From positions 21,218,481 through 21,282,480 of the forward strand of contig NC_091220.1 in NCBI RefSeq assembly GCF_040958095.1: a DNA stretch of 64,000 nucleotides. The letters run 5' to 3'. This DNA is from Procambarus clarkii (Eukaryota; Arthropoda; Malacostraca; Decapoda; Cambaridae). A program made the position numbers and the translations under genes. Under the pieces are notes generated by a model. It was not told where the DNA came from, made no database searches, and worked only from the letters and a program-made list of their open reading frames with translations. This document shows, one piece after another, positions 1-64,000 of this stretch (position 1 is the first letter of the stretch; every line of letters begins with the position of its first letter).

Positions 1-148
1 AATAAGGACGTCGAGAATCTGGCCATGCACCCCCATCCCCCTTCCCCTACCTCCACGTTTTAGTCTCACTATATTTTATGGAAAGATAATAATAACACAA
101 ATGAGATTATAATAGAGATAGTAATTATTGTATACCTGGGATGGAAGG

Positions 149-156
149 TATATAAA
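149..156 (+). promoter_or_regulatory. TATA-box candidate upstream of the first viral ORF
   Basis: The sequence TATATAAA lies about 135 bases before the ATG at 292, and a pyrimidine-rich TCAT-type start region follows about 30 bases later. The spacing fits an arthropod RNA polymerase II promoter. AT-rich DNA produces such motifs by chance, so this is only a candidate. Confidence 0.25.
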
Positions 157-291
157 CAGGCAAATTATGAGGGTTTATAGACCAGTTCATCTGTTCCTGT
201 AATCACAGTAAGTACTGTTCCTGAGTGTAGTCGTATACCAAAAACCAATTTATTTACCATACCATTTGATTTTTTATTAAATAAAAAAATA

Positions 292-1071
292 ATGGGAGAT
301 GTTATTACTGATTCACAAGTTAAAATTTTAGTTGGTAAATATTTTATTGATATATTAAATTATTCAATTAATCTTTATAATTATAATATAAAACATATTT
401 ATTTGCCAATGTTTGATATGTTAGATAGTGAATTTAATAATATTATATCAGTTATGTTTGACACATATATAGATATATGTCAAAATATTGGGTTTTTAAT
501 AATAAATGGAAAATGGGATCATTACCGATGTGAATTTATTCTTGATTTTATTCGAAGACAATTCAGTTATTATTTATACAAACTCCTAAAAAGAATTCAT
601 ATTATCAAATTATACATTATTCTCTTAGAAAATACGTTACGATATCAAGGATGGGCTCTTATGGAATCTATTTGGATTATACAAGGAAAAATACCTTATT
701 CTCTAATTAGAAAACCTATATTGAATGAAAGATGTATTAAACCCATTCTTCTGTCCCATACCGATATATATGACCTAAAAGATAATTTAAGTAATGTATA
801 TAATCGATCACCTACTGTAAAATATGTCAATGAAGTAACAAGAATTGTTATATATAATTTGTATAATTTACTTATGAAAAAATTTAAATGTGTAAATTGG
901 TTAGAGACTATTCGTCTCTGTTCTCTCCCCAAACAAAATCTTAAAAGATTAAACTGCCTTCCTAAAACAAAATCTGAAAACAATTTAGAATGTTTAGGGG
1001 ATATTCTTCGAACTATTGATCTTCATATATATAAAGATAGGGAAGTCTATAAATATAAGAAACATCGCTGA
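292..1071 (+). CDS. Hypothetical viral protein, 259 aa
   Basis: This is an uninterrupted AT-rich ORF starting at ATG and ending at TGA. The protein is rich in Ile, Tyr, Asn and Leu and has a basic C-terminus. I see no signal peptide, clear membrane segment or recognisable catalytic motif. It contains few cysteines and no repeats, which suggests a folded cytoplasmic or virion protein. It is the first of a run of plus-strand genes (292, 1196, 1585) separated by very short spacers, as in compact large-DNA-virus genomes. I do not recognise the family. The antisense ORF at 696-983 is treated as a shadow because this longer frame looks more like protein. Confidence 0.55.
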   Translation: MGDVITDSQVKILVGKYFIDILNYSINLYNYNIKHIYLPMFDMLDSEFNNIISVMFDTYIDICQNIGFLIINGKWDHYRCEFILDFIRRQFSYYLYKLLKRIHIIKLYIILLENTLRYQGWALMESIWIIQGKIPYSLIRKPILNERCIKPILLSHTDIYDLKDNLSNVYNRSPTVKYVNEVTRIVIYNLYNLLMKKFKCVNWLETIRLCSLPKQNLKRLNCLPKTKSENNLECLGDILRTIDLHIYKDREVYKYKKHR

Positions 1072-1195
1072 TTTATGTATGTATGTGTTGTATGGTGTGG
1101 AAATAATCTAAATCATATTTTTTTCTTTTGTCTACAGGATGTTTAAGTAAGAATAGACTTATTGATTGGCTTCCATCATCATCATCATTATCATC

Positions 1196-1588
1196 ATGAT
1201 GTTGCTGTTAGAAGATTTCATTTGGCAACCACTTTCATATGAAATTCAACTGTATTTAGATGATGTTTATAGTACACACATATTTAACCTGTGGACAGTT
1301 CTTTGTGGTCTTTTTTGGTATTATTCAGGGCTTAGAGAAGTGAATTTTGTTGCACTTCTTTTTTGCCTAATATGTGAAAGAAACAGAGAAATTTGCAGGA
1401 AGCAAGTTCAATATATGGTTATATATTTCTGCTTAGGAATTGGTATATGTACTATAGATGACACAAATGTCTTATTTCTAGTAGCATGTTTAATGATTAC
1501 TTATTTTATGTGGAAATTAATCTATGGAGTACATGGTTATTATATGGTTTTAAGTATGGGATTAATGTTACTCCTTTTTTTTATATGA
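1196..1588 (+). CDS. Hypothetical multi-pass membrane protein
   Basis: The open frame extends upstream through ATC codons to a TTG at 1166, but the first ATG is at 1196, so I start there (130 aa). The protein is very hydrophobic, with about three or four membrane segments, including a stretch around VNFVALLFCLIC and a C-terminal pair ending in LMLLLFF. Its stop overlaps the start of the next gene in an ATGA arrangement (ATG at 1585, TGA at 1586-1588), typical of compact viral genomes. There is no family match I can name. It may be a small envelope or membrane protein. Confidence 0.5.
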   Translation: MMLLLEDFIWQPLSYEIQLYLDDVYSTHIFNLWTVLCGLFWYYSGLREVNFVALLFCLICERNREICRKQVQYMVIYFCLGIGICTIDDTNVLFLVACLMITYFMWKLIYGVHGYYMVLSMGLMLLLFFI

Positions 1589-2538
1589 ACTGTTATCAGG
1601 TTATATTAACTTTATTTTATTTAATTATTCTATTTTACAGTACATATATCATAATAATCAAAGAATTTCCTGAAGGCAACCAAACAGATTTATTTCATAG
1701 TGCATTTTTACATTTAATAATGTTAATGATACACCCAAAGAAAAAGAAATCCTCTCTACCTAAGTTAGTAAATATTGAAGTTGATTTAGATCACATTCTG
1801 TTGCAAGATCTTTCAGTTGCACATGTTCCATTCTGGGGACATCATATAAATAATAAATTTTCACCTCAATTCCACCCTGAACTACCAATAGATGGTTATC
1901 CACGTTCATCTTTCTTTTCTGAAGATGAACGATTATCTTGGCAAGGTGAGATTGCTTATTTCCAGCCGAAATCTACTGTCTTAAATTGTGCATCAAAAAT
2001 AAGATTAGAACATCTTCAAAATATTTGTAATTATGCTAACGATTGTTATTGGCAAGAGCACATTTTTATTTTTGGAAAGCATATACTTACCAAGAAGGAA
2101 CTTGATGAAATAATGAGTTTTATAAACCCAAAGGACACTGTGGTGTCTATTTATGCTCGTGGTGGATGGGTTGAGAGTTTTTTGCTGAATCGAGGTGTGA
2201 GCATTATTCCAACAGAAAACACAGAAAGATTAGAGTATATAACTGCAGTTAAATGGTTACCAAACGGGTATATTAGGCATATAGTTAAAGAAACTTGTAT
2301 TAATAAAGAATATTCAAATGCCAATATACTTATAATCAATGAACCAATTGGGAATTTTTATATGACTATCGTTAGTATACTTAAAAATTTCAAAGGACGA
2401 CTAGTGATAATGTTTGGTTCCAACTTTCCTATGGTTATTAAAAGTGTTTTAAATGAAAAATACATTCATGTACAAACATCTAGTGTGCCCATTTTTATTA
2501 GGTCTACTGTTCATTTTTATATGAGAATAGACATATGA
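1585..2538 (+). CDS. Membrane-anchored protein with a possible degenerate methyltransferase-like fold
   Basis: The frame is open from 1486, but the ATG at 1585 overlaps the preceding stop, so I choose it (317 aa). The N-terminus carries one hydrophobic segment (about residues 5-24), followed by a soluble domain. In the C-terminal half a segment reading VVSIYARGGWVESFLL is followed by a beta-strand-like stretch, ILIINEPIGNFYMTIV, and then GRLVIMFG. That order resembles a Rossmann methyltransferase: a glycine-containing cofactor loop, then an acidic or proline 'xxPxG' loop, then a strand ending in IG/FG. The canonical glycine-rich motif is weak, so the enzyme may be inactive or the match spurious. 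The methyltransferase idea is inference only. Confidence 0.5.
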   Translation: MNCYQVILTLFYLIILFYSTYIIIIKEFPEGNQTDLFHSAFLHLIMLMIHPKKKKSSLPKLVNIEVDLDHILLQDLSVAHVPFWGHHINNKFSPQFHPELPIDGYPRSSFFSEDERLSWQGEIAYFQPKSTVLNCASKIRLEHLQNICNYANDCYWQEHIFIFGKHILTKKELDEIMSFINPKDTVVSIYARGGWVESFLLNRGVSIIPTENTERLEYITAVKWLPNGYIRHIVKETCINKEYSNANILIINEPIGNFYMTIVSILKNFKGRLVIMFGSNFPMVIKSVLNEKYIHVQTSSVPIFIRSTVHFYMRIDI

Positions 2539-2761
2539 TTATTGGAGTTATTATTGTGTAGAAATATATAATGAGAATTGATGACATTATTAATAGTTTT
2601 GATTTTTTAAATTAGGCACCCCCAAAAAATTCCTGGCTTGTACTAATGTGAGGTTTAATTTAAGGTAAATAAGTTAATAAAGGATGATTCTGACTTTAAT
2701 TATATACAGTTATAATTACCCTCAACATCTCAATGGTAATAATGATTTAAGTAAATAAAAC
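2539..2761. other. Intergenic AT-rich DNA
   Basis: No coding frame of note lies between the stop at 2538 and the tandem repeat. The stretch is AT-rich with a few short A and T runs. I see no RNA gene. Confidence 0.4.
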
Positions 2762-3017
2762 CAGTGACAAGTCACAGTAAGTCAGGAAGAACAAGCACAG
2801 CCAGTGACAAGTCAGTCAGGCAGAACAAGTACAGCCAGTGACAAGTAAGTCAGGCAGAACAAGCACAGCCGGTGACAAGTCAGTCAGGCAGAACAAGCAC
2901 AGCCAGTGACAAGTCAGTCAGGCAGAACAAGCACAGCCAGTGACAAGTCAGTCAGGCAGAACAAGCACAGCCAGTGACAAGTCAGTCAGGCAGAACAAGC
3001 ACAGCCAGTGACAAGTC
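2762..3017. repeat. 34-bp tandem repeat, about 7.5 copies
   Basis: A unit built around CAGTGACAAGTCAGTCAGGC, followed by AGAACAAGCACAGC, is repeated head to tail with one or two changes per copy. The first copies are more diverged than the last. It is more GC-rich than the viral genes around it and has no open frame across it. Repeats of this size between viral genes can act as homologous-region type origins or enhancers, but nothing here proves that role. Confidence 0.85.
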
Positions 3018-3186
3018 TGGGCTAAGTTTTTATAATTGCTGTTATACAAAGCTTAAAAGAACAAGAGGTCATAAAGTGTTCGTGATGATTAAAATTTTAT
3101 TAGAATAGTTGTTTTTTCAAGGATATTTTCATCAATATATATCAAAGGTTAGAAGAGCTTTAATTAAAAATTAGGTAACTGTTACT

Positions 3187-3423
3187 TTAAGCACTGTAAT
3201 CTGAATGAAGTTCATCTTGTGGGTGAGCTGATAGATAATTTATTACCAAAGTTTTCTTAAGACCTCTATCCTTAACAACTTTCCAAGTGTTTTTTTTAAA
3301 GCTGGTCTCCTCATTTCTTTTCGCCTGATGCTCTTTCAACTGCTGTACTTCGTCCCGTAGGTAATTTAATTCTGTCCTCAGAGCTTCAACTAAAACCAAT
3401 AGTTCAATCATTAAAACATCCAT
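3187..3423 (-). CDS. Small coiled-coil protein, hypothetical
   Basis: The ORF encodes 78 residues from ATG. The first half has a leucine heptad pattern (IELLVLVEALRTELNYL, then EVQQLKEH) consistent with a short coiled coil. The second half is basic. It could be a small viral protein, or the remnant of a LINE ORF1, which often has such a coiled coil before a basic region. It lies in the least gene-dense part of the viral block, next to the 34-bp repeat. Confidence 0.3.
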   Translation of the reverse strand: MDVLMIELLVLVEALRTELNYLRDEVQQLKEHQAKRNEETSFKKNTWKVVKDRGLKKTLVINYLSAHPQDELHSDYSA

Positions 3424-3810
3424 AATGTATAATAAATAGCTTTAAAACGGAGGAGCTTTGGCTAGCACACTCTCTCAGTCTAGGATGAAAGTAAAATGTT
3501 CCTCGAAAAAAGGTTTCATTTTATTCTTTTGTAACAAAAAAACTTATTATATTCTCGAAACTCCACTACACTCGAAGGACTATAAGCTCTATTTTTGCTG
3601 CATATGGTAAAAATATTTCATACTATTATAGTTGCACTTGAGCTTTAGCAGATTCCAATTCTTTAGTAGATCTATAAATTTGTTAATTTGTACTAAAAAA
3701 TATATACAGTACATGGTTTAACTAATTCAAATTTTTCTTTTATTTATTTATAAATCCTACTGACAATGAAGAAAATTTTATAAACCTTAACAATCAAAAC
3801 CAACTAAATG
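3424..3810. other. Intergenic AT-rich DNA
   Basis: There is no convincing coding frame. The stretch contains long A and T runs and ends just after the stop of the large minus-strand gene. I see no RNA gene or repeat. Confidence 0.4.
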
Positions 3811-3842
3811 TTAACAACTATTTTTCTTTTTTTTTCTTTTTT

Positions 3843-3877
<35 letters not shown>

Positions 3878-3878
3878 A

Positions 3879-3924
<46 letters not shown>

Positions 3925-5466
3925 GGGCAAAGTCAATGGGGTTGGAGGTTCTTCAGATAATATTGGGAATGATTGTTTTATAGTTTGTATAACCAAATAT
4001 TTTATTCGCTTTGCAGAAAGTTCTTCCTCCTTTTTCTTTTTCTCTTCCTTCTTCTTCTTCTTTTCTTCCTTCTTTTTTTTCTTTTCTTCCTTCTTTTTCT
4101 TTTTCCTTTCTTCCTTTTTCCGCTTCCTTGTTATTTTCTCATCTTGGTTTGAAAGAGATAATAAACTCACTTCCCTTGTTATTTTCTCATCTTGGTTTGA
4201 AAGAGATAATAAACCCAAAGTGGATGATGAATTTCCAGATGTGGATCCTGCTCCTGAGATAGATGGTGACACTGTTGGTGGCAATGAATGTACATGCTTT
4301 AAATTTCCATCAGCATGTATCTGAGGTACATTGTAGCTTGTATTTGTATTTGAAAGCTGTTGATCTTTAGATACTAATAATTGTTGTTGTTGTGGTTGAT
4401 TAACATATACATCTTCATTCCAATCTGAACTTGAAATTGTATTTAGAGATAAACCCAAAGTGGGTAATGGATTTCCTGCTCCTGAGGTAGATGGTGACAC
4501 TGTTGGATTAAGGAATGTCAATGAATGTTCATGATATAAATTTGGAGGTGCATTGTAATAGGTATTTGAAAACTGTTGATCTTGTTGTTGTTGTTGTTGA
4601 TTAACATATGCATCTTCATTCAAACCTGAACTTAATATTGTATTTTCAGGAAACGACACCATTAGTTGTTGATAATCATTATTAATTGATTCACCTGTTT
4701 TACTACAATATTTATCAATTATATAAGTCAGATCTGTTTCTTTTTCTTCTTCTTCTTCTTCAATTTGTATGTTAGGTTGATGATAATTACACTTCAAATT
4801 GGCTGCTGGTAAATTGGTGGTTTCTGATATTAGTTGATAATTTGAGCTTGAAGTAGATGGCAAATAAATGTTGTTATTTTTTTCTCCTCCTCTTGTGGTG
4901 TTAGTTTCTGAGGGAAAGAGGGCATCAATGAAATCAGGAATTTGATCCAAAAAATCTTCTTCTCTATGTTGTTGCTGTTGTTGTTGTTGTTGTTGTTGTT
5001 GCTGTTGTTGTTGTTGTTGTTGTTGTTGTTGCTGTTGTTGTTGCTGTTGTTGTTGTTGCTGTTGTTGTTGTTGTTGTTGTTGAACATGATGAACTCCATT
5101 TTCCTGAGTTTTGTTTGCAATTCTTTTAAATGTTGTTATATTTTTCTTCACCTTATTTTCCAAAACTGATTCTTCATCATCAGATTCCAAAGCAGCAGGA
5201 GCAGCAACAGCAACAGCAGTGGCAACGATGGTGGTCAGGGTAGTGGTGGTGGTGGTGGCACTAGTGGTGGTGGTAGTAGTGGTAGTGGTAGTAGTAGTAG
5301 TAGTAGTAGTAGTAGAAGTAGCAGATTTATCTAAATCTTTGTTTGTCAATGACTCTAATTCTTCCTTATTGCCTGTATCATGCTCATTATTATCTTCTTT
5401 ACTGTTATCACTATCACCATCATCATCATTATTATTACTATTACTACTACTACTACCACTGCCACC

Positions 5467-5522
<56 letters not shown>

Positions 5523-6789
5523 CACTGCCACCACCATCACTACTACTGTTACTGCTACTGTTACTGCTGCCTCTACTGCTGCTGCTGCTGCTGCTGCTTC
5601 TTATGCTGCTGCTGCCTATTCTTATGCTGCTGCTGTCTCTTCTGATGCTGATTCTTCTGCTGCTGCTGCTGCCTCTTATGATGCTGATGTCTTTTCTGTT
5701 GCCACTTCTACTTCTGCTGTTTCTTCTTTTTCTATCATCTTCATTATCCTTATCATCATGTAATAATAATGATGTAGTTGCTGATTCAGTAATGTTAGTT
5801 GTAGTTTTAGTGACTGAGGGAAGAATATTTCCATTTCCTTCGTTTTTGAATAAATTCCTGATTTGTATACCTAAAAAGTAGTCTTCTAAAACTTCCCGTT
5901 TATCTTGATGTATAAAACCAGATGAAATTATTTTTTGTAGGATAATTCTAGATAATCTATTCTTATCTATATCACAATTCTTATACTGAAATTGGTTCTT
6001 AATTATGTAATGTAAACTTTCCAGTATTATTTTAAAAGATTCTATCAAATTCATATTCTTTGCAGAACATTTGGGTTTCACTTCATTCTTATGTAAGTCG
6101 ATTATCTTCAGTATATTATTTCTATACTTTTGAAGTGGGAATTTTACTTCACAGCAGTTACATTCCATAATTGGAATGATTTCATTCTTCAATCTAAACC
6201 CTTCATGTATGAAAGTTTGTTTATTTCTTGATATTTGAGTCTTTAAATTTTCATACTTGGTTTTAAATAAAAAGGCTGACTCTTCAAAAGATTTATCATC
6301 ATCATCGATATCATCATCATCATCATCATCATGCTTATCCTTTTTTTTCATTGCCTTTATTATATATAATATTTCATTAATTTTATCTAATGTAGTTGTA
6401 TATACTATAAATGGTGCTCTCTTACACTCATGATCTATTATTTTCTGGAATGATATAAATATGCCATTACATATTATGCAAATGTACCAACCATTGTTAT
6501 TATCCACGTAAGAAAATGTGGATAATTTTTCCAACTGATCATTAATTATCCATATTTTATATTTTTGTTTATCTTCCAATTCTGGATAGGATGGGGAGAT
6601 AATTTTTTGTATTCTCTTATGGTATTCTTGAACATAAGTCAGTGTTCTTATACTAGAGTACAGATGAGTCCCCTTTAATATAAAATATTTAGGGAGACCA
6701 TCATAGAGTTGTTCTTCTGATGTAAAGGTGGTTGGTGGCACACTGGGGAGTGGATCTCGACGATTCACGTTGTTCTTAATTGGAGCCAT
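3811..6789 (-). CDS. Large low-complexity protein with two zinc-finger-like clusters
   Basis: The frame is open from a TTG at 6798, but the first ATG is at 6789, giving 992 aa. About the first 320 residues look like a normal folded domain. They contain two possible metal sites: a CIIC pair followed by DHEC, and a CNCC cluster followed about 20 residues later by an H-x7-C pair. The second resembles a degraded BIR-type spacing but lacks the other BIR residues. The remainder is almost entirely low complexity: poly-Ser, poly-Thr (about 18), poly-Gln (close to 50, encoded at 4966-5084), Asp runs, KKE repeats and a C-terminal Ser/Lys tail. The tracts come from trinucleotide microsatellites. The function is unknown. 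A regulatory or nuclear protein with disordered tails is plausible but inferred. Confidence 0.6.
4966..5084. repeat. TTG/CTG trinucleotide microsatellite (poly-Gln tract on the minus strand)
   Basis: About 40 TTG triplets are mixed with a few CTG triplets. On the minus strand they read CAA/CAG and give a poly-glutamine run inside the large protein. The CAA/CAG mixing is typical of slippage-derived coding repeats. Nearby tracts at 3846-3922 (GAT), 5237-5310 (GTG/GTA) and 5430-5670 (ACT/GCT) are of the same kind. Confidence 0.9.
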
Positions 6790-7014
6790 TGAAAACAATA
6801 AAGCAGAAGAATCCCACAGGCTGGAGAATCATGCATGTGTATACAACTGGCATTGAGACATCTTGTAGTTTTTAGGTTGTGCAGTGTGCTCACAGAGTAA
6901 ATCCGAATCCTAAAACAAAGAAAAAAGTGTCACTTTTTATTTTATTCGTTTAACATAAAGATAAAATAATAGTATATTATGCTTGTTTAACTTTTTTTAA
7001 AAAATATATAAACG
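6790..7014. promoter_or_regulatory. Divergent intergenic region between the large minus-strand gene and the Fic gene
   Basis: These bases separate two divergently transcribed genes, so both promoters should lie here. A TATATAAA sits at 7003-7010, only a few bases before the Fic ATG at 7015, implying either a very short leader or a viral late-type promoter. No other motif stands out. Confidence 0.3.
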
Positions 7015-7896
7015 ATGTTTTTTTCATATGAATTAAGCCTAAACTTAAAAAATAAAGTATCTGAAATTAATAAATTTAAACAAATATATTTAGGTCTAGA
7101 TAATAATAAAAAAGTTCAAGGGTTAGTTGTAAAAACCATGGAATATGGTTTTTTAACTAATTTAATGAAACATGAAAATATTGGGATTTGGCCACACAAC
7201 CAGAAGAAAACTCTAATCACTAATTGGAAAGTTAGAGAGGTTAGAAACTTACTAAGAGCAATAGAATATTTAAATTTCATTAGAGGTCATAAAAAGATTA
7301 AGGAAGAGATAGTAGGAGATAAGGATATGTACACTTTATTAGGTTTAATTGATCTTGAAACTTGTGTTTTAAATTTACACAAAATATTAATGAGAGGATT
7401 GTTATCACCCGAAAAATGTGGTTATGTAAGTACCAATATACGCTGTACAAAGATTAGTAATAACACAAGTGTCAAGGGTTTGTATGTATATCCACATATC
7501 CATTCAATTCAGGATGGAGAAAATCGTATTTTGGCTATTTTGGACAATTACAATTCTACATTGACCCAAAAAATATTCACAGTTTTAGGGCCAGAGGAAG
7601 AATTTGAATGGATTTTTAAATTAATTTCATGGTTTATCCTAGAAATGCTTACTCTCCATCCTTTTTCAGATGGAAATGGTCGTTTGACACGTCTTTTAGT
7701 CAATTATATATTGTCAACATTAATGCCATTTCCAACATCTATCATGGGGAATTTAGAATGGGCTATTATCCATGATCGAAAACTAAATACAAAAAAACAA
7801 CGCCCACCTCTTAACATACTCAAATTAGTAATTGAAAGTGTCTTGTTCAATTGGCGAATGTATTTTTATCTGTTATCTGTGGTCAGAAAAAAATAA
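7015..7896 (+). CDS. Fic-domain protein (probable AMP-transferase)
   Basis: This is a complete 293-aa ORF. Residues 215-226 read HPFSDGNGRLTR, the canonical Fic active-site motif HxFx(D/E)GNGRxxR, with the catalytic His, the Mg-binding acidic residue and the phosphate-binding Gly-Asn-Gly-Arg loop all intact. Upstream, residues about 135-175 have the glycine-rich flap and the 'yxxP' segment typical of Fic folds. Fic enzymes transfer AMP (less often another phosphate-containing group) to hydroxyl side chains of target proteins. I do not see an N-terminal inhibitory (S/T)xxxE(G/N) helix. It ends in TAATG, sharing one base with the next gene, so the two may be co-transcribed. Fic proteins are uncommon in animal DNA viruses. 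A host-signalling role is inference. Confidence 0.85.
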   Translation: MFFSYELSLNLKNKVSEINKFKQIYLGLDNNKKVQGLVVKTMEYGFLTNLMKHENIGIWPHNQKKTLITNWKVREVRNLLRAIEYLNFIRGHKKIKEEIVGDKDMYTLLGLIDLETCVLNLHKILMRGLLSPEKCGYVSTNIRCTKISNNTSVKGLYVYPHIHSIQDGENRILAILDNYNSTLTQKIFTVLGPEEEFEWIFKLISWFILEMLTLHPFSDGNGRLTRLLVNYILSTLMPFPTSIMGNLEWAIIHDRKLNTKKQRPPLNILKLVIESVLFNWRMYFYLLSVVRKK

Positions 7897-8318
7897 TGAA
7901 ACTTTATATTATATTTATATGTTTAATTCTTTATTCAATAATATTAAATTACATTTATAAGAAAAATATGAGTAATAATCCAAAGATAGACTCTAATTTA
8001 ATAATAATGTCACACCCTCCATATGAAAAGATTACAAGAAAGATGGATTGTACTATTAACAATATAGCATGCCAGAAAAATGAAGACTGTCAAACATTTT
8101 GCTCTTCTTCTTTAGGAGTTACTTGCATTAATAGTGTTTGTAATTATGACACTGATCATAAATGTTTAAATGGAGGATTTCCTATTAATTATGTTGGGGA
8201 AACTAATTTAATAACCACCATATGTGCTTGTATGGATAATGGACACTATATCGGTGAGCAATGTCAATACCAAAATTCCTTTCGACCAACGTCTCACAAA
8301 AGCTTCCCTATTAGCTAA
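7896..8318 (+). CDS. Cysteine-rich type II membrane protein, PIF-3-like
   Basis: The frame is open from 7851, but the ATG at 7896 overlaps the Fic stop and places a hydrophobic anchor at residues 3-20, so I start there (140 aa). After the anchor and a short linker come about eleven cysteines: MDC, IAC, EDC, TFC, VTC, SVC, HKC, then a NGG followed by a C-A-C pair and a final EQC. An N-terminal anchor with this cysteine order matches per os infectivity factor 3 of baculovirus/nudivirus/nimavirus-type viruses, where PIF-3 is part of the envelope entry complex. The last third also fits an EGF-like module, the main alternative. No other PIF gene is visible in the window. The family call is by pattern, not by search. 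Confidence 0.5.
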   Translation: MKLYIIFICLILYSIILNYIYKKNMSNNPKIDSNLIIMSHPPYEKITRKMDCTINNIACQKNEDCQTFCSSSLGVTCINSVCNYDTDHKCLNGGFPINYVGETNLITTICACMDNGHYIGEQCQYQNSFRPTSHKSFPIS

Positions 8319-8393
8319 AGACAGATGTATATTATTTTAAATTTAAAAAAAAAAAAAAGATTTTCCCATCTATAAGTATACTACAATTTCACT

Positions 8394-10774
8394 ATGTTGC
8401 TCTTTAAAATGAATGATCGATATTATACTTATCCACTTATTCAAAATTATGATCCGTTAAAACGAACTTATCAAGACTCACATATCAATCCCAATACTGG
8501 GACTTTTAATAAAATAACTCGTGATCTTCAAACTATAAGTTGTACTTCATCAAGAAAAAATAAGACGAGTTTATATGGTTTTGGATCACTAACTGATATG
8601 TGTGGGAAAAGAGAAATTGATTTGATATTATTAACAAATGGAACAGTTCATCATTTATATCGTAGATTTTGGGAGACAAACACTATAAGTGGTTCCCATG
8701 TCATACGTCTACCTAGTTTAGATTATATACATTTTATCTTGGATGTTGATTTAAAAAAAATGTGTACTCTTGAATCATTTCGTTTATCGACAGCTGAGTA
8801 CCTAGAATATCTAACACTTAAACAATCAGGGTCATCCTTACAATTAACAACATCCATTGTTAATGGACAGATCTATTATAATACAAATTATGTCATATAT
8901 GAACTTGTTTCTCATATTGTTTATTATTTAGGTCTAGACTGGCTACCAATTTATATTTTAGGTAAATCACAAACGTTTACTCAAGGATTTCATCTTGAAA
9001 TACCCCACCTAACTCTTTCCTATTATGATTTTGCCCTAATGTCCAATTCATGTAAAGAACTCTTACCTACCCTCGTAGATATTACTACCAATTATAGTAT
9101 TTTTGGCTCTCAAAAAATTCAACTGCAAACACCTTTAAACGAAATGGACTGCACCTATTTACCATATGCGGTTTTCCACAAAAATAATATTTACGATATG
9201 TCAAACTCACCACCCTCATATATTTTATCAAGTATGGGTGAAGTTTTTGACTTATTTAATATCTGTAAATATCATGAACCTTCATCCATTAGAGGATTCC
9301 CAACTATTATCGGATTGGATGATGATACATATGCTCTGGATGTTTTTCAGAAAAATGTTCAAACATTTATGCAAAACAAAGAAAATATTGATGACGCCGA
9401 AAATTATGTTACTATATATGAAAATTATGATAATTCTAGGGAGAGAGATGAAGAAAAAATACCAGATATAACAGAAGAAGATTTTTTCATGTTTTCCAAT
9501 GTTAACAATATTATCAATAAAATTATAGTGGGTTTATTTTTTGTTACACTTAGTAAGGAATATAAACTTTCTATATATAAATCTCTTCATTTTCAAGAGG
9601 AACAACAAGAAGAGAATAACCAACTCTTAATTATACTTGAAAAATATCCAAATAGTTTTATACATATTAACGAAATTCCGCATTACCTGATTCTTCTTAC
9701 AAATGACAATGACGCTGAGGCAAACTTTGACTACGATAAAATACAAATGACAGCAAATCGTATTGAAAAAGTGTTTACAGTTCAACCTTTAAGGCAAACA
9801 TCTATTCGCGGAACAGTTGCCAGTAGCAATATCAGTCGCGATACCAATTCTTTCTTGAAACGAATTCAGCCATTTACCATTGAACATATAACCCGTTTAT
9901 GTTTGCAGAGTAAACAACATCTTCACACTGTCTTGTATCTTTTAGCATTGTTATATGTTAAAAAGATCCGTCAAAAGTCCCTGGGAATGACATTTCCTGA
10001 CTACAATTATTTTATAGCCAAAATAATTAGAGATTTAAATTTTAATCACTTAGATACTGGACCACTTTATGAAATCATCTACCTTCTTAACCGATATCAG
10101 GAACACCAGCAAGTAAAAGAAGAATTAGAAGATTGGATAATTTTGTGTCTTCTAAATCTTCTAATTGTTAGTGATGTGGTATCAATGAAAGAAGCTTTTG
10201 ATCTAGTAGAAAAAATTGATTCTCAAAGATTGGATTTTGTCATGAATATAAATGTGGAAGAGTTTGACAGTGACACTTATCGGGTAGTACCATCAGCTAA
10301 TAGTAATTCACGTCCTACTAAAATTCCTCGGATTATAATAGCTTTTTCTTTCCTACAGAATTTTGGTATAACGGAATATAACAATTTTTTAGCTATATAT
10401 AAACCTATTATATGTGATAAGAATTCGCGCCAGATTAATGTTTGGGATAATACTACTAAGAAGTGGTCTGTAGCTAATAATCACATAAATTCTTCTTTAC
10501 TAGCACCAGACCTAACTTACATTGCACGTCAAATTATTTTAATTGATAGCATACTACAACAACAACAACAACCACAATTACTGGAAAATGAAATGTTTCT
10601 TTCACTTACCTTACCACCAACACCACTACAATCCAACTGCAACTTATTACCACCTCCTCCTCCGTTATCACCTTCTCCATCAATAACCTCATCAATTTCT
10701 TCATCGAATTCAAACTCAAACCTTCCTTCTTCTTCAGCCAAAGGTAGAGTCAAAAAAAAACTACTGATTCTACA

Positions 10775-10822
<48 letters not shown>

Positions 10823-10859
10823 TACAAGAAACGAAGTCTTATTCAGAATAGTCTTCTAA
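8394..10859 (+). CDS. D5-like primase-helicase, N-terminal primase part (frame broken at 3' end)
   Basis: The 821-aa ORF carries an archaeo-eukaryotic primase domain. The metal-binding motif appears as LDVDLKK near residue 116, preceded by a beta strand, and an sxH-type motif as GFHLEIPH near residue 199. A long alpha-helical region follows. The last hundred residues become Pro/Ser-rich and then run into an isoleucine tract encoded by an ATA repeat (about 10777-10820), the usual sign of having left the true frame. The break probably lies in the nine-A run near 10752. The next two ORFs supply the rest. It would prime and unwind viral DNA at replication forks. Whether the shifts are real mutations or assembly errors cannot be told here. 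Confidence 0.75.
10777..10820. repeat. (AAT)n microsatellite inside the primase-helicase gene
   Basis: About 14 AAT triplets lie just after a nine-A run. In one frame they give poly-Ile, in the frame that continues into the next ORF poly-Asn. The tract is where the reading frame changes. Confidence 0.9.
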
Positions 10860-10885
10860 ATTCTATAAAGAGTTTTTATGCAAAC

Positions 10886-11557
10886 ATGAAAATCTTGGAT
10901 ATACCTCGATATTTTATAGCTTCTTCTCAATGTTATATCATCAGCGGCAGTAGCAGTAGTGAGATGAACCAAATGTTTTATATCCTACCACTTCCCCTGT
11001 ACAAATCATCAAATAATACAAATTCTGATACAAGACCAACTATTTATGATTGGAGTGAAGTATTGAAACTATTAGATCACATACCAAAATGTACCTTTTT
11101 TATGCAGCAATGTAATCCAATATTAAAAGATATTCTACATTACGAAAGCAAAAAAAAGAAATATTATAAGAAGTTGACAGTTGAAGAGAAACATAAAATT
11201 CTCTTACTTAGTCGTGAACAATATCATATAAACTTTATAGATCGATTTTGGAATGATGGTATGAATAGATTAGCTCAACTTGTCAAATATTATGTGCTAA
11301 AACATATGGTTACTTCTTTAGAATCACTAAACCGAGTTTCAGAAAATATTAATATAGAAAATAAATATCAAGATCTTCTGAATAGACTCATTGAAGAATG
11401 CCGTCATGGAATAAAAAATCGTAAAATTCCAATCAAAGAAAGTATTTACCATCTAGATGCTATTTTAAAAGAAAATCTAAAGGTAAATGGACGGTTTATA
11501 CGAAAAGATGATGTTGGTACACCAGTGAAACCTAATTGTAATTGTCAATTTTGTTAA
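10886..11557 (+). CDS. D5-like primase-helicase, middle segment (second frame)
   Basis: This 223-aa ORF is in the frame after the primase part. The frame is open upstream through the AAT repeat, so the ATG at 10886 is unlikely to be a real start. It is helical and charged, consistent with the D5_N linker that precedes the SF3 helicase in D5-type proteins. It ends in a short cysteine-containing peptide (NCNCQFC), and the helicase reads on from a third frame overlapping at 11542. I treat it as part of one broken gene, not a separate protein. Confidence 0.6.
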   Translation: MKILDIPRYFIASSQCYIISGSSSSEMNQMFYILPLPLYKSSNNTNSDTRPTIYDWSEVLKLLDHIPKCTFFMQQCNPILKDILHYESKKKKYYKKLTVEEKHKILLLSREQYHINFIDRFWNDGMNRLAQLVKYYVLKHMVTSLESLNRVSENINIENKYQDLLNRLIEECRHGIKNRKIPIKESIYHLDAILKENLKVNGRFIRKDDVGTPVKPNCNCQFC

Positions 11558-12582
11558 CACTAGCACAGATCTTTTGCTATGATGCAACTACTATGATTTA
11601 TTTTTTTTCACTAATAGTAAAAGCATGCCATCGACAAAATGACAAGAAGATAACTTTGGGTATTGGAGATTCAAATTCAGGAAAAACTGCTTTATTAAAT
11701 ACTCTTACTCTAACTCTTGGTGATTTGACAGGTATTCTCTCAGTACATACAGCTCATAAGGGTCTCCAAGAACGGACCCATGATTTAGGAAGAGGTGGAA
11801 AAATGGTTAGAATGTGGTACATGGATGAACTGAGTACGACTAAAACCCTTAATTCTCTGTTTTTAAAGCAATTGAGCGGTCATGCCCCAATGTGGATTCG
11901 TCAAAACTATATGGATGGGGATACATATAATTTAGCAACACCTATTTTTTTGTTTGGCAACAATTGCCCAACTTTCAGCGAATATGACTCAGCCTTGATG
12001 CAACGACTTCGTTTCATTTCATTCCGTGCGCGGTTTGATTCTGAAGTGCCTACGTCATTTCAATATTCAATTTTTCCCCAATTTCATCTCATGACTGATG
12101 ATCGAAAGAAAAAGCGTCTGACTGAAGGAATGATGGCACTCTTTATTCATGCTAACTGTCATGATAAACTCAATTCGCCCTGGTTTGTATCAATGAACCA
12201 GACTGTTAACTTTCTCACACTCCCAATTAACATTATGGAGGCAACTGAGTTATATTCACCAGAACGTGGAATTGTAGCCCAAATAATGGAAGAGTGCCAT
12301 CTGGTAGAGAAACCATATAGTGGGTTTATTACCCTACATCGTCTATCAGTTCTTTTGCGTAGTTTCCCCAAGGCCCTTAAAAATATTTCATTGGCAGATG
12401 CTCATCTTTTTTTTGAAAACGTATACCAGGTATCATGGCTACCAATAAACAGCAATCGTTTGGCAAATATTCCACAATCCCATTTACCAATTAATGAACC
12501 AACTATTAGTATCATAGAGGGAATTTGTGAACAAAATTGTGAAATAAATGATAGAAATCTTGCTAGATTAACTCAAAATTAA
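11542..12582 (+). CDS. D5-like primase-helicase, SF3 helicase part (third frame)
   Basis: The 346-aa ORF contains a superfamily 3 helicase. Walker A is GDSNSGKT at residues 42-49, Walker B is MWYMDEL with the acidic pair at 95-96, and motif C is FLFGN at 136-140, ending in the sensor Asn. A QRLRFISF segment follows, like the arginine-finger region of D5/poxvirus-type helicases. The family forms hexamers that unwind DNA ahead of the viral polymerase and is normally fused to an N-terminal primase, which is what lies upstream in other frames. The start of the ORF is arbitrary, since it begins inside the frame-change zone. About 1400 codons span the three pieces, somewhat longer than many relatives. 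Confidence 0.8.
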   Translation: MSILLTLAQIFCYDATTMIYFFSLIVKACHRQNDKKITLGIGDSNSGKTALLNTLTLTLGDLTGILSVHTAHKGLQERTHDLGRGGKMVRMWYMDELSTTKTLNSLFLKQLSGHAPMWIRQNYMDGDTYNLATPIFLFGNNCPTFSEYDSALMQRLRFISFRARFDSEVPTSFQYSIFPQFHLMTDDRKKKRLTEGMMALFIHANCHDKLNSPWFVSMNQTVNFLTLPINIMEATELYSPERGIVAQIMEECHLVEKPYSGFITLHRLSVLLRSFPKALKNISLADAHLFFENVYQVSWLPINSNRLANIPQSHLPINEPTISIIEGICEQNCEINDRNLARLTQN

Positions 12583-12667
12583 ATTAAACAGGTATTAAAA
12601 AAAAAAAAGGATATATACTCTATATTTATATGTGTGTGTGAAATGAAAATATACTGAAAAACATATA

Positions 12668-12886
12668 ATGTTTTCTTCACCTGGAAATAATAAATCGTCC
12701 CCTAAACAACAAATTGAAACAGAATCTCCAAAAAATGGAGAAAACAATAATAACAAACATAACAAGTTAGAAAACCTTTTCAATGATATTAAAAAACAAA
12801 TAAAAACAGAAGATTTAATTTTTTTTAATTTGGATGATTCGACTTTATTAAATTTAGAAAGTGTATGTAAAATTATTAAAAAATAA
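12668..12886 (+). CDS. Small hydrophilic protein, hypothetical
   Basis: The 72-aa ORF starts at ATG and ends before the T-rich leader of the next gene. The N-terminal half is rich in Asn, Ser, Lys and Pro and likely disordered. The C-terminal half has alternating Leu/Ile and Lys and may form an amphipathic helix. The spacers on both sides are short, as expected for a real small viral gene. No family recognised. Confidence 0.4.
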   Translation: MFSSPGNNKSSPKQQIETESPKNGENNNNKHNKLENLFNDIKKQIKTEDLIFFNLDDSTLLNLESVCKIIKK

Positions 12887-12928
12887 TTTTTTTTTATAAA
12901 ATATATAAAAATAAATAGTATAAAATAA

Positions 12929-14248
12929 ATGTCCAGTTCAACGAGGAGTCAATTAATTGTTTTTAATTTCCAAAATCGTAATGGAAAAGAAAAATATTTC
13001 CAAATAAGAATTTCAAAAACATATTCAACTGGTAATTTTAATAAAAAGTTTTTCCCACTGTTAACAGTAAAACAAGAAATACCACTAAGATTGTTAATTC
13101 ATTACTATATTTCACTTAATATATTTACAGGAGAGGGATTAGGATCAGTAAAAAAAGGGGGAATGAATTATGGATTAATTAGGAGATTCAAAAGAGCCAA
13201 AGTAAGAGAAGATAGAAACAGTCCAACAGAAGATGATGAAATTCATAGAAATGTCATACAAGATAATATTGAAGATGAAGTAGACGAGATCAGTGATCCT
13301 GGTCCATCTAATGGAAATAAATCTTCTTATGGTCTACTCCAGAAGGGTGGAATAAATGCCCCCTCTCATAGAAATCTCAATTCTTCTTCTCGTCCAAGGG
13401 GTATTCAAAACAATGGTACTTATATTTTCCCTCAATCGGAATCCAATAAAAATAACTTTATAGTTAGAAAAATATATCAAATCGCTGGATTGGGCTTTCC
13501 AGGATTCAAACTGAAATTTAATACTCGTTTCTTTGACATGAAAACTTTAAAACAATATTTGTCTAAATACATTGAACAAATACCTAAAAATGAAGGTTTT
13601 TCGTTAGAATATAAATACATAATATTATATATTAGAATGTTAACAAATTTATGGACATTTTTAATGGTAAAACAAGACCGGAAGGATCAAAAGTTAATTT
13701 ATAAATATCTTATTAATGAAATTGGTAAGTTAAGAAAACATATTCAATTTAACAATAAAAAGTATATAGATAATAATAGCTTATACATGGTAAATTTTAT
13801 TGAAAAAGCAAACATGTATAGTAGTGAATTATTTTACAAATTTGTTAGAAAATTGACGGACACTGTAATTTGTGATCATGATATCAAAGAGATCAATTCT
13901 AGAGATGCCACTAAATTACACTTCAAATTACTTACTGTGTTTGATTCACTAACTGCTGCTACACATCAACAGGCAGTAGTAGGTTTACAGAAATATATTT
14001 TGTACAGTGCATTAGACTATGATAATGCATCTTCCCAAAAAATGAATACTAATAATATTAAGTATAATTTCAGATATGCTAAGATCAATAGAGAGACTTG
14101 TGAAATTAATGACACTGATATCCATAGAAATATGGGTGATGATGATGATGAAGATTCTGATAATAATGTTGATGTTGATGGTAGTGGGGATACCCAAGGT
14201 CCCTTAGTAATTTTAAAATGTCGAAAAATTAGAAGGAAAGATAAATAA
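12929..14248 (+). CDS. Hypothetical viral protein, 439 aa
   Basis: This complete ORF follows a strongly A/T leader containing TATAAAA and ATATATAAAAA. The first 80 residues look beta-rich, then a disordered acidic/Ser region with two similar KGG-M/I-N segments (GSVKKGGMNYGLI and YGLLQKGGINAPS) spans roughly 70-170. A helical domain covers about residues 190-360, and the tail is Asp-rich before a basic end (RKIRRKDK). It has no membrane segment or enzyme motif I can see. A structural or DNA-associated role is possible but unsupported. Confidence 0.55.
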   Translation: MSSSTRSQLIVFNFQNRNGKEKYFQIRISKTYSTGNFNKKFFPLLTVKQEIPLRLLIHYYISLNIFTGEGLGSVKKGGMNYGLIRRFKRAKVREDRNSPTEDDEIHRNVIQDNIEDEVDEISDPGPSNGNKSSYGLLQKGGINAPSHRNLNSSSRPRGIQNNGTYIFPQSESNKNNFIVRKIYQIAGLGFPGFKLKFNTRFFDMKTLKQYLSKYIEQIPKNEGFSLEYKYIILYIRMLTNLWTFLMVKQDRKDQKLIYKYLINEIGKLRKHIQFNNKKYIDNNSLYMVNFIEKANMYSSELFYKFVRKLTDTVICDHDIKEINSRDATKLHFKLLTVFDSLTAATHQQAVVGLQKYILYSALDYDNASSQKMNTNNIKYNFRYAKINRETCEINDTDIHRNMGDDDDEDSDNNVDVDGSGDTQGPLVILKCRKIRRKDK

Positions 14249-14511
14249 ACTTTACTTATTATTTCCTCAAAGTTGAAGAGAATTAGTGACCCTTGCTCTT
14301 GAACCAGTACCAGTGCCAGGGGCAGATGGGTGAGGGATGGATGACTGATGATGGGTAAAGAGTGATAATTGTATGTATGACCTGGGTATGGTTTTCCGGT
14401 ATTCCATGATAATTTAAGTTTTTTTTTTTATTCCTAAAATGAATATATATTGTAACCTTACATACTATATATTAAGTAAACGGTTTATTCAAAACAATAT
14501 TATTTCAAGAC
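14249..14511. promoter_or_regulatory. Intergenic leader before the RPB3-like gene
   Basis: The first half is unusually GC-balanced with GGATGG/GATGAT runs. The second half is AT-rich with TATAT motifs before the ATG at 14512. No coding frame or RNA gene is visible. Confidence 0.3.
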
Positions 14512-15183
14512 ATGGCTATCAATACAGATCAGATAACAATTAAAATTTTAGATTTATCACCTGACATGATACAATTTAAAATAGAAAATATAAATTTAGC
14601 TCCAGTAAATGGATTGCGGCGGATTTTTATAGCTGAGACTCCTACTATAGCCATTGATTGGGTTCAAATTAAAAAAAATACAACTATATTAAGTGATGAG
14701 TTCATTATTCATCGTCTAGGTCTAATTCCAATACCTTCAGATGAATTCATTAATAAATTAAAGATTCCATGGAAATGTCAATGTATTAACTTTTGTACGA
14801 AATGTGCAGTAGAATTTATTTTGGATGTTAAATGTCGTGAAGACAAACAATACCTCATAACAACATCTGATATAATACCATCTTTTCACAAAGAAATCCC
14901 AATTCCTTTGGTTAAACTTAATAATGGACAAGAATTATGCTTAAAAGCATATGCTATCAAGGGGATTGGCAAAAACCACGCCAAATGGAATCCGACAATT
15001 AATATAGATTTTGATTGCTGTAACAACACTTCTTCTTATTTTCTGGAAGATTGTAATAAACGAAAACAATTTTATTTCAATATTGAAAGTTCAGGTGCAT
15101 TAAAGCCTGAAAATATTATGCTAATAGGCCTAGAAACTTTAAAAAACAAATTAACCTTCTTATTGGATAAATTTAAATGTTAA
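14512..15183 (+). CDS. RNA polymerase subunit, RPB3/alpha-like
   Basis: This complete 223-aa ORF has all the hallmarks of the RPB3/AC40/RpoA dimerisation subunit. NGLRRIFIAETPT (33-45) is the conserved helix, HRLGLIP (67-73) is the signature after 'DEfi', a zinc-loop C89-x-C91-x3-C95-x2-C98 follows, and GKNHAKW (153-159) is diagnostic for eukaryotic-type RPB3. It is shorter than cellular RPB3 (around 270), has no introns and lies in AT-rich compact DNA, so it is more likely viral than the host gene. In large DNA viruses such a subunit nucleates a virus-encoded polymerase for cytoplasmic transcription. The largest-subunit fragment 2 kb away supports this. Confidence 0.85.
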   Translation: MAINTDQITIKILDLSPDMIQFKIENINLAPVNGLRRIFIAETPTIAIDWVQIKKNTTILSDEFIIHRLGLIPIPSDEFINKLKIPWKCQCINFCTKCAVEFILDVKCREDKQYLITTSDIIPSFHKEIPIPLVKLNNGQELCLKAYAIKGIGKNHAKWNPTINIDFDCCNNTSSYFLEDCNKRKQFYFNIESSGALKPENIMLIGLETLKNKLTFLLDKFKC

Positions 15184-15210
15184 TACTGTAAATAGAATAC
15201 CAAACCGGGG

Positions 15211-15246
15211 TGTGTGTGTGTGTGTGTGTGTGCAAAAAAAAAAAAA
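15211..15246. repeat. (TG)11 microsatellite followed by an A run
   Basis: Eleven TG dinucleotides are followed by C and a 13-base A run, between the convergent RPB3-like and mucin-like genes. The A run may serve as a transcription end signal for either strand. Confidence 0.85.
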
Positions 15247-15312
15247 TGGAATAATAAATGATCAAATATTTATTTTGCTTTTAATTATTCAATAAATGCA
15301 TTAAGACAGAAA

Positions 15313-16502
15313 TTATTGAGCAAGAAATTGATTAGAAAAATTTAGTTTTATTAAATCATATTTCGTTTTAACCTGATTAGAGTCGTTTAATTCTATATCT
15401 TCATTTAATGTATAAGATGAGAAGTTATTATAAATCCAAATGAAAAGTACTAAACTTATCAAAAAAATAGGAATTATAATAATAATAATAAGAACAGTCG
15501 AATTGATATTGATTGTTTCTTGTGTGTCATTTGGTATAGTTGAGTTGGTGGTTTCTTCTTTGGGAGTTTCTTCTGTTGTTTCTAAAGTTGACTGGCTTTC
15601 TTCGGTTGTTGGTGGGGTGGTTGCCTTAATAATTATTATTTCTTCCGTTGAGACAACTGTATATGTTTTCATCGCTGTATCATTTTCCCATGGTGGTGGT
15701 GTTGTGGCCATGGCCGGTCTTTCTGGTGATGTTGTTGCCTGGCTTTCTTGAGGGGTAGATGCTGTCGTCTCCTCATGGGTGTCATTGGTTGTGGTTGTTG
15801 TTGTTGTTGTTGTCGAGGGAGGAGTGGTTTCTGTTTCATCATCATAGTTGTAGTAATTTTCTGATGATGTTGTTGCCTGGCTTTCTTGAGGGGTAGATGC
15901 TGTCGTCTCCTCATGGGTGTCATTGGTTGTGGTTGTTGTTGTTGTTGTTGTTGTTGTCGAGGGAGGAGTGGTTTCTGTTTCATCATCATAGTTGTAGTAA
16001 TTTTCTGATGATGTTGTTGCCTGGCTTTCTTGAGGGGTAGATGCTGTCGTCTCCTCATGGGTGTCATTGGTTGTTGTTGTTGTTGTTGTTGTTGTTGTCG
16101 AGGGAGGAGTGGTTTCTGTTTCATCATCATAGTTGTAGTAATTTTCTGATGATGTTGTTGCCTGGCTTTCTTGAGGGGTAGATGCTGTCGTCTCCTCATG
16201 GGTGTCATTGGTTGTGGTTGTTGTTGTTGTTGTTGTTGTTGTCGAGGGAGGAGTGGTTTCTGTTTCATCATCATAGTTGTAGTAATTTTCTGATGATGTT
16301 GTTGCCTGGCTTTCTTGAGGGGTAGATGCTGTCGTCTTCTCATGGGTGTCATTGGTTGTGGTTGTTGTTGTTGTTGTTGTTGTCGAGGGAGGAGTGGTTT
16401 CTGTTTCATCATCATAGTTGTAGTAATTTTCTGATGATGTTGTTGCCTGGCTTTCTTGAGGGGTAGATGCTGTTGTCTCCTCATGGGTGTCATTGGTTGT
16501 GG

Positions 16503-16536
<34 letters not shown>

Positions 16537-16815
16537 CGAGGGAGGAGTGGTTTCTGTTTCATCATCATAGTTGTAGTAATTTTCTGATGATGTTGTTGCC
16601 TGGCTTTCTTGAGGGGTAGATGCTGTCATCTCCTCATGGGTGTCATTGGCTGTGGTTGTTGTTGTTGTTGTTGTCGAGGGAGGAGTGGTTTCTGTTTCAT
16701 CATCATAGTTATAGTAATTTTCTGATGATGTTGTTGCCTGGCTTTCTTGAGGGGTAGATGCTGTCGTCTCCTCATGGGTGTCATTGGTTGTGGTTGTTGT
16801 TGTTGTTGTGGGCAC
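15313..16815 (-). CDS. Mucin-like type I membrane glycoprotein with long tandem repeats (N-terminus missing)
   Basis: The frame encodes 500 aa. Most is about eight copies of a roughly 47-residue repeat of the form PQESQATTSSENYYNYDDE, TETTPPS, a variable poly-Thr run, then NDTHEETTAS. The repeats differ mainly in Thr number. They are rich in Thr, Ser and Pro, as in O-glycosylated mucin stalks, and contain NDT sequons. Near the C-terminus a hydrophobic stretch (about 430-450, VLIIIIIIPIFLISLVLF) is followed by a 45-residue cytoplasmic tail, so the protein would sit in a membrane with the repeats outside. No signal peptide is present because the frame starts at a GTG beside a GC-rich insert; the real start is lost. 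Similar repeats continue at 16950-17203. Confidence 0.65.
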
Positions 16816-17203
16816 GCCGCGCCGCTCGAGAACACGCCCACGCAGCCTAGCGTCTACCGAAGGGACTGAGATACGCCGGTCCGAGCTCGGTTAAGAACAG
16901 TTGGCCGGACAGAGCGGACGTCCCCGACCTTCACCTCGCCCAGTCTCCTGGCTTTCTTGAGGGGTAGATGCTGTCGTCTCCTCATGGGTGTCGTTGGTTG
17001 TTGTGGTTATGGTTGTTGTTGTTGTTGTTGTTGTTGTCGAGGGAGGAGTAGTTCCTGTTTCCTCGTAGTCCTGGTTTTCTTGAGAGGTAGATGCTGTCGT
17101 CTCTTCATGGGTGTTGTTGGTTGTTGTGGTTATGGTTGTTGTTGGTGTTGTCGAGGGAGGAGTAGTTCCTGTTGCCTCGTAGTCCTGGTTTTCTTGAAAG
17201 TAT
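15738..17203. repeat. About 141-bp coding tandem repeat, nine to ten copies
   Basis: The string CCTGGCTTTCTTGAGGGG recurs near 15738, 15878, 16020, 16160, 16305, 16447, 16600, 16738 and 16949, with a diverged copy near 17070. Copies within 15738-16800 are nearly identical except for the GTT run length. The copies beyond 16949 are shorter and more diverged. This is the DNA of the mucin-like repeats. Confidence 0.9.
16809..16949. other. GC-rich insert inside the mucin repeat array
   Basis: About 140 bases of distinctly GC-rich sequence interrupt the AT/GTT-rich repeats and break the mucin frame. It starts after a GTT run and ends at a repeat-unit edge (CTCCTGGCTTTC). It contains no repeat of its own and no recognisable gene. 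It could be foreign DNA captured in the array, a transposon fragment or an assembly artefact. Confidence 0.7.
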
Positions 17204-17212
17204 TATTATTAC

Positions 17213-18500
17213 TTACACTAGGAAATATTTTTTCAACAAAATCAACATAGGATGGTGTAGGTTGACGAATAAACTGTAGTAAATCATTATAAGATATCGA
17301 AAAAACTTTTGAGTTTTAGTTATTTTATGACAAATCTTTCTAAGATGAATGAATATATCATATGCTCTCGAGGAAGATTCAGTTATAGCTAAACGATACA
17401 GAGCTCCATGAATTTCATTTCTATTAAGACCATATAGGTAATATAACATTAAAATTTCATCATGATCAAAAGCTAAACGTAGACTACCTGGTAAGACAAA
17501 ATTTGTACGAGGATGGAAAAGAATAACGGCTTCAGCTTCAGAAGCCACATTATGACTTACTGGAATAACTTGCATGGCATCACCATCGAAGTCGGCATGA
17601 TTACCATGCACAATGCTAGTGGGGATAGCCATGACTGGATAGATCCAAAAAGCTTTCACCCGATGTAAGGTAAAATTTCTATCATCAAGTGTAGGATAAC
17701 GGTGGGCAAGAACATAACGTGGACAATCTAGTCGTCTCCATACACTAATAGGAAGAATACATTCATCTGGTTCAAGTTCATTACAGGGGGTAATAATGAC
17801 GCGGGCTGAACCAATGTATCGTTTATTGTGTCCATGTTGACGTATAGAAGAAAATTTACCACTTTTCATTCGACTCAACACTGATCCATAACTCGTTTTA
17901 ACTTTACTCATATTTACACTAGGATCTGAAATAAGTTTTTTGTAAAACGGCAATGATCGTTGATGATTCATAAGGAAGGCTAAAGGTGGAATTAACCGGT
18001 GAATTCCATTCGATAACTTTATATGCACACTATAATTAAGTTCATTAGGATCATTTCTTAATTCAAATTGTGATTGGGTTGTAAGTCGCTCAAATAATAT
18101 TCTTGGGTTTCTAAAGAGGAATTTATCATGAGTGTTATTATTATCTGCTTTTGATGAGCTATTTCCTTGCCAAATATGATTAAGGTAAATTCTAAATTCA
18201 GCATATGAATGTTCATATTTTGTTTGGCACGCTTTACATTGCCATCCACCTGTTGTTGGACGAAAAATACGGTTTCTCACTTTAAGATAACGAAAAATAG
18301 CATTAGAAAGACCCTGGACTGAATTTGCATTTGGGAATACACTTGATAATAATTCTTCATGGGGTTTGAAAATTAAATGACATTGAGAGCACTTTATAAA
18401 ACGAGGGTAACTATCATTTAAGTTTCTAGTTAAAACTTTATAATTACTCATGTAACGTTTAAATTTATTTCGATCAATACAAATTACACAATTTACAAAG
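17213..18500 (-). CDS. RNA polymerase largest subunit (RPB1-like), partial and frameshifted
   Basis: The frame runs from the N gap (no stop between 18500 and the first ATG at 18451) to a stop at 17213, so the true start is probably lost in the gap. Cysteine pairs near the start (CVIC, KCSQC, WQCKAC) look like the N-terminal zinc region. SGKFSSIRQHGHNKR followed by SARVIITPC fits the 'lid/rudder' segment. HADFDGDAM is the absolutely conserved metal-binding loop NADFDGD of all multisubunit polymerases, here with H for N in the flanking position. The last residues read better in another frame after an A run near 17303 (plus strand), so a one-base shift is likely. The C-terminal two thirds of a normal RPB1 is absent: the sequence runs straight into mucin repeats near 17203. 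Confidence 0.8.
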
Positions 18501-19000
18501 NNNNNNNNNNNNNNNNNNNNNNNNNNNNNNNNNNNNNNNNNNNNNNNNNNNNNNNNNNNNNNNNNNNNNNNNNNNNNNNNNNNNNNNNNNNNNNNNNNNN
18601 NNNNNNNNNNNNNNNNNNNNNNNNNNNNNNNNNNNNNNNNNNNNNNNNNNNNNNNNNNNNNNNNNNNNNNNNNNNNNNNNNNNNNNNNNNNNNNNNNNNN
18701 NNNNNNNNNNNNNNNNNNNNNNNNNNNNNNNNNNNNNNNNNNNNNNNNNNNNNNNNNNNNNNNNNNNNNNNNNNNNNNNNNNNNNNNNNNNNNNNNNNNN
18801 NNNNNNNNNNNNNNNNNNNNNNNNNNNNNNNNNNNNNNNNNNNNNNNNNNNNNNNNNNNNNNNNNNNNNNNNNNNNNNNNNNNNNNNNNNNNNNNNNNNN
18901 NNNNNNNNNNNNNNNNNNNNNNNNNNNNNNNNNNNNNNNNNNNNNNNNNNNNNNNNNNNNNNNNNNNNNNNNNNNNNNNNNNNNNNNNNNNNNNNNNNNN
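18501..19000. other. Assembly gap (500 N)
   Basis: Exactly 500 unknown bases, a conventional scaffold-gap length. It separates the viral-type block from the host repeats, so their physical linkage depends on scaffolding evidence not seen here. Confidence 1.
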
Positions 19001-19598
19001 TGGAGGTTTCTTTGGCCCCTGCTTCCCTTTCGGTTGCTGCTCTTGCTGGGGTGCGCTCCCCTCTTTCTACTCCCTCTCTTCCTGCTGCTGTCCTTGACTG
19101 CTCCTCTCCGTTGTCTCCTCCTCTTCCTCCTCCTCCTCCTCCGGACCCTGCCCGCCCACCTCTGATCTGTTCTCCCGTTTCCTTCCCTCCGTCTTTGCTC
19201 AGTTTACCCATGCCCCCTAACCCTGACTTTGCTGACCTGATCCCCCTGATATTCTTTAACGTGCTCTGTTGCTCTTTCGCCTTTGTTTCTTCCTTGTTCT
19301 CTGTTTTTGTCCTTTCTCTTCTCATCGTTGTCCATTCTTCAATGGAACGTTCGAGGTTATTACGCCAATTTCCTCGAACTCCAACTTCTGATTTCGCGGT
19401 TTTCGCCCCTTTGTGTCTGTCTCCAGGAGCCAATGCTTGGTGCTCGTCCTGGTCGTTTTCGTGGCTATTCCTTTCTCTCCCCCCCCCCCCAGCCATTGCT
19501 GGGGCTTCTAATTCTTCTGCTCTCTTGATTCGGGCTGATGTTCCCCTTGTTCCTTTACTTTTCCTTCGCCTCTCCATTGTTCTGCTGCTCGTATCTTT

Positions 19599-21449
19599 GT
19601 GGGGAAATGGTACACAGTTTGTTCCATTTATCTCCCCCCGAGTGTCCCGCTCTCTCTTCCTGATTTGAAACACCTCCTAGACTCCCTGCCGGAGCCTGTG
19701 CTCCTGCTGGGTGACTTCAATTGTCGTCATTCTCTTTGGGGTGACGTTCTGACGAATACCCGGGGTCGCCTCCTTGAGCTGTTTCTCCTCTCTTCTTCCC
19801 TGTCTCTTCTGAATTCTGGTGAGCCCACTCATTTGGACTCTCGAACTCGCACCCTTTCTTGTCTTGATCTTTCTCTCTGCTCTTCTTCTCTTTACTTAGA
19901 TTTCACGTGGCAGGTTCTTGATGACCTCCATGGAAGTGATCATTTCCCCATCCTTGTTTCCTTTTTCTCTTTTCGCCCTTCCCTCTCTTTCCCTAGGTGG
20001 CAGTTTGCTAAGGCGGACTGGACCCTATTTTCCCTCAGTGCTACTCTCTCTGACCTCTCCCTTCTGCCCCTCTCTCGCGCTCTCCTCCTTTTTCATGACA
20101 CTGTCTTCAATGCTGCCCTCCGCTCTATTCCTCGCTCTTCCTCTCGGGGTCCACGGAAGTGCGTTCCCTGGTGGAATGCGGACTGTGCTCGGGCTGTCCG
20201 CTGTAAGCGTGCAGCCTGGAAGAGGCACCGCCGTAGGCAGACGACCGATTCTTTTCTTTTCTTTCGGAAAGCGAGTGCGGTGGCCCGTAGGGCCATCCGT
20301 ACGGCTAAACGTGAATGTTGGGCATCTTATGTCTCAACAATTACGTCCGAAACCCCTCTGGCCCAGATCTGGAAGCGTATCCGCAAGATAGCGGGTAAGT
20401 TCGTTCCCGATGTTTCTCCGGTCCTTCACCTCCATGATACTCTTGTGGCGGACCCGTTGCAGGTCGCTTCCGAACTGGGTTCCCACTTTTCTTCTGTTAG
20501 CTCTGGTCTTCATCTTCCCCAATCTTTCCTTCTTCGTAAACCTGTCCTTGAGTCTCGTCCTTTAGATTTCTGCTCTCATCTTCAGCTTCCCTATAATGAT
20601 CCCTTCTCTCTCTCTGAACTTCGTTCTGCCCTGGCCCTCTGCGGTTCTACGGCGGCGGGCTCCGATGGTATTCATTATGAGATGCTTCGCCATCTCCCTC
20701 CAAGCACGTCTCAGTCTTTACTGAGTCTGTATAATCGGATCTGGGAGTCGTCGTCAGTCCCTGAGGACTGGCTCGATGCCGTTGTCCTCCCTGTTCGCAA
20801 ACCGGGGTCTCTGGGTACTTCCCCTAAGGACTTTCGCCCTATTGCTCTCACAAGTTGTGTCTGCAAACTCTTTGAACGTATGGTTAACGTTCGTCTGATG
20901 TGGTTCCTGGAACACCATCACCTCCTCTCCCCTTCTCAATTTGGTTTCCGCAAGTGCCGCAGCACGACAGATGTCCTGGTGAACTTGGAGGTCTATATTC
21001 GTACTGCTTTTGCTGCGAAGACCTCCGTTGTTGCCGTCCTTTTTGATCTAGAAAAGGCTTATGACACCACTTGGCGTTATCATATCCTATCTCAACTTCA
21101 TTCTTTTGGCCTTCGTGGTCATCTCCCTCTCTTTCTCCGCAGCTTCCTCTCTCGTCGTTCCTTTCGGGTGCGCCTTGGTACCGCTCTCTCTCCCTCTTTT
21201 CAACAATACGAAGGTGTGCCCCAGGGTAGTGTTCTGAGCACTACTCTTTTTCTGGTTGCCCTCAATGGTCTTCTTTCCTCTCTTCCTTCTGGTGTCTTCT
21301 CCGCTCTCTATGTCGATGATCTTACCCTTTGTTGTCAGGGTGATGATTCGCTCTCCTTCAACGCCGGCTTCAACTTGCCATTGATGCCGTGTCGTCTTGG
21401 GCCACAGGTCATGGCTTCAAGTTCTCTACTTCTAAGACTTGTGCCATGA
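19599..21449 (+). CDS. LINE endonuclease/reverse transcriptase ORF fragment
   Basis: The 616-aa open frame holds the C-terminal half of the AP endonuclease (LLGDFNCRHSLWGD near residue 38, SDHFPILVSF near 115) and the fingers/palm of the reverse transcriptase (RPIALTSCVCKLFER, LFDLEKAYD, GVPQGSVLS, YVDDLTL). The true protein starts further upstream in another frame. The frame is lost just after the YVDD box, where the next ORF overlaps by about 60 bases. Confidence 0.8.
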   Translation: MGKWYTVCSIYLPPSVPLSLPDLKHLLDSLPEPVLLLGDFNCRHSLWGDVLTNTRGRLLELFLLSSSLSLLNSGEPTHLDSRTRTLSCLDLSLCSSSLYLDFTWQVLDDLHGSDHFPILVSFFSFRPSLSFPRWQFAKADWTLFSLSATLSDLSLLPLSRALLLFHDTVFNAALRSIPRSSSRGPRKCVPWWNADCARAVRCKRAAWKRHRRRQTTDSFLFFRKASAVARRAIRTAKRECWASYVSTITSETPLAQIWKRIRKIAGKFVPDVSPVLHLHDTLVADPLQVASELGSHFSSVSSGLHLPQSFLLRKPVLESRPLDFCSHLQLPYNDPFSLSELRSALALCGSTAAGSDGIHYEMLRHLPPSTSQSLLSLYNRIWESSSVPEDWLDAVVLPVRKPGSLGTSPKDFRPIALTSCVCKLFERMVNVRLMWFLEHHHLLSPSQFGFRKCRSTTDVLVNLEVYIRTAFAAKTSVVAVLFDLEKAYDTTWRYHILSQLHSFGLRGHLPLFLRSFLSRRSFRVRLGTALSPSFQQYEGVPQGSVLSTTLFLVALNGLLSSLPSGVFSALYVDDLTLCCQGDDSLSFNAGFNLPLMPCRLGPQVMASSSLLLRLVP

Positions 21450-23008
21450 CTTTTACGCGGAAACGGGTTGTTCTTCGTCCCTCTTTGTCACTTTATGGTC
21501 ATCCCCTTGAATACAAAGATTCCGCGAAGCTTTTGGGGTTATTTCTTGACACTCGTTTGTCTTGGTCTCCCCATATCTCTTACCTCCGTGTTGAGTGCTC
21601 TAAGGCCCTTACCCTCCTTCGGGTCTTGTCCCATACTTCTTGGGGGGCAGATAGGCGCACTCTCCTTGCTTTACATTCCTCTCTCGTCCTGTCTAAGCTC
21701 GATTATGGTTGCCCTGCTTACTCGTCTGCTTCTCCTTCTACTCTTCGCCGTCTTGATGCTTTGCACCATACTGGGTTGCGTCTCAGTTCTGGTGCCTTTC
21801 GTTCGACTCCCATCCTTAGCTTGTATGTTGACACTGGCTTCCTGTCTCTCCAGGACCGCCGTGATCGCTACTGTCTTCGCTATCTTGCGCGGTCCTTACA
21901 ACATCCTTCCTCTCGCCTCTGTCGTGCTTTAACTTTTACCCCTCCTGCGGTTCCTGTTCCTCTTCACCACCTCCCTCTTTCTGTCCGGTTATCTCGCCTA
22001 CAGGATTCTCTTTCCGTTCGTATTTCTGATGTTTCTCCTCGTGTTGTTCCTTCTTTGCCCCCGTGGAGGGTCCCTCTTCCGCGGTTTTGTACATCCTTGA
22101 CCCGTATCACTAAAGCTTTTACCCCTCCTACGGTTCTCAAACGCCTTTTCCTCGAGCACTTTTCTTCTCACTCCCGCTCCGTTTCTGTCTTCACCGATGG
22201 GTCTAAGTCAGCGGACGGTGTTGGCTACTCTGTTGTTTTTCCTGATCGCACTTATATGTGTCGCTTGCCTCCGGAGACTAGCATCTTTACAGCGGAACTT
22301 TATGCTATTCTCTATGCTCTTCGTCTCCTGCTTTCTCGTTGTCAGTCTTCCTTTGTGGTTGTTGTTGACTCTCGTAGTGCCCTCATGGCTCTCGGGTCCT
22401 TTAATCCGGTTCATCCGGTAGTTGTCGAGATCCAGCATTGGCTGTTTCTCGTTCACAGTAAATTTAAGTCGGTTGAGTTTTGTTGGGTTCCCAGCCATAT
22501 TGGTGTGTCTTTAAATGCGCGTGCGGATGCTGCTGCCAAGGAAGCTGTCCGCTCTTGTCCCATCTCTCGCAAAGGCATTCCGTATTCCGACTTTTACCCG
22601 GTTATCCATTCCTCAGTCCTTACCCGTTGGCAGGCTTCTTGGTTGTCTGTTACTGGTAACAAGCTACGTACTCTTAAATGTTGTGTTTCCTCGTGGCCGT
22701 CCTCCTTCCACCGTAACCGGCGGTGGGAAACAGCTCTGGCGAGGTTGCGTATTGGCCATACTCGCTTAACCCATGGTCACTTGATGGAGCGCCGCCCTGC
22801 TCCTTATTGTCCTAGTTGCATCGTCCCTCTTACGGTCGTGCATGTCCTTCTTGAATGTCCTGACTTCCAGGACGAGCGTGTGTCTTGCTTTCCGACCGCC
22901 CCTCGCGGTCACCTGTCCCTCGATAGAATTCTTGGTGACTCGGATACTTTTGATATCGTTCGCCTTATGCGTTTTTGTTCTCGTATTGGCATCCTTGGTG
23001 ATATTTAG
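21389..23008 (+). CDS. LINE RT thumb and RNase H ORF fragment
   Basis: The 539-aa frame continues the same element. It carries the RT 'KLLGLFLDTRLSW' segment near residue 48, then RNase H with FTDGSKSADG, TAELYAILYAL, VVVDSRSALMAL and the WVPSHIG...NARADAAAKEA end, all four catalytic acidic positions present. The C-terminus has a CPSC...H...C cluster typical of I-type elements. It ends at a TAG before the short 3' UTR. Confidence 0.8.
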   Translation: MSSWATGHGFKFSTSKTCAMTFTRKRVVLRPSLSLYGHPLEYKDSAKLLGLFLDTRLSWSPHISYLRVECSKALTLLRVLSHTSWGADRRTLLALHSSLVLSKLDYGCPAYSSASPSTLRRLDALHHTGLRLSSGAFRSTPILSLYVDTGFLSLQDRRDRYCLRYLARSLQHPSSRLCRALTFTPPAVPVPLHHLPLSVRLSRLQDSLSVRISDVSPRVVPSLPPWRVPLPRFCTSLTRITKAFTPPTVLKRLFLEHFSSHSRSVSVFTDGSKSADGVGYSVVFPDRTYMCRLPPETSIFTAELYAILYALRLLLSRCQSSFVVVVDSRSALMALGSFNPVHPVVVEIQHWLFLVHSKFKSVEFCWVPSHIGVSLNARADAAAKEAVRSCPISRKGIPYSDFYPVIHSSVLTRWQASWLSVTGNKLRTLKCCVSSWPSSFHRNRRWETALARLRIGHTRLTHGHLMERRPAPYCPSCIVPLTVVHVLLECPDFQDERVSCFPTAPRGHLSLDRILGDSDTFDIVRLMRFCSRIGILGDI

Positions 23009-23095
23009 CGCCCTCTGATTATTTTGCGTACTTGATGGTGCTACATAGCCTTCCCGGTTTGGTGCCTTCTTTTGATAATTACTTACTTACTTCCC

Positions 23096-23635
23096 TTACC
23101 TGAAGTTCCTGTATCCTTAAGCTAAGTACGGGGCATCAGTAAGTGGACCTACTCTGGTAGTAAATATTGGTGAGACCTGGGGTTAGTATTTGCCAGTGTT
23201 TTGTTTACCCTAAGTGTTGTGTTTTGTATTAGGGTACCACATGGTCTCACTACCCTAAGCTGCATCCAGCTTCAGTGCTTATCCAGTAGTACTTTACCCT
23301 AGCTTGTTATTAGTGTAAACCTTGTATCCTGTCTATGTGGACCAAGGCTTTTAACGTAAGGTAGTGTGGTAAAGTTATTATTATTATTGTTATTGGTGTG
23401 AGTGTATATGGGGGGTTGTTAAGGGGTTAATAAATAAGTACATGAATTACAGAGTATCTCTTCTTCCAAGGTGGGAGTGCAGTGATCAACCCTTAGACTA
23501 ACATATATGGTCTTGTAGCAAGTTATCACTACTGTGGATAGTTTATTTTGGGGGCCGGGCCTTTTAGCTCTCCCGTATTTGATACTCTTGTCTTCTAACT
23601 ACCTTTACCCCTTAATAGTACCAGTACCCCATAGA
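23096..23635. other. Intergenic host DNA
   Basis: No coding frame or known repeat stands out. A short ATT run sits at 23378-23392. The sequence resembles the untranslated flank of host repeats, but I cannot assign it. Confidence 0.3.
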
Positions 23636-23639
23636 AGCC

Positions 23640-24000
23640 CCACTCATATCAGTACAGCAACACAGGAACACCATGTGAGTGTTGCAACACATAAATATCA
23701 CGTTGTGAGTGATGCAACCGAGACATAACGTGGTGTGAGTGTTGAAACGCAGGAATAATGGGTTGTGTGTGTTGCAATGCACAGCAAATTTTGTCTGCTT
23801 TTAAATACAAAACATTCTTGTGTTCCAACAACTACTACACATTATTCCCTTGCAGCAATACTCTCCCCAATCCTGTATTGCAACACTCAAAACACCTCAT
23901 TTCTGTATTGAAACACTCATCACACTCTTTGTGTTGCAACACTTACAAGACATTATTACTGTGTGTTGCAACACTCACAACACATGTATGCATTCGTGTT
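23640..24000. repeat. Degenerate GTGTTGCAACAC-type 32-bp repeats, orientation flips midway
   Basis: Diverged units of the palindrome-bearing repeat found intact at 58334-59560. Units run in plus orientation to about 23780 (GTGAGTGTTGCAAC). From about 23860 they appear as the reverse complement (TTGCAACACTCA), so the locus is an imperfect inverted arrangement. Confidence 0.6.
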
Positions 24001-24339
24001 TTACCTGTGTATTTTTGTTTCTCTTTGAATGTAGATGAAGGGAAAATATTTGAAACATAAACTGAAACGCTTTATAAAATAATTGTCTGTCCATCTGGTG
24101 TTTCTGGCTTTCAACACTTGAGGCCAACTATAAGAAAAATCAACAGCTGATCTATACGTCAAATACACTAATATTGTCTATTTTCTCTCTCATTCGTTCA
24201 TTCTTAAAAACACAAATCATACACAGAAATTCTGTCATGTTATCATTGTAAATATGTCTTCTCCAAATGTACAAAATCAGCTTGAAATCGTAGTAATATT
24301 TTAGCGTTTAGCGAGAAAAAACACTGATTATTAGGGTGA

Positions 24340-24425
24340 ACACTATGTGAACACATATAAATAAACACATCTAGGTGAACACGTCTAGGTAAATACACTG
24401 GGTGAACACATATGGTGAACATCTT
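24340..24425. repeat. Short GTGAACACATCTAG-type 14-bp repeat
   Basis: About five diverged units related to the larger 14-bp array at 56506-56803. The order (32-bp repeats, unique spacer, 14-bp repeats, then a GATCCCCGATGG module) is the same at both places. Confidence 0.6.
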
Positions 24426-24539
24426 ACCTATAAACAACCAATGCAAACAATTATTTATTGGATAAATTTTAATTTTAAAATAGATTAAATAATTGGCGAG
24501 AACTTTATACTTCATTTTGCTTAAGTATATTTAGATATG

Positions 24540-24776
24540 TGCTGTATATAAAATAAATGTTTGCTCGATCCCCGATGGTGGAAGTGGTTGGGCACCGCTC
24601 CTTCAGTCCGTCCTTATATATCCCAGCTCATCCTAATATCCTTAACAAGTGCTATATAATCATACTAGAACAGTACTTTCACCTCATTATTACCTTACCT
24701 CGTTTCCTCACATATATTTTCCCTCCCTACTGATTTTCTCTCATCATGCGTCATGTGTCACTTGATGATGTATGAT
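24540..24776. repeat. Composite-satellite module (GATCCCCGATGG to GATGTATGATG)
   Basis: This segment recurs at 54470-54770 and, split by an insertion, at 56950-57060 plus 57770-57905. It has a tRNA-like B-box (CGATCCCCGATGG) and ends with TTGATGATGTATGATGAA. Here it is cut by the LINE A insertion. Confidence 0.65.
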
Positions 24777-25499
24777 GAACATCAGTGAAATCCCATCCAT
24801 TGTATACAAGAGCGCCTCCCATGCCCTTGCGCCACCTATAGCTCTGCTGTTCAACAAATCCCTTGAGTGTCATACCTTCCCTGGTATCCTTAAAAAAGCA
24901 AGAGTAACGCCAGTTCATAAAGGAGGTAATCCGTCAGACATAAACAACTATAGACCAATATCGAACCTCCCCATACAATCAAAAATATTTGAAAAAATTA
25001 TCTACAAACAGCTCTACTCCTATCTCGTAAAATTCGACATTCTTAGCCCCTGTCAGTTTGGCTTCCGCTCTCAAAAGAGTACCAACGATGCAATTATTAG
25101 TCTCCTTCATATAATTTACTCAGCCCTTGACAAAAATGAGTTTCCAATTGGACTCTTCATTGACCTGAGAAAGGCCTTTGATACTGTTAATCACGATTAC
25201 CTCTTATGTAAACTCCATCATTATGGAATCCGAGGCCATGCACTGGACTATATCCAATCCTATCTTAGTGATAGACACCAATGTGTAGCCATCAATAATA
25301 TAATCTCTCCCATTCTACCAATAACCGTTGGAGTGCCACAGGGCAGCATCTTGGGACCTCTTCTATTTCTTATATACATCAATGATCTGCCTAATGTCTC
25401 ATACATTCTGAAACCTATTTTGTTTGCTGATGATACTACCCTCATCTACTCCAACCCCAACCCACATACACTAAATGATGTTGTTAATAATGAACTTAC

Positions 25500-25770
25500 A
25501 TGCAGTCTCCGTGGTGTAGTGGTAAGACACTCGCCTGGCGTTCCGCGAGCGCTATGTCATGGGTTCGTATCCTGGCCGGGGAGGATTTACTGGGCGCAAT
25601 TCCTTAACTGTAGCCTCTGTTTAACGCAACAGTAAAATGTGTACTTGGATGAAAAAAACGATTCTTCGCGGCAGGGGATCGTATTCCAGGGACCATAGGA
25701 TTAAGGACTTGCCCGAAACGCTACTCGTACTAGTGGCTGTACAAGAATGTAACAAGTCTTGTATATATCT

Positions 25771-25801
<31 letters not shown>
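25500..25801 (+). mobile_element. tRNA-derived SINE inserted in LINE A
   Basis: The head (about 25503-25583) is tRNA-like, with an A-box-like GTGTAGTGGTAAGAC and a B-box-like GGTTCGTATCC. A body follows, then a tail with TTAAGGACTTGCCCGAAACG and TACAAGAATGTAAC, ending in about 30 A. The tail matches the 3' end of the LINE A/B families. LINE coding sequence resumes immediately after the A run, so the insertion is clear. The target duplication is hidden by the A-rich target. Confidence 0.8.
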
Positions 25802-25805
<4 letters not shown>

Positions 25806-26568
25806 ACTTATGGATGTCAACCAACAAACTAACACTTAACATAGAAAAGACCTACTACATCCTATTTGGAAGCAAATCTACAAATGCAATTCAGCTTCAG
25901 ATAGACAATGTAAACATTAGCAATAAAAATGATGGAAAGTTTCTTGGCATATTCCTAGACAAGAGACTCAACTTCAGTACCCACATACAACACATAACTA
26001 AGAAAGTCTCTAAAACAGTTGGTATACTCTCCAAAATCAGATATTATGTACCTAACTCTGCTCTCATCTCTCTATATTATGCACTAATCTATCCCTATCT
26101 CAACTATAGTATCTGTGCATGGGGTTCAACCACTACAAACCACCTCAAGTCCATAATCACCCAGCAAAAATCTGCTATCAGAATAATATCAAATTCTGCT
26201 TTCAGACAACACACAGCCCCCTTGTTTAACTCCCTAAACATGCTAAACATAATCTCACTCCATAAATTCTCTTGTGTCAACTACATTTACAAAACCCTGT
26301 TCTTAAATGCAAATCCTTGTCTGAAACTCTTCCTGGACAGATGTAATAGGACCCATTATCACCACACCAGAAATAAATATCTCTTTGATATCCCCAGAGT
26401 TAAACTTAATCTGTGTAAACACTCTATGCAAATAAAGGGACCCAGTTCATGGAACTCACTCCCTACTGAATTGAAAAGCTGTCCAACTTTTACATCATTC
26501 AAAATCAATACTAAAAAGTACCTAATTTCATCTTCATAGTTGTTCACTTTTTGCCTTAAAATTGTACT

Positions 26569-26816
26569 GTATCTATTGCTACCCAATCTCCCAACCTTTA
26601 TGTTCCCAATTTGAACATCTTTACCATTGTGATCATTGCTGTCTTCTTATATGTGCTGCCAATCTGCTGTATGGTGTTTATAAATCTTGTTTATCTGTAT
26701 CTTTTGCTACCCAGTCTCCCAATCCTTATGTACCCAATCTGAACATTTTTACCATTGTGATCATTGCTGTCTTATATGTGCTGTCAATCTGCTGTATGGT
26801 GTTTATTAATCTTGTT
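26569..26816 (+). repeat. Tandem duplication in the LINE A 3' UTR
   Basis: Two copies of about 123 bases, beginning TATCTATTGCTACCCA and TATCTTTTGCTACCCA, lie head to tail. The other LINE A copy (33165-33290, minus) has only one, so the duplication arose in this lineage or copy. Confidence 0.75.
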
Positions 26817-26913
26817 TAAATTACTAATCAAGCTGTCAATGTAATCAATCAGAGCTTTAATATAACAATGTGCTTTAATATACCTTGAGGTTACCTTGAG
26901 GTGCTTCCGGGGC

Positions 26914-27609
26914 TTAGCGTCCCCGCGGCCCGGTCGTCGACCAGGCCTCCTGGTTGCCGGACTGATCAACCAGGCTGTTGGACGCGGCTGCTCGCAGCCT
27001 GACGTATGAGTCACAGCCTGGTTGATCAGGTATCCTTTGGAGGTGCTTATCCAGTTCTCTCTTGAAGACTGTGAGGGGTCGGCCAGTTATGCCCCTTATG
27101 TGTAGTGGAAGCGTGTTGAACAGTCTCGGACCTCTGATGTTGATAGAGTTCTCTCTCAGAGTACCAGTTGCACCTCTGTTTTTCAACGGGGGTATTCTGC
27201 ACATCCTGCCATGTCTTCTGGTCTCATGTGATGTTATTTCTGTGTACAGGTTTGGGACCAGCCCCTCTAATAATTTCCACGTGTAAATTATTATGTATCT
27301 CTCCCGCCTGCGCTCAAGGGAGTACAGTTTTAGGCTCTTTAGTCGGTCCCAATAGTTTAGATGTTTTACTGAGTGGATTCTAGCAGTAAAGGCTCTCTGC
27401 ACGCTCTCCAGGTCAGCAATTTCTCCAGCTTTGAAAGGTGCTGTCATTGTGCAGCAGGACTCTACTCTAGAGAGCACAAGCGTTTTGAAAAGTATCATCA
27501 TCGGTATAGCATCTCTAGTGTGAAAAGTTCTTGTTATCCAACCTGTCATTTTTCTTGCAGTTGTGACGGCTACTTTATTGTGTTCTTTAAAGGTAAGGTC
27601 TTCCGACAT
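26914..27609 (-). CDS. LINE C C-terminal ORF
   Basis: This 231-aa ORF is the RT thumb and C-terminal domain of LINE C, with the MSEDLTFKEHN start and the RIPPLKNRGATGTLRENS segment before its end. It is separated from the RT frame by a shift near 27605-27700. Confidence 0.7.
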   Translation of the reverse strand: MSEDLTFKEHNKVAVTTARKMTGWITRTFHTRDAIPMMILFKTLVLSRVESCCTMTAPFKAGEIADLESVQRAFTARIHSVKHLNYWDRLKSLKLYSLERRRERYIIIYTWKLLEGLVPNLYTEITSHETRRHGRMCRIPPLKNRGATGTLRENSINIRGPRLFNTLPLHIRGITGRPLTVFKRELDKHLQRIPDQPGCDSYVRLRAAASNSLVDQSGNQEAWSTTGPRGR

Positions 27610-27702
27610 GAGTACACCCAGATCCTTTACATTGCCTTTTCGTTCTATGTTATGATTTGCCTGAGTTTTGTACGTGGTTTCCGTTTTTATATTTTCATTT
27701 TT

Positions 27703-28680
27703 TCAATAGCGCATGAGCTGGAACTTATCTTCGTTAAACACCATATTATTTTCTGTAGCCCATAGAAAGACCTGATCTACATCTGACTGGAGGTTTGCCG
27801 TGTCCTCTATGTTGCCTACTCTCATGAAGATCCTAGTGTCATCTGCAAAGGATGATACAGTGCTATAGGTTGTGTTCTTGTCTATGTCCGAAATGAGGAT
27901 GAGAAAAAGTACTGGAGCAAGCACAGTACCCTGGGGGACTGAGCTCTTCACAGTTGATGGGCTGGATTTTATTTTGTTGACTATTTCACATTGGGTTCTG
28001 TTGGTCAGGAAATTGTAGATCCATCTGCCTATTTTTCCGGTAATTCCTTTTGAACGCATTTTATGTGCAATAACACCATGGTCAAATTTATCAAAAGCTT
28101 TTGCGAAATCTGTGTAAATTACATCCGCGTTATGTTTGTCTTCCATAGCATCTAATGCCATATCATAGTGGTCCAGCAACTGCGACAGGCAAGAGTGCCC
28201 TGTTCTGAAACCATGTTGTCCCCGGTTATGGAGTTGCTGTGATTCCATGTATTTTGTGATTTTACTTCTTAGCACTCTCTCAAAAATTGTTATGATGTGC
28301 GATGTTAGCGCTATCGGTCTGAAATTTTTTGCCTCTGCCTTATTTCCTCCTTTATGAAGTGGTGCTATCTCTGCTGTTTTTAGTATATCAGGAATAACGC
28401 CAGTATCTAGGCTTTGTCTCCACAGAATGTGGAGGGTTTGCGATAGTGGTTTTTTACAGTTCTTTATGAATATGGAGTTCCAAGAATCCGGGCCTGGTGC
28501 AGAGTGCATAGGCATACTGTTTATGGCTTCTTCAAAATCCAGTGGGGATAGGGTGACGTCTGATATATGATTTGATGTTGGTATCGTATCCATGAAAAAT
28601 TCATTTGGGTTATCAATCTTTAGTGTGTTTAATGGCTCGCTGAAAACAGAGTCGTACTGCGTCCTCAGCAGCTCGCTCAT
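27703..28680 (-). CDS. LINE C reverse transcriptase ORF
   Basis: The 325-aa ORF carries the RT core: HSAPGPDSW, LHKGGN followed by FRPIALTSHI, IYTDFAKAFDKFDHG, SVPQGTVLAPVLFL and SSFADDTRIF. All catalytic aspartates are present. It starts downstream of an in-frame stop, so the intact element would encode it as the continuation of the endonuclease ORF. Confidence 0.8.
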   Translation of the reverse strand: MSELLRTQYDSVFSEPLNTLKIDNPNEFFMDTIPTSNHISDVTLSPLDFEEAINSMPMHSAPGPDSWNSIFIKNCKKPLSQTLHILWRQSLDTGVIPDILKTAEIAPLHKGGNKAEAKNFRPIALTSHIITIFERVLRSKITKYMESQQLHNRGQHGFRTGHSCLSQLLDHYDMALDAMEDKHNADVIYTDFAKAFDKFDHGVIAHKMRSKGITGKIGRWIYNFLTNRTQCEIVNKIKSSPSTVKSSVPQGTVLAPVLFLILISDIDKNTTYSTVSSFADDTRIFMRVGNIEDTANLQSDVDQVFLWATENNMVFNEDKFQLMRY

Positions 28681-28896
28681 TTCTTTGTTGTCATCGGTGA
28701 AAGTTCCATCTCCCTTTCGCAGGGGCCCGATACTAGATGTGGTTTTTGATCTTGATTATGCATAGGAGAAAAAATATTTCGGATTTCTTTCTATTTCACT
28801 GATGGCCTTTTGCTCTCTTTGCCTCTCCTGGGTTTTGTATGATTCTTGTAGCTTCCGTTCAATTGTTTCTATTTCTCTACCTAATCTTCTTCGCTG

Positions 28897-29820
28897 TTAT
28901 TGAGATAGGGTGTGACTCTCAAGTTGTTCCGCGATTCGTTTTCTTCGCCTATATAGGGAACGACGTTCCCGTTCCCATCTGCATCTCTTCCTCTTTTTTC
29001 TTAGAGGTATGCGGTTTGAACATATTTCTAGTGCTACTGAGCTTATTTTTTCCAGGCACTGGTTCAGGTTTGCATTTTCTAGCTGTTCTTCCCAGTTTAT
29101 TTCTGTGAAGTCCTGGTTTATTTGCTCCCAGTTTATCTGTTTATTATTGAAGTTGAATTTGCTGAAATCTCCTCCACCGGGAATCTGGACTGGTTTTGAA
29201 GGTCTACTCCCCATGGTTGTCATAACTTCAATTAAGTTGTGATCTGAGTAACAGGTATTTGTAATCATTATGTTCCTGATCAATTCATCATTATTAGTGA
29301 AAATGAGGTCCAGCGTGTTCTCCTTCCTAGATATTTCTACTATTTGCTGGTTTAAGGCAAACTTGTCGCACATCCGTAGCAGGTCATTTGCATGTGCCTG
29401 TTCATTTAGGCTACTTCCTGGTATTCTTTCTGATATTACTGTATTAGCCAGGTGCTTCCATTTCAGGTGCCGTAGGTTGAAGTCCCCAAGCCGGATGATG
29501 TTCGGAGCTGGATTTGTGAGGTTTTCCAAGCAGTGTTCTATTTTCATTAGTTGGTCTTTAAACTGCTGACGGTTTGCCTCCGGTGACTTATATACAAGGA
29601 CAATAACTACATTTAAAATCTCTATTTTGATTATCAGCACTTCCACCATATCATTTGAGGTGTTTAGCAGCTCAGTACAGATGAGTGTGTCTTTGATGTA
29701 GAGGCTGACCCCACCCTGAAGCCGGTGTTTCCTATCACATCTGAAAAGATTGTACTCTGAGATCCATATTTCACCATCATGGTAGTCCTTTGTGTGGGTT
29801 TCTGTTAGGGCTGCAAACAC
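28897..29820 (-). CDS. LINE C endonuclease ORF
   Basis: The 307-aa ORF has AP-endonuclease motifs: ALTETHTKD near the start, GGVSLYIKD, RLGDFNLRHLKW near residue 112, and CYSDHNLIEV near 190. It ends at a TAA where the second copy has a sense codon, then the chain would run into RT. Confidence 0.75.
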   Translation of the reverse strand: MFAALTETHTKDYHDGEIWISEYNLFRCDRKHRLQGGVSLYIKDTLICTELLNTSNDMVEVLIIKIEILNVVIVLVYKSPEANRQQFKDQLMKIEHCLENLTNPAPNIIRLGDFNLRHLKWKHLANTVISERIPGSSLNEQAHANDLLRMCDKFALNQQIVEISRKENTLDLIFTNNDELIRNIMITNTCYSDHNLIEVMTTMGSRPSKPVQIPGGGDFSKFNFNNKQINWEQINQDFTEINWEEQLENANLNQCLEKISSVALEICSNRIPLRKKRKRCRWERERRSLYRRRKRIAEQLESHTLSQ

Positions 29821-30558
29821 TGCATTTGCCTCATGAAGGAGACCATCTATAAATTGAACTTTGTTGGTTTTGCGTGTTTTTATACCCTGGATGTTGGCAA
29901 ATATAAATGATGTTATCGTGTTAGTGGAAGTGCTGGAAGCCTTACTTGGTGTTAATATACTTACTAAGCTCTCTCATCTCATTTTTCTCTTGCAATGTAT
30001 CTTTATCATTTATCAATTCAGATAGAAATTACCTACTTAAAATTATCTGCTAGATTAAGGACCTGCCCGAAACGCTGCGCGTACTAGTGGCTTTACAAGA
30101 ATGTAAATACTGTACTATCCAATGTATTCTCACAAACCCAATGTACCTTCTTGTATATATATAAATAAATAAATAAATAAAATAGATAGAGCTAGTACAT
30201 ACAATGCCTAAAGCCACTATTACGCAAAGCGTTTCGGGCATGAAAAACTTAAATGACTAAAGCTTAATACTAATTGAGCATAAAGAATAAAATGAGTTGA
30301 GAACAAATAAGAAAAGAGATAAAAAAGGGGGGAACATGGCTGAAAAAGCAGCACAAATACAATTCTGTCGACAAACAGCGCCATTTAAAAAAAACAAACA
30401 GACATTGGTTGAAAATAGAGGGGTAAGGTAGGTTACAGGGAATTTATTAGGTATAGCTTCGTTTTTATCTTAAACTGGTTGAGAGAGGTACAGTCTTTAA
30501 CATGGTTGGGAAGGCCATTCCACATTCTGGGTCCCTTGATTTGTAGAGCATTTCTAGT

Positions 30559-32421
30559 TTGATTAAATCGTACTCTAGGAATATCAAAACTGTATTTATT
30601 TCTGGTGTGGTGCTCATGGGTTCTGTTACAACCTTCTATGAAGCTTTTGAGGTCAGGATTGGCAACATTAAACAAACATGGAGAACAATTTCACAAATAT
30701 TGGGATCAAAGAAGTCTTTAAATAACAAACCGACTCTCCTGTCTAATAACGATGGTCAGCTTTCAGCCTCTGATTCTGCTATTGAGTTCAATAGGTTCTT
30801 CTCTTCCATTGGTTCATCCCTTGCTAATGATATTCCATCTTCCAGTACTGACATTAAGGACTATCTTACAGGGAACTATCCCCAGTCTCTGTACCTAGAG
30901 CCTATTAATTCCACTGACGTCAATGAGATAATCCTTTCCCTTAAAACCAAGTCTGGTGCCCTTGAGGAGATACCAACTTTAATCTACAAAAAAGCCTCCA
31001 GATCTTTAGCCCCTGCTATTGCTTTGCTCTTCAACAAGTCACTTGAACTCCAAACCTTTCCAGATATTCTAAAAAAAGCGAGAGTAACGCCTGTCCACAA
31101 ATGTGGTGATCTCACAGATGTTAACAACTACAGACCTATATCAATCCTGCCAAACTTGTCAAAAATTTTTGAAAAACTAATCTATAAGCAGCTTTACTCA
31201 TATCTAGCCAAACTCAATATACTTAGCCCTTGCCAATATGGCTTCAGGCCCAAAAAAAGCACTAACGATGCACTTATTAGTATGCTTAACTCGATTCATA
31301 CAGCTCTTGATAAAAATGAGTTCCCTGTTGGGTTATTTGTGGACCTGCGTAAAGCTTTCGATACTGTCAACCACCAAAACCTTCTTCTTAAATTACATCA
31401 TTATGGAGTCAGAGGACACTCCCTACAATACCTCAAATCCTACCTTACTGACAGGCTCCAATGTGTTTCTGTGAATAATACAATTTCTCCCACCCTACCC
31501 ATCAACATTGGTGTTCCCCAGGGCAGCATACTTGGACCTCTCCTCTTTCTCATCTACATTAATGACCTTCCAAATGCCTCCCAACACCTCAAACCAATCC
31601 TATTTGCTGACGACACAACCTTCATTTACTCCAGTCCTGATCCCCTTGCTCTAAATGCCACAGTAAATACTGAGCTAAATAAAGTCCATCTGTGGCTAAC
31701 TGCCAACAAACTCACCCTTAACATTGACAAAACTTTCTATATTCTGTTTGGCAATAAATCCTCTAATCAAATAAATCTCAAAATAAACAATACCCAAATT
31801 TGTAACAAATTTGATGGCAAATTCCTTGGCATTCTCATTGACCACAAGCTGAATTTCCAGGGACACATTCTAAACATATCAAAAAAAGTTTCAAAAACTG
31901 TGGGCATTCTTTCTAAGATCAGATATTATGTACCACGCCCTGCCCTGGTGACTCTCTATTACTCCCTTATCTATCCATATCTCAACTATGGTATTTGTGC
32001 TTGGGGCTCTACTACCCAAAATCACTTACGTCCTCTAATTACTCAACACAAAGCTGCTATTAGGACAATATCCAATTCTGGCCCCAGACATCACTCGGTA
32101 CCCCTACTCAAATCCCTGAATATGTTAGACATTAAGTCACTGCACATTCTCTCATGTGTACTATACATATATAAAACGCTAAACTGTAATGCCAATCCTG
32201 ATCTCAAAAGCTTCATAGAAGGTTGTAACAGAACCCATGAGCACAACACCAGAAATAAATACAGTTTTGATATTCCTAGAGTACGACTTAATCAAACCAG
32301 AAATGCTCTACAAATCAAGGGGTCCAGAATGTGGAATGACCTTCCCAACCATGTTAAAGACAGTACCTCTCTCAACCAGTTTAAGTTAAAAACGAAGCTA
32401 TACCTAATAAATTCCCTGTAA
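30559..32421 (+). CDS. LINE B reverse transcriptase ORF (intact over 620 codons)
   Basis: The ORF is open over 620 codons, but about the first 35 codons read through the antisense 3' end of the older LINE B, so the natural protein starts further in and this copy is 5'-truncated. RT boxes are VTPVHKCGD with [44 protein letters not shown] and LFADDTTFIYS. The C-terminal 'CNRTHEHNTRNKYSF' domain is shared with LINE A. The lack of stops suggests a young insertion. Confidence 0.8.
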   Translation: MIKSYSRNIKTVFISGVVLMGSVTTFYEAFEVRIGNIKQTWRTISQILGSKKSLNNKPTLLSNNDGQLSASDSAIEFNRFFSSIGSSLANDIPSSSTDIKDYLTGNYPQSLYLEPINSTDVNEIILSLKTKSGALEEIPTLIYKKASRSLAPAIALLFNKSLELQTFPDILKKARVTPVHKCGDLTDVNNYRPISILPNLSKIFEKLIYKQLYSYLAKLNILSPCQYGFRPKKSTNDALISMLNSIHTALDKNEFPVGLFVDLRKAFDTVNHQNLLLKLHHYGVRGHSLQYLKSYLTDRLQCVSVNNTISPTLPINIGVPQGSILGPLLFLIYINDLPNASQHLKPILFADDTTFIYSSPDPLALNATVNTELNKVHLWLTANKLTLNIDKTFYILFGNKSSNQINLKINNTQICNKFDGKFLGILIDHKLNFQGHILNISKKVSKTVGILSKIRYYVPRPALVTLYYSLIYPYLNYGICAWGSTTQNHLRPLITQHKAAIRTISNSGPRHHSVPLLKSLNMLDIKSLHILSCVLYIYKTLNCNANPDLKSFIEGCNRTHEHNTRNKYSFDIPRVRLNQTRNALQIKGSRMWNDLPNHVKDSTSLNQFKLKTKLYLINSL

Positions 32422-32802
32422 CCTACCTTACCCCTCTATTGTCAACCCATGTATGTTTTTTGTTTTTTTTTGTTTTTCAAATCAACGCTGTTTTAATGTA
32501 ATTTTCTGTAATAATTTGTAATTGTATTTGTGCTGTTTTTTCAACAATGTTCCCCCCTCTTTTACCTCTATTTTTATTTGTACTCAACGCATTTTTTTCT
32601 TTTTACCCATTAGTTTTAAGCTTTAGTCAGTAGTGTTTTTTCCTGCCCGAAACGCTTTGCGTAATAGTGGCTTTAGGCATTGTATGTACTAGCTCTTATC
32701 TATAAAGCCAACAAACTTTGTAAAATCTCTTTATGTATGTACCTTTGCCTAAATAAAAATTATTATTATTATTATTATATTATTATTATTATTATAATTA
32801 TT
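30664..32802 (+). mobile_element. LINE B (plus) inserted in an older antisense LINE B
   Basis: This copy starts inside the ORF and runs to an ATT-repeat tail (about 32757-32802). LINE B minus sequence is interrupted between GGATTGGCA at its left edge and TTACAGTTCAGC at its right edge. The 3' UTR carries CTGCCCGAAACGCTTTGCGT, the same tail motif as LINE A and the SINE. Confidence 0.75.
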
Positions 32803-32875
32803 ATTACAGTTCAGCGTTTTATATATGTATAATACACATGAGAGAATGTGCAGTGACTTAATATCTAACATATTT

Positions 32876-34160
32876 ATTTTATTTATTTATTTATTTATAT
32901 ATATATACAAGAAGGTACATTGGGTTTGTGAGAATACATTGAATAGTACAGTATTAACACTCTTGTAAAGCCACTGGTACGCGCAGCGTTTCGGGCAGGT
33001 CCTTAATCTAGCAGATAATTTTAAGTAGGTAATTTCTATCAGAATTGATAAATGATAAAGATACATTGCAAGAGAAAAATGAGATGAGAGAGCTTAGTAA
33101 GTATATTAAAGCACATTGTTATATTAAATCTCTGATTGATTACATTGACAGCTTGATTGGTAATTTAAACAAGATTAATAGACACCATACAGCAGATTAA
33201 CAGCACATATAAGACAGCAATGATCACAATGGTAAAGATGTTCAGTTTGGGTACATAAAGGTTGGGAGATTGGGTAGCAATAGATACAGTGCAATTTTAA
33301 GGCAAAAGGTGAAAAACTATGAAGATGAAATTAGGTACTTTTTAGTATTGATTTTGAATGATGTAAAAGTTGGACAGCTTTTCAATTCAATAGGGAGTGA
33401 GTTCCATAAACTGGGTCCCTTTATTTGCATAGAGTGCTTACACAGATTAAGTTTAACTCTGGGGATATCAAAGAGATATTTATTTCTGGTGTGGTGATAA
33501 TGGGTCCTATTACATCTGTCCAGGAAGAGTTTCAGACAAGGATTTGCATTTAGGAACAGGGTTTTGTAAATGTAGTTGACACAAGAGAATTTATGGAGTG
33601 AGATTATGTTTAGCATGTTTAGGGAGTTAAACAAGGGGGCTGAGTGTTGTCTGAAAGCAGAATTTGATATTATTTATTATTAATGATACCCAGATTTTTG
33701 CTGGGTGATGATAGACTTGAGGTGGTTTGCAGTGGTTGAACCCCATGCACAGATACCATAGTTGAGATAGGGATAGATTAGTGTGTAATATAGAGAGACG
33801 AGAGCAGAGTTAGGTACATAATATCTGATTTTGGAGAGTATACCAACTGTTTTAGAGACTTTCTTAGTTATGTGTTGTATGTGGGTACTGAAGTTGAGTC
33901 TCTTGTCTAGGAATAGGCCAAAAAACTTTCCATCATTTTTATTGCTAATGTTTACATTGTCTATCTGAAGCTGAATTGCATTTGTAGATTTGCTTCCAAA
34001 TAAGATGTAGTAGGTCTTTTCTATGTTAAGTGTTAGTTTGTTGGTTGACATCCATAAGTGGACTTTTTTTAGTTCATTATTAACAACATTATTTAGTGTA
34101 TGTGGGTTGGGGTTAGAGTAGATGAGGGTAGTATCATCAGCAAACAAAATAGGTTTCAGA
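32876..34160 (-). mobile_element. LINE A (minus), 5'-truncated, inserted in LINE B
   Basis: The element begins at the FADD box of the RT and ends at a TTTA-repeat tail (32876-32905). LINE B coding sequence is present on both sides (GAGAATGTGCAGTGAC on the left, GAGATTTGAGTAGGGG on the right). Frames at 33680-34147 and 33317-33634 carry the thumb and C-terminal domain with a frameshift between them near 33660. Confidence 0.75.
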
Positions 34161-34248
34161 GATTTGAGTAGGGGTACCGAGTGATGTCTAATGCCAGAGT
34201 TGGATATTGTCCTAATAGTAGCTTTGTGTTGAGTAATTAGAGGACGTA

Positions 34249-35265
34249 TGTTACGGCCCTCTCGGGACGCAACGGGGTTCTTACTCTGATGTTATTAGAG
34301 GAAGTAGTATCCGGCCCCAAGCCAGCAGTGGCTTTCAAGGAATGAGATCCGTGACGCAATAAACTTAAAGGGGGGAAGGGAAAGAAAGTTAAGAACTTAA
34401 GACTATAATTGTTACCATCACCAAATAAATAATATATATAAAAGAGTGCACAGGGGGAGGGGTATTAACACTGTACAGGGGAAATACACAATCGTCTTCT
34501 GCTGAAGACTCTGGATCCAGACTCTCGGTGCTGAGTCCTCGGTGCTTTCGTGGTCTCTTGACGAATCCTTCGACCAAGCTGAGTCTACCCCAAACACAGG
34601 CCAGCCAAAACACAGTTCCACTGGGGGCACCGCCGTGGAGGCCGTCAACCACAAGTCCAGCAGGTCTGCTGGCTGGTTCCGGATCAGCAAGGCTGGTCAG
34701 GCCACTGCACGAGCGATACTAGGGTAGCGCCCTAGTCAGGAGCCTCGTGTGATACCACAAATCACTCTCCTGTCCTCAGTACCCCAGTGGATAATCGTCT
34801 CCAGCAGTCGGTCCCGGGTAATCCTTCTACTGCCACTCCACTGACAGGGTAACACCACAGTGTTCTTCCGGGGGACGACTTCACAGCTGCTGCAGCAAAG
34901 CACAAGGTATGGGGACGGCTGCCTTGGGTAGACTGACTCAACTTCCATCACAGCAGTCCCAGGTCGACTCTGTAAGCAGACACGTCATCAATAACTGGGA
35001 CACTAAAACACCTCACTTACAGGCTCAGACACAAACGCCCGACATATCCACTCCATAGATGGCGTTGTAGTCTGAGCACCACCTCACCAGAGGTCAGCGG
35101 CGGCGGTGTTGAGCGCTCAACAGGACTGGAAACTGGCCCTTGTGGCCAGTACACGTCATCCTCACCAGGTGTCGTCGTCCGTTTGGAGGGGGTTTCGGGA
35201 GCTGACCCACAGATGGCGCGGTCGTCACTGCTCCGTGCTCGGATGCTGGATCCGGGTTCGTAACA
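34249..35265. mobile_element. Solo LTR of an LTR retrotransposon (1017 bp)
   Basis: It begins TGTTACGG and ends TTCGTAACA, giving the TG...CA ends and a seven-base inverted terminal repeat (TGTTACG/CGTAACA) of an LTR. It is flanked by a perfect 5-bp duplication, ACGTA (34244-34248 and 35266-35270), and it splits LINE B coding sequence. No internal gag-pol is present, so the provirus has been reduced by LTR-LTR recombination. GC-rich compared with its surroundings; probably Gypsy-type, but this cannot be shown from an LTR alone. Confidence 0.9.
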
Positions 35266-35436
35266 ACGTAAATGATTTTGGGTAGTAGAACCCCAAGCAC
35301 AAATACCATAGTTGAGATATGGATAGATGAGGGAGTAATAGAGAGTCACCAGGGCAGGGCGGGGTACAAAATATCTGATCATAGAAAGAATGCCAACAGT
35401 TTTTGAAACTTTTTTTGATATATTTAGGATGTGTCC

Positions 35437-36600
35437 CTAGAAATTCAGCTTGTGGTCAATGAGAATGCCAAGGAATTTGCCATCTAATTTGTTACAAATT
35501 TGGGTATAGTTTATTTTGAGATTTATTTGATTAGAGGATTTATTGCCAAACAGAATATAAAAAGTTTTGTCCCTGTTAAGGGTGAGTTTGTTGGCAGTTA
35601 GCCAAAGATGGACTTTATTTAGCTCAGTATTTACTGTGGCATTTAGAGCAAGGGGGTCAGGACTGGAGTAAATGAAGGTCGTGTCGTCAGCAAATAGAAT
35701 TGGTTTGAGGTGTTGGGAGGCACTTGGAAGGTCATTAATGTAGATGAGAAAGAGGAGAGGGCCAAGTATGCTGCCCTGAGGAACACCAATGTTGATGGGT
35801 AGGGTGGGAGAAATTGAATTATTCACAGAAACATACTGGAGCCTGTCAGTAAGGTAAGATTTGAGGTATTGCAGGGAGTGACCTCTGACTCCATAATGAT
35901 GTAATTTAAGAAGAAGGTTTTGGTGGTTGGCAGTGTCAAAAGCCTTACGCAGGTCCACAAATAACCCAACAGGGAACTCATTTTTATCAAGAGCTGCATG
36001 AATCAAGTTAATCATACTAATAAGTGCATTGTTAGTGCTTTTTTTGGGTCTGAAGCCATATTGGCAAGAGCTAAGTATATTGTGTTTTGCTAGATAAGAG
36101 TAAAGCTGCTTGTAGATTAGTTTTTCAAAATTTTTTGACAAGTTAGGCAGGATTGATATAGGTCTGTAGTTGTTAACATCAGTGGGATCACCACATTTGT
36201 GGACAGGGGTTACTCTCGCTTTTTTTTTTAGGATATCTGGAAAGGTTTGGAGTTCAAGTGACTTGTTGAAGAGCAATGCAATAGCAGGGGCTAAAGTTCT
36301 GGAGGTTTTTTTGTAAATTAATGTTGGTATCTCCTCAAGGGCACTAGACTTGGTTTTAAGGGAAAGGATTATCTCATTGACGTCAGTGGAATTAGTAGTC
36401 TTTAGGTACAGAGACTGTGGATAGTTACCTGTAAGATAGTCCTTAACGTCAGTATTGGAAGATGGAATATCTTTTGCAAGGGATGACCCAATGGAAGAGA
36501 AGAACCTATTGAACTCAATAGCAGAATCAGAGGCTGAAAGCTGACCATCGTTATTGGACAAGAGTGTTGGTTTGTTATTTAAAATCTTCTTTGATTCCAA
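35437..36600 (-). CDS. LINE B reverse transcriptase ORF fragment (minus copy)
   Basis: A 387-aa frame contains the N-terminal RT segment, [35 protein letters not shown] and LFADDTTFIYS. It is about 95% like the plus copy by eye. It reads out at a TAG near 35437, before the solo LTR. Confidence 0.75.
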   Translation of the reverse strand: MESKKILNNKPTLLSNNDGQLSASDSAIEFNRFFSSIGSSLAKDIPSSNTDVKDYLTGNYPQSLYLKTTNSTDVNEIILSLKTKSSALEEIPTLIYKKTSRTLAPAIALLFNKSLELQTFPDILKKKARVTPVHKCGDPTDVNNYRPISILPNLSKNFEKLIYKQLYSYLAKHNILSSCQYGFRPKKSTNNALISMINLIHAALDKNEFPVGLFVDLRKAFDTANHQNLLLKLHHYGVRGHSLQYLKSYLTDRLQYVSVNNSISPTLPINIGVPQGSILGPLLFLIYINDLPSASQHLKPILFADDTTFIYSSPDPLALNATVNTELNKVHLWLTANKLTLNRDKTFYILFGNKSSNQINLKINYTQICNKLDGKFLGILIDHKLNF

Positions 36601-36735
36601 TATTTGTGAAATTGTGCTCCAAGTTTTTCAATGTTGCTCTTTATTTGTGTAAATTTATCTTCGTAGTATTTAGTTTTGGCTCGTCTAATTATCTTAGATA
36701 GCAATAACAAGTAATTCTTTACATTAATTTCAGTG

Positions 36736-37317
36736 GGTGACACAGTTCATCTGCCAGTTCTTTTATAACTTGTGATGTAATTTCGTTTACACCTGGGACT
36801 TTTGAGTCGTTGGCCCAATGTACCTTCTTGTATATATAAAATAAATTTATAAATTTACGATGCTTACTGTTTGAGACATTTAATTTTGCTATATTTCGTA
36901 TATGACAAGTGAAATTCAGTTCCTTGTCAATGTGAACACCAAAAATAATTTTCCAACTACTCTGCTTTCAATTTGGGTATTGTTAATTGTTAGTGTAATA
37001 TGATCCATAGCAAAAAAAAAGTCATTGAGCGTTCCTCGTACAACAGGTGTTAAGGTCACTAACCAGAAGAGTCACCCCATAAATGTATCTCGTTTTCTGT
37101 CAAACAAGAATCACAGAGAATGTTGAAATTTGTCAATTACATAAACTGTGTAACTTCAGAGATATCTAAGTCAATATGTGGATTTATTCCGTGATAGCGT
37201 GACAATTATAGACCAAGTAACATAAATAAGTTAAAATACAAGCCTAAGGGACATGTGGGAGCACTGGATAAAACTGGGTTAAAATGTTTATCATAAATGT
37301 ATAAAATTATCGATTAT
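36736..37317 (-). other. Mosaic of LINE fragments
   Basis: 36815-36850 has a plus-strand LINE A-like tail (CCCAATGTACCTTCTTG, then a TATATAAAATAAAT end). 36880-37010 on the minus strand resembles another LINE RT C-terminal segment ('ITLTINN'). The rest is AT-rich and unassigned. I see no gene. Confidence 0.4.
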
Positions 37318-38390
37318 ATCATTTATTTATTTATTATTTATTTATTATACAGTATATACATTGCCTGCATATTTATATATTTATTTATTTATATACAAGA
37401 AGGTACATTGGGGATTAACAGAGAACATAGAAATTGAGTTGATTTTACATTCTTGTAAAGCCACTAGCACGCATAGCGTTTCGGGCAAATCCTTAAACTA
37501 ACAGAAAATTTTAGACTATTCACAGCAAAATTAACATAAAAATGTTTACAGGTACTTTACAGCTTTACTATAAAGGTACAGATAATTTTAAGTTGAATAA
37601 TTACAGCAAATCGTCAAAAATGTTTACATGAACATTGCAAGAACTTTTGACTCAAAAGCAGATTAGAACAATATATACACAATAATAACAATACACAGCA
37701 ATGAAAGGATTACTAGGTACATTAGGATAACATTTTAGGGTTATACATTGGTTCACTGAAGCACAGTATGAGGATCATTTCAAGGAATAATGCAGCAGGA
37801 TATGTACTCAATACAACAACCATGATATCAGATGATATCTAAGATTACAATGGTAAAGCAACATGGCTTAGGCACAAATATTGGGGGATTTGGTAGCACT
37901 AGATACAATGCCAGATAAAGCACCAGGTAGAAAACTATGAAGATAAAATAAGGTAATTTTTGGTTTTATTTTTGAATAAGGCAAAAGTTTGACAGTTTTT
38001 CAATTCATTAGGGAGTGAGTTCCACAGACTGGGTCCCTTTAATTGCATAGTGTGTTTACACACATTAAGTTTGGCCCTGGGGATATCAAAGAGATATTTA
38101 TGTCTGGTGTAGTGATAATGGGTTCTATTACATCTGTCCAGGGAGAGTTTCAGAACAGGGTTTACACTTAAGAACAGGGTTTTACAAATGTAATTGACAC
38201 AGGAGAAAGTGTGGAGATTATGAACTTATGTTTAGCATGTTGAGGGATTTAAACAGGGGGAGCTGAGTGTTGTCTGAAAGCAGAGTTTGTTATTGTTCTG
38301 ATAGCAGATTTTTGTTGGGTGATGATGGGCTTGAGGTGGTTTGCAGAGAGACCCCCTTGCACAGATACCATAATTAAGATAGGGATCATC
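37318..38390 (-). mobile_element. LINE A remnant (minus)
   Basis: The 3' tail is a TTTA/TTAT run at 37318-37400, followed by ACAAGAAGGTACATTG and the CGAAACGCT-type tail motif. Coding matches to the LINE A C-terminal domain run to about 38385, with many small changes and several stops. It ends directly beside the 28-bp minisatellite. Confidence 0.7.
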
Positions 38391-38404
38391 TTTCTAAACC
38401 CACA

Positions 38405-39026
38405 TGTGTACGCCCACGACGCTCACAGGGCGTGTGTACGCCCACGACGCTCACAGGGCGTGTGTACGCCCACGACGCTCACAGGGCGTGTGTACGCCCA
38501 CGACGCTCACAGGGCGTGTGTGTACGCCCACGATGCCCACAGGGCGTGTGTACGCCCACGACGCTCACAGGGCGTGTGTACGCCCACGACGCTCACAGGG
38601 CGTGTGTACGCCCACGACGCTCACAGGGCGTGTGTACGCCCACGACGCTCACAGGGCGTGTGTACGCCCACGACGCTCACAGGGCGTGTGTGTACGCCCA
38701 CGATGCCCACAGGGCGTGTGTACGCCCACGACGCTCACAGGGCGTGTGTACGCCCACGACGCTCACAGGGCGTGTGTACGCCCACGACGCTCACAGGGCG
38801 TGTGTACGCCCACGACGCTCACAGGGCGTGTGTACGCCCACGACGCTCACAGGGCGTGTGTACGCCCACGACGCTCACAGGGCGTGTGTACGCCCACGAC
38901 GCTCACAGGGCGTGTGTACGCCCACGACGCTCACAGGGCGTGTGTACGCCCACGACGCTCACAGGGCGTGTGTACGCCCACGACGCTCACAGGGCGTGTG
39001 TACGCCCACGACGCTCACAGGGCGTA
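38405..39026. repeat. 28-bp minisatellite, about 22 copies
   Basis: The unit is TGTACGCCCACGACGCTCAC followed by AGGGCGTG. Copies are near-identical. Two variant units, at about 38518 and 38690, carry an extra GT and a GATGCCCAC change and are 172 bases apart, showing that a block of six units was duplicated. Each unit carries ACGCCC and GGGCGT, six-base inverted arms around a 12-base loop. Because 28 is not a multiple of 3, all three frames are open, so the predicted ORFs across it are not genes. Confidence 0.95.
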
Positions 39027-39043
39027 AGTAAGTATATCATTTA

Positions 39044-41680
39044 GGCTACACAGTGAATCAGCTTTAGGCAATCTTACAGATGCACTTCACAATATTAACT
39101 GGGATTCTGAATTCAATAATACCCATGATATAAATTCATTAGCTAACCTCTTCCTCTCCAAAACTCTAAGCCTCTACAACCTTCATTGTCCCCTTCTTAC
39201 CAAGCAAGTAACTGACAAAAGATTAAACAATCCATGGCTCACAAGTGGCATTCTCAACTCAATCAACAAGAAACATGAATATGAAAAGAAACTTAGGATT
39301 GGCCTAGTTTCAAAGGAAGTAGTTAAAAGGTACTCATCAATGCTTACCAGTATCATAAGAGAGGCAAAACTTGCATATTATGTGAATAGATTCAATGAAG
39401 CAAAAGGCAACATGAAAAGCACTTGGAAAACAATCTCTAGTATCCTAGGAACTAAACAACACTCACATAACCAAATAAAACTCTACAAGGATGGGGATAT
39501 ACCGTCAACTGATTTAGAAATGGCAAATGAATTTAATAGTTTCTTTTCATCGGTTGGTGCTAATCTTGCCAGTAAAATCCCACAGACTTAGACACATATT
39601 AACACATATCTCTCAGGCAGCTATCCAAACTCTCTTCTCCTTTCACCAATCAGCCCGGCAGATGTTGTGTCCATCATACACTCTCTAAAAGCCAAGGCAG
39701 GGAACACCAGTGAAATTCCGTCCATTGTATACAAGAGAGCCTCCCATGCCCTTGCCCCACCCATAGCACTACTGTTCAACAAATCTATAGAGTGTTACAC
39801 CTTCCCTGATATCCTTAAAAAAGCAAGTGTAACGCCAGTCCATAAAGGAGGCAATCCGGCGGACATAAACAATTATAGACCAATATCAAATCTACCCATT
39901 CTATCAAAAATATTTGAAAAAATTATTTACAAACAGCTCTATTCCTACCTCGTAAAATTCGATATACTCAGGCCCTGCCAGTTTGGCTTTCGGTCCCAAA
40001 AGAGCACCAACGATGCAATCATTAGTCTCCTTGCCGTAATCTACTCAGCCCTTGACAAAAATGAGTTTACGATTGGTCTCTTCATTGACCTAAGAAAAGC
40101 CTTTGATACTGTTAATCACAACTACCTCTTACTTAAACTCCAGCACTATGGAATCCGAGGCCTTACCCTTGACTACATCCGATCCTATCTTAGTGACAGA
40201 CACCAATATGTAACCATCAATGATACAACTTCTTCCACTCTACCAATTACCGTTGGAGTGCCACATGGCAGTATCTTAGGACCTCTTCTATTTCTTATAT
40301 ATATAAACGATCTGCCTAATGTCTCTAATATTCTCAACCCTATATTGTTTGCTTACGATACTACCCTTATCTATTCAGACCTCAACCCACATACACTAAA
40401 TAATGTTGTGAATAATGAATTAAAAAAAGTCCACTTATGGATGTCAACGAACAAACTAACATTAAACATCGAAAAGACTTACTACATCTTATTTGGAAGC
40501 AAATCATCAAATGCAATTCAGCTACAGATAGACAACATTAACATCAGTAATAAAAATGATGGCAAGTTTCTTGGCCTATTCCTAGACAAGAGACTCAACT
40601 TCAGCACCCACATTCAACACATAACTAAGAAAGTCTCTAAGACAGTTGGTATACTCTCCAAAATCAGATATTATGTTCCTAACTCTGCTCTCCTCTCACT
40701 ATATTATGCACTAATCAACCCCTATCTTAATTATGGTATCTGTGCATGGGGATCTACCACTGCAAACCACCTTAAGCCCATCATCACACAGCAAAAATCT
40801 GCTATCAGATTTATAACTAACTCTGCTTTCAGACAACACTCAGCTCCCTTGTTTAAATCCCTAAACTTGCTAAATATTAACTCCCTCCACACATTCTCTT
40901 GTGTCAACTACATTTACAAAACCCTGTTCTTCAATGTAAACCATGCTCTGAAACTCTCCCTGGACAGATGTAATAGGACCCATTATCACCACACCAGAAA
41001 TAAATATCTCTTTGATATCCCCAGGGGTCAAACTTAATCTGTGTAAACACTCTATGCAAATTAAGGGACCTAGTCTATGGAACTCACTCCCTAGTGAATT
41101 GAAAAACTGTAAAACTTTTGCCTTATTTAAAAACAAAACCAAAAAGTACCTAACTTCATCTTCTTAGTTTCCTACACTGAGCTTTAAATTTGCTCTGTAC
41201 CTAGTGTTACCCAATCTCCTAATTTTTATGTAATATCAAACAACCTTATCATTGTGTTCATTGCTGTCTTCTTTTATGTGCTAGCCATATGCTGTATTGT
41301 GACTACCAATTTTTGTCAACTACCGTTCAAGCTGTCATTGCAATCAATCTTATATTGTTTCTGCTGTATTGTGCCTACCAATTTGTTGTCAACTACCATT
41401 CAAGCTGTCATTGCAATCAATCTTAGCTACCTATGTGCTTTAATATACTGTATCTACAATTTTCTCTCATCTTTTTTTCATTCCATGTAACTGTTATCAT
41501 TTTTTTGTCTATAAATTTTGCAAGTATTTACCTCCTTAAAATTTTCTTAGATTAAGGACCTGCCCGAAACGCTGTGCGTACTAGTGGCTTTACAAGACTG
41601 TAATTACCATATTATGTATCCTCACATTCCCAATGTACATTCTTGTATATGCATAAATAAATAAAATAAATAAATAAGTA
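39044..41680 (+). mobile_element. LINE A (plus), longest copy in the window
   Basis: It includes about 620 bases of the region between endonuclease and RT (residues such as NNPWLTSGILNSINKKHEYE) that the other copies lack. An in-frame TAG near 39589 and a frameshift near 41028 (a G run, CCCCAGGGGTC) inactivate it. FADD is changed to FAYD and PQG to PHG, so the RT active site is mutated. The 3' end is an AAAT-repeat tail at 41655-41680. Confidence 0.8.
39667..41037 (+). pseudogene. LINE A reverse transcriptase, active-site mutant
   Basis: The 456-aa open frame covers most RT motifs ([33 protein letters not shown]-type box as VGVPHGSILGP). The conserved FADD box reads FAYD at about residue 234, removing a catalytic aspartate, and the Gln of PQG is His. 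Even without the upstream stop it would be inactive. Confidence 0.8.
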
Positions 41681-44600
41681 TGGGAGCCGCCATGCCGCGT
41701 CTGGCTTGCTGTGTTAGTCCTGGGGCCCTCAACCGTTCCTGGTATGGGAGCCACCATGCCCTGTCTGGCTTGCTGTGTTAGTCCTGGGGCCCTCAACCGT
41801 TCCTGGTATGGGAGCCACCATGCCCCGTCTGGCTTGCTGTGTTAGTCCTGGGGCCCTCAACCGTTCCTGGTATGGGAGCCACCATGCCCCGTCTGGCTTG
41901 CTGTGTTAATCCTGGGGCCCTCAACCGTTCCTGGTATGGGAGCCACCATGCCCCGTCTGGCTTGCTGTGTTAGTCCTGGGGCCCTCAACCGTTCCTGGTA
42001 TGGGAGCCACCATGCCCCGTCTGGCTTGCTGTGTTAGTCCTGGGGCCCGCAACCGTTCCTGGTATGGGAGCCACAATGCCCCGTCTGGCTTGCTGTGTTA
42101 GTCCTGGGGCCCTCAACCGTTCCTGGTATGGGAGCCACCATGCCCCGTCTGGCTTGCTGTGTTAGTCCTGGGGCCCTCAACCGTTCCTGGTATGGGAGCC
42201 ACCATGCCCCGTCTGGCTTGCTGTGTTAGTCCTGGGGCCCTCAACCGTTCCTGGTATGGGAGCCACCATGCCCCGTCTGGCTTGCTGTGTTAGTCCTGGG
42301 GCCCTCAACCGTTCCTGGTATGGGAGCCACCATGCCCCGTCTGGCTTGCTGTGTTAGTCCTGGGGCCCTCAACCGTTCCTGGTATGGGAGCCACCATGCC
42401 CCGTCTGGCTTGCTGTGTTAGTCCTGGGGCCCTCAACCGTTCCTGGTATGGGAGCCACCATGCCCCGTCTGGCTTGCTGTGTTAGTCCTGGGGCCCTCAA
42501 CCGTTCCTGGTATGGGAGCCACCATGCCCCGTCTGGCTTGCTGTGTTAGTCCTGGGGCCCTCAACCGTTCCTGGTATGGGAGCCACCATGCCCCGTCTGG
42601 CTTGCTGTGTTAGTCCTGGGGCCCTCAACCGTTCCTGGTATGGGAGCCACCATGCCCCGTCTGGCTTGCTGTGTTAGTCCTGGGGCCCTCAACCGTTCCT
42701 GGTATGGGAGCCGCCATGCCCCGTCTGGCTTGCTGTGTTAGTCCTGGGGCCCTCAACCGTTCCTGGTATGGGAGCCGCCATGCCCCGTCTGGCTTGCTGT
42801 GTTAGTCCTGGGGCCCTCAACCGTTCCTGGTATGGGAGCCACCATGCCACGTCTGGCTTGCTGTGTTAGTCCTGGGGCCCTCAACCGTTCCTGGTATGGG
42901 AGCCACCATGCCCCGTCTGGCTTGCTGTGTTAGTCCTGGGGCCCTCAACCGTTCCTGGTATGGGAGCCACCATGCCCCGTCTGGCTTGCTGTGTTAGTCC
43001 TGGGGCCCTCAACCGTTCCTGGTATGGGAGCCACCATGCCCCGTCTGGCTTGCTGTGTTAGTCCTGGGGCCCTCAACCGTTCCTGGTATGGGAGCCACCA
43101 TGCCCCGTCTGGCTTGCTGTGTTAGTCCTGGGGCCCTCAACCGTTCCTGGTATGGGAGCCACCATGCCCCGTCTGGCTTGCTGTGTTAGTCCTGGGGCCC
43201 TCAACCGTTCCTGGTATGGGAGCCACCATGCCCCGTCTGGCTTGCTGTGTTAGTCCTGGGGCCCTCAACCGTTCCTGGTATGGGAGCCACCATGCCCCGT
43301 CTGGCTTGCTGTGTTAGTCCTGGGGCCCTCAACCGTTCCTGGTATGGGAGCCACCATGCCCCGTCTGGCTTGCTGTGTTAGTCCTGGGGCCCTCAACCGT
43401 TCCTGGTATGGGAGCCACCATGCCCCGTCTGGCTTGCTGTGTTAGTCCTGGGGCCCTCAACCGTTCCTGGTATGGGAGCCACCATGCCCCGTCTGGCTTG
43501 CTGTGTTAGTCCTGGGGCCCTCAACCGTTCCTGGTATGGGAGCCACCATGCCCCGTCTGGCTTGCTGTGTTAGTCCTGGGGCCCTCAACCGTTCCTGGTA
43601 TGGGAGCCACCATGCCCCGTCTGGCTTGCTGTGTTAGTCCTGGGGCCCTCAACCGTTCCTGGTATGGGAGCCACCATGCCCCGTCTGGCTTGCTGTGTTA
43701 GTCCTGGGGCCCTCAACCGTTCCTGGTATGGGAGCCACCATGCCCCGTCTGGCTTGCTGTGTTAGTCCTGGGGCCCTCAACCGTTCCTGGTATGGGAGCC
43801 ACCATGCCCCGTCTGGCTTGCTGTGTTAGTCCTGGGGCCCTCAACCGTTCCTGGTATGGGAGCCGCCATGCCCCGTCTGGCTTGCTGTGTTAGTCCTGGG
43901 GCCCTCAACCGTTCCTGGTATGGGAGCCACCATGCCACGTCTGGCTTGCTGTGTTAGTCCTGGGGCCCTCAACCGTTCCTGGTATGGGAGCCACCATGCC
44001 CCGTCTGGCTTGCTGTGTTAGTCCTGGGGCCCTCAACCGTTCCTGGTATGGGAGCCACCATGCCCCGTCTGGCTTGCTGTGTTAGTCCTGGGGCCCTCAA
44101 CCGTTCCTGGTATGGGAGCCACCATGCCCCGTCTGGCTTGCTGTGTTAGTCCTGGGGCCCTCAACCGTTCCTGGTATGGGAGCCACCATGCCCCGTCTGG
44201 CTTGCTGTGTTAGTCCTGGGGCCCTCAACCGTTCCTGGTATGGGAGCCACCATGCCCCGTCTGGCTTGCTGTGTTAGTCCTGGGGCCCTCAACCGTTCCT
44301 GGTATGGGAGCCACCATGCCCCGTCTGGCTTGCTGTGTTAGTCCTGGGGCCCTCAACCGTTCCTGGTATGGGAGCCACCATGCCCCGTCTGGCTTGCTGT
44401 GTTAGTCCTGGGGCCCTCAACCGTTCCTGGTATGGGAGCCACCATGCCCCGTCTGGCTTGCTGTGTTAGTCCTGGGGCCCTCAACCGTTCCTGGTATGGG
44501 AGCCACCATGCCCCGTCTGGCTTGCTGTGTTAGTCCTGGGGCCCTCAACCGTTCCTGGTATGGGAGCCACCATGCCCCGTCTGGCTTGCTGTGTTAGTCC

Positions 44601-45655
44601 TGGGGCCCTCAACCGTTCCTGGTATGGGAGCCACCATGCCCCGTCTGGCTTGCTGTGTTAGTCCTGGGGCCCTCAACCGTTCCTGGTATGGGAGCCACCA
44701 TGCCCCGTCTGGCTTGCTGTGTTAGTCCTGGGGCCCTCAACCGTTCCTGGTATGGGAGCCACCATGCCCCGTCTGGCTTGCTGTGTTAGTCCTGGGGCCC
44801 TCAACCGTTCCTGGTATGGGAGCCACCATGCCCCGTCTGGCTTGCTGTGTTAGTCCTGGGGCCCTCAACCGTTCCTGGTATGGGAGCCACCATGCCCCGT
44901 CTGGCTTGCTGTGTTAGTCCTGGGGCCCTCAACCGTTCCTGGTATGGGAGCCGCCATGCCTCGTCTGGCTTGCTGTGTTAGTCCTGGGGCCCTCAACCGT
45001 TCCTGGTATGGGAGCCACCATGCCACGTCTGGCTTGCTGTGTTAGTCCTGGGGCCCTCAACCGTTCCTGGTATGGGAGCCACCATGCTCCGTCTGGCTTG
45101 CTGTGTTAGTCCTGGGGCCCTCAACCGTTCCTGGTATGGGAGCCACCATGCCACGTCTGGCTTGCTGTGTTAGTCCTGGGGCCCTCAACCGTTCCTGGTA
45201 TGGGAGCCACCATGCTCCGTCTGGCTTGCTGTGTTAGTCCTGGGGCCCTCAACCGTTCCTGGTATGGGAGCCACCATGCCACGTCTGGCTTGCTGTGTTA
45301 GTCCTGGGGCCCTCAACCGTTCCTGGTATGGGAGCCACCATGCTCCGTCTGGCTTGTTGTGTTAGTCCTGGGGCCCTCAACCGTTCCTGGTATGGGAGCC
45401 ACCATGCCCCGTCTGGCTTGCTGTGTTAGTCCTGGGGCCCTCAACCGTTCCTGGTATGGGAGCCACCATGCCCCGTCTGGCTTGCTGTGTTAGTCCTGGG
45501 GCCCTCAACCGTTCCTGGTATGGGGGCCACCATGCCCCGTCTGGCTTGCTGTGTTAGTCCTGGGGCCCTCAACCGTTCCTGGTATGGGGGCCACCATGCC
45601 CCGTCTGGCTTGCTGTGTTAGTCCTGGGGCCCTCAACCGTTCCTGGTATGGGAGC
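41681..45655. repeat. 64-bp minisatellite, about 62 copies, with a 17-unit higher-order period
   Basis: The unit includes GGGAGCCACCATGCCCCGTC and CTGTGTTAGTCCTGGGGC. Most copies are identical. Rare variants recur at a fixed spacing: the GCCGCC variant at 41689, 42777, 43865 and 44953, and the CCACG variant at 42849, 43937 and 45025. Every interval is exactly 1088 bases, which is 17 units. From 45025 to 45350 a two-unit (128-bp) alternation of CCACG and CTCCG occurs. The last copies run into a reverse transcriptase-like segment at 45640-45830 on the minus strand. Confidence 0.95.
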
Positions 45656-45830
45656 CAATATAGTTCTGAGATGCTTTTTGTCGCTCTGTGTTGTACTTTC
45701 TCCACAGCAGATATGTTGTGAAGGTGAGGCCTCTATGCTTGATACAGCAGTCCAAATGTGGCCGCACCAGAGATGTTTACTTTATTTTCCTTGAAAATAA
45801 AGTTGACTTTCTTATTAGAGTTCACAATTG
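45640..45830 (-). pseudogene. LINE reverse transcriptase C-terminal fragment bordering the minisatellite
   Basis: On the minus strand the segment reads EKVQHRATKSISELYWLPYQERL, interrupted by small shifts upstream (a VRPHLDCCIK-like piece). 'EKVQxRATK' followed by 'YxERL..LGL' is the standard C-terminal signature of LINE reverse transcriptases. It continues into the 64-bp unit, whose minus strand reads ERLRAPGLTQQARRG. Confidence 0.6.
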
Positions 45831-45865
45831 TTGTGCAACTTTCAATGACTGGTCCCCGTGCATGC

Positions 45866-46240
45866 AGTCCCCGTGGAGCAGTGGTGAAACACTAGTCCCC
45901 GTACTTCGCGAATAATTTAGGAGTGCCCTGGAGTGGCCTCTCCAGGGCGCAAAGCCAGGGTAGGTTGATACGGGGGAGAAGCTGTCACCCATGCAGCAGG
46001 TCCCCCCTCTCCACAGCACAGAACGTCTCAATTGTAAAGGCAAACGCCAATAAGACAGGTTCCAGCGCCGTCGCAGGAACTGTCAGAACGAGGTTGAAGG
46101 CAACAAGGAACTGCCCCCAGGGGGCTCCAGCTCCGGAGTTAACCTCGAAGTTGGTACAAGAAGGCACAGGGACTCCAACCCCAGAGTCTTTTTTGTTGTT
46201 GTTACTCTTTTTTGTGGGGGGAAAGGAGGAAAATTAGGGA
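45866..46240 (+). mobile_element. tRNA-headed dispersed repeat, copy 1
   Basis: The start (CCCCGTGGAGCAGTGGTGAAACAC) is tRNA-like. The body (about 45925-46120, CCAGGGCGCAAAGCCAGGG, then GGTTGATACGGGGGAGAAGC) is nearly identical to 53970-54135. It is probably a SINE or a fragment of a larger element. A T-rich run at 46190-46210 may be its tail. Confidence 0.5.
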
Positions 46241-46448
46241 AATAAAGGAGGAAACTTAGGAAAAATGGGGGAACCACTGACAAGCTGCCGGCTTCCCGTC
46301 TCCGTCGTGACCGCTAGACACAAGGTTACTTTAGGCATTAGGACACTATAGGAATTATCATCATCAGGAAAAGATCTCAGATAATTATCACACTTCGATA
46401 TCTAAGTAATTCCGTCTTATTACAAATTTGTTTAGTACGTTTCTCGAG

Positions 46449-46464
46449 CCTCCGTGGCACAATT

Positions 46465-46504
<40 letters not shown>

Positions 46505-46521
46505 GAGCCCAGCCGGGGGCG
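46449..46521 (+). tRNA. tRNA-Asn (GTT)
   Basis: It folds as a standard cloverleaf. Acceptor GCCTCCG pairs with CGGGGGC, the D arm carries GGTTAGC, the anticodon arm TTCGGCTGTTAACCGAA has loop CTGTTAA with GTT, and the T loop is TTCGAGC. The T stem has one mismatch (GGTGG against CCAGC), so activity may be reduced. There is no encoded CCA, as expected for eukaryotes. Confidence 0.85.
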
Positions 46522-46739
46522 ATTATTTAGGCCAATTCTAGGGGTTGACCTCAGACAAGACCGACATAACACACTTGACAGCGATGTCACACTTGGCCCC
46601 GTGATCCAGCCCGTCCTCCTCAAGTCTCCCAACGTCAACAAACTCTCGCGCGTAAGTGACCTTATCCTAACACAACAGAGAACGGCACAGTATGTCAACG
46701 TCGCGACCCATCCTCCTGTTTACACAGTAGTTGTTGTAT

Positions 46740-47120
46740 ATGCTCCATAGTACAAACGTTGACGTACTAAGTCATTACATAATAGTACTTACTGATCACT
46801 TTATAGTCTGAAGTCTTAATTATAGTCTTAATTATAGACTCTTTATAGTCGGAAGTGAAGTATATAGTACTAATTACTTTATAGTCTGGAAAAAATAAAG
46901 CTAAAAAAACATATATTCCTACGTCTAGTATAGCACACATATGTACGATATTAGGCCTCAGATTGCGTGTATTAGGCCTAGGAAGGTTCAGTTAGTTAAG
47001 GTTGTCTTTGCAACATAAATATAAAATCTTTTTCCGGTTTGTCTAAATTCAATAGTTCAGATTTCTACTTTGTAATTGCGTGGTACGTCGATATATTTAC
47101 TTTGGTCCTCACCGTTACTA
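46740..47120 (+). repeat. Duplicated host segment, copy without LINE C
   Basis: This stretch matches, with divergence, 50400-50446 plus 52611-53020. Landmarks include ATTACATAATAG, TTTATAGTC, AGGCCTCAG and CGTGTATTAG. In the other copy the match is interrupted by LINE C and by a LINE B tail, so this is the near-empty version. Confidence 0.5.
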
Positions 47121-47834
47121 TAAGTACTACCAACACAAGAGGATGGGCTGCAATTTCACGAGCCGCTACCATTTTTTAGTACGACAATTGTTGGTCTCGG
47201 GAAGAGTATTCGTCAAAAGGCGCCGTTCTATTTTAAGAACGGGTTGAACATCTACATACCGAGTTTTGGCGGCATAACACAACAATTTAGAAAATAATAT
47301 ATAATTATAAACAGCCTCCCAGTCCTTTGGAGCTCATCAACTGTTTAATATGTGTAAAGTCGCCAAAGATTGAGATAACATGTTCGTAAGTACTTGCGTA
47401 ACTGACTGATGAATCTCGGTCCAGACACTAAATATAATTCTTATGCTTGGAATGTTTACATGCAAGAAGAGTTGCTATAGACCTCAACAAACACGACAGA
47501 TCAGCCTCCAGGGCTGAGTGGATCCCATACTTATCCTGTAGACCCCATGTATACCTATCCTGTGAGCGTTAGTGCCTCCAATACTTGTCCTGTTCATGAG
47601 TGGTAGTGAACCCATACCCATCGTGTGCAGCAGTGTTCACATACCCATGCTATCATGTATGTCATACGCAGCTGGCTGTGCACAGTTGCCATGATGTGCG
47701 CATCCCATGCGCAAGATCAGTACGTACTGGTGCGTTACTGCGCAGAAACACTGATACTTTTATTTCTGAAGAAAATATTACCAATTATAACATTATAAAA
47801 GATGTATAAAATGTATTATCCAAATAATATGAGC
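47121..47834. other. Intergenic host DNA between tRNA genes
   Basis: No coding frame is convincing. 47520-47650 has loose repeats of CCCATACTTATCCTGT type. I see no RNA gene before the initiator tRNA. Confidence 0.3.
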
Positions 47835-47906
47835 AGCAGAGTGGCGCAGTGGAAGCGTGCTGGGCCCATAACCCAGAGGTCCGTAGATCGTAACTACGCT
47901 CTGCTA
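47835..47906 (+). tRNA. Initiator tRNA-Met (CAT)
   Basis: The sequence is the metazoan initiator form. Acceptor AGCAGAG pairs with CTCTGCT, with the initiator-type A1-T72 end. The anticodon stem has three G-C pairs (GGGCCCATAACCC) and the loop contains CAT. There is a single base change in the T loop (GATCGTAAC where GATCGAAAC is usual). 72 bases, no CCA. Confidence 0.9.
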
Positions 47907-48244
47907 CGATATTGTTTTAGTGTATTAATAATGTTTCTTCATTACAAATGTAGGTACATAGCAGTGTCTTGCTACCCCCTTCAATATTAGTAATTACAAA
48001 TTACAGGTTGAGCTAGCTATATGTTAAAAAGTAAAGGCACAATAACGAATGTGGGAGATTTGTACCTGAATTTACCTGTCTCTAGTGTCCTCGACGGATA
48101 GTGGAAGCCATCGGCTTGTCAAAGATCCCCCCCCTCCTCCATGGTTCATGAGGATTCTTTCTATTTGGATTTTGAACTGAGGTAATATCTTGGTATTTAA
48201 CGACTTCGCCAGTTAGACAATTCCATGGGATAACCCTAGTTTAT

Positions 48245-49565
48245 AGTTTAGTTCATTTAATATGCACCCCATACCCGTCCTGTGGGCGGTAGTGGGAAGA
48301 GTTACAGAGGCACATAATGGGCTCAGGGACTAAACCCCACAATTCATTTACCTGAGCAAGTTAATCTTGCTGAGAGAGTTACAAAATTCAATGCACATCA
48401 TCACATCAACAATGGGCTCGAGACCGCCCACAAGTACAGTTTCTAAATTAAGCAACTGACATGTGGAGAGCCCTACAGCGAGAAACATTTGTACGCTAAC
48501 CAACTGTGTTACGGAGGCTACGCTCTCTAAAACCTTACAAATATTTCCTCCTGCTTCTTACCGCTCCCTCCCGCCATCGAAAGCCCTAATATCACTTCCT
48601 CCTGCTTCCTCCCGCTCTCTGTAGTTCTACTAACACTTCCTACCACTCTCTGAACCCATAAAAATACTTCCTCCAACTCGTTCTCGCTCTCTGAAACCCT
48701 ATTAATACTACCTTCTGCTACCTCCCACTTCCTCCTGCTCTCTGAAGCCTATAATAACACCACCTCCTGTTTCCTCATGAAGCATTTCTACGGGCACACC
48801 ATAGCCCGTGTTGCTTGGAACTTTTTGTTCCAGGTAGCGAATCTTTAACAACAACAACAACATGAAGCACATATCCTACAAATACTTTCTACTGCTTCCT
48901 ACCACTAGCTCCCGCTCTTTGAAGCCTTACAATTTTTTTCTCCTGCTTCCTGCCACTCGCTCCCGCTCTCTGAAGCCTTAAAAACACTTCCTCCCGCTTT
49001 CTGAAGCCCTAAAATCCCTTTCTCCTGCTTTTTCCTGCTCGCTCCTGTTCTCTGAAGCCTTAAAAATACTTGTTCCCGCGCTCTGAAGCCTTAAAAATAC
49101 TTCCTACTGCTTCCTCCCACTCTCTGAAGCCCTAATAACACTTCCTCTTGCTTCCTATAACAAATGTTCCAGAGATTTGTAAATATTTAATTCAAAATGA
49201 TCTGCTACCAGAAATTTTGGCCAAATATCCCCAGTTTGCTAATTGTAGGTAGTACCTAAGTGAATGTAAGCTATCCACTGCTGCCCACTGGTGGGGGGGG
49301 GGGCGATGTGCAGGAGAAACATATCAATTGTGACACTAGTTCTCCACATATGTCAGTTGCTTAATTTAGAAACTGTACTTGTTGCCAATCGCGAATACAT
49401 TTATGATGTGACAACTTATACTGAATTTTGTAACTAGCTTATCAAGACTGAAACTTGCTTAGCTAAGTGAAATGTGGGAAACCCTGAGCCCATTATGTGC
49501 CTCTGTAACCCCTTCCACTACCGCCCACAAGATGGGTATGGAGTGCATAATAAATGAACTAAACT
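48245..49565. mobile_element. Foldback element with about 230-bp inverted arms
   Basis: The left arm starts AGTTTAGTTCATTTA and the right arm ends with its reverse complement, TAAATGAACTAAACT. The arms match over about 230 bases (left 48245-48475, right 49335-49565), including the CCCGTCCTGTGGGCGGTAG and AAATTAAGCAACTGACAT segments. Between them lies a pyrimidine-rich degenerate minisatellite (TCCTCCTGCTTCC type, about 48540-49150). A small element sits inside at 48785-48860. Foldback transposon or two SINEs in inverted orientation are both possible. Confidence 0.65.
48785..48860 (+). mobile_element. 76-bp mini-element with two hairpins and an AAC tail
   Basis: It starts TTTCTACGGGCACACC and ends in an (AAC)n run. 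It is flanked by a perfect 9-bp duplication, CATGAAGCA (48776-48784 and 48861-48869). CGGGC/GCCCG and TGGAAC/GTTCCA each form a stem. The TSD and AAC tail show target-primed retrotransposition, yet at 76 bases it is far below SINE size. Confidence 0.8.
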
Positions 49566-49775
49566 AAACTAAACCTCTCATGTTATCGTGACGTCACACA
49601 CCCCGTACACACATAAAACAGGATTTTCTCTATTTTCGTTATTAAACCTTGTTTAATTTATATAATTACTCAAGCAATGTGTTTTGATCATATTATATCA
49701 CTGAAGAAAAACTGTGCATCTTCGGTAGCAATTAACCGGATTTGGTCCATATAATAACAGGTCACTATACTTCAG

Positions 49776-49848
49776 GTTTCCGTAGTGTAGTGGTTATCAC
49801 GTGCGCCTCACACGCGCAAGGTCCCCGGTTCGATCCCGGGCGGAAACA
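49776..49848 (+). tRNA. tRNA-Val (CAC)
   Basis: A complete cloverleaf: acceptor GTTTCCG pairs with CGGAAAC, the D arm is TAGTGTAGTGGTTATCA, the anticodon arm TGCGCCTCACACGCGCA has anticodon CAC, and the T arm CCCGG/CCGGG has loop TTCGATC. The discriminator is A. All stems are paired, so it is likely functional. Confidence 0.92.
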
Positions 49849-50228
49849 TTTGACTTTTTAAATGTTTGTTTTCATAACCCATTGAAATAAACTCAAAGTG
49901 TCCAACCACTTGGGTCTGACGGTAGAGTGACGGTCTCGCTTCTTGCAGGTCGGCGTACAATCTCCGACCGTCCAAGTGGTTGGGTACCATTCCTTCCCTC
50001 CGTCCCATCCCAAATCCTTATCCTGACCCCTTCCCTGTGCTATATAGTTGTAATGGCTTGGCGCTTTCCCCCTGATAGTTCCCTTCCCTTCCCTTCAAAG
50101 ACCTAAAATTAATAACAAAGTATATTGACAATATTTATTAAATCATAAAACTTATACCATTTTGTAATTTGCTAATATTACATTATAGTAATTATTAATA
50201 TTGAGAGTCATATAACTATGTATTGTGG

Positions 50229-50304
50229 AGCAGAGTGGCGCAGTGGAAGCGTGCTGGGCCCATAATCCAACTAGAGGTCCGTAGATCGAAACTACGCTCT
50301 GCTA
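50229..50304 (+). tRNA. Initiator tRNA-Met-like copy with a 4-base insertion in the anticodon arm
   Basis: It is identical in most positions to the copy at 47835, and its T loop has the normal GATCGAAAC. The 3' side of the anticodon stem reads TCCAACTAG instead of CCCAG, adding four bases and removing stem pairs. No canonical position-37/38 intron fits. It is probably a pseudogene or a rare variant. Confidence 0.7.
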
Positions 50305-50816
50305 CAGTCTAATTTTTTCCTACCATAAAAAAACAAAATGAAATGTTTTTATATTTAATGAATACAATCCAACCTCCTGTACATTTTGTAACTATGTAGA
50401 ACATCGTACATATAAATTAAATATTGACGTAAGAGACAATTACATAAAAAATAAACTCAGTAGCACTAGAAATATGTTCAAACCGCATACCTCTAAGAAA
50501 AAAGAGGAAGAGATGCAGATTGGAACGGGAACGTCGTTCCCTATATAGGCGAAGAAAATGAATCGCGGAACAACTTGAGAGTCGCACCCTATCTCAAGAA
50601 CGGCGAAGAAGGTTAGGTAGAGAAATAGAAACAATTGAACGGAAGCTACAAGAATCATACAGAACCCAGGAGAGGCAAAGAGAGCAAAAGGCCATCAGTG
50701 AAATAGAAAGAAATCCGAAATATTTTTTCTCCTATGCAAAATCAAGATCAAAAACCACATCTAGTATCGGGCCCCTGCGAAAGGGAGATGGAACTTTCAC
50801 CGATGACAACAAAGAA

Positions 50817-51338
50817 ATGAGCGAGCTACTGAGGACGCAGTACGACTCTGTTTTCAGCGAGCCATTAAACACACTAAAGATTGATAACCCAAATGAATTT
50901 TTCATGGATACGATACCAACATCAAATCATATATCAGACGTCACCCAATCCCCACTGAATTTTGAAGAAGCCATAAACAGTATGCCTATGCACTCTGCAC
51001 CAGGCCCGGATTCTTGGAACTCCATATTCATAAAGAACTGTAAAAAAACACTATCGCAGGCCCTCCCCATTCTGTGGAGACAAAGCCTAGATACTGGCGT
51101 TATTCCTGATATACTAAAAACAGCAGAGATAGCACCACTTCATAAAGGAGGAAATAAGGCAGAGGAAAAAAATTACAGACCGATAGCGCTAACATCGCAC
51201 ATCATAAAAATTTTTGAGAGAGTGCTAAGAAGTAAAATCACAAAATACATGGAATCACAGCAACTCCCGGACAACATGGTTTCAGAACAGGGCGCTCTTG
51301 CCTGTCGCAGTTGCTGGACCACTATGATATGGCATTAG
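50817..51338 (+). CDS. LINE C reverse transcriptase, first ORF fragment
   Basis: The 173-aa frame starts MSELLRTQYDSVFSEPLNT and contains HSAPGPDSW, LHKGGN and YRPIALTSHI. It shifts frame near 51270 (after SQQLPDN; the other copy has one more base around CCGG) and the remaining RT is in the next ORF. Confidence 0.75.
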   Translation: MSELLRTQYDSVFSEPLNTLKIDNPNEFFMDTIPTSNHISDVTQSPLNFEEAINSMPMHSAPGPDSWNSIFIKNCKKTLSQALPILWRQSLDTGVIPDILKTAEIAPLHKGGNKAEEKNYRPIALTSHIIKIFERVLRSKITKYMESQQLPDNMVSEQGALACRSCWTTMIWH

Positions 51339-52441
51339 ATGCTATGGAAGACAAACATAACGCGGATGTAATTTACACAGATTTCGCAAAAGCTTTTGAT
51401 AAATGTGATCATGGTGTTATTGCACATAAAATGCGTTCAAAAGGAATTACCGGAAAAATAGGCAGATGGATCTACAATTTCCTGACCAACAGAACCCAAT
51501 GTGTAATAGTCAACAAAATAAAATCCAGCCCATCAACCGTGAAGAGCTCAGTCCCCCAGGGTACTGTGCTTGCTCCAGTACTTTTTCTCATCCTCATTTC
51601 GGACATAGACAAGAACACAACCTATAGCACTGTATCATCCTTTGCAGATGACACTAGGATCTTCATGAGAGTAGGCAACATAGAGGACACGGCGAACCTC
51701 CAGTCAGATGTAGATCAGGTCTTTCTATGGGCTACAGAAAATAATATGGTGTTTAACGAAGATAAGTTCCAGCTCATGCGCTATGGAAAAAATGAAAATA
51801 TAAAAACGGAAACCACGTACAAAACTCAGGCAAATCATAACATAGAACGAAAAGGCAATGTAAAGGATCTGGGTGTACTCATGTCGGAAGACCTTACCTT
51901 TAAAGAACACAATAAAGTAGCCGTCACAACTGCAAGAAAAATGACAGGTTGGATAACAAGAACTTTTCACACTAGAGATGCTATACCGATGATGATACTT
52001 TTCAAAACGCTTGTGCTCTCTAGAGTGGAGTACTGCTGCACAATGACAGCACCTTTCAAAGCTGGAGAAATTACTGACCTGGAGAGCGTGCAGAGATCCT
52101 TTACTGCTAGAATCCACTCAGTAAAACATCTAAACTATTGGGACCGACTAAAGAGCCTAAAACTGTACTCCCTTGAGCGCAGGCGGGAGAGGTACATAAT
52201 AATTTACACGTGGAAAATATTAGAGGGGCTGGTCCCAAACCTGCACACAGAAATAACATCACATGAGACCAGAAGACATGGCAGGATGTGCAGAATACCC
52301 CCGTTGAAAAACAGAGGTGCAACTGGTACTCTGAGAGAGAACTCTCAACATCAGAGGTCCGAGACTGTTCAACACGCTTCCACTACACATAAGGGGCATA
52401 ACTGGCCGACCCCTCACAGTGTTCAAAAGAGAACTGGATAA
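51311..52441 (+). CDS. LINE C reverse transcriptase, second ORF fragment
   Basis: The 376-aa frame carries the RT palm (IYTDFAKAFDKCDHG, SVPQGTVLAP, SSFADDTRIF), the thumb (KDLGVLMSEDLTF) and the C-terminal domain. A further shift near the C-terminus (ENSQHQRS) leaves the last residues out of frame compared with the other copy. Confidence 0.8.
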   Translation: MLDHYDMALDAMEDKHNADVIYTDFAKAFDKCDHGVIAHKMRSKGITGKIGRWIYNFLTNRTQCVIVNKIKSSPSTVKSSVPQGTVLAPVLFLILISDIDKNTTYSTVSSFADDTRIFMRVGNIEDTANLQSDVDQVFLWATENNMVFNEDKFQLMRYGKNENIKTETTYKTQANHNIERKGNVKDLGVLMSEDLTFKEHNKVAVTTARKMTGWITRTFHTRDAIPMMILFKTLVLSRVEYCCTMTAPFKAGEITDLESVQRSFTARIHSVKHLNYWDRLKSLKLYSLERRRERYIIIYTWKILEGLVPNLHTEITSHETRRHGRMCRIPPLKNRGATGTLRENSQHQRSETVQHASTTHKGHNWPTPHSVQKRTG

Positions 52442-52794
52442 GCACCTCCAAAGGATACCTGATCAACCAGGCTGTGACTCGTACGTCAGGCTGCGAGCAG
52501 CCGCGTCCAACAGCCTGGTTGATCAGTCCGGCAACCAGGAGGCCTGGTCGACGACCGGGCCGCGGGGACGCTAAGCCCCGGAAGCACCTCAAGGTAACCT
52601 CAAGGTAAGGTACATAGTAGAATTTGGTACTATTCACCTTATAGTCGGGAAAAAATACAGCTAAAACCAAACATATATATTTCTAGGCCTAGTATAACAT
52701 GTATATTTACTGTATTTGGCCTCAGTTAGCATGTATTAGACCTTGGATGGTAAGTTAAGTTTTATGAGAAACAAATACAAAGGTTCGGGCCAAC

Positions 52795-52922
52795 CTTGCC
52801 CGAAACGCTTTGCGTATTAGTGGCTTTAGACATTGTATGTACAAGCTCTATCTATAAATCCAACAACATGTTTGTATCTGACCTTGTATGTATGTACTTT
52901 ACCTGAATAAACATTTGATTTG
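52795..52922 (+). mobile_element. LINE B 3'-end fragment
   Basis: Contains CTTGCCCGAAACGCTTTGCGT and TGTACAAGCTCTATC, as in the LINE B 3' UTR, and ends in TGAATAAACATTTG. It interrupts the host segment also present at 46740-47120. Confidence 0.6.
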
Positions 52923-53099
52923 ACAAAACTTTCGCCGGTTTATACAAATTCACTAATCCCAAATTCTACTGTCCAATTGTCCATTACATCAATATATGCA
53001 CGATGGAGGATGGATGTGTTGCTTATAGGCACTGCTATTAATATATCATAAGCTTCTACAGAGATTACACACAGAAACCACAATAGCGTGATGCATCAA

Positions 53100-53400
53100 A
53101 TGAACAAATCCACAAGGGCCGTGACAAGGGTTCAAACCTACGTCTGAGAGGATCACAGACGCTGCCTTAATCGACTGAGTTACGACATGGTAAAAGAATT
53201 GCAACCACAAGTTCTTCTGACCTTACTTGGATCCTGCAGCCTCTCCGAGACACAAACCAGGATTTTACACAATTCCCCCCATGCACCCGAGCTCTGTCAA
53301 TAAGCCGTTCTACCTCTTCGCCCTTCATTTTCTAGGATCCTCTCGGACGTAGGTTTGAACCCTCGTCACGACCCTTGTGGATTTCTCCTACATAGAAGTT
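53100..53400. repeat. Inverted tRNA-like SINE fragments
   Basis: 53110-53190 contains AAGGGTTCAAACCTACGTCTG followed by the tRNA-like ATCGACTGAGTTACGACA, and the inverse of its first part lies at 53336-53390 (AGGTTTGAACCCTCGTCACG). The two form arms of about 45 bases around a 145-base loop. They are pieces of a SINE with a tRNA-like promoter on the minus strand. Confidence 0.55.
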
Positions 53401-53969
53401 AATACTGCACGGTTGTCTTAGGTTTGTTATTAATATAAATGCCGATATTTCTTAAAGTATTTCAATTCGGCCGACACCGACTAGGCTATGACGCTCCCCT
53501 ACCCAACATGACACATCTTGGAAAGCTGGGCGAGGCTTGTCCCACCAAGTGTCTGGTCACCAACCTCGGATAAACATTTTATTTTATAGATATAGGTTAT
53601 ATAAATATATAGGGGGTACCATCTTTGGTTGTGTTTGTAGGACCCTCGACCTCGAAGAAGACGACATGCAGCATCCGGGGGAAGCCTTGTGGGGCACCCG
53701 CGTACACTTACATATTGTCTTTTCATTCCACCCCTATATTTTTTATTTTGTCATTTTATTTTATTTAAAATTTCATTACACAAAAAGGGTTGCTACATTG
53801 GTTACATTCAAAGTACAAGACTTCTTATTACAGGTTGTAGAGTTCCTCCAATATATAGTTTTGTGTTAACTAATACTATTACATATATATTGTTACCTAT
53901 ATCTTCTAGTCGTAGTAGTAGCAGACATTCATCAGTCTCAGGAGACTATGGAGTTGTGCTCTGGTTGTC

Positions 53970-54300
53970 GGTCTGGAGTGGCCACTCCAGGGCACAAAGC
54001 CAGGGTAGGTTGATACGGGGGAGAAGCTGTCAACCATGCAGCAGGTCCCCCCTCTCCACGGCGCCGAAAGTCTCCAATGGGAGGGCAAACACCAATACGA
54101 TTGGTTCCAGCGCCGTCGCAGGAACTGTGAGCTCCGGAGGTGACCTGGAAGTTGGCGAAAGGACTGATAACCCGGAGACCGCCGTGGTCGGGGCCGGAGA
54201 AGAACCACCTCAGCAAGTGCAAGAACGACCCCAGCCTCCTGAAGCAGAGCCTGGGGCTGCTAGAGCCCAAGGAGGAGGACTTCAGAGTCCCGCACCTACG
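53970..54300 (+). mobile_element. Dispersed repeat, copy 2
   Basis: The first 165 bases match 45925-46120 (AGCCAGGGTAGGTTGATACG, then TGCAGCAGGTCCCCCC). After that the two copies diverge. No intact ORF of known function is present. Confidence 0.5.
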
Positions 54301-54399
54301 GGTTCCAGGCGTAGTTCAATAACTAACTGATAAACATAACTTTAATACTGATTCATTAACTAAGTTCAATAACTAATTGATAAACCTTAAAGAACTGGT

Positions 54400-56885
54400 G
54401 AGAACAACTGTGTACACTTCAGTTTGCTGAAATTTATTAGAGCTGTGCTGCTTATAAAATACGTTTGTGTTCGATCCCCGATGGTCCCAGTGATTGGGCA
54501 CCGTTACTCCACTCCGACCTCTCGCTTCTTGCAAGGTCCGCGTTCGATCCCCGATGGTCCAAGTGGTAGCTTCCCATTCCTTCACTTCGTCCTTATATAT
54601 CCCAGATGATCTTAATATCCCTTCCAAGTGGTATATAATCATACTGGCCTAGTACTTTCACCTCATAATTACCTTACCTTACCTCGCTTCCTCAGAGACT
54701 TTTCCTTCCTGATTTTGTCTTCTCACGCCTCAGTTGTCAGTTGATGATGTATGATGAAGTGGATGAATGTATGACTGTTGAGTTCTTCATTAAGCAGGAA
54801 GAGTCGTGGCCAGACTGGGAGGTCGGACTCGGTGTTCACGCGGTCACCAGTTCCAACTCTCAGTGGCTGAAACTGTTTTTCATCTCTTTAATCCCATTTA
54901 ATATAAATTCATCTTTTTATAGATCTATTCCAGCACATTTTACATATCTATTTATCACATTTACATTAGTTCTTTAATAATCATGTATTTATTAATCCTT
55001 TCACATTTTTAGATACTTAATCACTTATATTTATACACTTAATCATCTTTAATAACTATTCATTTGAATATAATTATTTTTCCCCCGTTTCATTTGTTTA
55101 TATAATGGTTTTATTTATCTATTTATAACTTCGTTACTTTTCCATCACCTTTTATATAACTTTTCAATCTAATACAATTTATAATTTACATATTAGCAAT
55201 GAACAATTTATATGGTGCAAGAATACAACGTTTAACGCTTGATGGGAAAACGAGTTGAGTGTTGCATCACATTGCTAACGTCTTATGAGTGTTGCAACAC
55301 AGCAATAACATGTTGTGAGTGATGCAGCGATGCAACACAGGAATAACGTGTTGTGAGTGTTACAACACATAAATGACATTTTGTGAGTACTGCAACACAG
55401 AACTGACGTTCTGGAAGTGTTGCACGCATAAATTATATATTGGGAATGTTGTGTTACATCATTGCAACACAAGATTAGCGTGTTGTGAGAGTTGCACCGC
55501 ACAAATAACCCGTTGTGCGTGTTGCAATTCAGGAGTGGCATGTGAGTGTTGCACCACAGAACAGAAGTGTTGTGAATAATGCAACGCAAAAATGAAATAT
55601 TATGAACGCTGCAACACAGTAATAATGTGTTGTGAGTGTTGCAACGTTGTTATACAAGAATAACGTATCGTGAATGTTGCAGCGGACAGGAATAACGTGT
55701 TTTGAATGTTACGTGCAACGGATAGGAATGTTGCGTGCAATAATGTGTTGCGAGTGTTGCGACACATAAATAATGGGGTTTGAATGATGCAAAACAGGGA
55801 TATTATGCGGTGAGTGTTGCACCATTGCAACGCAGAAATATTTCTGTGTTGCAATAATAACAACTCACTCCTGTATTGCAACGTTCACAACACGCTATTC
55901 CGTTGTTGTTGTGAAGCTCACAACATATGTGAATGTCTCAATATATGTTGTTTGTGTGCAAGTAGATTATCGTTCATAGCTCCGTTCTCATTATAGATTC
56001 CTTTTCTCAAGCATCAATAGAGAAATATAATCACTAATATAATGACTCCCGTGAGATTGTGTTAGAAATATACCAATATTTCCTCTGTACACAAAAGGAA
56101 TATACAAGTCTTTACCATAAATATTACCTTAATGCCTCAACTATTGACAGAATATTACCATAATTACCGTAGCTATTATTATAAATTGTTTGAAGTCTTC
56201 AATATAGAAAAATAACTTGAGGGACTTTTTTGTTAAAAGTTTAGGGCAAGAATTGGAATCTTATGAGTTTGAACACACTATGACGTCAAGTTCCATCGAT
56301 CTGTTGCTTCTTTCTTTATGCACTTGCGGCGAACTAGAAGTAAAATAAAAATTAAACCCATAAACGCCAAATACACTGTACTTTATTTCTTCTAATCATA
56401 CAGATAAAATTCCTGCTATGTGATCATTACTAGAAAATTAAATTGAAGAGTAAAAAATCAGCTATAGTTTTCGATAATATTTAACACTGATAACTAGGGT
56501 GAGTACATCTCGGTGAGCACACCTAGATGAGTACATCTAGGTGAGCACATCTAGGTGAGCACATCTAAGTGAGCACATCTAGGTGAGCACATCTAGGTGA
56601 GCACATCTAGGTGAGTACATCTAGGTGAGCACATCTAAGTGAGCACATCTAGGTGAGCACATCTAGGTGAGCACATCTAGGTGAGCACATCCAGGTGAGC
56701 ACATCTAGGTGAGCACATCTAGGTAAGCACATCTAGGTGAGCACATCCAGGTGAGCACATCTAGGTGAGCACATCTAGGTAAGCACATCTAGGTGAGCAC
56801 ATCAATGCCATTAAACAACCTGTCCCGAATTTTTATATTTATTAAGTACTAAGTGTATACCTTGATATACCTTATAGAATTCCAG
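54400..56885. repeat. Composite satellite unit, copy 2
   Basis: Begins GAGAACAACTGTGTACA, then the GATCCCCGATGG module, a CGTGGCCAGACTGGGAGGTC segment, degenerate 32-bp palindromic repeats (55250-55910, the last few inverted), a unique spacer and the 14-bp array. The same start sequence recurs at 56886, giving a period near 2.49 kb. Confidence 0.65.
56506..56803. repeat. 14-bp tandem repeat, about 21 copies
   Basis: Unit GTGAGCACATCTAG, with occasional changes (TAAG, CCAG, GTGAGTAC). The smaller array at 24340-24425 is related. Confidence 0.95.
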
Positions 56886-57072
56886 AGAACAACTGTGTAC
56901 AGTTTCCTTCGATTAAATATATTCAGATCCTTGATGTTTATAAAATATGTTTTTGTTTGATTCCCGAAGTGGAAGTAGTTGGGCAGCGTTCCTTCACTCC
57001 GTCCTCACATCCCAGCTCATCTCAGTGATCCTTCCAAGTGATATAAGAACACTGTTTCCCAAAAACGGTGGG

Positions 57073-57774
57073 TTTTCTGAGTGGAAGAAAACGTATGTCT
57101 GGAAGCTGACTTTAACCGCCCCAAGCTGCGCGCGCATTGACCCGAGGTTATATAAACCGGGACGGAGACGGCGTGTGCCCCTTTCCCAAGCCAGCAGCTG
57201 CTCTTACATAACGCCCACCCTCCTCCCGGGATTCTCTGCATCCCCTGTTTTAATTTTGAAAGGGACGGCCCACAGATGTGCTCAAGGGGCACTTGCTCTA
57301 GCATGCTAAGCATTTGCTGTATCTTTGGGGGTGCTTCGCCGGAACCCCCAAAGTGATAAGCCTGCAGATAGCTAAGAAATATTCCCATGAATTGTAATTA
57401 GTCTAATTAATGCAACTTTCATTTACTACCTATTGATGTAGTTATTAATTGTAATTGATCTCTACTTTATCATTAAGGATTATTCATTATAATTATTCCT
57501 TAATACTTTATTGTTATGCACTAGTCAATAATTATTTATCATTCATCCTAATTAGCTATTTGATTCATTAAAAATAATTGCTTATCATTATACTATTTGT
57601 TATTATTATTTATTATATAATAATAATTTTATTTATTATTTATTAATTTATATAATAAATTAATTTATTATATATTAATTTATTATATAAATATATTATG
57701 TATTAATTTATTATTTACCATTATAAAATAAACAAGTCCCCAATCTGAGCACGTTTTCTTCCAACCTCAGAAAA
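57073..57774. mobile_element. Candidate non-autonomous DNA transposon with about 22-bp inverted ends
   Basis: TTTTCTGAGTGGAAGAAAACGT at the left (here given as 57073-57094) is matched by the inverse of 57751-57774, apart from two extra bases. The inserted DNA splits a module that is continuous at 54470-54770. There is no transposase ORF and no clear target duplication. Confidence 0.45.
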
Positions 57775-57975
57775 TAAGCATACTGGCCTAGCGCTTTCAC
57801 CTCATAATTACCTTGCCTTACCTTACATATTTTTCTTATAGTTTTTCCTCGTGGATTTTTGCTTCTCAGGCCTCAACTGTCAACTGATGATGTATGATGA
57901 AGTGAATGAACATATGAGTGTTAAGTTCTTCATTAGGCAGGAAGCGTCGTGGCCAGACTGGGAGGTCGGACCCGG

Positions 57976-58135
57976 TGTTCACGCGGTCACCAGTTGGACC
58001 CGGTGTTCACGCGGTCACCAGTTGGACCCGGTGTTCACGCGGTCACCAGTTGGACCCGGTGTTCACGTGGTCACCAGTTGGACCCGGTGTTCACGTGGTC
58101 ACCAGTTGGACCCGGTGTTCACGCGGTCACCAGTT
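57976..58135. repeat. 28-bp tandem repeat, about six copies
   Basis: Unit GTTCACGCGGTCACCAGTTG followed by GACCCGGT. Single copies of the same segment occur at 54834-54860, so the array grew from a module present elsewhere in the composite satellite. Confidence 0.9.
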
Positions 58136-58333
58136 CCAACTCTATATATGACATGTTAGCTTCCGTTTTTCCATATATTACGCAGATAAAACTTTAGTTT
58201 TAATCTAAAACTGTTTTTCATCTTTTTAATCAAATTTGAAAATTTAATCACGTTTTATTTACGAATTATAGTAACTTTTATATATATTATAAAATCTGTT
58301 ATTATTATAGCATTACGAAACAGTTAAAACTTG

Positions 58334-59560
58334 GGGTGAGTGTTGCAACACAGCAACAACGTGTTGTGAGTGTTGCAACACAGCAACAACGTAGTGTGAG
58401 TGTTGCAACACAGCAACAACGTAGTGTGAGTGTTGCAACACACCAACAACGTGTTGTGAGTGTTGCAACACAGCAACAACGTAGTGTGAGTGTTGCAACA
58501 CAGTAACAACGTGTTGTGAGTGTTGCAACACAGTAACAACGTGTTGTGAGTGTTGCAACACAGCAACAACGTGTTGTGAGTGTTGCAACACAGCAACAAC
58601 GTGTTGTGAGTGTTGCAACACAGCAACAACGTAGTGTGAGTGTTGCAACAACGTAGTGTGAGTGTTGCAACACAGCAACAACGTAGTGCGAGTGTTGCAA
58701 CACAGCAACAACGTGTTGTGAGTGTTGCAACACAGCAACAACGTGTTGTGAGTGTTGCAACACAGCAACAACGTAGTGTGAGTGTTGCAACACAGCAACA
58801 ACGTAGTGTGAGTGTTGCAACACGGCAACAACGTAGTGTGAGTGTTGCAACACAGCAACAACGTAGTGTGAGTGTTGCAACACAGCAACAACGTGTTGTG
58901 AGTGTTGCAACACAGCAACAACGTGTTGTGAGTGTTGCAACACAGTAACAACGTGTTGTGAGTGTTGCAACACAGTAACAACGTGTTGTGAGTGTTGTAA
59001 CACAGCAACAACGTGTTGTGAGTGTTGCAACACAGCAACAACGTAGTGTGAGTGTTGCAACACAGCACCTACGTGTTGTGAGTGTTGCAACACAGCAACA
59101 ACGTAGTGTGAGTGTTGCAACACCGCAACAACGTAGTGTGAGTGTTGCAACACAGCAACAACGTAGTGTGTGTTGCAACACAGCAACAACGTAGTGTGAG
59201 TGTTGCAACACACCAACAACGTAGTGTGAGTGTTGCAACACAGCAACAACGTAGTGTGAGTGTTGCAACACAGCAACAACGTGTTGTGAGTGTTGCAACA
59301 CAGCAACAACGTAGTGTGAGTGTTGCAACACAGCAACAACGTGTTGTGAGTGTTGCAACACAGCAACAACGTAGTGTGAGTGTTGCAACACAGCAACAAC
59401 GTAGTGTGAGTGTTGCAACACAGCAACAACGTAGTGTGAGTGTTGCAACACAGCAACAACGTAGTGTGAGTGTTGCAACACAGTAACAACGTAGTGTGAG
59501 TGTTGCAACACAGTAACAACGTGTTGTGAGTGTTGCAACACAGTAACAACGTAGTGTGTT
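58334..59560. repeat. 32-bp minisatellite with a 12-bp palindrome, about 38 copies
   Basis: Unit contains GTGTTGCAACAC (perfect palindrome) followed by AGCAACAACG and then TGTTGTGA or TAGTGTGA. The two variants alternate irregularly. All frames are open because the unit lacks stops, so the long predicted ORFs are artefacts. Confidence 0.95.
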
Positions 59561-60189
59561 GCAACCATGGGAGAGTGTGCCTGTAAGATACATAGTGGTG
59601 ATGTATCATGGGAGAGAAAGCCTGTAAGACGCATAGACATACACCCCAAAATGTTACGCATGCTTCTAGCTGTACAAGAATGTAAGAACCCTTGTATACA
59701 AAAATTAAAAAAAATAAAGTAATATACAGTATAATAATATATTACTGTAGTATATCATAATTAAGTAAAATATCATAATTCCTATTGTTTAGCTATCTAC
59801 GTTTTCTCAACCATTACAGGGGTTACTGTGTGCGGGTGTTTAACATTAGGGGGGGGGGGCAGGGTGCATACAGGCTTCACATACAGCTGTAATTAGGTCA
59901 GTTCCAGTCTCATCTGCCCTGCACCTCGCAGTGTTCTACAATGTTAAAGATTTTTCTTTTAAACCATTTCATATATTATTGGGCCCAGAGACATCATTCA
60001 TAACTTTTGTTACTCTTCTGCATAAACTTTTTTGTTCTAATTTCTCCTGAAAAATCATAAAACTTTTTCCTTGAAAGATTATCGGCAACTTTTGATCTCA
60101 CAATATTATCTTTCTCTTTCTTAATCCTCTTTCTTGATGATATTGAGCCCTGGTGCCACACCTGAGCTGGGGCCACCAACCATCTCTGG

Positions 60190-60395
60190 GGCCCCCTGCA
60201 TCTTTCTGTAGATCATGCCAAAAGGTTTAGGGCCTGCTGCCTATTTCCGTAGGTTATGTCAAATGGTCTGGAGCACCCTGCAACTTTCCATAGGGTTTTC
60301 CAAAAGATCTGGGACACCCTGCATCTTTCCATAGGGTTTTCCAAAAGATCTGGAGCACCATGCATCTTTCTGTAGGTTATGCCAAAAGGTAGATC
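60190..60395 (-). repeat. 41-bp tandem repeat inside the LINE D remnant
   Basis: About five copies built on CCTGCATCTTTCCATAGGGT followed by TTTCCAAAAGATCTGGAGCAC. In the minus-strand frame they give repeated 'GKPYGKMQGVPDLLEN'-like peptides. The duplication is absent from typical LINE linkers. Confidence 0.7.
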
Positions 60396-61108
60396 TATTT
60401 TGAAATTCCCTAACATGATTATTCCAACCAGGCATACTACTTCTTTTATTGGTTATAAGATAAATACTCTCTTCCCCTGCACTATCTAGCACTGAAACGA
60501 CTGATGTGAAAAAGTCCTTGAGATTGTTCTGATGCAAATTGCACTGGATAATATTGCAAGCAATTGCATCACTTGTGATTTGAGTATTGGTTAAGCAGGC
60601 ATTTAAACTTATCCAGGTCAGCAAGAGTGGCCTTCCTACGTTTAGGTGTGTTCTAGGGAGGTTTATGTTTTCTTTGGCAGCAGCAACTTGTGAGTGAGGT
60701 ATATTGGAGGTGGCCATGGCAGGATGATACCAGGACAGGTTGTCATCACTGACAGCCTTATACTTAAAGGTGTGACCAGTTACATCATCAATAAGAAAAT
60801 GATCAATATGAGACCTTCCATTCCTATCTCATGACATAAAGCTATAGTAATAGTAAATTAATCATTAATAGCAGGATTATGTCAATTTTCAGCATTCATG
60901 AATGCATTAAACAAATTTAAGTATACATCTTAGCGGGTAAAATCAGTGTTAAAAATCACCTACCACCCCATGAGTTCAGCATTATGATACAAATTAGTCA
61001 ATTGATATATTTCTGATCATATATTTCCATACTCATCTGCACAGTTGATATTGCTTGTGGAAACCATGCATATACACACACACATAATCAAATACTGCTG
61101 AGCACCTT

Positions 61109-61378
61109 ACAGGCCCCTGACAACTGAGTGGACAGCACATCGGATTCGTAGTCCTGAGGTTCCTGGTTCGATCCTTGATGGAGACGAAAACAAATGGGCA
61201 GTTTCTTTCATCCTGATGAGTCTGTTCACCTAGCAGTAAATATGTACCTGAGAGATAGACAGCTGCTACAGGCTGCTTCCTTGGGATTGTGTAACAAAAA
61301 AGCGGCCTGGTCGAGGACCGGGCCGTGGGGGACGATAAGCCCCGAAATCATTTCCAGATAACTATAGGACACAAGTAG
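61109..61378 (+). mobile_element. tRNA-derived SINE with LINE C-type tail
   Basis: The head (about 61117-61188) is tRNA-like with GAGTGGACAGCAC and a B-box GGTTCGATCC. The body contains CACCTAGCAGTAAATA and ACAGCTGCTACAGGCTGC. The tail, GGTCGAGGACCGGGCC and GATAAGCCCCGAAATCA, matches the 3' end of LINE C (GTCGACGACCGGGCCGCGG, CTAAGCCCCGGAAGCACC). It interrupts LINE D. Confidence 0.8.
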
Positions 61379-61620
61379 AGCAGGAGTGAGCCCTGATACA
61401 ATATTGACAACCTCAACTTTACATTGCATATTGTTATGTCCAGGATAGCAGCAGCACCATAGGGTCTTCCAGGACCTGACCAGTCAATAGACATGTCAAT
61501 ACTGGCAGTGGAAAAAGAACTATCAATAAATTTGAAGTGGTTTTGATATTCATAAGATGTAAGCCAGTGTTCTTGCAAGACAAGAATATTTTGCACATAC
61601 CAAAATGCTTTTAACGTTCA

Positions 61621-62280
61621 TATATTCAGGGTTTGTTATTTCTCTAATTACCTTAATAACCGGGAATTATAACTTTACAAATACTGAAGCATTGTCATGG
61701 GGGTAAATAAACCATATTACGTGAAGATCATTTATGTGCTAATTAAAACAACACTTATAGTAAGAGGACAGTAAATTGGAATGTTGAGACAATTGTCAAG
61801 TAATAATAATATAATAATTAACAGGTTTTAAGAGCCATCTATTGCACATTATTCTATCTATAAATAATCTGAACTAATAATAGAGCCTAAATAAATAATA
61901 ATTAAACATCATTCACATCCATCAAGACAAGAAATTAAACGACCAATCAAAACCATATAGGTTACTCCTACATCTCATAATACAGGCCAATAATGATCAT
62001 AAATATACTTATCAATTAAACAATATTCAAACTAAGGACTTTACATCAAATTTTTTAAATCACTAATTTAAAGCAAACATCCTTTTATATTAATAAATTG
62101 TCAGATTAAGGCATCTGTAAACAAATGAAATAAATATTAGTAATTAAGCCTTCGGTGAAATACTCCGCATTATAATACAAATTCTGGAGTCACTCATATA
62201 TATGCAAAGTTTTGGTTTATAAAATACCAGATATAAGATAATACAAATACCAGAATCAGGCTAATATTATTGCCAGATTC
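61621..62280. other. AT-rich host DNA
   Basis: No coding frame, RNA gene or known repeat is visible. Confidence 0.3.
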
Positions 62281-62290
62281 ATATACAGTA

Positions 62291-62291
<1 letters not shown>

Positions 62292-62361
<70 letters not shown>
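62292..62361. repeat. (AT)n microsatellite
   Basis: About 35 AT dinucleotides. It forms the 5' border of the Penelope-like element. Confidence 0.95.
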
Positions 62362-62365
<4 letters not shown>

Positions 62366-62626
62366 GACGATAATCTCCTTCAAGAGATTGAGCCTGCTCT
62401 TCCCTCCAAAAATACGTCGCTACAAATATATAAAACTACTATGGAAGAAATGTCCAACAACGACAACAACACCAGCAAGGTTTGCCAGAGAGCAAAACCT
62501 ATGCAGCCAGGAACACCTGCTCCACCTCAAACCGCCAAACTACCTGTCTTGTCGCCGGCTCCTCGCTGACTGGCTGCGAGTCTAGCTGCAACTGCACCCC
62601 ACCCACCCATAAAAGAGGAAAGAATA

Positions 62627-63154
62627 ATGAAAGAAATAATCCGTAAAGGAGTAAAAAGCACTACTCCTAACCAAAACATAAACCTGATAATATTCTACAA
62701 AACCAAGAAGACTTCCGAACTCCTTATCAAAAACAGCCCGAAGCCGACGGAGAACCCTCTACAGCAGTCAAGCGTTGTATACATGTACACTTGCCCCCAC
62801 GAAGGATGTAACCTTCAATGTAAGTACATAGGTATGACGTCGACCAAGCTGACGAGGCGTTTGACATGCCATCTTCAATCTGGTGCCCCTAGGAATCACA
62901 TGAGACAAGCCCATGACATTACTCTAACAAGAGAAATGTTGAACAAGAATACTTGCATAATAGACAAAACCCAAGATTCAAGAAGATTACAAATTCTTGA
63001 GGCAATTCACATAAGAATAGAGCGACCTACCATGAACACCCAAATCACGGAACTATTTACTCTACCCACCATGAGAGTAAGGACAAGACAAGAACATATC
63101 GATGCCAACACAGAAGACAATGTCCAACATAACAGGCCAATTACACTGGATTAA
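62627..63154 (+). CDS. Penelope-like element C-terminal GIY-YIG endonuclease
   Basis: The 175-aa frame starts in the linker (IIFYKTKKTSELLIKN) and reaches a VVYMYTCP strand, CKYIGMTSTKLTRRL with the YIGxT motif, an H in TCHLQSGAP and a final EAIHI. The GIY-YIG domain cuts DNA to prime reverse transcription. In Penelope elements a 'GIY'-position is often VVY, as here. The CxxC-like pair (TCPHEGC) before YIG matches the zinc-binding linker of this family. The open frame with no stop suggests it was lost recently. Confidence 0.8.
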   Translation: MKEIIRKGVKSTTPNQNINLIIFYKTKKTSELLIKNSPKPTENPLQQSSVVYMYTCPHEGCNLQCKYIGMTSTKLTRRLTCHLQSGAPRNHMRQAHDITLTREMLNKNTCIIDKTQDSRRLQILEAIHIRIERPTMNTQITELFTLPTMRVRTRQEHIDANTEDNVQHNRPITLD

Positions 63155-63299
63155 TCTTTGTGTTTAGATAGGAGATGCCTCGTATGGGCCAATAAGCCTT
63201 CTGCAGCCCCTATGTTTATCCCTTATGTATCCCCCCATGTTTTTCACCTTCATTGTATTATCACCTGACCTAATGCGGGTATAAAATCAACTAGTATTG

Positions 63300-63350
63300 T
63301 AAGATCTGTTCACTTGAGAATGAACCATGGAGGTTCGAAACGTCGTGCAA
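63300..63350 (+). ncRNA. Possible degenerate hammerhead-ribozyme motif
   Basis: A TTGAGAATGA stretch is followed by stem GAACC-ATGGA-GGTTC (63322-63336) and then GAAACGTC (63337-63344). This is the order of a hammerhead core (CUGANGA, stem II, GAAA, then the cleavage triplet GUC), but the first core motif does not match well. Hammerhead motifs are known in Penelope-like elements, so the context supports it. Confidence 0.35.
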
Positions 63351-63536
63351 ATTATACAAATAAGTGTAATACACTCTATAGTAAATCACTTCTTTTCTTC
63401 ACCTTAAAAGTACGAAAATGAGTTTTGGAGAACTCCTATTCCAATTAAGCCCTGATGCTAAGAAAATAGTTAGAGGGATAGAAGCCCTAAACCAGAAAAT
63501 AATAAATACAGAATATGCGGTCATATTCAATGAAAC

Positions 63537-63547
63537 ATATATATATA

Positions 63548-63638
<91 letters not shown>
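63537..63638. repeat. (AT)n microsatellite
   Basis: About 50 AT dinucleotides with one TTT break near 63550. ORFs across it are artefacts. Confidence 0.95.
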
Positions 63639-63641
<3 letters not shown>

Positions 63642-63670
63642 GAAAATCCACAGAGAAATATGAAATGAGG

Positions 63671-64000
63671 TGAACGTTTCGGCTTTGTTAAAGCCTTTGT
63701 CAACACCAGACTGACTAAGGAGAAGGGAGAAGGGGGAGGATATATAGGCCGACACCTGACCAACCCATCCCTAGGGTTGGTCAGGTGTAATTAACCAAAA
63801 ACAGGTATAGCTTACTTAAAATGGTCAAAGAGGATTAAGCGGTCAGAGAATAAGGATGAAAGATTAAAGAAAAGCCTTATGAACACACAATATATGAATA
63901 TACAATTATAATGAGACATTGTAAGCCTCTCTATCAGAGTTGTTTCTTAAACTGTTGTGCAATATTATAACTTAAAAATGGATCAAGTTTGTACATTCCA
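63671..64000 (-). mobile_element. Penelope-like terminal fragment, opposite orientation (tentative)
   Basis: On the minus strand a GGCTTTAACAAAGCC hairpin (63681-63695) is followed by GAAACGTTC, the same hairpin-GAAACGTY layout as at 63322-63344. This suggests the end of another Penelope-like element. The rest to the window end is AT-rich and unassigned. Confidence 0.35.

What the first reader, a model, noticed from the sequence alone, without database searches (positions are those of the whole stretch)
1..18500. Viral block mixing a Nucleocytoviricota-type transcription/replication set with a PIF-3-like entry protein
Seen: RPB3-like subunit (NGLRR, GKNHAKW), largest-subunit fragment (ADFDGD), D5-type primase plus SF3 helicase, and a cysteine-rich membrane protein with PIF-3-like layout. 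Known: RPB1/RPB3 plus D5 occur together in Nucleocytoviricota, while PIF proteins define baculo-, nudi-, nima- and hytrosa-type viruses, which lack RPB3. Inference: the block may be a divergent crustacean virus (perhaps near the AT-rich Mininucleoviridae or an undescribed lineage) that shares an oral entry factor with PIF-bearing viruses.
Basis: partly seen in the sequence, partly recalled or inferred. Interest (0 to 1): 0.9.

Follow-up and report, generated by a model that had tools for sequence, protein, structure and literature searches.

The report
High-copy endogenous large DNA virus
The first 18.5 kb of this window is part of a large DNA virus that has settled in the chromosomes of its animal host, probably a crayfish, in about a hundred mostly near-identical copies; it combines its own replication and transcription genes with a possible oral-entry gene and a gene for an RNA polymerase part taken from an animal.

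Summary
RPB3 (14512-15183) is an animal Pol II RPB3 (208.8 bits to the best PDB chain): a captured host gene, not the Nucleocytoviricota type. The RPB1 piece is viral-like (best E 1e-6 against IMG/VR). The primase-helicase matches no family and is assigned by motifs. The 7896-8318 protein is weakly PIF-3-like: just under Pfam's cut-off, a 79%-identical relative just over it. The block is not a free virus. A helicase search of the host assembly gives 118 rows, a lower bound, 114 of them 97-100% identical; 37 list an uninterrupted frame of 1390-1407 codons. The ten best-scoring copies differ by 0-0.75% over 4 kb. Other pieces add DNA polymerase B, RPB2-like and capping-like frames, IAPs, a recombinase and a probable Erv1 oxidase. 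Best reading: a recently amplified endogenous large DNA virus of an undescribed arthropod lineage, living like endogenous nimaviruses but with its own RNA polymerase. Membership in Naldaviricetes is open: PIF-0 and PIF-1 were not found, by searches of unproven sensitivity.

The parts
292..1071 (+). ORF of 259 codons, unknown function
   Evidence: no Pfam family; found in the C85 copy with 7 substitutions in 780 bases
1196..2538 (+). two overlapping ORFs (1196-1588, 1486-2538), hydrophobic N-terminal part; one 447-codon frame in the C85 copy
   Evidence: L079:7628-8971(-); no Pfam family for 1486-2535 or for L079:7628-8971
3811..6798 (-). ORF of 995 codons, largely low-complexity (Ser/Thr/Gln runs)
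   Evidence: a similar frame begins at L079:3248
7015..7896 (+). Fic/DOC protein, with the HPFSDGNGRLTR motif
   Evidence: Pfam Fic 1e-9; 4 substitutions of 882 against the C85 copy
7896..8318 (+). PIF-3-like protein: N-terminal helix, cysteine-rich remainder
   Evidence: Pfam PIF3 E 0.0011 below cut-off, relative P0002 9e-5 above cut-off; helix 2-26 with block pLDDT 81 and 83 for residues 1-20, rest of the model poor
8394..12582 (+). primase-helicase gene, split over three frames in this copy (8394-10859, 10886-11557, 11542-12582); one frame of about 1400 codons in 37 of 118 rows
   Evidence: motifs read by eye; no significant family match
12929..14248 (+). ORF of 439 codons, unknown, open in the four copies compared
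   Evidence: 3-8 substitutions of 1320 between copies
14512..15183 (+). RPB3, animal Pol II type, single uninterrupted frame
   Evidence: Pfam 1.9e-14; PDB 9mu7_C 208.8 bits; open in three of three copies compared
15313..16815 (-). Thr/Pro-rich repetitive, mucin-like protein with a C-terminal hydrophobic stretch
   Evidence: read by eye; similar frames in L082
17213..18499 (-). RPB1-like largest-subunit fragment (ADFDGD); its upstream end is lost in the gap
   Evidence: Pfam Rpb1_2 5.4e-6; 56 IMG/VR loci, best E 1e-6
18501..19000 (.). 500-N scaffold gap; the LINE-like sequence beyond it is not proven adjacent
   Evidence: LINE-like by eye

Best explanation
The block is part of one copy of a large double-stranded DNA virus (probably more than 100 kb) that lives as a high-copy endogenous element in its host's chromosomes. 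Shown: its helicase recurs at 118 rows of the assembly, the ten best-scoring copies differ by at most 0.75%, a LINE lies between its genes on a gap-free contig, and it or its other copies encode a family B DNA polymerase, RPB1, an animal-type RPB3, IAPs, Fic and an integrase-type recombinase. Weaker assignments: RPB2-like, capping-like, Erv1-like, PIF-3-like, SF3 primase-helicase. Inferred: virions enter gut cells with PIF-type proteins; the genome is copied by its own polymerase; late genes are transcribed by its own RNA polymerase, in which the captured RPB3 supplies the assembly subunit (RPB3 pairs with RPB11 in Pol II; recalled); the recombinase inserts genomes into the host and gives the copy number. 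It most likely belongs to an undescribed lineage at or near Naldaviricetes.
For: 118 rows in the host assembly (117 of 198 candidates scored, so a lower bound), 114 at 97-100% identity; 37 with an uninterrupted frame of 1390-1407 codons (counted by me). The ten best-scoring rows, 4 kb each: 45 pairs, 0-0.75%, median 0.52%. DNA polymerase B 9.2e-30 and exonuclease domain 3e-12 in a second C71 copy; its nearest protein, 70% identical, is filed under the microsporidian Astathelohania contejeani, the next at 29%. RPB1; RPB2 domain 6 at 3.8e-4, below cut-off; capping-like C-terminal domain 0.039, below cut-off, plus a KLDGNNG motif. BIR 3.2e-53 and Phage_integrase 3.1e-5, the latter below cut-off. 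Evr1_Alr 2e-4. PIF3. Transposons within copies: LINE with RVT_1 2.4e-34 at L057:138-2690 on the window's own gap-free contig; gag-pol-like frames between DNA polymerase and RPB1 at L083 (by eye). An edge of the C85 copy runs into a 12-bp minisatellite without a gap at L080:2669.
Against: No second PIF was found: PIF-0 (PF04583) and PIF-1 (PF05092) gave nothing in the whole assembly. The controls were silent too, and PIF3 itself gave nothing in the same kind of search, so that search misses weak members. RPB2-like, capping-like and integrase assignments are each below Pfam cut-offs. No capsid gene was recognised. Gene content comes from pieces of several copies, some behind scaffold gaps, not from one complete element. 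Order and ends of the element are unresolved. The ten copies measured are the best-scoring ones, so their divergence understates the spread; four rows are only 89-95% identical.
Confidence: 0.68

Rival explanations
1. A Nucleocytoviricota virus (near Mininucleoviridae or another Pimascovirales group) gone endogenous; the PIF-3 resemblance is a chance likeness of a cysteine-rich membrane protein.
For: RPB1 piece aligns with IMG/VR contigs that look like giant viruses (kind of contig inferred); primase-helicase motifs; RPB2 domain 6; the PIF3 match covers 41 of 149 profile positions, and a Late nodulin model also matches weakly.
Against: No capsid, packaging ATPase or VLTF family listed for 98 frames; the relative P0002 passes the PIF3 cut-off; the DNA polymerase alignment finds only one IMG/VR contig, at 23%.
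Confidence: 0.2
2. A known kind: an endogenous nimavirus, as described in many crustaceans, with a few extra genes.
For: Same life style: multi-copy (22-477 copies per haploid genome), IAP genes, tyrosine recombinases, insertion into repeats (PMC10871703, abstract and passages).
Against: The lef RNA polymerase genes are absent from nimavirids (PMC10271883, passages), and 'RNA polymerase', 'RPB' and 'primase' do not occur in the main text of PMC10871703; here RPB1, an RPB2-like and a capping-like frame are present.
Confidence: 0.1
3. A free virus or contaminant whose contigs were wrongly scaffolded into the host assembly.
For: The 41-kb contig with the block has 500-N gaps at both ends (window 18501-19000 and L059:6901-7400), and RPB2-like frames are doubled across one gap.
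Against: 118 rows on dozens of scaffolds, transposons within copies, and a gap-free edge into a minisatellite.
Confidence: 0.05

Closest known systems
Endogenous nimaviruses (Majanivirus and relatives; PMC10871703)
   Same: Large DNA virus as multi-copy giant element in crustacean genomes; IAPs; tyrosine recombinase; association with repeats (here at one copy)
   Different: Nimavirids lack the lef-type RNA polymerase genes; this element has RPB1, an RPB2-like and a capping-like frame and a captured RPB3
Lefavirales (baculo-, nudi-, hytrosaviruses; PMC10271883)
   Same: PIF-like gene plus viral RNA polymerase genes, DNA polymerase, probable sulfhydryl oxidase; IAPs (recalled for baculoviruses)
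   Different: RNA polymerase pieces hit the cellular RPB1/RPB2 Pfam models and no LEF model was listed; primase-helicase of SF3 type by motif; RPB3 from an animal; PIF-0 and PIF-1 not found
Mininucleoviridae (PMC6960288)
   Same: Crustacean viruses with RPB1, RPB2, primase-helicase, family B DNA polymerase and Erv1
   Different: No capsid or poxvirus-type entry gene seen here; a PIF-3-like gene, high-copy endogenous state and probably larger extent

Membership tests
Naldaviricetes | pif-3 | tested here: inconclusive
   Window copy 19.5 bits, below cut-off 22.2; 79%-identical relative 23.1 bits, above; part of the profile only; no match in the whole-assembly search
Naldaviricetes | pif-0 (p74) and pif-1 | tested here: inconclusive
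   No match in the assembly, controls silent; none listed for 98 frames
Naldaviricetes | pif-2 and pif-5 | tested here: inconclusive
   None listed for 98 frames; the whole-assembly search for pif-2 did not complete; pif-5 not searched there
Naldaviricetes | DNA polymerase and p33-type sulfhydryl oxidase | tested here: inconclusive
   DNA_pol_B 9.2e-30; Evr1_Alr 2e-4, frame identified by motif; orthology to naldaviral genes not shown
Lefavirales | lef-4, lef-8, lef-9 homologues | tested here: inconclusive
   RPB1 and RPB2-like domains and a capping-like motif found; no LEF Pfam model listed
Nimaviridae | no lef-type RNA polymerase genes | tested here: not met
   RPB1 found in two copies; criterion from PMC10271883
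Nimaviridae | WSSV-type core genes | not tested
   No nimaviral sequences in hand
[quoted passage not shown]
   No such Pfam family listed for 98 frames; the rest of the element was not read
Nucleocytoviricota | D5 primase-helicase | tested here: inconclusive
   Motifs by eye; no significant Pfam match for the helicase or primase frames
Animal Pol II RPB3 | closer to metazoan RPB3 than to other RPB3/RPAC1/Rpo3; dimerisation domain and CxC...CxxC cysteines kept | tested here: met
   no tree was built and the host's own RPB3 was not reached

The most novel reading that the evidence does not exclude
This is an undescribed PIF-bearing virus lineage that kept Nucleocytoviricota-like replication and transcription genes, so it is a link between Naldaviricetes and Nucleocytoviricota, and it rebuilt its RNA polymerase with an RPB3 taken from its arthropod host, while colonising the germ line as a giant transposon.
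Probability: 0.3. Interest if true: 0.92.

Novelty: new variant of a known kind. Interest (0 to 1): 0.76.

Why it matters
Whether PIF-bearing arthropod viruses are an ancient branch of the realm that holds Nucleocytoviricota is open (PMC10271883, passages). A lineage with genes of both kinds, present in many near-identical copies, would make that question testable by phylogeny. It also suggests that endogenous large DNA viruses in crustaceans are not only nimaviruses, and shows a Pol II core subunit captured from an animal inside a viral element that has RNA polymerase genes of its own.

Tried and rejected
Single-sequence fold of the helicase: pLDDT 31, useless. Fold of the PIF-3-like protein from four sequences: pLDDT 48.5, only the N-terminal helix is good; no fold comparison could be run. 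PDB sequence searches: nothing useful for the PIF-3-like protein (best E 0.013, a protein named Mitsuba-1), nothing for helicase, capping-like and integrase proteins, RPB2 at only 0.038 for the RPB2-like frame. IMG/VR scans with helicase, PIF-3-like and DNA polymerase (single sequence) confirmed no relative. Telomere repeat (TAACC)n as insertion site: among the fetched pieces one run of 15 bases, in L087. The 12-bp minisatellite occurs in L080 and L081 only, one copy's flank, so an insertion-site rule is not claimed. One search aligned pieces in mixed orientation; its cross-orientation values (about 45%) are wrong and were replaced. Searches were scripts that failed. I found no report of this element in eight paper searches (no bioRxiv library and few subscription papers held).
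Full report
What is in the window. The window lies at 21.2 Mb on scaffold C71 of a 4.03-Gb assembly of 2308 contigs. Bases 1-18500 are AT-rich (GC 0.28-0.42 in 2-kb steps to 18000) and gene-dense. A 500-N gap at 18501-19000 separates them from LINE-like sequence, which recurs in the rest of the window (by eye), so adjacency across the gap is not proven. Among the ten frames scanned first, Pfam finds Fic (1e-9), RPB3 (1.9e-14), RPB1 domain 2 (5.4e-6) and, below cut-off, PIF3 (0.0011).

The two polymerase subunits have different origins. The 223-residue RPB3 scores 197-209 bits against animal Pol II RPB3 chains, 118-129 against fungal and plant ones, 75-84 against RPAC1 and 67-78 against archaeal chains (the organisms are recalled from the entry codes). 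It keeps the dimerisation domain and the CxC...CxxC cysteines. It is an uninterrupted frame in three of three copies compared. I read it as a captured animal gene; no tree was built and the host's own gene was not reached. The RPB1 piece is divergent: its best PDB hit is 4.9e-5, and 56 distinct IMG/VR loci encode relatives at 23-42% identity, best E 1e-6.

The PIF-3-like protein. It has an N-terminal helix and a cysteine-rich remainder. Four sequences were scored against Pfam PIF3 (cut-off 22.2 bits): window copy 19.5, C85 copy 19.8, P0001 20.0 and P0002 23.1. The match covers profile positions 2-42 of 149 (3-42 for P0002). A Late nodulin model matches all four more weakly. Only P0001 and P0002 turned up in the search of 5.8 billion proteins, which had 5 candidates. 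I take PIF-3 homology as likely, about two in three, not proven.

It is a high-copy endogenous element. The helicase part of the window, searched in the assembly, gives 118 rows on dozens of scaffolds; 117 of 198 candidates were scored, so this is a lower bound, and two adjacent rows on C32 look like one interrupted copy. Identity is 97-100% in 114 rows and 89-95% in four. By my count 37 of 118 rows list an uninterrupted frame of 1390-1407 codons without stops; the others list shorter frames, some with stops. In the window copy the gene is split over three frames. The ten best-scoring rows (4 kb each, window copy included) differ by 0-0.75%, median 0.52% over 45 pairs; being the best-scoring, they understate the spread. 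Differences between copies in five other genes are few and mostly not silent, as expected if copies drift after insertion.

Embedding in host DNA. The block sits on a 41-kb contig between two 500-N gaps, 22.6 kb of it upstream of the window. On that contig a LINE with reverse transcriptase (2.4e-34) lies between viral genes (L057:138-2690). The second C71 copy has gag-pol-like frames (L083:1564-6034, by eye) between its DNA polymerase and its RPB1. The C85 copy carries an inverted second set of the same genes with a transposase-like frame between them (L078:2857-4950, by eye). One edge of that copy enters a 12-bp minisatellite of more than 600 units without a gap; I saw this at one copy only.

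Neighbouring viral genes, from pieces of several copies, some behind scaffold gaps. DNA polymerase B (9.2e-30) at L082 and its exonuclease domain (3e-12) at L083, two adjacent pieces searched apart, and RPB1 again at L084 (9.4e-7). RPB2 domain 6 at L059 (3.8e-4) and a capping-like frame with a KLDGNNG motif at L058 (0.039), both below cut-offs. BIR/IAP (3.2e-53) and a phage-integrase-type recombinase (3.1e-5; 24.2 bits, cut-off 27.1). Of 98 frames scanned together (of 135 kept), one matches Evr1_Alr (2e-4) and one cytochrome c (1.6e-11); motif reading points to L084:2834-3781 and L066:9730-9999. No capsid family was listed.

Host and relatives. No tool names the host. The nearest DNA polymerase (70% identity) is filed under Astathelohania contejeani, a genus of crayfish-infecting microsporidia (PMC8951847, abstract start in the listing); I infer that this contig comes from the crayfish or its virus. 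A second relative is at 29%. So the lineage is wider than this species and probably crayfish-associated.

What it is. The life style is that of endogenous nimaviruses, reported at 22-477 copies, with IAP genes and tyrosine recombinases (PMC10871703, abstract and passages). The gene set is different: nimavirids lack the lef RNA polymerase genes (PMC10271883, passages). PIF-0 and PIF-1 were not found in the assembly; those searches have no positive control, and the same tool missed PIF3. I therefore file it as an undescribed lineage at or near Naldaviricetes, with Nucleocytoviricota as the main rival.

How it probably works. Entry by PIF-type proteins, replication by its own polymerase and primase-helicase, transcription by its own RNA polymerase completed with the captured RPB3, protection of the cell by IAPs, modification of a host target by Fic, and recombinase-driven insertion leading to many copies. 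Gene presence is shown as stated above; every functional step is inference.

Noticed in passing
L057:3275-4441: Uninterrupted S-adenosylmethionine synthetase gene (three domains, best 4.6e-62) beside the LINE in the viral stretch; captured gene or retrocopy.
   Followed up: partly
L066:9730-9999: Cytochrome c-like frame (1.6e-11, place by motif), past the scaffold gap upstream.
   Followed up: partly
L061:2-493, L057:4732-7269, L062:9432-10000: Apparent paralogous family resembling the Na,K-ATPase beta chain (6.9e-5, just below cut-off, for L061 only; others by eye).
   Followed up: partly
L057:7750-9702: F-box protein (7e-6) next to the block.
   Followed up: no
L059:3605-8419: The same RPB2-like frames occur on both sides of a 500-N gap, probably an assembly duplication.
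   Followed up: no
L080:2669-9996 and L081: Long 12-bp minisatellite ACCACAACCTGC with an orientation switch at L081 about 6220.
   Followed up: partly
window 38319-39044 and 58305-59661: Long tandem-repeat frames in the part beyond the gap.
   Followed up: no
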